NCBI GenBank assembly: GCA_005881895.1
Contig: VBCG01000154.1
Location: forward strand, 1-36,295
DNA from: Betaproteobacteria bacterium
Lineage (GTDB): Bacteria; Pseudomonadota; Gammaproteobacteria; Burkholderiales; Casimicrobiaceae
Direction of reading: 5' to 3'
Length of the DNA stretch: 36,295 bases
Numbering within the stretch: the stretch's first letter is position 1; every line of letters starts with the position of its first letter. The translations under genes were made by a program, and so were the position numbers. This document shows, piece after piece, positions 1 through 36,295 of this stretch. The notes under the pieces are model-generated. The model was given only the letters and a program-made list of their open reading frames with translations, was not told the origin of the DNA and ran no database searches.

Positions 1-47
1 GCACCGAGCAGCGTTGCAATCGTCTTGCGTATGAATGAGTTTCTCAT
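1..47 (-). CDS. 5' end of an unidentified gene, cut by the window edge
   Basis: An ATG at 45-47 on the minus strand opens a frame that stays open to the window edge and reads MRNSFIRKTIATLLG. A short basic stretch followed by a hydrophobic run is the usual beginning of a signal peptide or membrane anchor, so this is probably the start of an exported protein. Only 15 codons are visible, so no family can be named. The upstream ribosome-binding site is weak (GGAC). The gene would be divergent from the dehydrogenase gene that follows. Confidence 0.35.
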   Translation of the reverse strand, partial: MRNSFIRKTIATLLG

Positions 48-215
48 CGTCGTCCAATTACGGGAACGAAACCGCTCGAGCATACAACGCAGGACGGCTG
101 GCGGTTGAACCAGTCTCGGCCATCGCTGCCAAAAAATAGCGCAGCAGCGATTCGGGACGCGTGCCATCCGTGGCGAGTGATGATGGGTGTCAATCGAATG
201 AGGATCCCCAGCGTG

Positions 216-1172
216 ATGAAGACGGCGGCGATCGACCAGTTTGGTCAGCCGTCGGCGATCAAGGTTCACGAGCGGCCGGTTCCCAAGCCGGGGCCCGGCG
301 AGGTGTTGATCAGGCTCGATACGGCTGGCGTCGGCTCATGGGACTCCGCGATTCGCGACGGAACCTGGCGGCCGCCTGGGCGTACGAAGTTTCCGCTCGT
401 CCTCGGAACCGAGGGGGCGGGGGTTGTGGTCGCCATGGGAGCGCGTGTTCGGCGCTTTCGCGTCGGTGACCGCGTCTACGCCTACGAATTCGGAAATTCC
501 AACGGTGGCTTTTACGCCGAGTACGTCGCGGCGAAGATCGAGCACGTGGCGCGCGTGCCCCAGCGCCTCGATCCACTGCAAGCCGGTGCGGCCGCACCGA
601 CGGGATTGACGGCTCTGCAAGGAATCGACGCCATGCTTCATCTGCGCCGCGGGCAAACGGTGTTGATTTTCGGAGCATCCGGCGCCGTGGGAACGATTGC
701 GGTGCAGCTGGCAAAGCACCGCGGCGCGCGAGTGCTGGCGACCGCCTCAGGTCGGCGAGCTGCGGCGCTGGTTCGACGGCTGGGAGCAAGCGCGGTCGTC
801 GACGCCCGCCGTGACGACGTCGCCGATCGTCTTCGGAAGCTCGCGCCCGACGGAATCGACGCGACGCTTGCGTTCGCGGGCGGTGAGAGTCTTGAGCGAT
901 GCCTGGATCTCATGCGTCCGGGCGGACCGGTCGCGTTTTCCAATGGCATCGAGCCGGCGCCGCCCCGCCGCCGCAACGCGATTCGCCGCCTCGCCTATGA
1001 CGTGACGGCAAATCCACGCTGGTTCAAGCGACTCGAGCGCAGCATCGCCGAAGCGCCCATTCGCGTGCCGATTGCCGCGGTTTTTCCGCTAGCGCAGGCG
1101 GCGAAGGCACATCAACGTCTCGCGCGGGGACAGATTCTCGGAAGAATTGTGCTGCGAGTCCATCGCACGTGA
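216..1172 (+). CDS. Zinc-independent MDR oxidoreductase (quinone reductase-like)
   Basis: This is a medium-chain dehydrogenase/reductase of about 318 residues, probably a cytosolic NADPH-dependent quinone or enone reductase. The GroES-like N-terminal domain contains GTEGAG at about residues 64-69, and the Rossmann domain contains FGASGAVG at about 152-159. I see no structural-zinc cysteine cluster, which fits the quinone oxidoreductase branch rather than a zinc alcohol dehydrogenase. The frame can be extended to a TTG at 105, but the family sequence begins at MKTAAIDQFG. The ATG at 216 also has an AGGA upstream, so I start there. The gene converges on pcaC with a 24-base gap. The substrate is unknown. 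Confidence 0.85.
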   Translation: MKTAAIDQFGQPSAIKVHERPVPKPGPGEVLIRLDTAGVGSWDSAIRDGTWRPPGRTKFPLVLGTEGAGVVVAMGARVRRFRVGDRVYAYEFGNSNGGFYAEYVAAKIEHVARVPQRLDPLQAGAAAPTGLTALQGIDAMLHLRRGQTVLIFGASGAVGTIAVQLAKHRGARVLATASGRRAAALVRRLGASAVVDARRDDVADRLRKLAPDGIDATLAFAGGESLERCLDLMRPGGPVAFSNGIEPAPPRRRNAIRRLAYDVTANPRWFKRLERSIAEAPIRVPIAAVFPLAQAAKAHQRLARGQILGRIVLRVHRT

Positions 1173-1196
1173 TCGCCGTTCCAATGCCTTTCAAGC

Positions 1197-1586
1197 CTAT
1201 CGTGGTGCGCCATCCATCTGCGCAAAGACTTCCTCGGCCATGTGAAACGCGCTGTTCGCCGCCGGGACGCCGGCGTAGATCGCGCATTGCAGCAGCACTT
1301 CCTTGATTTCGTCGCGTGTCACGCCGTTGTTGAATGCGGCGCGCACGTGCAGCTTGAATTCGTCGCTGCGGTTGAGCGCGACCATCAGGCCAATCGTGAG
1401 CAAACTTCGGGTATGCCTCGGCAACCCGGGACGCGTCCAGATCTCGCCCCACGCGTGGCGCGTGATCAAGTCCTGGAATTCGCCATTGAAGGCGTTGCGC
1501 TTCGCTTCGGCCCGGTCGACGTGCGCATTTCCCAGCACTGCGCGACGGACTTCCATCCCCTTCGAGTGACGATCTTTTTCGTCCAC
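1197..1586 (-). CDS. pcaC: 4-carboxymuconolactone decarboxylase
   Basis: PcaC decarboxylates gamma-carboxymuconolactone to 3-oxoadipate enol-lactone in the protocatechuate branch of the beta-ketoadipate pathway. The 129-residue length is typical. The family blocks WTRPGL (residues 50-55), FKLH (77-80) and LLQCAIYAGVPAA (98-110) are present. The start is GTG, supported by AAGGA five bases upstream. It is the last gene of the pca operon, 9 bases after pcaD. No convincing terminator follows; a five-base-pair hairpin near 1155 lacks a T-run. Confidence 0.95.
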   Translation of the reverse strand: MDEKDRHSKGMEVRRAVLGNAHVDRAEAKRNAFNGEFQDLITRHAWGEIWTRPGLPRHTRSLLTIGLMVALNRSDEFKLHVRAAFNNGVTRDEIKEVLLQCAIYAGVPAANSAFHMAEEVFAQMDGAPR

Positions 1587-1595
1587 AGCGTTCCT

Positions 1596-2375
1596 TCAGG
1601 TTGCGATGAAGTCGATCAACGCCGACGTGAACGCCGGCGCCGCTTCGATGTTCGACAAGTGCGCGGCGGGCAACTCGACATAGCGCGCTCCCTTGATGCG
1701 ATCGGCAAGAAAGCGCGCGTCCGTCGGGGGCGTCGGGACATCGTGCGTTCCGGCGATCACCAGCGTCGGCACACCGATTCCGCCAACAGTCTCGCGCTGA
1801 TCCATGTCGCGGATCGCTTCACAGCAAGCAACGTAACCGTCGGGCGGTGTTGCGTCGAGCATCGCGCGCACCCGCGCGACAGCGATTGGCGATGCGGTCA
1901 AGAAAGCTGGCGTAAACCACCGCGCGAGCACAGCATCCGTGATGGCGACCATTCCACCGTTGCGGACGGCGTCAATGCGCGCGTTATAGGTTTCAGGTGA
2001 TCCGATCTTTGCGGTCGTGTTGGCAAGCACGAGCTTGCCCAATCGACGCGGCGCGTGGGCGCCCAGCCACTGCCCGATCATCCCGCCCATCGAAAGACCG
2101 CAGAAATTCGCGCGTTCGATTTCGAGCGCATCGAGCAGTGCGAGAGCGTCGCCCGCCAGCTGCTCGATCGTGTAGGGACCGCTTGTGACGGCTGATTCGC
2201 CGTGACCGCGCGAGTCGTAACGCAGCAGCCGGTAGCGTGTCTTCAACGACGCGAGTTGCGAATCCCACATCGCGAGATTCGTGCCGAGTGAATTGGACAA
2301 CATGACGACCGGCGCAGCAGCGGGACCGTCGATTCGGTAATGGAAACGAGCGCCGGCGAGATCCAGAAATGGCAT
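1596..2375 (-). CDS. pcaD: 3-oxoadipate enol-lactonase
   Basis: PcaD hydrolyses 3-oxoadipate enol-lactone to 3-oxoadipate. It is an alpha/beta-hydrolase of 259 residues, the usual length. The nucleophile elbow GLSMGG places the catalytic Ser at residue 95. Asp212 (GTHD) and His239 (AAHLSNIE) complete the triad. The segment NSLGTNLAMWD at 28-38 is characteristic of enol-lactonases. The gene lies between pcaB (21 bases upstream) and pcaC (9 bases downstream). PcaC and PcaD are separate here, not fused as in some actinobacteria. Confidence 0.95.
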   Translation of the reverse strand: MPFLDLAGARFHYRIDGPAAAPVVMLSNSLGTNLAMWDSQLASLKTRYRLLRYDSRGHGESAVTSGPYTIEQLAGDALALLDALEIERANFCGLSMGGMIGQWLGAHAPRRLGKLVLANTTAKIGSPETYNARIDAVRNGGMVAITDAVLARWFTPAFLTASPIAVARVRAMLDATPPDGYVACCEAIRDMDQRETVGGIGVPTLVIAGTHDVPTPPTDARFLADRIKGARYVELPAAHLSNIEAAPAFTSALIDFIAT

Positions 2376-2396
2376 TGGCGAGAGCTTTCGTTGAAC

Positions 2397-3725
2397 TCAA
2401 CCGCGACGCGCGAGTGCGCGCTCGATGAACGCATCCGTCGAGCCGAGGTATGACTGCGGGTCGAATACACGCCCGATCGCGTCGCGATCGAGCACTGCGG
2501 TGACGCGTGGTTCCTCGGCGAGCACATCGCGCAGATGTCGACGCTCGCTCCGCGCGCGCCGGGAAGCACTCGCGACAAGTTCGTGGGCAACGTTGCGACC
2601 GAGCGTGGGCGCCAACGCCATCTGTACCGCCTCGGCGAGAATCTGGCCTTGCGAGATGTCGAGATTGGCGCGCATGCGAGCGACGTCCGTCTCGAGACCT
2701 TCGACGACGCCGGCCATCGCGTCGAGCGCACCGGCCGCCAACAACACGATTTCCGGCAGCGTGTCCCATTCCGCGGGCCAGTTACCCAATCCACGCTCGT
2801 GTTCCTGAACCGCGGCCGCGAGCATTGTCGCGACAAGGCCGGGTACGCGCACGGCAGCGGCGAGTGCGATCGACGCACCGACCGGATTGCGCTTTTGCGG
2901 CATTGTCGACGATCCGCCGCGCCCTGCTTTTGCGGGCTCGAACGTTTCGCCCACTTCGGTTTGCGCGAGAAGCGCGAGGTCGCGCGCCAGCTTGCCGACC
3001 GTTGCAACAACGAGGCCCAGAAACGTTGCGACTTCGCACAGATTGTCGCGCTGCGTATGCCACGGCAAGGTAGGAATCGCGAGATTGAGCTCCGTCGCAA
3101 GCGCCGCTTCGATCGCAAGACCGCGCGATCCGAGCGAGGCAAGAGTACCGGCGGCACCACCAAATTGCAGCACCAGAGCACGTTGACGCAATGCGGCCAG
3201 GCGCGCGCGATGACGCTCGAGCGCAGCAAGGGTCGTCGCGAGCTTCAAACCCAGCGTCACCGGCAGTGCTTGCTGAAGCCACGTGCGACCGGCAATGAGC
3301 GTTGCACGATGCACGCTTGCTTGCTTCGCCAGAACATCAGCGAGACGTGTTACATCTTTTTCAATGAGCGTCAGCGCGTCGCGAAGCTGCAGCACAAGAC
3401 CGCTATCGATCACGTCTTGGCTCGTCGCGCCCCAATGCACGTAACCTGGCGCACCCGGATGCGCTCGCGCAACGCGCTCGGTCAATCGCGCAATCAGCGG
3501 GATCGCGACATTGCCCGCGTCGCGCGCTGCGACGGCAATCTTGGCGAGATCGAAATCCTCCGCGCGGCAGCAACGACCGATCGTATCGGCGGCATCGGCG
3601 GGAATCACGCCGACCGATGCTTCGGCGCGCGCGAGCGCTGCCTCGAAATCGAGCATTCGCTGAACGCGCGCCCGATCGGAGAAGACCTCACGCATCGCGT
3701 CGGTCGTGAAGAGAGGGTCAAGCAC
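2397..3725 (-). CDS. pcaB: 3-carboxy-cis,cis-muconate cycloisomerase
   Basis: PcaB lactonises 3-carboxy-cis,cis-muconate to 4-carboxymuconolactone. It belongs to the fumarase/aspartase superfamily. The signature GSSTMPQKRNP is at residues 271-281 and the HWGATSQD block at 97-104. The frame opens further upstream (to 3794), but that part lies inside pcaG and does not look like a PcaB N-terminus. The GTG at 3723-3725, giving a start of VLDPLFTTDAM, is the best choice and gives 442 residues, near the family norm of about 450. It begins 17 bases after the pcaG stop codon. Confidence 0.93.
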   Translation of the reverse strand: MLDPLFTTDAMREVFSDRARVQRMLDFEAALARAEASVGVIPADAADTIGRCCRAEDFDLAKIAVAARDAGNVAIPLIARLTERVARAHPGAPGYVHWGATSQDVIDSGLVLQLRDALTLIEKDVTRLADVLAKQASVHRATLIAGRTWLQQALPVTLGLKLATTLAALERHRARLAALRQRALVLQFGGAAGTLASLGSRGLAIEAALATELNLAIPTLPWHTQRDNLCEVATFLGLVVATVGKLARDLALLAQTEVGETFEPAKAGRGGSSTMPQKRNPVGASIALAAAVRVPGLVATMLAAAVQEHERGLGNWPAEWDTLPEIVLLAAGALDAMAGVVEGLETDVARMRANLDISQGQILAEAVQMALAPTLGRNVAHELVASASRRARSERRHLRDVLAEEPRVTAVLDRDAIGRVFDPQSYLGSTDAFIERALARRG

Positions 3726-3742
3726 CGCTAAGCCGCCGGGCG

Positions 3743-4312
3743 TCAGTAGTCGAAAAACACCGTCTCGCGTTCGCCCCGCAGGATCACGTTCCACTTGAAC
3801 GCGCCGGGCCGCCCACCGCTTGGCGTCGCGATCAACGTTTGCCGCCGTTCTGCGGGAACGCGTTGCAGCACGGGGTCTTCGTCGTTGGCGGGCTCATTGG
3901 AAAAGTACATCCGGGTGATCAGGTGTTTCAGCAGTCCGCGCGTGAAGATCGTCACATTGAGATGCGGCGCCTGCAATCCGCTGCCCGGTGCCGGCACACG
4001 TCCCGGCTTGATCGTCGTAATGCGGAAAACGCCGTCGTTATCGGTCATCACGCGGCCGAAACCTTTGAACGCGGATTCGAGGGGCTTGTCTTGCGTGTCC
4101 TCCGGGTGCGCGTAGCGTCCTTGCGCGTTGGCTTGCCAGATTTCGACGACGGCATCGTTCACCGCGTTACCGTCGCCATCGACGATGCGGCCTTCAATTG
4201 CGACCTTCTCGCCGCTCACGCCAGGCGCCGCCAAATTGTCGGTGACAAGCCAGGTGAGTCCGATGTGGAGATACGGACCGATCGTCTGCGACGATGTCGT
4301 TTGAAGGCTCAT
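3743..4312 (-). CDS. pcaG: Protocatechuate 3,4-dioxygenase alpha subunit
   Basis: This is the alpha subunit of the intradiol, non-heme Fe(III) ring-cleavage dioxygenase that opens protocatechuate to 3-carboxy-cis,cis-muconate. The 189-residue length is normal. Intradiol dioxygenase fold features include VEIWQANAQGRYAHPED and a C-terminal HLNVTIFTRGL segment. The alpha subunit lacks the full iron-ligand set found in PcaH, as expected. The start ATG is 5 bases after the pcaH stop, so the two subunits are translated together. Confidence 0.95.
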   Translation of the reverse strand: MSLQTTSSQTIGPYLHIGLTWLVTDNLAAPGVSGEKVAIEGRIVDGDGNAVNDAVVEIWQANAQGRYAHPEDTQDKPLESAFKGFGRVMTDNDGVFRITTIKPGRVPAPGSGLQAPHLNVTIFTRGLLKHLITRMYFSNEPANDEDPVLQRVPAERRQTLIATPSGGRPGAFKWNVILRGERETVFFDY

Positions 4313-4317
4313 GCCGC

Positions 4318-5079
4318 TTATCCCGGCAGCTTCATGTCGTTCTCGAACGGCGTTTCATCGCGGCCACGGAGAACGATGTCGAATTTGTAGCCGAGTGCCT
4401 GTTCCGGAATCGTCGTTTCCCAATCGAACGTCGAGACCAATCGTTGGCGCGCGCGCTCGTTCGGAATGCTCGTGTACATCGGATCGTATTCGAGCAGCGG
4501 ATCGCCGGGAAAATACATTTGCGTGACCAGGCGCGTTGCGAACGCCGCGCCGAACAGCGAGAAATGGATGTGCGCCGGGCGCCACGCGTTGTAATGGTTG
4601 CGCCATGGATATTCGCCGGGACGGATCGTCACGAACCGATAGTGGCCCTGTGTGTCGGTCAGCGTGCGTCCGCAGCCCGGAAAGTTGGGATCAACGGGCG
4701 CGTTGTGATTGTCGCGGCGATGCGGATAGCGGCCCGCCGAGTTGGCTTGCCAGACTTCAATGAGCGTATTGGCGACGGGCCGCGCGTTGCCGTCGAGCAC
4801 ACGGCCGCTCACGACGATCCGCTCGCCGATCGGATCGCCATTGCCTTGTTTCGTCAGGTCGGAATCGTTGGCTTTGATGACGTCGTAACCGAACAGCGGA
4901 CCGGTCACTTCCGAAAGAGTCGTCGGCAGGATGACAAGCGGCTGCGACGGCGAGCGTTTCACCGTCGATGCATAGGGCGGATAGTAATAATCCGGTTGCG
5001 TGTCGCGATCGGGCTTGCGATAGCCGGCGAGCGCCTCAGTGCGCAGATTCTTCTGCAGGTTTTGCGGTCTGGAGGTCAT
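4318..5079 (-). CDS. pcaH: Protocatechuate 3,4-dioxygenase beta subunit
   Basis: This is the catalytic, iron-binding subunit of protocatechuate 3,4-dioxygenase. The four iron ligands are recognisable: Tyr118 (GRYPHR), Tyr157 (EYPWR), His170 and His172 (AHIHFS). The 39-residue spacing between the tyrosines and the H-x-H pair 13 residues further on match the Pseudomonas PcaH pattern. An N-terminal extension of about 40 residues before the core is usual for PcaH. The gene starts 3 bases after the pcaF stop codon and is followed by pcaG. Confidence 0.96.
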   Translation of the reverse strand: MTSRPQNLQKNLRTEALAGYRKPDRDTQPDYYYPPYASTVKRSPSQPLVILPTTLSEVTGPLFGYDVIKANDSDLTKQGNGDPIGERIVVSGRVLDGNARPVANTLIEVWQANSAGRYPHRRDNHNAPVDPNFPGCGRTLTDTQGHYRFVTIRPGEYPWRNHYNAWRPAHIHFSLFGAAFATRLVTQMYFPGDPLLEYDPMYTSIPNERARQRLVSTFDWETTIPEQALGYKFDIVLRGRDETPFENDMKLPG

Positions 5080-5082
5080 GAC

Positions 5083-6295
<1,213 letters not shown>

Positions 6296-6312
<17 letters not shown>

Positions 6313-6931
6313 CGCCGGAGATTCGCGTCAGCTCGGCAAGCGAGAGGCCGTCGACGATGTCGATGACACGCAATCCTTTGGCTGTAACGTCGATCACAGC
6401 GAGATCCGTGTAGATGCGGTTCACGCACTTGAGCCCGGTAACCGGATACGTGCAACGCTCGACAATCTTGCTCTCGCCCTTCTTGGTCAGGTGGTCCATC
6501 ATCACATAGACGCTTTTTGCGCCAATCGCGAGGTCCATCGCGCCACCAACGGCGGGAATCGCGCCAGGCGTGCCCGTGTGCCAATTCGCGAGGTCACCCC
6601 CAACGGAAACCTGGAACGCGCCCAGCACGCAGCAATCGAGGTGACCGCCGCGCATCATCCCGAACGAGTCGGCGTGATGAAAGAACGCCGCGCCCGCCAA
6701 GGCCGTCACCGGCTGTTTCCCCGCGTTAATGAGATCGGGATCTTCGGCGCCGGGTTCCGGAGCCGGCCCCATCCCGAGAAGACCATTCTCCGTGTGCAGG
6801 ATGATTTCGCGATCCCTGGGCAAGTGATTGGCCACCAGCGTCGGCAAGCCGATACCGAGGTTCACGTACGCGCCGTTCGGAATGTCGCGGCCGACACGCG
6901 CGGCCATTTGTTCACGCGTGAAGCGATTCAT
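6296..6931 (-). CDS. pcaJ: 3-oxoadipate CoA-transferase, beta subunit
   Basis: This is the small catalytic subunit of 3-oxoadipate:succinyl-CoA transferase. The catalytic glutamate is in HTENG (Glu48), which forms the CoA thioester in this class I CoA-transferase family. An open frame continues upstream to 7063, but that part is repeat DNA. The ATG at 6931 (MNRFTREQMAARV) is the normal family start and gives 211 residues. pcaI and pcaJ are usually adjacent or overlapping; here an inverted-repeat element of about 160 bp separates them. The 3' end overlaps the pcaF frame. Confidence 0.94.
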
Positions 6932-6954
6932 GTGATGCTCTCGATTTGATCTGT

Positions 6955-7116
6955 GTGGCGGAGGCGCATGCCGATTCTCCGCTTGGGGCGTCGCAAACAC
7001 TCGCCTACGGGTCCCGGTGCGGCCGGTCCGCGTCGACCCAACGCCGCGCGACGGCCGCACCACCCGTGACGGCTCGCGCGACGCACTCGCTTCGTCTCGG
7101 CATGCGCCTCCGCCAC
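6955..7116 (+). repeat. Structured inverted-repeat element, copy C
   Basis: The spacer between pcaJ and pcaI is almost entirely an element closed by a perfect 20-bp inverted repeat: GTGGCGGAGGCGCATGCCGA at 6955-6974 and its complement at 7097-7116. Inside, a 10-bp stem pairs GGTGCGGCCG (7016-7025) with CGGCCGCACC (7052-7061). Its loop holds GACCCAACGCC (7035-7045). A short GGCG/CGCC stem with an 11-base loop precedes it. The core resembles three other elements in the window at 26938-27122, 27196-27364 (opposite strand) and 35984-36205. The outer arms do not resemble those of the other copies. Confidence 0.8.
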
Positions 7117-7118
7117 GC

Positions 7119-7820
7119 TCATGCCGCCGCCCCGGGCTGCGCGACGAACTTCGCGGCCATCGGAATCTCGACGACGCGCCTCACGTAGATACCCGGCGTT
7201 ACAACCGCCTCGGGATCGAGATCGCCGAGGTTCACAACCTCGCGCACCTGCACGATTGTGCACTTCGCCGCAGCCGCCATGATGGGACCGAAATTGCGCG
7301 CAGTCTTGCGGTACACCAGGTTGCCCCATCGATCGGCGTGCTGCGCCTTGATCAATGCAAAATCCGCCTCGATCGGATATTCGAGCACATAGTTGCGACC
7401 GTTGATCTCGCGCGTCTCCTTGCCCTCCGCGAGTAACGTTCCATAACCCGTCGGCGTGAAAAACGCGCCGATCCCCGAGCCCGCGGCGCGTATCCGTTCG
7501 GCGAGATTGCCTTGCGGCACGAGCTCCAGCTCGATTTCGCCGGCGTGATAAAGGGCATCGAAGACGTACGAATCGGTCTGGCGCGGAAACGAGCAGATGA
7601 TTTTGCGTACGCGCTTCGCCTTCAGCAACGCGGCGAGACCCACTTCGCCGTTGCCCGCGTTGTTGTTCACGATCGTGAGGCCGCGCGCACCTTGATCAAT
7701 TAGCGCATCGATGAGCTCGGACGGCATGCCGGCGGTACCGAAGCCGCCAATCATCACCGTGGCGCCGTCGCCAATATCGGCGACCGCCGCGGCAGCTGTC
7801 CCGACCGTTTTATCAATCAT
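7119..7820 (-). CDS. pcaI: 3-oxoadipate CoA-transferase, alpha subunit
   Basis: This is the CoA-binding subunit of 3-oxoadipate CoA-transferase, which activates 3-oxoadipate with succinyl-CoA. The glycine-rich CoA-transferase motif MIGGFGTAGMPSELI spans residues 23-37. The 233-residue length matches PcaI. It is the first gene of the pca operon, with a sigma70-like promoter and two PcaR-like operators directly upstream. The stop codon lies two bases from the right arm of the inverted-repeat element that separates it from pcaJ. Confidence 0.95.
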   Translation of the reverse strand: MIDKTVGTAAAAVADIGDGATVMIGGFGTAGMPSELIDALIDQGARGLTIVNNNAGNGEVGLAALLKAKRVRKIICSFPRQTDSYVFDALYHAGEIELELVPQGNLAERIRAAGSGIGAFFTPTGYGTLLAEGKETREINGRNYVLEYPIEADFALIKAQHADRWGNLVYRKTARNFGPIMAAAAKCTIVQVREVVNLGDLDPEAVVTPGIYVRRVVEIPMAAKFVAQPGAAA

Positions 7821-7834
7821 CTTGGAAGCCCCTG

Positions 7835-7870
7835 TGTGCGATTACCGCACCAATGTTCGCATATCGCACA
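7835..7870. promoter_or_regulatory. Two PcaR-like operator sites before pcaI
   Basis: Two 16-base sites face opposite ways. On the minus strand 7850-7835 reads GTGCGGTAATCGCACA. On the plus strand 7855-7870 reads GTTCGCATATCGCACA. From memory, the Pseudomonas putida PcaR box is close to GTTCGATAATCGCAC; the first site differs from it at about two positions and the second at about three central ones. The sites cover the expected transcription start of the pcaI promoter. Binding here would more naturally repress than activate (inference). Confidence 0.65.
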
Positions 7871-7899
7871 GTGTAGGGCGTACGTTGGAGACAGGTCAA
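7870..7899 (-). promoter_or_regulatory. Predicted sigma70 promoter of the pca operon
   Basis: Read on the minus strand, TTGACC (7899-7894) and TACACT (7875-7870) are 18 bases apart and resemble -35 and -10 elements. Transcription would begin near 7863, inside the PcaR-like site at 7855-7870, with a leader of about 40 bases before pcaI. This gives the pca genes a promoter of their own although they lie directly downstream of aroE. Confidence 0.5.
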
Positions 7900-7948
7900 T
7901 CGCGCACGCGCAGAAAGCGTTCGGTAATCGCGCGCTTTCGTTGTCATC

Positions 7949-8761
7949 TCACGCGCTCAACGTCGCGATAACCGGACCGGTATCGGGTCGCACGCCACGC
8001 CATATCAGAAACGACTCCGCTGCTTGCGCAATCAGCATTCCCAGGCCGTCCGCACCGCGGCAAACGCCGAACGATTTCGCCGTCGCAAGAAACGGCGTCG
8101 CGCGTTCGCCGTAGACCATATCGTAGGCCAGCGTCGCCGAAGCGCAGGCGCGTTTTGACAGCGGCGGTACGTCGCCGCTCAAGCTCGCCGACGTCGCGTT
8201 GATGATGACGTCGAAGCGCTCGTCGGCGAAGTCGCCATATCCGCCGCCACGAACGTTGCCACGCGATTTCCAGCGCGCCGCGAGCGCGATGGCCTTCTCC
8301 ACGGTGCGGTTGGCAATCGCCAGCAGCGCGGGTTTCTGTTCCAGCAACGGCAGCACGACGCCGCGCGCGGCGCCGCCGGCGCCCATCAGCAAGATGCGCT
8401 TAGCGGCCAGCGGTAAGCCAAGGCGAATCGTGATGTCGGCGACGAGCCCCGCGCCATCGGTGTTGTCGCCAAGCGCTGATGCGCCGTCGAACTTGAGCGT
8501 GTTGACGGCGCCCGCGCTCTCCGCGCGATCAGTCAACGTCGTCGCGAGTGCAAACGCGTCAAGCTTGAACGGAACCGTCACGTTGAGACCGCAGCCGCCG
8601 TGCGAGCGAAAGGTCCCGACCGCCGCGGCGAATCCATCCACCGGCGCCAGGATCGCACCGTACTCGATGTCTTCCCCCGTTTGCTGCGCGAAAGCGGCAT
8701 GGATGCGCGGCGACAAGCTGTGCGCGACCGGATTTCCGATGACGGCGTAGCGGTCGGTCAC
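7949..8761 (-). CDS. aroE: Shikimate dehydrogenase
   Basis: AroE interconverts shikimate and 3-dehydroshikimate with NADP(H). The 270-residue protein has the shikimate-binding motif HSLSP (Ser15, Ser17), the catalytic Lys66 (NVTVPFK) and Asp102 (GDNTDG), and the nucleotide-binding loop MGAGGAARG at about 126-134. The start is GTG, overlapping the quiC stop as GTGA, so translation is coupled. Within this island it probably feeds shikimate into catabolism rather than serving only biosynthesis. That is inferred from context; the sequence itself looks like an ordinary AroE. Confidence 0.93.
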   Translation of the reverse strand: MTDRYAVIGNPVAHSLSPRIHAAFAQQTGEDIEYGAILAPVDGFAAAVGTFRSHGGCGLNVTVPFKLDAFALATTLTDRAESAGAVNTLKFDGASALGDNTDGAGLVADITIRLGLPLAAKRILLMGAGGAARGVVLPLLEQKPALLAIANRTVEKAIALAARWKSRGNVRGGGYGDFADERFDVIINATSASLSGDVPPLSKRACASATLAYDMVYGERATPFLATAKSFGVCRGADGLGMLIAQAAESFLIWRGVRPDTGPVIATLSA

Positions 8762-10686
8762 GGATGCGCCATCGCTGCTGAACGTTGCGCCTGCGACGCA
8801 ATGCGGGCCGGCGCATTGAGCGCGCCATAGCCGTCGTAGTCGCCGGTACGCTGGACGATCTCGAAAAAGAATCGGCCTGCGAACGGCTCCGAGTAGGCGT
8901 GAAAGTACTCGCCGCCGGAACGTTCGTAAAGAATGCTCAGTCGGCGCATGCGCGCGACGACCGACGTTGGAAGATCGAAACGCGCGAGCAGATCGTCATA
9001 GTAATTGGGCGAGATCGGGACAAAGCGCACGCCGTTCTCGATCAGCTTTTCGAGCGTCGCGAAAATGTCGTTGCAGGCGAACGCGATATGGTGAACGCCG
9101 GCGCCGCCCTGTGATGTTACGGCCCGCGCGGTCTGCGTGCTGCGGCTTTGCGAGACATTCAGCACGACGCGGACCGCGCGATTGTCACTCGCCACGCCGC
9201 AGCTGCGGATTAGACCGTAGGGATCGGAAAGCTCGAGACTGTCGCCCGGTTGCATGCCAAGCACGGCGCGATAAAACAATATCCATGTGTCGAGCGCATC
9301 GACCGGCAGCCCGATTGCGACGTGGTCGATCGACGCCAGGCCCGCGTCGACGCCTTTGAGACGCGGGCGCGCAGTCAAGTCGAAATCGATTTCATAAAGA
9401 CCGTCCGATCCCAACTCGGCGGGAACGAAATAGACGAGGCTTCCATCCGGCGCGCGGATCGCCGGAATCTTGAGCTCGTGCGGCCCGATCCGGCTGTCGA
9501 ATCGCGGGCAATTGAGCGCGGTGGCGCGGTTCAACGCTCGTATGCTGTCATCGGTTGTCAGGCTCATCGCACAGATCGAAGGGCCATGCTCGGAAAAGTG
9601 CGTCCGCGCAAACGAATCGGGCTCGGCGTTCAGCACAAGATTGATGTCGCCTTGCTGATAGAGCGAAACCTCTTTGGATCGATGGCGGCCGGCGCGCGCG
9701 AAGCCGAGCGATTCGAGGAGGCCACCGAGGGCCGTCTCGGTTTCCGTGTCGACGGCGAACTCGAGAAACGCAACGCCGTCGAGCCGCGGAGGTTGCGGCG
9801 GATCGAACAGCGCGACACGGCCAAGCGCCTGCGCTGCGGATGATTGCGGATTCGCCAAGGCGGCGCTCGCCAAACGTTGCCGCGTCTGCGATTCGAGATA
9901 CAAGAGGGACTGCATCGCGTCGATGGCGGTACGCCGGCCGGGCGCCTCGCGGAATACGTCATTGAAGATTTCGAGCGACAGCGGCCCGTTATAGCCGGCG
10001 ATCAGCACGCATTCGAGAAAGCGGGCGAGATCGAACTGGCCCTGGCCGGGAAAGCACCGGTAATGTCGGCTCCATTGCAGGACGTCCATCGCGAGCCGCG
10101 GCGCATCCGCGAGCTGCAGGAAGAATATCTTGTCACCGGGAATCTCCGCGATGCCCGCGGGATCGTCGCCGAGCGAAAGCGTGTGAAAACTGTCGAGTGC
10201 GACGCCGAGGTGCGGATGATCGGCTGCCTTCACGATTGACCACGCGTGGCTGTATCGGCTGACGTGTCGGCCCCACGCGAGCGCTTCGAACGCGATGCGG
10301 AGATTGCGACGCGCCGCGCGATCGGCGAGCGCGTGAAACTGTGCGGCGATCCGCGCATCGTCGGTCACCGCGCCCGGCGTCGGATTCGAGCACACCAGCA
10401 TCATCGGCGCGCCGAGCGTGTCCATGATGTCGAACTTGCGTTCGGCGCGGTCGAGGTTACGCCGAAACTGCTCGTCGGTTGCGGCGTCGAGATCGCGAAA
10501 CGGCTGGTAAAGATCAATGCCGAGACCGCGGTCGGCGGCCATTGCGCGCACGTCTTCGGGCGAGCCTTGAAAATGAATCAGATCGTTTTCGAACACTTCG
10601 ATCGCGTCGAAGCGCGCCGCTGCAATCGCGTCGAGTTTTTCGGAGAGCGTACCGCTCAACGATACGGTCGCGATGCACTTTCGCAT
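8758..10686 (-). CDS. quiC: 3-dehydroshikimate dehydratase fused to an HPPD-like domain
   Basis: This 642-residue protein converts 3-dehydroshikimate to protocatechuate. The N-terminal half is a xylose-isomerase-like TIM barrel with all four metal ligands in place: Glu134 (FEALAWG), Asp165 (ALDSFH), Gln191 (FLQLAD) and Glu239 (SLEIFND). The C-terminal half is a vicinal-oxygen-chelate domain like 4-hydroxyphenylpyruvate dioxygenase. It keeps a His-His-Glu set at His455, His532 or 533, and Glu609. This matches the fused QuiC type known from pseudomonads. The catalytic role of the second half is not settled. It lies between aroQ and aroE, giving the order dehydroquinate to dehydroshikimate to protocatechuate. 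Confidence 0.93.
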   Translation of the reverse strand: MRKCIATVSLSGTLSEKLDAIAAARFDAIEVFENDLIHFQGSPEDVRAMAADRGLGIDLYQPFRDLDAATDEQFRRNLDRAERKFDIMDTLGAPMMLVCSNPTPGAVTDDARIAAQFHALADRAARRNLRIAFEALAWGRHVSRYSHAWSIVKAADHPHLGVALDSFHTLSLGDDPAGIAEIPGDKIFFLQLADAPRLAMDVLQWSRHYRCFPGQGQFDLARFLECVLIAGYNGPLSLEIFNDVFREAPGRRTAIDAMQSLLYLESQTRQRLASAALANPQSSAAQALGRVALFDPPQPPRLDGVAFLEFAVDTETETALGGLLESLGFARAGRHRSKEVSLYQQGDINLVLNAEPDSFARTHFSEHGPSICAMSLTTDDSIRALNRATALNCPRFDSRIGPHELKIPAIRAPDGSLVYFVPAELGSDGLYEIDFDLTARPRLKGVDAGLASIDHVAIGLPVDALDTWILFYRAVLGMQPGDSLELSDPYGLIRSCGVASDNRAVRVVLNVSQSRSTQTARAVTSQGGAGVHHIAFACNDIFATLEKLIENGVRFVPISPNYYDDLLARFDLPTSVVARMRRLSILYERSGGEYFHAYSEPFAGRFFFEIVQRTGDYDGYGALNAPARIASQAQRSAAMAHP

Positions 10687-10692
10687 GGCGCG

Positions 10693-11148
10693 CTACTTTG
10701 CCGCGGCGATTTTCGCGAGACCGGCGATGGCCAGCGGATAACCGTGGACGCCGAAGCCGGCGATGACCGCCTTCGCGACCGGGGACAACCACGAATGGTG
10801 ACGAAACGGCTCGCGGGCATGGACGTTGGAAATATGCAGCTCGATGACGGGGACGTTGGCGCCCTTGATCGCGTCGTGCAGCGCGATCGATGTGTGCGTG
10901 AGCGCGCCGGCGTTGAATACGACACCGAGCATCGTGCCCGCAGCGCACTCGCGTCCGGCCTCATGTATCCAGTCGATCAACTGACCTTCATGATTCGACT
11001 GCCGGAAGTCGATTGCGAGCGACAAACGCGCGCCTTCGTCACGACACATCTGCTCGACGTCGGCGAGCGTTTGCGAGCCGTATACGGCCGGCTCGCGCGT
11101 GCCGAGCAGATTGAGGTTCGGACCGTTCAGGACGAGCACTTTTTTCAT
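10693..11148 (-). CDS. aroQ: Type II 3-dehydroquinate dehydratase
   Basis: AroQ interconverts 3-dehydroquinate and 3-dehydroshikimate. The 151-residue protein has the type II signature: [13 protein letters not shown] with Arg18, Tyr23, Asn79 (FNAGA), His105 (ELHISN) and Arg112 (REPFR). Type II enzymes serve both biosynthesis and quinate catabolism; the position between quiC and a Liv operon points to catabolism here. Its ATG overlaps the stop of the upstream isomerase gene (ATGA), and it ends 6 bases before quiC. Confidence 0.95.
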
Positions 11149-11960
11149 AAGGTCTCCAGGAGCCGTTGCGTCTTGGCGAGCATCTGCCGCACGCGCTCGA
11201 GCGCGGGCATCGTGGGAGTCAGTGTTCGCATCGGAATCTCCAAGCTGAGCGGCAAATCCGGCGACACCGCGCGCAGAATGCCGCGCAAATCCAAGCCGCC
11301 GTCGCCGGGCATCAGCCGCTCAGCACGCGCCTGATGCAAAAGCGTTTCAGTGTCGGTGGGCCGCTCGGCCGGCGCGTCGCAGAGCTGCATGTAGCGCAGG
11401 CGGGCGCGCGGCACGGACGCGATTTCCTCTGCACGGCTTCCGCCGCGATCGAAATGAATCGGATCGATCACGATGCCCGCGTTTTCGTGGCCGGATGCAG
11501 CGACAATCCGCGCACCTTGCGCGAAATTGCGGACGTCGGTCCATGGCATCGGCTCGAGGTTCGCGCCCATGCCGAATTCGCGGGCGAGGTCGCAAAACGC
11601 AGCGAAATTGTCCGTCAACCGGGCTTCGTCGGAATCGTTGCCCGCCAACAGGACTTCGTGCGCGCCCAGACGCGCGCCCGTCTCCAGCGCCGCGCGATAG
11701 TCTGCAACGTTCGTATCGGGTTTCAAGCGAAAGAGCTCGATATCGAGCACCGGAATGCCGGTGTCGGCGAGTCGACGCGCCGTCTCGCGCACGAGCGGCG
11801 TGTCGCCGACCATCGGATGCTGAACTTCCTCCGCAGTCGGCGGCAGCAAGCGCAAACCGATGGTTGCGAATCCCGCCTTCGCGGCGCACGACACCATTTC
11901 GGGCGGCGAAAGCTCCAGCACAGTTAATGCGGCAAGTCCGATCGGGTGCGCCATGATCAT
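11145..11960 (-). CDS. TIM-barrel sugar phosphate isomerase/epimerase family protein
   Basis: This 271-residue xylose-isomerase-like TIM barrel is related to the first half of QuiC and to IolE. The four presumed metal ligands are all present: Glu136 (NLEPMPW), Asp166 (VIDPIHF), Gln192 (YMQLCD) and Glu241 (SLEIP), so it should be active. It could be a second dehydroshikimate dehydratase or act on a related cyclic acid; the sequence does not decide. The ATG at 11960 overlaps the livF stop (ATGA), and the stop overlaps the aroQ start. A second ATG six bases in (11954) is also possible. Confidence 0.88.
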
Positions 11961-12691
11961 GCAGTCTTCACGTGCCCGCCGAGGAACAAGCGGTTGAGAT
12001 TCGGATCGTGCAGAAGCTCGGAGGCCGGACGATCGAGCGCGAGCCGGCCCATCTCGAGCACGAGCGCGCGGTTCGCGTACTTGAGCGCCGTGCGCACATT
12101 TTGCTCGACCATCAGCACGGTCGTGCCGCCGTCGGCGAGCGTGCGCAGAAGCGTCATCACTTCCTGAACGAGCTTCGGCGACAATCCGATTGATGGCTCA
12201 TCGATCAGGATCACCCGCGGCCGCAACAGCATCGCGCGGGCGATCTCGAGCTGTTTCTGCTCACCGCCCGACATCGTCGATGCCTGGTTGTCGATCCGCT
12301 CCTTGATCCGCGGAAAACGCGTGAGCGCCTCTTCGATGCGCCCGCCCAGCTCGCCGCGCGGCAGCGTGATGCCGCCGAGCTCGAGATTGTGACGCACCGA
12401 CAGCGACCCAAAAAGATTTCGACCTTGCGGGACAAACGCGATGCCCTCGGCCAGGAGCTCGCGTGGCGTCCTGCCGTTGATCCGCTTGCCCTCGAAGCGG
12501 ATTTCACCAGCGCGAGGAACCAGCATGCCAAACAGCGTCTTCAAGACGGTCGATTTGCCTGCGCCGTTGGGACCGATCAGCAAGGTGATTTCCGCTTTGC
12601 GGGCGTCGAGTGTCGTCTCGTTCAGAATCGTCAAACTCGGCGAATAGCCGGCGACGACCTTGTCGAACTCGATGATCTTTTCGTTCGCCAT
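11957..12691 (-). CDS. livF: Liv-type ABC transporter ATPase
   Basis: This is the second ATPase of a branched-chain-amino-acid-type (HAAT) importer. Walker A GPNGAGKST is at 40-48, the signature SGGEQ at 141-145 and Walker B with DEP at 164-166. The 244-residue length is typical of LivF. Operon context suggests the substrate is a hydroaromatic or aromatic acid rather than an amino acid; several aromatic-acid uptake systems belong to this family. The gene is 21 bases after livG and is coupled to the isomerase gene downstream. Confidence 0.93.
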   Translation of the reverse strand: MANEKIIEFDKVVAGYSPSLTILNETTLDARKAEITLLIGPNGAGKSTVLKTLFGMLVPRAGEIRFEGKRINGRTPRELLAEGIAFVPQGRNLFGSLSVRHNLELGGITLPRGELGGRIEEALTRFPRIKERIDNQASTMSGGEQKQLEIARAMLLRPRVILIDEPSIGLSPKLVQEVMTLLRTLADGGTTVLMVEQNVRTALKYANRALVLEMGRLALDRPASELLHDPNLNRLFLGGHVKTA

Positions 12692-12712
12692 GTCTGCCCC
12701 TCAGTTGCCCAC

Positions 12713-13456
12713 TCAGTTCCCTAGATACGCTTCGAGCACCGCGCGATTGCCTTGCACCTGCGCCGGTGGCCCTTCCGCGAGCACTTTGCCTTCGACCATG
12801 CAGATCACGTGCGGGCAGAGCTTCATGATGAAGTCCATGTTGTGCTCGATGACGACGAAGCTGCCGCCCTGCGTCTTGTTGAGCTCCACCAGGCGATCGT
12901 GCAGCTGATCGACGAGACTAGGATTCACGCCCGCGCAGGGTTCGTCGAGCAGCACGAGCCGCGGCGCGGCCATGAAGGCCATCGCGATGTCGATCAGCTT
13001 TTGCTGGCCGTACGAGAGACTTCCCGCGGGCAGGTGCGCGACATGCTTCAAGCGGAACAGCTCGATCATCTGGTCCGCATGGTCGCCGAGCCCCGCATCG
13101 GGCTTCGCGAATAGCCGCCCGCCGAGCGTGCCTTTGAATTCCTGCGCGGCGGCGATCAGGTTATCGCGTACCGACAGCTTGACGAACACCTGCAAGGTTT
13201 GGAACGTGCGTCCGACGCCTCGCCGCGACAGCTCGAGCGGCGACATGCCGGTGATGTCCTCGCCGCAGAATTCGACGTGGCCCGACGTCGGCGCGATCTG
13301 CCCGAGGATGCTGTTGAAAAGCGTCGTCTTGCCCGAGCCGTTCGGCCCGATGACGCCGACGATCTCGCCCGGACCCACGTCGAAGCTGACGCCGTCGACG
13401 GCCTTGATCGCGCCGTACGCCTTGCGCACGTCCTTTACTTCGAGGAAAGGTGTCAC
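12713..13456 (-). CDS. livG: Liv-type ABC transporter ATPase
   Basis: This is the first ATPase of the HAAT importer. It has Walker A GPNGSGKTT (37-45), signature LSYGQQ (147-152) and Walker B ending in LLDEP (169-173). The 247-residue length fits LivG. The start is GTG, overlapping the livM stop as GTGA, with a strong GGAGG inside the end of livM. It functions at the inner face of the membrane with LivF, LivM and LivH. Confidence 0.94.
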   Translation of the reverse strand: MTPFLEVKDVRKAYGAIKAVDGVSFDVGPGEIVGVIGPNGSGKTTLFNSILGQIAPTSGHVEFCGEDITGMSPLELSRRGVGRTFQTLQVFVKLSVRDNLIAAAQEFKGTLGGRLFAKPDAGLGDHADQMIELFRLKHVAHLPAGSLSYGQQKLIDIAMAFMAAPRLVLLDEPCAGVNPSLVDQLHDRLVELNKTQGGSFVVIEHNMDFIMKLCPHVICMVEGKVLAEGPPAQVQGNRAVLEAYLGN

Positions 13457-14415
13457 TTGGCCACCTCCTTCGATTTGAAGCGATCACCGATCGAAAGAAT
13501 GCCGCCCGGCAACCAGATCATCAGCGCGACGACGGCAACGCCGAACACCGCCAGATACCACGTCTGCATGAACTTGAGCCACGAAACGTTGGTCGAGCGC
13601 AAGAGCTCCGGCAGCAGAATGATGATGATTGTGCCGATCACCGGCCCGAAAAAGCGTCCGGAGCCGCCGACGATGACGGCGAGCAGCATCGTCAGCGATG
13701 TCGAAAAATGGAACGGACCCGGCTCGATGAATTCGACCAGCGACGCGTAGTAGACGCCGCCGATGCCCGCGCACGCAGCGCCAATCGCAAACGCGAGCAG
13801 CGTATAGGCGGTGATATTGACGCCGAGACTTTCCGCGCGGATTGGATTGTCGCGAAGGGCCGCGAACGCGCGTCCCCAGGGCGAGCGCAGCAACCACCAT
13901 AAGAAGAACGCGAGAATGATCAACGACACGAAGGTGAAAAAGAAAAATGCGAGCGGACCGTCAAATGAAACTCCGAACAGCGAAGGCCGCGGAATCCCGG
14001 AAATCCCGAACGTGCCGCCCGTCAATTTCTCTTCGTTACGCATGACCAGGTAGACGAGCACGTTGAACCCGAGTGTCGCGAACGCGAGGTAATGGTGCTG
14101 CACCCGCAACGCGGGGAATCCGAGCGCGAGACCGACGACGAAACACGCAATCGCCGATATCGGGAGCACGAGCAGGAACGGTACGCCCGCCTTCAGCGCG
14201 ATCGCGGCGACGTACGCGCCAATGCCGAAGAACGCCGCCTGGCCGAGCGACATCTGTCCTGCGTAGCCGACGGTCAAATTGAGGCCGAACGTTGCCATCA
14301 GGTACACACAATAGAGCGTCAGCAGATAGACGTCGCTTCGTTTGGCGAACGATGCCACCACGGCGACCACCACGAGCGATGCCACCAGAATCCCGGTCTT
14401 CATCTGCGCGTTCAT
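13453..14415 (-). CDS. livM: Liv-type ABC transporter permease
   Basis: This integral membrane permease has about 320 residues and eight to ten hydrophobic segments. It contains the typical block VGYAGQMSLGQAAFFGIGAY near the N-terminus. The open frame runs back to 15108 through livH, but the LivM family start is the ATG at 14415 (MNAQMKTGI), which overlaps the livH stop as ATGA. It pairs with LivH to form the channel and is coupled to livG downstream. Confidence 0.93.
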   Translation of the reverse strand: MNAQMKTGILVASLVVVAVVASFAKRSDVYLLTLYCVYLMATFGLNLTVGYAGQMSLGQAAFFGIGAYVAAIALKAGVPFLLVLPISAIACFVVGLALGFPALRVQHHYLAFATLGFNVLVYLVMRNEEKLTGGTFGISGIPRPSLFGVSFDGPLAFFFFTFVSLIILAFFLWWLLRSPWGRAFAALRDNPIRAESLGVNITAYTLLAFAIGAACAGIGGVYYASLVEFIEPGPFHFSTSLTMLLAVIVGGSGRFFGPVIGTIIIILLPELLRSTNVSWLKFMQTWYLAVFGVAVVALMIWLPGGILSIGDRFKSKEVAK

Positions 14416-15287
14416 ACCTTGCGCTCCTCGGCCTTGCCGAGCAGTCCCTCGGGCCGGAACAGAATGACGGCGAGGAACAACACCAGCGCGACACCCTCCT
14501 TGTACGCCGGCGACACATAAAACCCGACGACGTTCTCCAGGATGCCGATCAGCACACCGCCGAGCAACGCACCCCGCGTCTGGTTGAAGCCGCCGATGAT
14601 CGCGGCAAAGAACGCCTTTTGCCCGATCGAGTCGCCCATATCGAACTTCGCCAGATACGTCGGCGTCACGAGCAACGCTGCGACGACCGATAACACCGCG
14701 TTGATCAGAAATACATACAACACCATTCGCTTGACGTCGATGCCGAGCACGCGCGCGGCATCGGTGTTTTGCGCCACCGCCTGCATCGCACGGCCGGTGA
14801 CTGTCTTGTTGAGAAACATCTGCAAGCCAATCACGATGAGGCCCGCCAACACGAGCGTGCCGATGTCTGCGTAGGAGACGGCGATGCCGCCGAGCGAAAG
14901 CTGACCGGCGGGAAACGCGCTCGGAAAAGGATGCGCTTCCGCGCTGTAGCCGGCACGCACGATCGACTTGACGGCGATCGACAATCCCAACGTCGCGATC
15001 ACCAACGGAATGACGCCGTGCTTGATCAGCGGATCGACGATGACGCGCTTGAAACCGTAGCCGAGGACGACCATCGCGACTGCGCACGTGAGCAGGAATG
15101 AGAGCCACAGCGGCGCGCCGACGGCGATGAAGAACAACATCGCGAATGCCGGAAGCATCACGAATTCACCTTGCGCGAAGTTGATCACGCCGGCGGCCTG
15201 CCACAGCAGCGTGAAGCCGAGCGCGGCGAGTGCGTAGATCGCGCCCGTCGCCGTGCCGGACAGGATCAGATGGATTAGATCACCCAT
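14412..15287 (-). CDS. livH: Liv-type ABC transporter permease
   Basis: This 291-residue inner membrane permease has about eight hydrophobic segments. The family block GVINFAQGEFVML lies near residues 33-45, and a central block contains GIDVKRM. An upstream GGAGGAAC serves the ATG at 15287. The 93-base spacer to livK carries no clear terminator, only a weak GTCCC/GGGAC hairpin at about 15328-15349. Readthrough with excess binding protein is the usual arrangement in such operons. Confidence 0.94.
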   Translation of the reverse strand: MGDLIHLILSGTATGAIYALAALGFTLLWQAAGVINFAQGEFVMLPAFAMLFFIAVGAPLWLSFLLTCAVAMVVLGYGFKRVIVDPLIKHGVIPLVIATLGLSIAVKSIVRAGYSAEAHPFPSAFPAGQLSLGGIAVSYADIGTLVLAGLIVIGLQMFLNKTVTGRAMQAVAQNTDAARVLGIDVKRMVLYVFLINAVLSVVAALLVTPTYLAKFDMGDSIGQKAFFAAIIGGFNQTRGALLGGVLIGILENVVGFYVSPAYKEGVALVLFLAVILFRPEGLLGKAEERKV

Positions 15288-15380
15288 GGCGGTTCCTCCC
15301 GCAATTAGCGCGCATCGGCTCGAGCGTCCCGTGCCGAAGCGAGGGACATGCCCGGCGCAACGCGCGCGGGTACGGCGTTT

Positions 15381-16526
15381 CTACTTCGCGGATGCCGGAG
15401 GCAACGTCGCCGTCACGACTTGTTTGCCATTTTCGACTTTGACCAGAAAGCTTTCACGATCGAGATCGCCATTCTGATCGAACGACACGTCGAGCAGGAC
15501 GCCGGGATACTCCTTCGCGGAAATCTTCGCGCCGTGCAGCGCCTTGGCAAACTCCTTCGGATCGAGCTTCTTGTTTTTTTCCGTGATTGCCTTGACGACA
15601 TACATCGCGCTGTAGCCCTTCATGCCGTTGTGATCGCTTTTGTATTTGTATTCCTTCTGGAACTTTTCGTCGAACGCCTTGATCGTCGGCTGCGGTGCGT
15701 CGACAGTCAAGCCGACGTGCGCGAGCGCGCCGTTCGCGGAGTCTCCGGCCAGCTCGATCACTTTCTGTCCGGTGAGCGTCGTCTCGCCGATGATCGGCTT
15801 GTCGTAGCCCTGCTTGCGCAGCTCGCGGAGCGCGCGCGCCGACTCTTCCTCGTTGGTATAGACGAACAGCGCGTCGGCGTTCGATTGTTTCACTTTCAGC
15901 ACCGCGCCGGAAAAATCCACCTGGCCCGGATCCGTCGGAACGTCGGCGACGACTTTGATGCCTTGTGCCTCAAGCGCCTTCAGCATGGAATCGTGTCCGC
16001 CTTTGCCGAAGTCGTTGTTGACCCAGATCATCGCGACCGACTTCGCCTTGACGCCGTCCTTGATGTACTTGGCGAGCTTCGGCATTGCCGTCGACTGCGT
16101 GAACGACGTGCGAAAGACGTACGGATTTCCCTGCTGCGTAATGTTCGCCGCTTCGCCGCCCGTGAAGTTCGGGATCTCGGCGCGCTTCGTTTCCACCATG
16201 CTGACAATGATCGAACCGGAAAAGACCGGTCCCATCACGACGTAGGCGCCCGAATCGACTGCCTTCTGCGCCAACGCCTTGGCGACGCCGGGATTGGTTT
16301 GCGTATCCATCGCCGTGTACTCGATCTTGCGCCCGAGGAGGCCACCCGCAGCGTTGATTTCCTTCACGGCCAGCTTGACGCCGTTGTCGAAGTTGGTGCC
16401 CGCCGTCGCGCCGGTGCCCGAAAGCTCCATCAGTCCGAAAATCGGGACCGGACCCTGTTGCGCGAGCGATGTCGTCGCCGCGGACAGGACCAGTGCAGCG
16501 ATGGCGAGTCGTTCAAATCGATTCAT
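15381..16526 (-). CDS. livK: Liv-type periplasmic substrate-binding protein
   Basis: This is the extracytoplasmic binding protein of the HAAT importer, 381 residues. A signal peptide is visible at residues 1-22, with likely cleavage after SLA and before QQGPVP. The mature part is a periplasmic-binding-protein type 1 fold (NAAGGLLGRKIEY, VVMGPVFSG). A perfect AGGAGG precedes the ATG. It is the first transporter gene, 83 bases after the upstream isomerase-like gene. The ligand is unknown; quinate, shikimate or an aromatic acid fits the context better than leucine. Confidence 0.93.
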   Translation of the reverse strand: MNRFERLAIAALVLSAATTSLAQQGPVPIFGLMELSGTGATAGTNFDNGVKLAVKEINAAGGLLGRKIEYTAMDTQTNPGVAKALAQKAVDSGAYVVMGPVFSGSIIVSMVETKRAEIPNFTGGEAANITQQGNPYVFRTSFTQSTAMPKLAKYIKDGVKAKSVAMIWVNNDFGKGGHDSMLKALEAQGIKVVADVPTDPGQVDFSGAVLKVKQSNADALFVYTNEEESARALRELRKQGYDKPIIGETTLTGQKVIELAGDSANGALAHVGLTVDAPQPTIKAFDEKFQKEYKYKSDHNGMKGYSAMYVVKAITEKNKKLDPKEFAKALHGAKISAKEYPGVLLDVSFDQNGDLDRESFLVKVENGKQVVTATLPPASAK

Positions 16527-16609
16527 CGTTTCCTCCTTAGAGTGAAGCCATCAGTGAATTACTGCCGCATTGGGCTGCAGCATTCGCGTTACAGCCGCTG
16601 AACAGATGT

Positions 16610-17440
16610 TCATGACTGCGCCGTCTCGGCAATGATCCATTGCGCCGCTTTTCGCGCGCGGCCGACGATCGATTCGGGCGCGAGATGCAGATACTCATCG
16701 TTGAACACTTCGAACACGTAATCGCCGCGGTACCCGGCACGATGGATCTTGCGCACCAACGTACCGATCACGTCGCGATGCGCACTCTCGTTCGGGAACG
16801 CGCGCCGGTGGTCCGCTGTTTCGGTGATGTCTTTGAGATCGCCAAGGTAGTCGGCGAGCTGGACGAGAAAAATGCGCTCACCCGGGATCGTGTCGATTCC
16901 GTCCAGCGTCGTACCGCGCGCGAGCAGGTGGAACGCGTTGATCAGCACGCCGAGATTCTCTCGATCTGCGCGCCGGACCGTCTCCCATACCGCCGGATAT
17001 TCGTTGATCCATTTCCCCCACGCTGGTGCGCCGAAAGCGATGCGGACCTGGCGGGGAACCGCCAGCGTCGCGAGTGCGCGCATATCGGCCGCAACCTTGT
17101 CCGTATCGGCCGATGCGTACGCCGACGTCGACGACGCGACGACGAGAACTTTGGCGCCAACGGCGTCCATCAAATCCAGCAGCGATTTGGCGATGTCGAT
17201 TTTGTATTCGTGCAAATGCGCGTCGAGTCCTTCGTAGTCCTTGAGCAACTGAAAGCTCGACACGCGAAGCCCGCTCGCGCGTATTGCCGCGACCGCACCC
17301 GGCACACCACCCGGATGGGTGACCAGATCCTTGGCCCAAATCTCGATCCCTCCGAAACCCGCGTCGCGCATGACGCGAAGCTTGTCCTCCAACGAGCCCG
17401 CCAACGTGACGGTGTCGATAGCGAAGCGGCTCAGGTCCAC
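16610..17440 (-). CDS. QuiC-like TIM-barrel protein lacking two metal ligands
   Basis: This protein of about 276 residues is clearly homologous to the dehydratase half of QuiC in the same island. Aligned motifs are RIAFGAPAWG against RIAFEALAWG and GVLINAFH against GVALDSFH. Two of the four metal ligands are therefore changed: Glu to Gly137 (codon 17030-17032) and Asp to Asn168 (codon 16937-16939). Gln194 (FLVQLAD) and Glu244 (VFEVFND) remain. It may be inactive as a metal-dependent dehydratase, or have a changed role such as binding or sensing. The GTG at 17440 has AAGGA eight bases upstream and matches the family start. An ATG at 17485 lacks a ribosome-binding site. It heads the transporter operon. 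Confidence 0.85.
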   Translation of the reverse strand: MDLSRFAIDTVTLAGSLEDKLRVMRDAGFGGIEIWAKDLVTHPGGVPGAVAAIRASGLRVSSFQLLKDYEGLDAHLHEYKIDIAKSLLDLMDAVGAKVLVVASSTSAYASADTDKVAADMRALATLAVPRQVRIAFGAPAWGKWINEYPAVWETVRRADRENLGVLINAFHLLARGTTLDGIDTIPGERIFLVQLADYLGDLKDITETADHRRAFPNESAHRDVIGTLVRKIHRAGYRGDYVFEVFNDEYLHLAPESIVGRARKAAQWIIAETAQS

Positions 17441-17517
17441 TGCGTCTGTCCTTTTCGGGCGGCGTCTCGGTGGAATCGCCGGCATGGACCGGCGTCGCCA
17501 TGGCCTCGCGTGATCAT
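17431..17517 (-). CDS. Possible 28-codon leader ORF
   Basis: An ATG at 17517 follows a perfect AGGAGG (17525-17530) at ideal spacing. It opens a 28-codon frame beginning MITRGHGDAGPC and ending at a TGA (17431-17433). This is a better initiation site than that of the isomerase-like gene, which is in another frame and whose GTG (17440) lies inside the last codons. Translation of this ORF could therefore couple to, or control, translation of the operon. The peptide has no family I recognise and may have no function of its own. Confidence 0.45.
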   Translation of the reverse strand: MITRGHGDAGPCRRFHRDAARKGQTQWT

Positions 17518-17556
17518 CTCGAAACCTCCTCGTTAAGCGCTTTTTCCAACTTATAC

Positions 17557-17568
17557 TTCGCTAACGAA
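17557..17568. promoter_or_regulatory. Imperfect palindrome at the predicted operon start
   Basis: TTCGCTAACGAA is a near-perfect palindrome (TTCG-YTAR-CGAA) located where transcription of the isomerase-liv operon should begin. Flanking AACTT and AAGTT extend the dyad loosely. It is a candidate repressor site. The same eleven bases TTCGCTAACGA occur on the minus strand at 23809-23799, upstream of pobA. Confidence 0.4.
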
Positions 17569-17569
17569 C

Positions 17570-17599
17570 AAGTTAGTACACTACCGTCCACCCGGTCAA
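17570..17599 (-). promoter_or_regulatory. Predicted promoter of the isomerase-liv-qui operon
   Basis: On the minus strand TTGACC (17599-17594) is followed after 18 bases by TAACTT (17575-17570), or after 15 bases by TACTAA. The same TTGACC hexamer is used in the predicted pcaI promoter. The PcaR-like site at 17617-17632 lies just upstream of the -35 element, near position -60, a usual place for an activator. Confidence 0.45.
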
Positions 17600-17601
17600 G
17601 C

Positions 17602-17632
17602 CGATTATCGAATAATTGTGCGATAATCGAAC
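17602..17632. promoter_or_regulatory. PcaR-like operator between pcaR and the catabolic operon
   Basis: The minus strand 17632-17617 reads GTTCGATTATCGCACA, one base from my recollection of the P. putida PcaR box GTTCGATAATCGCAC. A perfect 9-bp inverted repeat, CGATTATCG (17602-17610) and CGATAATCG (17621-17629), embeds the site. It is about 80 bases before the pcaR start codon, so it could serve both autoregulation and activation of the divergent operon. Confidence 0.7.
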
Positions 17633-17709
17633 GAACCGCCTCTCGCGATCGCCGGTGCCCGCAATTATCTGCCCTACATTACGGGGACGTATTCGAAAGC
17701 GCTCATCCG

Positions 17710-18588
17710 ATGCCACCCAAACGCCCGCCGGCCGAGCCTCCCCTCAAGAATGGCTTTTCCGGCTCTCGCAATCGCACGGCAGCCAAACTCGCGGCCACGA
17801 CCGTCGCCGACGAGATTCAGGCGCTTTCGGGCGATCCAAATTTCATGACGTCGCTCGCTCGAGGATTGGCGGTCATCCGCGGCTTTTCACAGCAGCGACG
17901 CAAGATGTCGATCGCCCAGTTGAGCTTGCGCACCGGCATACCGCGCGCGGCGGTAAGACGATGTCTGTACACGCTCGCAAAGCTTGGCTACGTCGGAGCG
18001 GAGGATGGCGGAACATTCGCGCTCCGGCCGCAGATCCTGTCGCTCGGACACGCGTACCTGTCGTCGGTCCCGCTGGTCATGGCCGCCCAGCCGGTTCTCG
18101 ACCAAGTCAGCGCATCGACACACGAATCCTGCTCGCTCGCGATCATGGACGGTGATGAAATCCTGTACGTGGCGCGATCGTCATCGAGCAAGCGAATCAT
18201 GTCGATCGACCTCGGCGTCGGCAGCCGATTGGCGGCGCATTGCACATCGATGGGACGCGTGCTGCTTGCCAATCTCCCCGCAGACGAGCTTGGCGCCTAC
18301 GTGCGTCGCGTCAAGCTTGCGCCGTACACGAATCGCACGATCGTATCAAAGGAGAAGCTCGCCGAGACGCTGGCCGGCGTGCGCGATGCGGGCTACGCCA
18401 TCGTCGATCAAGAGCTCGAGATCGGTTTGCGCTCGATCGCGGTCCCGGTGAAGGACTACCGGGCGCGTGTCGCGGCGGCGATCAACATCAGCGTGCAGGC
18501 GCCTCGCGTGTCGATCGCGGAAATGGAGAAGTCATTCCTGCCGCCGCTCCGCCAGGCTGCGGAGGAGCTGGGGATGTTAAGCGGTTGA
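17710..18588 (+). CDS. pcaR: IclR-family regulator, PcaR/PcaU type
   Basis: This 292-residue protein is an IclR-family transcription factor. A winged helix at about residues 45-105 begins with NFMTSLARGLAVIRGF and IAQLSLRTGIPRAAVRR, wording typical of the PcaR/PcaU/PobR/CatR subgroup. The effector-binding IclR domain follows (HTSMGRVLLANLP variant, then DQELEIGLRSIAVPV). The frame extends upstream to 17470, but the ATG at 17710 gives a normal N-terminus with about 45 extra residues. Beta-ketoadipate or protocatechuate is the likely effector by family. It is divergent from the island operon, with PcaR-like boxes between and before pcaI. Confidence 0.88.
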   Translation: MPPKRPPAEPPLKNGFSGSRNRTAAKLAATTVADEIQALSGDPNFMTSLARGLAVIRGFSQQRRKMSIAQLSLRTGIPRAAVRRCLYTLAKLGYVGAEDGGTFALRPQILSLGHAYLSSVPLVMAAQPVLDQVSASTHESCSLAIMDGDEILYVARSSSSKRIMSIDLGVGSRLAAHCTSMGRVLLANLPADELGAYVRRVKLAPYTNRTIVSKEKLAETLAGVRDAGYAIVDQELEIGLRSIAVPVKDYRARVAAAINISVQAPRVSIAEMEKSFLPPLRQAAEELGMLSG

Positions 18589-18817
18589 GCGCTTGCCGCG
18601 CGCGTCGAAACGCAAACGCGCCGAGCGCGCCACCGCCGATGATGATCACGAATGCAGACGCGGGTGCAGCTGCACCATTGAACAGGTTGATGAACCCGCC
18701 CACGAGGGCGCTGGCGCCGACGAATGCGGCGCGAAGCCATGATCCGTTCGCGACCAGTAGCCATTCGGGTTTTATTCGCACAAGGACGGACTCCCTGAAT
18801 GCGCGAAGAACTTCCAT
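18488..18817 (-). CDS. Possible small membrane protein of unknown function
   Basis: A minus-strand frame of 109 codons reads a basic start, then two hydrophobic stretches (about residues 28-47 and 51-68, including SAFVIIIGGGALGAFAF) and an Arg-rich, Pro-rich tail. An AGGGTGG precedes the ATG. It occupies most of the 372-base interval between pcaR and the next oxidoreductase gene. The last 100 bases run antisense into pcaR, and that part may be mere shadow. No family is recognised. It could be a chance frame. Confidence 0.35.
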   Translation of the reverse strand: MEVLRAFRESVLVRIKPEWLLVANGSWLRAAFVGASALVGGFINLFNGAAAPASAFVIIIGGGALGAFAFRRARQALNRLTSPAPPQPGGAAAGMTSPFPRSTREAPAR

Positions 18818-18890
18818 GCAGCCACCCTTGAGGATTTCACAGCGTGCAATCTAGAGTGACTGACGGGACAATGCCAATCGCGTCTTTGGA

Positions 18891-18902
18891 TGATCGCGAT
18901 CA
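18891..18902. promoter_or_regulatory. Perfect 12-bp palindrome before the Gfo/Idh operon
   Basis: TGATCGCGATCA is a perfect palindrome 58 bases before the start of the first oxidoreductase gene. It is a candidate operator, but GATC/CGCG-rich palindromes also arise by chance in such DNA. No convincing -35/-10 pair is seen nearby. Confidence 0.3.
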
Positions 18903-18960
18903 CGATTGCCGATGGGTTCGGCGGTCGTTACGATGACGCCAACGACAAAGAGGAACGGTT

Positions 18961-20016
18961 GTGGAGAGAATCAGGATTGCCGTTGCGGGCGCAGGGCTGA
19001 TCGGACTTCGCCATATCGAGGAAATCCAGAAAAGCCGCTCGTGCAAACTGTCGGCCATCGTCGATCCGGCTCCCAAGGCGGCCGATGTAGCGCGCCAAGC
19101 CGACGTACCCGTCTATCGCTCGCTCGACGAACTGTTCGCCAAGGACAAACCCGACGGCGTCGTACTCGCGACACCCAATCAGCTGCACGTGGAGCAAGCG
19201 TTGGAGTGCATACGGGCCGGCGTTCCGACATTGGTCGAGAAGCCGGTCGCACACACGTTGGCCGAAGGTATACGGCTGTGCGAAGCCGCCGAGCGCGCCC
19301 ACGTGAAGGTGCTCGTCGGCCATCATCGCCGTCACAGCCCGATTCTTCACAAGGCGTGCGAGATCGTGCGATCGGAAATGCTGGGCGAGATCGTCGGCGT
19401 CATTGGCTGCGCGCTCTTCTACAAGCCCGATCATTACTTCGATGAAGCGCCGTGGCGGCGGCAGCCCGGCGGCGGCCCGATCCTGATCAACATGATCCAC
19501 GAAGTGGGAAATCTGCGCGCGATGGTGGGCGAGATCGTCGCCGTGCAGGCGTTCGCGGCGAACGCGACGCGTGGATTTCCCGTTGAAGACACCGTGGCGA
19601 TCAATCTCAAGTTTGCGAACGGCGCACTCGGGACATTCCTGCTGTCCGACACCGCCGGCAGCGCGAAGAGCTGGGAGCAAACGTCGCAGGAAAACAAGAG
19701 CTATTCGACGTATCCCGACGAGGATTGCTACGTCATCGTCGGGACGAACGGCTCGTTGTCCGTTCCGACGATGCGGATCAAGTACTACGCCGGAAAGGAA
19801 GAACGCTCGTGGTGGAAGCCTTTCTTGACGCGCACGGAGGAATTCGAACGGATCGATCCGTTGGCTGCGCAAATCGAGCATTTCGCTGCGGTCATTCGTG
19901 GCGACGCGGAACCACTGGTGACGGCACGCGATGGCCTGCAAAATCTGCGCGTCACCGATGCCATTGCGGAGGCGGCGCGTACGGGCCAGGTCGTGAACAC
20001 AACGGAGTCGAGATGA
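18961..20016 (+). CDS. Gfo/Idh/MocA family oxidoreductase
   Basis: This 351-residue cytosolic NAD(P)-dependent dehydrogenase belongs to the family containing glucose-fructose oxidoreductase, inositol 2-dehydrogenase and rhizopine catabolism MocA. The Rossmann motif GAGLIG is at 10-15, the family motif EKP at 93-95 and the catalytic His probably 180 (NMIHEVGN). The start is GTG with GAGGAA upstream. The stop overlaps the next gene (ATGA), so it is co-translated with an AroE-like enzyme. It probably oxidises or reduces a ring or sugar hydroxyl. A quinate- or inositol-like substrate is a guess from context. Confidence 0.88.
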   Translation: MERIRIAVAGAGLIGLRHIEEIQKSRSCKLSAIVDPAPKAADVARQADVPVYRSLDELFAKDKPDGVVLATPNQLHVEQALECIRAGVPTLVEKPVAHTLAEGIRLCEAAERAHVKVLVGHHRRHSPILHKACEIVRSEMLGEIVGVIGCALFYKPDHYFDEAPWRRQPGGGPILINMIHEVGNLRAMVGEIVAVQAFAANATRGFPVEDTVAINLKFANGALGTFLLSDTAGSAKSWEQTSQENKSYSTYPDEDCYVIVGTNGSLSVPTMRIKYYAGKEERSWWKPFLTRTEEFERIDPLAAQIEHFAAVIRGDAEPLVTARDGLQNLRVTDAIAEAARTGQVVNTTESR

Positions 20017-20846
20017 TCAGCGGCAAGACGACATTGATCGCACATATCGGTTATCCGACGGAGACGTTCAAGGCGCCGCTGATCTATAACCCGTGGTTCG
20101 AGAGAGCCTGCATCGATGCCGTGGTGGTGCCGATGGGCGTCAAGGCGGACGCTTACCCGCAGGTGCTGAAGGCGCTGTTCCGGCTTACCAATATCCGCGG
20201 CGCGCTTATCACGATGCCGCACAAGGTGACCACCGTTGCGTTGCTAGACGAAGTTTCCACGACGGTAAAGGTCGCGGGATCGTGCAATGCCGTCTTGCGC
20301 CGGGAGAACGGAACGTTGCTGGGCGACATGTTCGACGGCGCTGGCTTCACGCGGGGGTTGAAGCGCAAAGGATTCCGTGTTGCCGGTGCATCATGCCTTG
20401 TCGTGGGCGCCGGGGGCGTGGGTTCGGCGATCGCCGCGTCGCTCGCCGCCGATGCTCCGGCGTCCATCACGTTGTTCGATGCGCACGCCGCGACGGCGGA
20501 GAGCCTCGCGGACCGCTTACGCCTCCACTATCCCCACGTCCGTGTCGACGTTCGCTCCAACGATCCCGCCGGTTACGACCTCGTCGTCAATGCAACGCCA
20601 CTCGGCATGAAGGCGACCGATCCGCTGCCATTCGACGTCTGGCGCTTGTCGCCCAGCACGTTCGTCGGCGAAGTCGTGATGAAGCAGGAAATCACGCCGC
20701 TGCTGCAAGCCGCGCGCGAGCGCGGATGCCGCTTCCAAATCGGCACCGACATGCTGTTCGAGCAGATTCCCGCGTATCTGGAGTTTTTCGGCTTCGGCAC
20801 AGCGACGCCCGAAGAGCTTCGCGCAGTCGCGCAAGTCGCGTACTGA
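20013..20846 (+). CDS. Divergent shikimate dehydrogenase-like protein
   Basis: This 277-residue AroE paralogue retains catalytic Lys71 (ITMPHK), Asp108 (GDMFDG) and the nucleotide-binding loop GAGGVGSA (132-139). The shikimate-carboxylate motif is different: where AroE has HSLSP this has TETFKAP (16-22), and GDNTDG is GDMFDG. The normal AroE is encoded elsewhere in the window, so this copy is free to use another substrate, for example a modified or amino-shikimate-like ring. It is coupled to the oxidoreductase gene before it and lies 10 bases from the one after it. I avoid the aroE symbol because the active site differs. Confidence 0.85.
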   Translation: MISGKTTLIAHIGYPTETFKAPLIYNPWFERACIDAVVVPMGVKADAYPQVLKALFRLTNIRGALITMPHKVTTVALLDEVSTTVKVAGSCNAVLRRENGTLLGDMFDGAGFTRGLKRKGFRVAGASCLVVGAGGVGSAIAASLAADAPASITLFDAHAATAESLADRLRLHYPHVRVDVRSNDPAGYDLVVNATPLGMKATDPLPFDVWRLSPSTFVGEVVMKQEITPLLQAARERGCRFQIGTDMLFEQIPAYLEFFGFGTATPEELRAVAQVAY

Positions 20847-21814
20847 AAGATCGACGATGAAGACCGTTCGCTGGGGCATGATCGGTTGTGGTGACGTCGC
20901 CGAGGTCAAAAGCGGACCCGGATTCTACAAAGCCGACCATTCGCAACTGGCCGCGGTCATGCGACGCAACGGCGCGCTGGCCGCCGACTTCGCACGCCGC
21001 CATGGCGTTCCCCGCTCATACGACAACGCGGATGCGATCATCGAGGCTAACGACATCGACGCGGTTTACATTGCTACGCTGACGGATTCACATCGCGAAT
21101 ACACGTTGCGGTGTGCGGCCGCCGGCAAGCCCGTTTATGTCGAAAAGCCGATGGCGATGAATCATGTCCAATGCGCGGAGATGATAGCCGCGTGCCGGTC
21201 TGCGCGCGTTCCTCTCTGGGTCGCCTACTATCGGCGCGCGCTGCCGCGTTTCCTCGCGGTGAAGGACCTCGTCGACTCCGGCGCGATCGGCGCAGTTCGG
21301 ATGGTGATCACGCGGCAGTTCCAACGTCTGCCGCCTGCCGAGCAAATGAAGACATTGCCGTGGCGTATCGATCCTGCGCTATCGGGCGGTGGTTTCTTCT
21401 TTGAGATGGTTTGCCATGCGCTCGACTTCCTCGATTTCGTTTGCGGACCGATCGAGACCGTGCGCGCCTTTGCCGGCAACCAGGCCGGCGCGTACCGCCC
21501 GGAAGATGTTGTCACGGCCAGCTACCGCTTCGCTTCAGGCGTCTACGGCAACGGCGCATGGTGCTTCGCCGCCGATTTCGACGAAGAGTACAACGAGATC
21601 ATCGGTGCGAGCGGTCGCATCCGGTTTTCGACCTATGCGCCGGTTCCGATCCGCTTGAGCCGCGGCAGCATGACGGAAGAAATTCCCATCGCGGATCCGC
21701 CGCACGTGCATCAACCGATGATCCAGAGCATCGTCGACGAATTGAACGGAAACGGCCGTTGCCCGAGCACCGGCGACAGTGGCGCGCGCACCGCGTGGGT
21801 AATGGACGAAATCC

Positions 21815-23721
<1,907 letters not shown>

Positions 23722-23772
23722 CTACGTCGGGACGGCTGTTCGTAGGGCCACGTGGTTTGCCGACGTGCGGAC

Positions 23773-23802
23773 TTGAAAATCGCCGCGGAATGGGCCTATC
23801 GT
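23773..23802 (+). promoter_or_regulatory. Possible promoter of the lipoprotein gene
   Basis: TTGAAA (23773-23778) and TATCGT (23797-23802) are 18 bases apart. The expected transcription start would fall at or next to the ATG at 23809, and there is no ribosome-binding site. The mRNA might therefore be leaderless. The -10 element overlaps the TTCGCTAACGA motif shared with the pcaR region. Confidence 0.35.
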
Positions 23803-23808
23803 TAGCGA

Positions 23809-24270
23809 ATGCAATTCCGTTTTACGATCGCGTGGCTCGCCACCGTGCTGACGGCTTGTGCAGCGGCACCGGAAAATCCGCCGCTGGCCACCACGTCGCG
23901 TAGCGATGCCGCCGGCGCAGCCGTCGCGCGGCGGCCGTTGGAAACGCCGGCGATTCCGCCAGTCGCGATCGCGCCGCCCACCTATCTGGTGCCTCAACAG
24001 CCTCCGCCGAAGATCGTCGTCCCGCCGACCACGCAGTACGTGTGCGTAATCGACACGAAGAACAAGCAGCAGCAAACCGCGATCGAGTTCGCGCCCAAGG
24101 TCGCGGCGCTGTGTCGCAAGCATCCTGAAATGGGCCCGTGCCAATACGAGCGGAACAATTGTCGTGCGAGCGGCGGTCGCGTCTTCGCCGCCGACGGCGT
24201 GGAAATCACGCTGGCAACCGAAGCAGAGTACGACAAGAAGGTGATGCGCGTGCGATTTCGCGCGAACTAG
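23809..24270 (+). CDS. Predicted lipoprotein of unknown function
   Basis: This 153-residue protein has a lipoprotein signal peptide with lipobox LTAC (Cys17). A Pro-rich linker follows (about 20-75), then a compact C-terminal part with three further cysteines (CRKH, CQYERNNC), which could form a disulfide in the periplasm. I recognise no family. It is divergent from pobA and converges with the spermidine-synthase-like gene 45 bases away. Confidence 0.7.
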   Translation: MQFRFTIAWLATVLTACAAAPENPPLATTSRSDAAGAAVARRPLETPAIPPVAIAPPTYLVPQQPPPKIVVPPTTQYVCVIDTKNKQQQTAIEFAPKVAALCRKHPEMGPCQYERNNCRASGGRVFAADGVEITLATEAEYDKKVMRVRFRAN

Positions 24271-24315
24271 CGGTAATGCAATTCGCCGAAGCGCATCACG
24301 GCGCCGCTCGGCGCA

Positions 24316-25902
24316 TCACTCGGGCTTCTGGTTGTGGCGCTTGACCGTCTTCAACATTTCGACTGGTGCAAAGTCGTCGGTCAGAATCTTTGCGTCGCTC
24401 GCGATCGTGACGTCCTTGCGCGCCTTGACGAGATCGCGCAGGTCGTACTTCATCTTGAGTCGCTCCTGCGCAGCGGCCGCCCTTCTGGCGAGATCCTGAG
24501 GCGATAACCGCGCCCCGCTGTAGCCGATCAGCACGACGTTGCCGCTCGCCTCGATCGCGTCGACCTGATCGAAGACGCTCTTCATCGTTGCATATGCGCT
24601 GTCGAAGAACATCGTCGATGGCTCGACGTTCTGCGCGACGACGCCGCCTTCATTCAAGCGCGATTTCACGAGCCGGTAGAACTCCTGCGTCGTCAGGTGG
24701 AACGGCACGAACGGACCGCGGTACGCGTCGAGCAGAATGACATCGAACTTGTCCTTCGTCTGATTCAGGAACACGCGCCCGTCTCGGTTGTGGATGTGCA
24801 ACCGATCAGTTGAATCGACACCGAAGTATTTTTTGGCAAGCGATATTACGGCGGGATCCAGCTCGGCCACGTCAGCCGTGACGCCGGGCAAGCCGGCCAC
24901 GAGGTAGCTGATCGTTCTTCCGCCGCCCAACCCGACCAGCGCAACGCGCTTAAGCGGCCCCTGCTGATAGACGAGTGACGCCGTCATGTAGCGCGTGTAC
25001 GTGACGACGAGCTCGTCGCGATGCTGCAGGTCGATGACCGATTCGGTGTAGCGGTTTTGGCGATAGCCGAAGTTGAGCGAGATCAGCGAACCCTGTTTCT
25101 CGACGAAGATGGTGTTGTATTCGGAATCCGCTTTTTCAATTTGCCCGTCGCGCAGCATCATCACCGACGGCGCCTGGGCGCGCGCGTCGTCGGGGCCGGT
25201 ACCGACGGCCAGCGCCACGCACAGCGCAATCGACGCGACGATCGGACGTTTCTTGCTGCGCGTTTGCCCATAGCTCGAGAGGCCGATCAACAGCAGGATG
25301 ACGCCCATGATCACCGACGCGCTCGCGAGAAGACCGTAAATCATCCGAACGCCAAGGCTCGGGATGAAAAAGAAGCTCGTCCCGAGCGTGCCGACAATGC
25401 TGCCAGCCGTTGCGAGGCCGGAGAGCCGACCGGAAATCGTTCCCGAGTGATCCTTGCGATCGAGTAACAACCGGACGCAGTAGGGCGAGATCGCCGCATA
25501 CAATGCCGCGGGCAGGCAGGCGAGCGCGAGCGACGCGACGAGCGCTGCGTAGCGCATGTCATCGATCGAGTCGAGAATCCTGTTGATGGCATCTTCGCCG
25601 TAGAGCGGCACGACAACCACCAACGCCGCCGCCGCGAGAAACAACGCAGCGACGATTGGAATGTCGGGCCAGCGATCCGCCGCCTTGCCGCCGAGCATAT
25701 AGCCAAGCGTCATGCCGGTCAGGAAAACCGAAATGAGCGCGCCCCACGTATAGATCGTCCCGCCGAAATAAGGAATGAAGGTCCTGCCGATCAGCATTTC
25801 CAACGCCATCGTCACGAAGCCGGAGAGAAACGCGGCGAAGTGCAGCAGAAAGGCGAGGCGGCTCGCGTGAACATTGTCGGCACTGAACCACCGCATCATC
25901 AT
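24316..25902 (-). CDS. Membrane-anchored spermidine-synthase-like protein
   Basis: This is a two-part protein of 528 residues. The first 235 residues contain seven or so hydrophobic segments of MFS-like type. The C-terminal part is an aminopropyltransferase/SAM-methyltransferase-like Rossmann fold, with GLGGGR at 324-329, acidic Glu347 (AELDP) and Asp392 (LLDAYRG). Such fusions are common and often annotated spermidine synthase, but the substrate is generally unproven. The ATG overlaps the stop of the upstream SMP-30-like gene (ATGA), so the two probably act together. Confidence 0.85.
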   Translation of the reverse strand: MMMRWFSADNVHASRLAFLLHFAAFLSGFVTMALEMLIGRTFIPYFGGTIYTWGALISVFLTGMTLGYMLGGKAADRWPDIPIVAALFLAAAALVVVVPLYGEDAINRILDSIDDMRYAALVASLALACLPAALYAAISPYCVRLLLDRKDHSGTISGRLSGLATAGSIVGTLGTSFFFIPSLGVRMIYGLLASASVIMGVILLLIGLSSYGQTRSKKRPIVASIALCVALAVGTGPDDARAQAPSVMMLRDGQIEKADSEYNTIFVEKQGSLISLNFGYRQNRYTESVIDLQHRDELVVTYTRYMTASLVYQQGPLKRVALVGLGGGRTISYLVAGLPGVTADVAELDPAVISLAKKYFGVDSTDRLHIHNRDGRVFLNQTKDKFDVILLDAYRGPFVPFHLTTQEFYRLVKSRLNEGGVVAQNVEPSTMFFDSAYATMKSVFDQVDAIEASGNVVLIGYSGARLSPQDLARRAAAAQERLKMKYDLRDLVKARKDVTIASDAKILTDDFAPVEMLKTVKRHNQKPE

Positions 25903-26846
25903 TCCTTGCCCGATGTCACTTTGAACGCTTGCACAACGCCGTCCAACTCCGGCGACGAATTGTCGCGTGTCATTGTCACGAAGATCGTTCGCTGATCACG
26001 CGCGATCGCGAGGTTGGTGACGAAGCGATATTTGAGAGGAATCTGCGTCAAGAACTTTCCGCCGCCGGAGAGGAGCAGAATGCGGCCGTTGCCATAGTCC
26101 GCGACGGCGATGTCGCCGTCCGCAAACGCCGCGATACCGTCGGGTCCGCTTTGCTCGTACGCGTCCGGCGCGGCGGGCGCGCTTTTGAAATCGAAGAAGA
26201 TCGTCGATGGGCCGAGCTTTCCTTTATCGAGCAACGGAAACGCGAGCATGCGGCGGTTCAGGTGCTCCGAGACGAGCACGCGTTTTTGGCGTTCCTGGAC
26301 GAGCACGCCGTTGCTGTAACGAATGCCGCTCGCGATGTCGCTCGCCGTTCCGGTCGCGACATCGATGAACACGACGCGGCCCTCCGCCGGCGCCTGCAGC
26401 GAAAACAAGCCGGACGAGCTCAGATACAAATTGCCGCTCGAATCGACCGATGCATCGTTGGGCCAGCTGATTCTTCTGCCCGACGTCGTCTGCTGAAACG
26501 TTTGCACCGTCTGGAAAGTGGGACTCAGCTTCGCCACATATCCCGCGAGGTGGCACAACACCCAATAGCCGCCGCCCGGAATCTGTTTGACCGATGTCGG
26601 CCCGCAGCCATCGGCCTGCCAGACGGTCTTTCGCTCGCCGCCCTTGCCAATCAGGACAATGCGATGCCGCGGCATTTCGGCCACGAGCAATCCTTCGTCG
26701 ATCAACTGCGGCCCTTCGGGATAGTACGCATTGGGATTCACGACGACGTCCGGCGTGAACTCCTTGTGCGGCGTGTCGGCGCTCGCGTCAGCGGCGCACC
26801 CCATGGCGACAACAACGATCAACGCGCGTACCACTGACGAATGCAT
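25899..26846 (-). CDS. Secreted SMP-30/NHL-type beta-propeller protein
   Basis: This 315-residue protein has a signal peptide at about 1-23, ending near ADASADT. The mature region has repeated beta-propeller-like strands of the SMP-30/gluconolactonase/NHL class (SWPNDASVDSSGNLYLSS, GPDGIAAFADGDIAVADYGN). It is probably periplasmic. Enzyme activity, perhaps a lactonase, is possible but unproven. It is translated together with the membrane spermidine-synthase-like protein. Upstream lies about 590 bases of repeat-rich non-coding DNA. Confidence 0.8.
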   Translation of the reverse strand: MHSSVVRALIVVVAMGCAADASADTPHKEFTPDVVVNPNAYYPEGPQLIDEGLLVAEMPRHRIVLIGKGGERKTVWQADGCGPTSVKQIPGGGYWVLCHLAGYVAKLSPTFQTVQTFQQTTSGRRISWPNDASVDSSGNLYLSSSGLFSLQAPAEGRVVFIDVATGTASDIASGIRYSNGVLVQERQKRVLVSEHLNRRMLAFPLLDKGKLGPSTIFFDFKSAPAAPDAYEQSGPDGIAAFADGDIAVADYGNGRILLLSGGGKFLTQIPLKYRFVTNLAIARDQRTIFVTMTRDNSSPELDGVVQAFKVTSGKE

Positions 26847-26937
26847 GCGACCTCGGCGTAATTGCTGATTGGGCCAAGTTTACACAACAACGTTCAGTCG
26901 ACTCGGCGAACGCTAGCGTCACAAAAACTGTTTATCG

Positions 26938-27122
26938 AAGGTCGCGGTCAGAGCGCGTCTCTGCGCTCGGATGTCCGCAAACGTGGTTTCCTACGGGGCG
27001 CATCCGACCAATGGGAGGATGCGCGCGAGCTGCTTCGCTCGCCAACCCAAGGCTTCGCTCGCAGCGCCACCCGTGACGGAAACCGATGACACTCGCGCTC
27101 GCCGCGCCCTGCCCGCGACCTT
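26938..27122 (+). repeat. Structured inverted-repeat element, copy A
   Basis: Outer arms of 20 bp, 26938-26957 and 27103-27122, pair at 18 of 20 positions. Inside is a hairpin GCGCATCC/GGATGCGC (26998-27005 and 27017-27024) with the 11-base loop GACCAATGGGA. Next comes a weaker GCTGC/GCAGC stem whose loop holds AACCCAAGG (27044-27052). The left and central parts match copy B at 36010-36090 closely. The element lies in the non-coding stretch 26847-27436, where I find no protein-coding gene. Confidence 0.75.
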
Positions 27123-27195
27123 GGGAAGCCTCGGTGCAGACGCGCTACGCGACTAACCTGAGAGATTGCACGCTTCGTACCGGTACCGCTTGTCG

Positions 27196-27364
27196 AAGCG
27201 GGGTGAGTCACTGCGCGAGGGGCGCCTGTGGCGCAGCCGGCGAAGCGGGCGGCGCGGCCGAGTCGGCGGCGTTGGGTCGACGCTCGCGGCCGCGCCGGGA
27301 TCTCCCGCTTTGACGACGTGGGTGCACCACGTCGAAGCCCTGAGCGCAGTGGCTCACACCGCTT
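27196..27364 (-). repeat. Structured inverted-repeat element, copy D
   Basis: This copy faces the opposite way to copy A, 73 bases away. Its outer arms (27196-27216 and 27344-27364) pair at 19 of 21 positions. Reading on the minus strand, a GACGTGG/CCACGTC hairpin (27315-27333) comes first. A perfect GGCGCGGCCG/CGGCCGCGCC stem (27251-27260 and 27287-27296) follows, with GACCCAACGCC in its loop (minus strand of 27268-27278). The order of parts is the same as in copies A and B. Confidence 0.78.
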
Positions 27365-27384
27365 GGAAACTAGCGCGAAATGCG

Positions 27385-27409
27385 AAAAGGGCACCGACCC
27401 GCGGTGCCC
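27385..27409 (-). terminator. Rho-independent terminator of the TRAP operon
   Basis: On the minus strand GGGCACC and GGTGCCC (27409-27389) form a 7-bp GC-rich stem with a 7-base loop, directly followed by TTTT. It lies about 30 bases after the stop codon of the small ORF that follows dctM, a normal place for the operon terminator. Confidence 0.75.
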
Positions 27410-27436
27410 GAGACCTCGTTCGAGAGTTTCGAAATG

Positions 27437-27595
27437 TCATGGCGCGTGATCGGCGACCACGTGGATCAAGTTCTGTCCTTGATGCACGATCGCCAGTCGC
27501 CAGGCGTCGAACGTAGCATCGCTCGGAACGAAGGGCGTTTCGAAATGCTGCATGCTCGGCGTGTGGATGTGACCTGAGGGTCGGTCGCGCGACAT
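27437..27595 (-). CDS. Small protein of unknown function at the end of the TRAP operon
   Basis: A 52-codon frame begins MSRDRPSGHIHTP at 27595, seven bases after the dctM stop codon, with AGGGTGA upstream. It ends about 30 bases before the terminator, so it is placed exactly like a last operon gene. The composition looks protein-like, with alternating hydrophobic and charged residues (FDAWRLAIVHQGQNLIHVV) and several His. No signal peptide or membrane segment is seen. I recognise no family. Confidence 0.5.
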   Translation of the reverse strand: MSRDRPSGHIHTPSMQHFETPFVPSDATFDAWRLAIVHQGQNLIHVVADHAP

Positions 27596-27602
27596 CGCGA
27601 CG

Positions 27603-28904
27603 TCACCCTGTGCGCATGTGCTGCGGCAAGTAACCGACGAGGTCGGGGAACACGTACACAATAACCGTCGCGGCGATCATCAGCAGGAACATCGGAAAAG
27701 CCTGGCGCGCGATCCACGTGATCTCCCTGCGCGTCATGCCCTGCAGAACGAACAGATTGAACCCAACCGGTGGCGTGATCTGCGCCATCTCCACCACGAG
27801 CACGATGAAGATGCCGAACCACAGTAGATCGATGCCGGCTTTCTGTACCGTCGGCAGCACAACGCCCATCGTCAGCACGACCATCGAAATGCCGTCAAGG
27901 AAACAACCGAGGATGATGTAGAACACTGCCAGCGCCGCGAGCAACGCGAACTTCGATAGCCCCAGGCCGCCGATCCATTCGGCGAGCCGCCGCGGCAAGC
28001 CGAGGTAACCCATCGCGAGCGTCAGAAACGCCGCACCCGCGAGAATGAGCGCGATCATGCAATAAAGCCGTGTGCCACCGAGCAGGCTGTCGCGAAACGT
28101 TTGCCAGTTGAGCGAGCCCTGCGCGCCGGAAATCGCCAATGCGCCTACGACGCCGAATGCTGCCGCCTCGGTAGCGGTTGCGAGCCCGGTATAGATCGAT
28201 CCGAGCACCAGCGCGATCAGCAGCACCACGGGTATCAGATATCGCGATGCGTGAATCTTCTGCAACAGCGTGGTGTGCTCGGCAATGATCGGAATCTTTC
28301 CCCGATTGAACAATGCCCAGATCACGATGTAACCCGAGAACATGAGCGCGAGCAACAAGCCGGGTAGAACGCCCGCAATGAAGAGTTGCGCGATCGACAC
28401 GTTCGCCGAGATGCCGTAAACAATCATGATGATCGATGGCGGTATCAGCAGCCCGAGCGTGCCCGCGCCCGCGAGCGTGCCGACCGTGATCTCTTCCGGA
28501 TAGCCGCGATTCTTGAGCTCCGGAAGCGTCATTTTGCCGATCGTCGCGCACGTGGCAGCGGACGAGCCGGATACCGCGGCGAAAATGGTGCAGCCGATGA
28601 TATTGGTGTGCAGCAGACGGCCCGGCACGCGCTCGAGCCATGGCGCCAATCCCCTGAACATGTCTTCGGAGAGTCGCGTGCGAAAGAGAATCTCGCCCAT
28701 CCACACGAACAGCGGCAGCGCGGTCAGGGTCCACGACGATGTCGTGCCCCAGATCGTCAGCGCCATCGCGTCGCCGGCCGAACGCGGCGAGAAGACCTCC
28801 ATCGCCATCCATGCCACGCCCAACAGCGCAAGACCGATCCAGACTCCAGCACCAAGCAGGATGAAAAGACCCGCAATGAGCGTTACCGTGACGACGAGGT
28901 CCAT
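27603..28904 (-). CDS. dctM: TRAP transporter large permease
   Basis: This is the DctM-type large membrane subunit of a tripartite ATP-independent periplasmic transporter. At 433 residues with about twelve hydrophobic segments it drives sodium-coupled uptake of the acid bound by DctP. The frame runs open to 28991, but the family start is the ATG at 28904 (MDLVVTVTLIAG), 10 bases after the dctQ stop. Typical blocks include GAGTLGLLIPPSIIM and PPVGFNLFVLQG. A small ORF and a terminator follow. Confidence 0.94.
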   Translation of the reverse strand: MDLVVTVTLIAGLFILLGAGVWIGLALLGVAWMAMEVFSPRSAGDAMALTIWGTTSSWTLTALPLFVWMGEILFRTRLSEDMFRGLAPWLERVPGRLLHTNIIGCTIFAAVSGSSAATCATIGKMTLPELKNRGYPEEITVGTLAGAGTLGLLIPPSIIMIVYGISANVSIAQLFIAGVLPGLLLALMFSGYIVIWALFNRGKIPIIAEHTTLLQKIHASRYLIPVVLLIALVLGSIYTGLATATEAAAFGVVGALAISGAQGSLNWQTFRDSLLGGTRLYCMIALILAGAAFLTLAMGYLGLPRRLAEWIGGLGLSKFALLAALAVFYIILGCFLDGISMVVLTMGVVLPTVQKAGIDLLWFGIFIVLVVEMAQITPPVGFNLFVLQGMTRREITWIARQAFPMFLLMIAATVIVYVFPDLVGYLPQHMRTG

Positions 28905-28914
28905 GATCCTGGCT

Positions 28915-29427
28915 TTACTCGATATGCAACGGTTCGGCGTCGTGCTTCGGTTCGACGCGGCGGCCGCGCACCTCGAGCTGGAACTCATCAATCATTGCAA
29001 GGGCGAAGATGACCGTGCCAAGCGCCATTCCCGTCTCGGGCAGCCACAGCGGTGTCGCGTCGTTGCCGGTCGAGATGTCGTGCAGCGTAAAAGAGAGCCA
29101 CGCCAGGCGAACGCTGAACCACGCCAATACGATTGCAAGGAGAACGGCGATGCCGATCGCGATCAATTCGAGCAATTTGTGCGCGTGTCCCTCGAGCAGC
29201 CGCGACACGACGGAGACGCGGATATGCTCACCGCGCTTCAGCGTATGCGCGAGCGCGAGAAAACCGCTGCCCGCCATCAAGTAACCGGCATACGCGTCGG
29301 AGCCGCGCACCTGGAAGTCCAGCAGGCGCCCGAAAATCCCGAGGAGGATCATCATCAGCGTGCCTATCAACAACAACGCCGCCAGATAAGCGGCGGCGGC
29401 GTAGAGAGCGTCGAGCGCGCGGCGCAC
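28915..29427 (-). CDS. dctQ: TRAP transporter small permease
   Basis: This is the DctQ-type small membrane subunit, 170 residues with four hydrophobic segments. It contains the family pattern FLALAHTLKRGEHIRV near 56-71. It partners DctM in the inner membrane. The gene starts 12 bases after dctP and ends 10 bases before dctM. Confidence 0.92.
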   Translation of the reverse strand: MRRALDALYAAAAYLAALLLIGTLMMILLGIFGRLLDFQVRGSDAYAGYLMAGSGFLALAHTLKRGEHIRVSVVSRLLEGHAHKLLELIAIGIAVLLAIVLAWFSVRLAWLSFTLHDISTGNDATPLWLPETGMALGTVIFALAMIDEFQLEVRGRRVEPKHDAEPLHIE

Positions 29428-29439
29428 GGCGATCGACGA

Positions 29440-30429
29440 TCACATCTTCTTGTAAGCGTCCACGATGGCCTGGCCCTCAGGCCCGGCCTGCTTCACCCAT
29501 TCCGAAGTCATCGTCTCGCCGACCTTTTTGAGATCCGCGGTGAACGTCGGCGACGGCGGCGCAACCGTCATTCCGTTCTTTTTAAGCTGATCGAGATACC
29601 ACTTCGCTTTTTCTTCGGAGAGCTTCCAACCGCGCGATTCCGCCGCGGCGGCGGCCTTCAACACCGCGTCCTGCTGCGCCTTGTCGAGCGCGTCGAAGGC
29701 CTTCTGATTGACGAACACGACGTTCTTCGGCACCCACGCCTGCGCATCGTAGAAGTATTTGACCTGCTCCCAAGCCTTGGAGTCATAGCCGGTGGCGGCG
29801 GACGTCATGTTGGCGTTGACGGCGCCCGTCGCCATCGCCTGCGCCAATTCCGCCGCCTGGATCGTGACGGGCTGCGCGCCGGCGAGCTCCGCAATCCGCG
29901 ACGTGGCCGGATTGTAGGTGCGCATCTTCAGGCCCTTCATGTCGGCGATCGTATTGAGGGGCTTGTTGCTGTAGATGCCTTGCGGCGGCCACGGCACGGC
30001 ATAGAGCACTTTCAAGCCCTGCTTCGCGAAATGCTCGTCGAGCGCCTTGCGCGACGCTTTCCACAGCTTCTCGGCGTCGGCGTAGCTGGTGGCCAGAAAA
30101 GGCACCGAATCGAGGCCGAACAACGGATCCTCGTTGGCATAGGCGGAAATGAGGATTTCACCGATCTGCGCTTGATTGCTCTGCACTGCGCGCTTAATTT
30201 CATTCGCCTTGAATAGCGACGCATTGTTATGCACGGTGATCTTGAGCTTTCCGCCCGTCGCTGCGTCCAGATCGGCCACGAACTGCGCGATGTTTTCCGT
30301 ATGGTAGTTGCTGGGCGGATACGCAGTGGGCATGTCCCACTTCGTTTGAGCGCTCGCGAGACCGCACAGCGCGAACGCCAAAATGGCAACGGCTGCGCGC
30401 GCCGCGAGACGCAAACGATTCTGCGACAT
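29440..30429 (-). CDS. dctP: TRAP transporter substrate-binding protein
   Basis: This DctP-type periplasmic binding protein has 329 residues. A signal peptide ends at about residue 27 (LASA before QTKWDMP). The conserved arginine that normally binds the substrate carboxylate is in LKMRTYNPATSR. The frame is open to 30624, but the ATG at 30429 has GAGGAG upstream and the expected signal peptide. The ligand is an organic acid. The adjacent divergent 5-oxoprolinase genes make 5-oxoproline a possibility, not more. Confidence 0.93.
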   Translation of the reverse strand: MSQNRLRLAARAAVAILAFALCGLASAQTKWDMPTAYPPSNYHTENIAQFVADLDAATGGKLKITVHNNASLFKANEIKRAVQSNQAQIGEILISAYANEDPLFGLDSVPFLATSYADAEKLWKASRKALDEHFAKQGLKVLYAVPWPPQGIYSNKPLNTIADMKGLKMRTYNPATSRIAELAGAQPVTIQAAELAQAMATGAVNANMTSAATGYDSKAWEQVKYFYDAQAWVPKNVVFVNQKAFDALDKAQQDAVLKAAAAAESRGWKLSEEKAKWYLDQLKKNGMTVAPPSPTFTADLKKVGETMTSEWVKQAGPEGQAIVDAYKKM

Positions 30430-30556
30430 GGCAAATCTCCTCGACACGAAAGCGGACGATTCCGGGAAAGGCGGTTTGAGCATTTGAGACCGCAATGGCC
30501 GAGTGGCCGTTGCGCGCGACGGATCGAACTCTGCACCTGCGCTTTCCGCGTTGCAA

Positions 30557-30584
30557 ATGCTACAAGCTATAAATAATATGTCAA
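30557..30584 (-). promoter_or_regulatory. Sigma70 promoter of dctPQM
   Basis: On the minus strand a consensus TTGACA (30584-30579) is followed after 16 bases by TAGCAT (30562-30557), within an A/T-rich stretch unusual for this DNA. Transcription would start near 30550, about 120 bases before dctP. Confidence 0.6.
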
Positions 30585-30630
30585 GAAACTGCTGACACTT
30601 TACGTTTAGGCTTGTTTTTAACATTTGTAG

Positions 30631-30695
30631 GTCAGACTCGACTTTCGTCGCGATCTCCGGCTTGTCCGCTCATGCGAATGAAAGTCGAGTCTGAC
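30631..30695. repeat. REP-like hairpin at the 5' end of pxpB
   Basis: GTCAGACTCGACTTTC (30631-30646) pairs perfectly with GAAAGTCGAGTCTGAC (30680-30695), with a 33-base loop. Flanking GTAG and CCTAC extend the stem with one bulged base. This GTCAGACTCGACTTT type of palindrome resembles REP sequences mobilised by REP-associated tyrosine transposases in proteobacteria. No such transposase is encoded in the window. The right arm overlaps the possible start codons of pxpB. Confidence 0.75.
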
Positions 30696-31400
30696 CCTAC
30701 TTTCCAGCCGATGGGCGATCGTTGCCTCATCATCGAATTCGAATCACGCGTCGATCCCGAGATCAATGCGCGTGTGCGCTCCGTCGCCCGGCACTTGCTC
30801 ACCCATCCGATCGAAGGCGTCGTCGACATCGTTCCCGCATTTACGACGGTGGCGGTCCACTACCGTCCCGAAGCCGTGCGCGATGGTCCTCCGAGCGAAT
30901 CGCCGTACCGGCGTTTGTGCCGCTCGATCGAGCGCATCCTCGCCCAAGGCATCGCGCGTACGGACGTCGGCGCGCGCGTCGTCGAAGTGCCGGTCTGCTA
31001 CGGCGGCGAGTTCGGGCCCGATCTCGACGAAGTCGCCGTTCAATGCCATCTGACGCCACAGCAAGTCATCGCTCTGCACGCTGCTTCGCCGCACCAGGTG
31101 TATATGCTTGGCTTTGCGCCCGGATTCCCCTACCTCGGCGGTCTCGATTCGCGGCTCGAGACCTCCAGACGTTCGACACCTCGCACCAAAGTTCCGGCGG
31201 GCAGCGTCGCCATCGCGCGCGAACAAAGCGCAATTTATTCGATCGAGACTCCCGGCGGGTGGAACATCCTCGGCCGCACGCCGCTTAAGTTGTTCACGCC
31301 CGAAACCGTCCCGCCTTGCCTGCTGCAGCCCGGCGACAACGTTCGCTTCGTGCCCATCTCGGCGGAGCAGTTCAACGCCATGCAGCAAAGTCGTGCATGA
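30678..31400 (+). CDS. pxpB: 5-oxoprolinase subunit B (KipI/allophanate hydrolase subunit 1 family)
   Basis: PxpB works with PxpC and PxpA in ATP-dependent cleavage of 5-oxoproline to glutamate. The family N-terminus GDRCLIIEFESRVDPEINAR and the block HQVYMLGFAPGFPYLGGLD are present. Starts are possible at 30672, 30678 and 30711. The family sequence begins a few residues before the Met at 30711, so I choose 30678, but then residues 2-8 are encoded by the arm of a REP-like hairpin. None of the starts has a good ribosome-binding site. The stop overlaps pxpC (ATGA). Confidence 0.88.
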   Translation: MKVESDPTFQPMGDRCLIIEFESRVDPEINARVRSVARHLLTHPIEGVVDIVPAFTTVAVHYRPEAVRDGPPSESPYRRLCRSIERILAQGIARTDVGARVVEVPVCYGGEFGPDLDEVAVQCHLTPQQVIALHAASPHQVYMLGFAPGFPYLGGLDSRLETSRRSTPRTKVPAGSVAIAREQSAIYSIETPGGWNILGRTPLKLFTPETVPPCLLQPGDNVRFVPISAEQFNAMQQSRA

Positions 31401-32407
31401 GCGTTCACGTCATCAAACCCGGCGCCTTGTCGACGTTGCAGGACCTGGGACGTTTCGGTTATCAACGCTACGGCGTCATTGTGGACGGCGTAATGGATGA
31501 GTGGTCGCATCGTGCGGCCAACATTCTCGTCGGCAATCCCGAATCGGAAGCTACGCTGGAAATGACGCTCGTCGGACCGACTCTCAGATTCGACGATACG
31601 ACTTTGATCGCCATCTGCGGCGCCGATTTGTCGCCGCGCATCGGCGAGCGCGAGGTTCCGATGGACAGACCCGTGCTATTGCGGGCGGATACGCAGCTCG
31701 AATTCGGCCGCCGACGAACGGGCTGCCGAGCCTACCTCGCCATCAACGGGGGGTACGATGTCGCGCCGGTGATGGAAAGCAAAAGTACTTATCTGCGCGG
31801 TGGTTTTGGCGGTTTTCAGGGACGCGCGCTGCGAAAGGACGACACGATCGCGATCGGGCGCAGCGATGCCACGAACCCCTATCGATCGCTGTTGCGGATG
31901 CTCAGTGCGAACGACGATCCGTTTTGCGCACCGCCGTTTGCGCTCAGGCCGCGAAGCGTACCCGACGCGACCGCCGCGCAATCGGTGCGCGTTGTCTCGG
32001 GCCCGCAATGGCAGCGATTCCCGGACGCCGCGCAACGAGAATTCCTCGATTCGGAATTCGCCATTACGCCGAGCTCTGACCGGATGGGATATCGGCTGCA
32101 AGGCGCTAAACTTGCACCGCGCGAGGCAATCGAAATGATCTCGGAAGGCGTCTCGTTCGGCACCATCCAAGTTCCGCCCGACGGCAATCCGATTATTCTG
32201 ATGGCAGACTGTCAAACGACCGGCGGTTATCCGAAAATCGCGCAGGTCGCGAGCGTCGATCTCCCGCGTCTCGCACAGATGATGCCGGGGCAAACCGTGC
32301 GCTTCGAATTGATCTCGCTCGACGAGGCGCAGCGACTTTATCTTGCGCGTCAACATGACTTTGCGCAGGTATTGCAGTCGGTTTCGCAGCTGCAGCAGGA
32401 ATCGTGA
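31397..32407 (+). CDS. pxpC: 5-oxoprolinase subunit C (biotin-dependent carboxyltransferase family)
   Basis: This 336-residue protein is of the KipA/allophanate hydrolase subunit 2 family. The N-terminal motif PGALSTLQDLGRFGYQRYGV is typical. The frame opens upstream at 31316, but the ATG at 31397 overlaps the pxpB stop and is the natural start. It overlaps pxpA as well. The family is often labelled biotin-dependent carboxyltransferase because of homology to urea carboxylase domains. A biotinyl domain gene lies two genes downstream. Confidence 0.92.
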   Translation: MSVHVIKPGALSTLQDLGRFGYQRYGVIVDGVMDEWSHRAANILVGNPESEATLEMTLVGPTLRFDDTTLIAICGADLSPRIGEREVPMDRPVLLRADTQLEFGRRRTGCRAYLAINGGYDVAPVMESKSTYLRGGFGGFQGRALRKDDTIAIGRSDATNPYRSLLRMLSANDDPFCAPPFALRPRSVPDATAAQSVRVVSGPQWQRFPDAAQREFLDSEFAITPSSDRMGYRLQGAKLAPREAIEMISEGVSFGTIQVPPDGNPIILMADCQTTGGYPKIAQVASVDLPRLAQMMPGQTVRFELISLDEAQRLYLARQHDFAQVLQSVSQLQQES

Positions 32408-33171
32408 TGGCGCGTATCGATCTCAATTGCGACATGGGCGAGAGCTTCGGCGCCTATACGATAGGCAACGACATCGCCATTCTCGACTTCGTCAATTCGG
32501 CCAATATTGCCTGCGGCTTTCACGCCGGCGATCCGCCGACGATCCACAAAACAGTCGAGGCGGCGCTGGCAAAAGGCGTTGCAGTCGGTGCGCATCCGGG
32601 TTTTCCCGATCTCCAGGGCTTCGGACGGCGATCGATGGCGGTGAGCGCGAGCGAAGCCTACGACATGGTCATCTATCAGATCGGCGCCGTCGCCGCGTTC
32701 GCGCGGGCGTTAGGCGGACGGCTCTCCCATGTCAAGGCGCACGGGGCGCTCTACAACACGGCGGCGAAAGATCAACGGCTGGCCAACGCCATCGCCAAGG
32801 CCGTGCACGATTTCGATCCTCGATTGATTATGTATGGTCTTGCCGGCAGCGCCATGATCGAAGCTGCCGAGGATGTCGGGCTGCGCGCCGCCAACGAAGT
32901 GTTCGCTGATCGCACCTACCAGGATGACGGCTCGCTCACGCCGCGAAGCCAGTCGAACGCGATGATCGAGGACGAGGAGACATCGGTCGCGCAGGTCAAG
33001 CGCATGGTGACCGAAGGCATCGTGCGTTCGGTGAACGGCAACGACGTTCGCGTTCGCGCCGACACGCTGTGCATTCACGGCGACCAACCCAACGCGCTGG
33101 CCTTCGCCAAACGGCTGAGGACGGAGCTTGAACGTGCCGGCGTCGAGATCAAGGCGCTATCCACGACGTAG
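32404..33171 (+). CDS. pxpA: 5-oxoprolinase subunit A (LamB/YcsF family)
   Basis: This 255-residue LamB/YcsF protein is the third 5-oxoprolinase component. The N-terminal motif DLNCDMGESFGAY and the blocks ANIACGFHAGDP and VKAHGALYN are diagnostic. The start is GTG at 32404, overlapping the pxpC stop (GTGA), or the ATG directly after it at 32407. The order pxpB-C-A with overlapping codons indicates one translated unit. Confidence 0.94.
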   Translation: MMARIDLNCDMGESFGAYTIGNDIAILDFVNSANIACGFHAGDPPTIHKTVEAALAKGVAVGAHPGFPDLQGFGRRSMAVSASEAYDMVIYQIGAVAAFARALGGRLSHVKAHGALYNTAAKDQRLANAIAKAVHDFDPRLIMYGLAGSAMIEAAEDVGLRAANEVFADRTYQDDGSLTPRSQSNAMIEDEETSVAQVKRMVTEGIVRSVNGNDVRVRADTLCIHGDQPNALAFAKRLRTELERAGVEIKALSTT

Positions 33172-33180
33172 CGGATACCG

Positions 33181-33405
33181 ATGACCGAGATAGGCGTAGA
33201 AACCGAGGCCGCGGGTATAGTCTCGAGGATCGAGCACGGTGAAGGACAGCACGTCGCTCGCGACGAGCCGATCGTGTTCGTCGAAATCATGAAGATGGAG
33301 ATCCCCGTTGTGGCGCCCGCGGAAGGCAAGATCATCAAGCTGCTCGTCGCAAAGGGCGATGCGGTCACCGAGGGCCAGCGAATCGCGATCCTGGAAACGC
33401 CGTGA
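33181..33405 (+). CDS. Free-standing biotinyl (BCCP-like) domain
   Basis: This 74-residue protein consists only of a biotinyl/lipoyl domain. The biotinylation motif EIMKME gives Lys38 as the attachment site, followed by the usual second half (VVAPAEGKI, GDAVTEGQ, ILE). It starts 9 bases after pxpA, so it belongs to the operon. It should be biotinylated by BirA. No biotin carboxylase gene is present here, so its partner enzyme is unknown; PxpC is the obvious candidate. Confidence 0.85.
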   Translation: MTEIGVETEAAGIVSRIEHGEGQHVARDEPIVFVEIMKMEIPVVAPAEGKIIKLLVAKGDAVTEGQRIAILETP

Positions 33406-33413
33406 CGTCGCGG

Positions 33414-33998
33414 TCAGAGCGAGGTCGCGGCGCGCGCGGCTTGATCGTAGAGGCCCGATAGCGTCCGGAGAAAGCGCGCCAATTCGCCCAGCTCGAGATT
33501 TTCCGAATCGTCTGCACGGAGACTCGAAACGAGGCAGGCCTCGCGTATCTCGCGGTAACGTTGAATGTAATCCTGGCCCTTGCTCGTCGTGAAGAATACG
33601 ACTTCCTTGCCGCGCTTCTCCGATTTGATGACACCGAGCGAAACCAACTTCTTGAGCGAATACGAGACGACGTGCGTATCCTCGATATTGAGCATGAAGC
33701 TGATGTCGCCGAGCTTCTTTTCGCGCGCACGATGATTGACGTGGTGCAGCAGCAGCACGTCGAGCGTCGTCAAGTCCTTGATGCCGGCCGCGGCCATGCA
33801 ACGCACGACCCAGCGATTGAAGGCGTGGCCGGCGATGATCAAGCCGAACTCGAACTCGGACAATTCCCCGCTCTTCTCCGACACAAGGTGTGCCGAGGAG
33901 ACGAGGAGCTCGGGCGCTGGGGATCGAATGCGCGCCGCGCGCCGGCTCTCCGTTTTCGCCAACGGCTTGGTCGTGCGGGATCGCGGTTGATCGGCCAT
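33414..33998 (-). CDS. MarR-type winged-helix regulator
   Basis: This DNA-binding protein has about 194 residues. A winged helix spans about residues 80-150 (TTLDVLLLHHVNHR, LNIEDTHVVSYSLKKLVSLGVI, then the wing KRGKEVVFFTTSKG), preceded by a basic tail rich in Arg and Ser. The frame is open to 34079, but the ATG at 33998 fits better and avoids running into the divergent gene. It ends 9 bases from the convergent biotinyl-domain gene and may control the pxp/TRAP locus (inference). Confidence 0.85.
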   Translation of the reverse strand: MADQPRSRTTKPLAKTESRRAARIRSPAPELLVSSAHLVSEKSGELSEFEFGLIIAGHAFNRWVVRCMAAAGIKDLTTLDVLLLHHVNHRAREKKLGDISFMLNIEDTHVVSYSLKKLVSLGVIKSEKRGKEVVFFTTSKGQDYIQRYREIREACLVSSLRADDSENLELGELARFLRTLSGLYDQAARAATSL

Positions 33999-34025
33999 GA
34001 GCGGTGACGTCGATAGATTGCCGAC

Positions 34026-34814
34026 ATGGTATTTAATGGTGTCGGCGTTTGCAACGTGACCACGGGCGAACGCGCGCAATTTGTGACGCCGGTACGCCTT
34101 GCGGCGCCGGCGGGTACGACTCTGCTGTGGTGGTGCTCGCTCGCGTACGCGCCGGGCAACGCCGATCTCACCGATTGGCTATCCGATAATGAGCGCGCAC
34201 GCATGCAGCGTTTCGGCCATGAAACGTTGCGCACGCGTTATTTGATGGGACGGGCGTCGCTTCGTTGGGTGCTCGCACAAACGATGGGCGTTACGCCCGA
34301 AGCGGTGCCGATCGAACGCGGTCCGCGCGGCCGTCCGCAACTCCCAGGCATGATGGACGTCGATTTCAACGTGTCGCACACCGCGGAGGTCGCATTGATC
34401 GGGGTCTCACGCGAAGCGCGCATTGGCGTCGACATCGAGCGCGCGGACCGCATGATCCAGTCATCAGGACTCGCGCGCAGGATTCTGACCGACCGCGAGC
34501 GCGCAGCGCTGCCGGCGAACGATGACGCAATCCGCCGACGAATTCTTCGGCTGTGGACGTGTAAGGAGGCGCTTGCGAAGGCGACCGGCGATGCGATGTC
34601 GGCGCCGTTTGGGCGGCTCGATATCGCCACCGACCCGGCGTTGAAGCTTGTCGATGGGCCACCGCCTTACGACCCGCGCGATTTCGAGCTGTTTGCCGCA
34701 GGGGTGCCCGATGGATATCTTGCGACTGTTGCGCTATGGCGTCGTTACAACGCCGGCTCGAAATTAACCGCGACCCGATTGCACGCGGAACGCGAAGCGC
34801 AGCGGAAGGCGTAG
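34026..34814 (+). CDS. 4'-phosphopantetheinyl transferase (Sfp type)
   Basis: This enzyme transfers the phosphopantetheine arm of CoA to a carrier protein. At up to 262 residues it has the Sfp-type motifs FNVSHT (114-119), GVDIE with metal-binding Asp136 and Glu138, and WTCKEA (177-182). The true start may be downstream of the ATG at 34026, for example the GTG at 34056, since the first 25 residues do not look conserved. Only 27 bases separate it from the divergent MarR start. No polyketide or peptide synthetase is present in the window. Confidence 0.9.
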   Translation: MVFNGVGVCNVTTGERAQFVTPVRLAAPAGTTLLWWCSLAYAPGNADLTDWLSDNERARMQRFGHETLRTRYLMGRASLRWVLAQTMGVTPEAVPIERGPRGRPQLPGMMDVDFNVSHTAEVALIGVSREARIGVDIERADRMIQSSGLARRILTDRERAALPANDDAIRRRILRLWTCKEALAKATGDAMSAPFGRLDIATDPALKLVDGPPPYDPRDFELFAAGVPDGYLATVALWRRYNAGSKLTATRLHAEREAQRKA

Positions 34815-34864
34815 AGTCGCTCCTGTAATTCGCGCCGAGGCCCTGCGGCGCTCATGGAGGACAC

Positions 34865-34987
34865 GTGAAAAGAATCGTTTGCCTCGCGCTCGTGTTGCTG
34901 TTGACTGCGTGCGTGCCGATCGGTGTTCGGTGGCAGAACCTGCCGTATAGCGCCAACGCTGCGGCTGCTTCAGTAGGTCGCGTCTAA
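34865..34987 (+). CDS. Small predicted lipoprotein, 40 residues
   Basis: A GTG at 34865 preceded by GGAGGA opens a 40-codon frame reading MKRIVCLALVLLLTAC. This is a complete lipoprotein signal with Cys16 after the lipobox LLTA, followed by only 24 residues. The strong ribosome-binding site and perfect signal make it more than a chance frame. Its stop codon overlaps that of the convergent acyltransferase gene by four bases (34984-34987). I recognise no family. Confidence 0.65.
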   Translation: MKRIVCLALVLLLTACVPIGVRWQNLPYSANAAAASVGRV

Positions 34988-35877
34988 GGAGCGGCCGCAG
35001 GCTTCGCCGTCGGCTCCGCTGAAACGGTCGGGCGTTTGATCTTCCATTTCTTTTGCAGCCACAGCCAATCCCACGGACTGTCGCGAATGTCGCGTTCCAG
35101 GTTCCGCGCGTATCGCTCGACGATCTGAATGTCTTCAACCTCATCGTACGGCGGTTCCGCAATGGTGGATAGATGCACGGAATAGTAGCCGCGGCCAACG
35201 CGGCGCATCTTGACGTACAGCACCTTGGCGTCGAGAAATTTCGCGATTTTGCCCGCCCCGACGAAAAACGCCGTGTCCTGATTGAGGAAGCGCGTCCAAT
35301 GGCGCGGGTCGTTCTTGTGCTTCGGCGTTTGATCGGCGATCAACGCATAGGCCCGGACCTGCTCGGCGCGGCTCAGTAGATCGTAGATGAACTCGTTGCG
35401 GGGAATGAGCCGGCTTCCGAAGCGGCATCGCGCGTCTCGCAGAAACGCGTCGAGTGCAGCCACACGCTGCGGTTGGTAAACGACGTCGATCTCGATCCCG
35501 AAGTGCACGCCGGCGGCAAGCAGCAGCCACTCCCAGTTCCCATAGTGGGCGGTCAACAAGACGACCGACTGCTTCGCATCGAAGCAGCGCTGTACGAGCT
35601 CCGGGTTTTCGATCGCGACACGCCGCTTGATCGCGGCCGCGCTCGCACCGAATCCCCAGAACGCTTCGACGAGCGTGTCGGCCAGATTGCGGTACGAGCG
35701 CCGGACGATGACTGCGCGCTCGTTCGCGCTTTTGTCCGGGAACGCGTTGCCGACATCGCGCTCGCAGTCGTCGCGCCGCCAGCGCATCACGTGATACGCG
35801 ACGAAGTACATCAGAGCGCTCCACGGATACAGCAGCCGGAGCGGTATGCGGGTCAGCAGTCGAAGCAGGAATTGCAC
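34984..35877 (-). CDS. Lipid A late acyltransferase (LpxL/HtrB family)
   Basis: This 297-residue inner membrane acyltransferase has an N-terminal hydrophobic anchor (about 12-30) and the catalytic HX4E motif HYGNWE (His111, Glu116). The block IADQTPKHKNDP is typical. It adds a secondary acyl chain to lipid A or a related lipid. The start is GTG without a clear ribosome-binding site, so it may begin elsewhere nearby. The C-terminal tail is Pro/Ala-rich. LpxL and LpxM cannot be told apart from sequence alone. Confidence 0.88.
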   Translation of the reverse strand: MQFLLRLLTRIPLRLLYPWSALMYFVAYHVMRWRRDDCERDVGNAFPDKSANERAVIVRRSYRNLADTLVEAFWGFGASAAAIKRRVAIENPELVQRCFDAKQSVVLLTAHYGNWEWLLLAAGVHFGIEIDVVYQPQRVAALDAFLRDARCRFGSRLIPRNEFIYDLLSRAEQVRAYALIADQTPKHKNDPRHWTRFLNQDTAFFVGAGKIAKFLDAKVLYVKMRRVGRGYYSVHLSTIAEPPYDEVEDIQIVERYARNLERDIRDSPWDWLWLQKKWKIKRPTVSAEPTAKPAAAP

Positions 35878-35983
35878 GGAGGCGAATGGCGGGCCGTACG
35901 CGCGATCATTTAGCGGCGCGGCGTCGGTTCGGGACTATAGCAATTCCGCTGCGTGATCCCACGAGGGCGCTACGTGTCTCCAC

Positions 35984-36205
35984 GCCACGAAGCGGGGCGG
36001 GCATGGCACCTCTCTGCGCTCGGATGTCCGCAAACGTCTTCCTGCGGGGCGTATCCGACCAATGGGAGGATGCGCGCGAGCGGCCGTGGGCTCGACCCTG
36101 TCTTCTCCGAGCAGAGGACCCAACGCCGCCAACACGGCCGCGCCACCCGCTACGGAAGCCGCGTCCACTCGCGCTCGCCGCGCCCTGCCGGCCGCGCTTC
36201 GTGGC
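35984..36205 (+). repeat. Structured inverted-repeat element, copy B
   Basis: Outer arms 35984-36003 and 36186-36205 pair at 18 of 20 positions. Inside is the hairpin GCGTATCC/GGATGCGC (36049-36056 and 36068-36075) with the same 11-base loop as copy A. It is followed by a perfect GCGGCCGTG/CACGGCCGC stem (36080-36088 and 36133-36141) whose loop ends in GACCCAACGCC (36117-36127). The rest of 35878-36295 shows no credible gene; an open frame through the repeat is a shadow. Confidence 0.78.
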
Positions 36206-36295
36206 ACCGGCAGCAACGAGAAAAGTTGCATCGATGGCGCAGCCGATCCGGAAATCCGGAGTAAAACGGTTGTACGCGCCGCGCCAAGCGCCCAT

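Follow-up and report, generated by a model that had tools for sequence, protein, structure and literature searches.

Intergenic mosaic repeats of at least 100 bp built of palindromes include RIME of Rhizobium and similar families, and integron attC sites carry RYYYAAC and GTTRRRY boxes at their two ends. Complementary arms private to each copy are not known from RIME-type repeats. REP sequences with GTAG or CGTC tags and their inverted doublets, the REPINs, are described in the available excerpts of two reports (PMC3116915, PMC3733652) as dispersed imperfect palindromes paired across a spacer, non-autonomous and unevenly distributed between relatives. Mitochondrial hairpin-forming elements are likewise dispersed, sometimes double, scattered in their distribution and possibly mobile, and the excerpted text reports conserved stems with variable loops (PMC2800124). 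Finally, template switching at quasipalindromes can produce a perfect stem in one step and alter both sides of a pair with no intermediate state (PMC8794818, PMC7202029).

The hairpin elements analysed here, which are scattered through the genomes of some uncultured betaproteobacteria and four of which lie in a window of 36,295 nt (the whole stretch of DNA analysed), share the general layout of REPINs. They differ from them, as far as the excerpted descriptions go, in having modules of 150-222 nt instead of the 20-40 nt of a REP, in occurring as two module types and in carrying arms that are private in several genomes; inspection by eye further showed outer ends that differ between copies, with no fixed GTAG or CGTC tag. 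They are thus best read as REPIN-like in layout, yet not as REPs. With respect to the mitochondrial elements the situation is reversed, since here the outer stems vary and the core is conserved, while stem evolution by template switching is a mutation process and not, unlike the present elements, a repeat family. The likeness to RIME is one of general description, and the hosts differ. By eye, none of the four window elements shows attC boxes at its ends. In agreement with the earlier note, which knew of no named family with this pattern, none was found in Rfam or in open-licence PubMed Central papers: the whole window gave no Rfam match at gathering score, and its three matches at E<=10 all fall outside the elements.

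The four elements share one core and were found where they had been reported (Table 1). The pairing of outer arms within each copy, also claimed earlier, was borne out in all four: 20/20 positions pair in W1, 18/20 in W2, 81% of 31 nt in W3 and 88% of 24 nt in W4. The best local pairing between the 60 nt to the left and the 60 nt to the right of the core scored 40, 30, 33 and 33 for W1 to W4, respectively, against shuffle means of 13-15, and none of 2000 shuffles was as high for any element. DNA-fold z-scores were -7.35, -3.74, -7.29 and -2.62, respectively, the fold of W4 being equalled by 3 of 200 shuffles. Each window element forms a single long hairpin with interruptions, and its outer arms pair beyond chance. 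W1 is flanked by two CoA-transferase genes (PF01144). Only 90 nt separate W4 from the contig end, so that any partner module would be out of view.

Table 1. Positions and parts of the hairpin modules found in the window
Feature	Positions	Strand	Type	Outer arms	Other parts
W1	6955..7116	+	solitary A-type module	6955-6974/7097-7116 (private)	core 6986-7086
W2	26938..27122	+	A-type half of a doublet	26938-26957/27103-27122	extra inner hairpin 26997-27024
W2/W3 spacer	27123..27192		central spacer of the doublet		
W3	27193..27367	-	B-type module, faces W2	27193-27223/27337-27367	
W4	35984..36205	+	A-type module	35984-36007/36182-36205 (mixed A-like/B-like)	

Across the family, every module folds as a single hairpin with a conserved core, which comprises a 5' bulge around GCAAAC, GGGTxCCCGG or close variants, and CCACCCG; the apical loop of many copies shows ACCCAAC. 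RNAalifold, run on a mixed set of A and B cores (without C50A, C126B1, C42B and W4, and with W1 in shortened form), returned only 7 pairs, and the working structure was therefore drawn by hand from individual folds. The search profile R1 was built on 8 of 15 full A modules and on no B module; of the other seven A modules, six bear the extra inner hairpin and one contains a duplication. In the source genome (4.3 Mb) there are 29 core matches (E<=1), of which two are partial. The typical unit consists of two long imperfect hairpin modules placed face to face across a spacer, mostly A against B and sometimes A against A, and solitary modules also occur. As in REPINs, the doublets are inverted: all 23 neighbouring module pairs from 53 sources are convergent, as counted with an A profile devoid of B rows and of W4.

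The claim that arms are unrelated between copies holds only in part, as does its converse, that most copies share their arms. In the source genome most arms fall into two shared classes, type A (GGCAGCGGGCAGGGCGCG/CGCGCCCTGCCCGCTGCC) and type B (TCGAAGCGGGGTGAGCCGCTGCGC/GCGCAGCGGCTCACCCCGCTTCGA). Among 26 scored modules, as classed by eye, 19 have one of these types, three are type A variants (W2, C94 and C248), one is mixed (W4), two are private (W1 and C242) and one is truncated (C88B, which has no intact arm pair). Within the window, W3 is of type B (21/24 and 22/24 positions), the 3' arm of W2 matches type A at 14/14, and W4 matches both type A (10/11 and 12/14) and type B (13/15 and 9/10); W1 alone, with only 9/10 stretches in common with either type, is fully private. 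Some other genomes of the genus behave as first proposed. In G018 (7 of 16 copies) the within-copy arm score has a median of 64 and a minimum of 26, against a maximum of 27 between copies; the within-copy minimum and between-copy maximum are 45 and 20 in G010 (4 of 4 copies), and 37 and 20 in G021 (3 of 4). Outer arms of 25-50 nt in G018 and G010 are unrelated between copies and nearly perfectly paired inside each of them. Shared arms are seen in G034 (3 of 6 copies), where the within-copy median (21) is no better than the between-copy median (23). Arms were also examined in G005 (4/10 copies), G011 (4/8), G016 (4/7) and G007 (1/1). The MITE trait of shared terminal inverted repeats gives a mixed picture, the ends being shared within classes A and B of the source genome and private in G018, G010 and G021. 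Arm tests covered 58 elements at first and then a list of 62 that includes G377 and omits C88B for its truncated arm and C247A for an offset boundary. For the 61 with enough flank, arm pairing reached p<=0.01 in 54 and was weak (p>0.01) in 7.

Covariation, for which a test had been proposed, proved strong. Among 47 distinct cores (39 sources, matches at E<=0.001), 189 two-sided cells, which are non-independent events, were counted versus 65 +/- 6 in shuffles, none of 500 shuffles being as high; an unfitted alignment of 8 gave 14 further pair types versus 16.0 in shuffles, hence not above them. Stem pairs change on both sides between copies, from one Watson-Crick pair to another, nearly without G-U intermediates. 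One-sided to two-sided changes amounted to 5:148 in stems 1-5 (seven pairs at or near a loop or bulge dropped) and 21:189 in all stems, compared with 49:117 in RNase P RNA from the genus (18 of 20 loci, L240 and L259 left out). The structure of this control comes from a prediction on its own aligned sequences, a procedure biased towards standard pairs, and the element structure was likewise drawn from the sequences it is compared on. The corresponding G-U to A-C mismatches were 6:15 and 38:38, and 27:35 in outer arms of score at least 24, versus 93:7 in RNase P RNA; a stem cut that keeps the bulge pair gave 6:22.

These counts bear directly on whether the elements are selected as a folded RNA, be it a regulatory, a stabilising or a small one, with mobility being incidental. 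The strong covariation and the conserved unpaired bulges would fit such an RNA. We nevertheless regard it as improbable because G-U has no advantage over A-C, in contrast to the RNase P RNA of the genus, and the G-U tolerance of covarying stems that marks structured non-coding RNAs was not observed. Facing doublets moreover place both orientations at one site, the module at the G034_C101a/G377_C40 site has opposite orientations in the two species, and Rfam gave no match at gathering score in the window. As A-C slightly exceeds G-U in stems 1-5, an RNA from the opposite strand is disfavoured less strongly. The pair chemistry points to pairing as DNA, not RNA; of the options put forward in the earlier note, folded RNA loses ground and single-stranded DNA or copying gains it. 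The hairpin family combines strong covariation with DNA-like pair chemistry and matches no family found in Rfam or in open-licence PubMed Central papers. Covariation is usually taken to mean functional RNA. This family could serve as a natural test of how selection on RNA is to be distinguished from processes acting on DNA hairpins, the simple yardstick being G-U versus A-C mismatches and the control a genuine RNA from the genus.

Orthologous copies bear on whether two-sided changes arise in place or at copying. In the core stems of four close orthologous pairs, no two-sided Watson-Crick swap and 6 other changes were found, compared with 4 and 0 in a fifth, more distant pair; over all stems the four pairs show 1 two-sided change, which is no Watson-Crick swap, alongside 8 one-sided ones, and the fifth 4 and 3. 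Rapid in-place correction of stems is therefore not supported, on these small numbers. In one case (G016_C361/G011_C42) the 5' arm is altered and the 3' arm unchanged.

Comparison of filled and empty sites, as had been suggested, was possible at W1. Twelve (12) congeners lack the module and both of its arms at the corresponding site, and judging from these alignments W1 looks like a net insertion that includes its arms. In the closest congener (G020), the one examined for palindromes, 16 bp without a strong palindrome separate the flank matches, and 17-114 bp do so in the other 11. We find it very improbable that the core entered older palindromes, for instance terminators, and that the arms are former target sequence: REP dimers within palindromes are on record (excerpted in PMC3733652), but around the W1 site the best that G020 offers is a weak inverted pair, matching at 70% of 20 nt and spaced by 86 nt, and near-identical modules occur with their arms in differing surroundings (G377_C83/C40, 95% over 205 nt). 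Near-identical doublets also occupy differing surroundings within the G377 genome (C71/C59, 94% over 533 bp). At the W2/W3 doublet, the 7 congeners searched gave a flank match on the DctM-gene side only. Flanks glanced over by eye showed nothing consistent as a target-site duplication, no excision of an element was seen and no transposase was identified for the family. The proposal that flanking DNA is copied in inverted form finds no support at W1, where both arms appear new relative to congeners. A direct repeat of the 5' arm does, however, lie in the left flank of 10 of 54 elements, and one of the 3' arm in the right flank of 2 of 55 (the flank-repeat test took the 55 of 62 elements with an arm score of at least 24). 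Given this excess on the 5' side, local copying seems to occur at the elements.

With little more than even confidence, we lean towards a family of non-autonomous mobile DNA whose typical unit is a convergent hairpin doublet, whose arms are either rewritten through fold-back copying or maintained by a mobility that depends on the hairpin. The hairpin would matter as single-stranded or extruded DNA, recognised through its conserved core during mobilisation, and the outer arms may be made afresh by fold-back (template-switch) copying, or selection may act on their complementarity alone; either route would leave them private to a copy yet self-matching. An account that we find possible, though clearly less probable, is that a hairpin-dependent enzyme moves the unit and that selection for recognition alone keeps the stems paired, with no arm copying. 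The conserved core with its one-sided bulges, the fixed convergent layout and the variation in copy number are in line with this, and non-orthologous copies show about as many two-sided swaps (1987) as other changes (1939) among 650 pairs of copies that differ at 1-8 stem pairs, as mutation plus selection predicts. However, no such enzyme was found, and this account does not by itself explain the near-perfect, unrelated long arms of G018 and G010, nor the 5' arm sequences repeated directly on the outer side. Under a stricter version of fold-back copying, which we judge unlikely, each new copy would keep the core only and have fresh self-complementary outer arms written from local sequence. Were arms written anew in this way, it would represent a further mode of insertion, a transposition whose ends are generated on site and not carried along.

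Returning to the non-autonomous family, its distribution is patchy. Within the genus, 8 of 22 genomes are carriers, and the family was also seen in another genus of the order and in a single further MAG; counting the source genome, 9 of the 41 genomes searched are carriers, and copy number across congeners ranges from 0 to 27. A weak match to R1 in G020 (L176:3178-3274, E 0.01) looks like chance, as the stretch reads like coding sequence. The same distribution gives very little credence to a RAYT (Y1 transposase) moving the modules as REPIN-like elements. Inverted doublets are indeed found in REPINs (excerpts of PMC3116915) and the source genome has one Y1_Tnp gene, but RAYT presence does not track the hairpin family: in these draft assemblies Y1_Tnp gave no match in 6 of the 8 carriers of the genus and is present in 8 of 14 non-carriers. 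No R1 match was found in the 3.3 kb surrounding the Y1_Tnp gene of the source genome, and the modules exceed the REP size given above. An order-wide search with profile R2 detected the family in 3 of 399 genomes, with 9 candidates scored per listed genome, so that absence is weak evidence. The viral contigs scanned with a sequence pattern yielded none, and the same scan of genome contigs yielded 39 stretches, 29 of which, including L136 from a carrier genome, had no R1 match below 0.14. The remaining 10 loci carry 13 R1 matches at E<0.001 and all belong to MAGs titled Burkholderiales, Proteobacteria or Betaproteobacteria.

The four elements described in the earlier note are present at the positions claimed, and each forms one hairpin, interrupted along its length and roughly 160-220 nt long (hereafter a module), in which a conserved core is enclosed by paired outer arms (see Table). 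Pairing between the 60-nt stretches flanking each core exceeded that of 2000 out of 2000 shuffles in all four, and folding as DNA was better than 200 of 200 shuffles for W1, W2 and W3 and than 197 of 200 for W4. In W2, both outer arms have changed in match, from GGCAGC/GCTGCC to GGTCGC/GCGACC.

Table. Position, arm class and surroundings of the features discussed
Feature	Position	Arms	Extra inner hairpin	Surroundings
W1	6955-7116 (+)	private		two CoA-transferase genes, one either side
W2	26938-27122 (+)	A-like	26997-27024	with W3: SMP-30/gluconolactonase-like gene on one side, DctM transporter gene on the other
W3	27193-27367 (-)	B		as for W2
W4	35984-36205 (+)	mixed	36048-36075	lipid A acyltransferase gene, close to contig end
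G034_C101a	L086:1471-1605			aligned with G377_C40 (L225)
Y1/RAYT-like gene	L080:1120-1905

Further copies were sought by DNA searches and with R1, a covariance model built from eight A-type cores, which gave 29 matches at E<=1 (two of them partial) and 27 at E<=0.01 in the 4.29 Mb assembly. Inspection of the copies in this genome distinguished two module types, A with arms GGCAGCGGGCAGGGCGCG/CGCGCCCTGCCCGCTGCC and B with arms TCGAAGCGGGGTGAGCCGCTGCGC/GCGCAGCGGCTCACCCCGCTTCGA. Of 26 modules scored, 19 were judged by eye to have A or B arms, three were A variants, one was mixed, two were private (that is, with arms particular to one copy) and one was truncated. In this genome, the proposal that arms are unrelated between copies holds only partly; W1 is one of the two private modules. 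Six A modules (W2, W4, C247A, C126A2, C88A and C181A; see also loci L002, L003, L004 and L007) contain an additional small hairpin, with the sequence GGCGCATCCGACCAATGGGAGGATGCGC or a near variant, at the site of the GGGTACCC bulge, resulting in a hairpin inside a hairpin. Duplications within the 3' half of C50A, C126B1 and C42B (L008, L009, L037) are a sign of instability. Since contigs C11 and C137 start within a module, and a stretch of N adjoins one in C181 (L013, L042, L007), some copies are probably missing through assembly gaps.

R1 was run on 41 genomes and matched nine of them at E<=0.01: this genome, seven congeners and G034, which belongs to another family of the same order. G377, of the same genus as G034, is a further carrier, and a pattern scan of named genomes added BP_23, a Betaproteobacteria MAG. 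In relatives, arms are often truly private. In G018, where seven of 16 copies were examined, the two arms of each copy pair at 13/13 up to 48/52 positions and score 26 to 80, whereas arms from different copies score 27 at most; G010 and G021 show the same pattern. The earlier claim stands for these three genomes. In G034, arms are common to copies and pair no better within than between them, and in G005, G011 and G016 some arm motifs are common to copies.

A and B profiles run on 53 sources located 23 pairs of neighbouring modules, all convergent (none divergent or tandem), forming doublets whose modules face each other across a spacer. By best profile, 18 pair A with B and five A with A. Since this genus, G034/G377 and BP_23 all have the mixed doublet, it is either older than these lineages or was transferred between them. 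By eye, the spacer appears conserved within this genome and not across genomes.

An alignment of 47 distinct cores gave 189 stem cells (one pair position in one copy) with both partners altered, versus 65 +/- 6 in shuffles, and 88.7% of cells paired; because the model guided this alignment, it is biased in favour of pairing. An initial alignment of eight cores, made with no such fitting, gave 21 two-sided cells versus 7.8 +/- 2.2, with the number of pair types (14) not above shuffles (16.0). Selection on RNA would favour G-U if the RNA is read from this strand, and A-C if from the other. RNase P RNA of the same genus, taken as control (18 of 20 loci), had one-sided to two-sided cells at 49:117 and G-U to A-C at 93:7; the repeats had 21:189 and 38:38 over all stems, 5:148 and 6:15 in stems 1-5, and a G-U to A-C ratio of 27:35 in outer arms scoring at least 24. 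No bias in either direction approached that of RNase P RNA. The constraint therefore acts most likely on DNA, with the caveats that cells in this comparison are not independent and that the RNase P structure was predicted from its own alignment; of the options suggested earlier, folded RNA is disfavoured, and single-stranded DNA or a copying mechanism is favoured.

At the W1 site, 12 congeners lack the element and have 16 to 114 bp between two flank matches (16 bp in the closest, G020); R1 found no match at the site in the 12 loci spanning it, nor was a strong palindrome found in G020. Arms and core of W1 therefore look like a joint net insertion. This speaks against an origin of one arm from older flanking DNA, and against an origin of both from an older palindrome. 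At six sites, two species each have an element. In one such case (G005_C330/G016_C351), G005 lacks the B half; at G034_C101a/G377_C40, flanks are collinear (82% and 74%) and the module is reversed (87% over 137 nt), reflecting either inversion in place or two insertions. Adjoining an orthologous hairpin site, G018 has an extra stretch, resembling an ATPase gene by eye, that is absent from G010 (L156 compared with L105).

The 5' arm is directly repeated in the left flank of 10 of 54 elements (p<=0.02 each, about one expected) and the 3' arm in the right flank of 2 of 55, with inverted matches in 1 of 54 and 0 of 55, respectively. Some flank-repeated arms are part of tandem arrays, as in G018_C185a and G007_C5. 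The 5' repeats could be a trace of slippage or template switching at the hairpin base; according to published work, a single template switch can generate a perfect stem or alter both sides of a pair (PMC8794818; PMC7202029). Constant in-place correction of stems is disfavoured by four close orthologous pairs, with no two-sided swap versus six other changes; a fifth pair has four swaps and no other change, and among non-orthologous pairs the two kinds of change are about equally common. Inspection by eye showed a matched two-sided change in place in one arm (G010_C32/G018_C41) and another in one core (G016_C361/G011_C42), the latter pair also having a 5' arm altered and its partner arm not.

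Rfam gave no match over the four elements. REP/REPIN, RIME and mitochondrial hairpin elements were found in the literature covered, which included little of the subscription literature, and none was recognised as this hairpin family, for which a published name may exist. Y1 transposase matches are absent from six of eight carriers in the genus and present in 8 of 14 non-carriers. This genome has a single Y1 transposase gene, which is RAYT-like and carries two copies of the short sequence AGGGTCAGACTCC at its 3' end.
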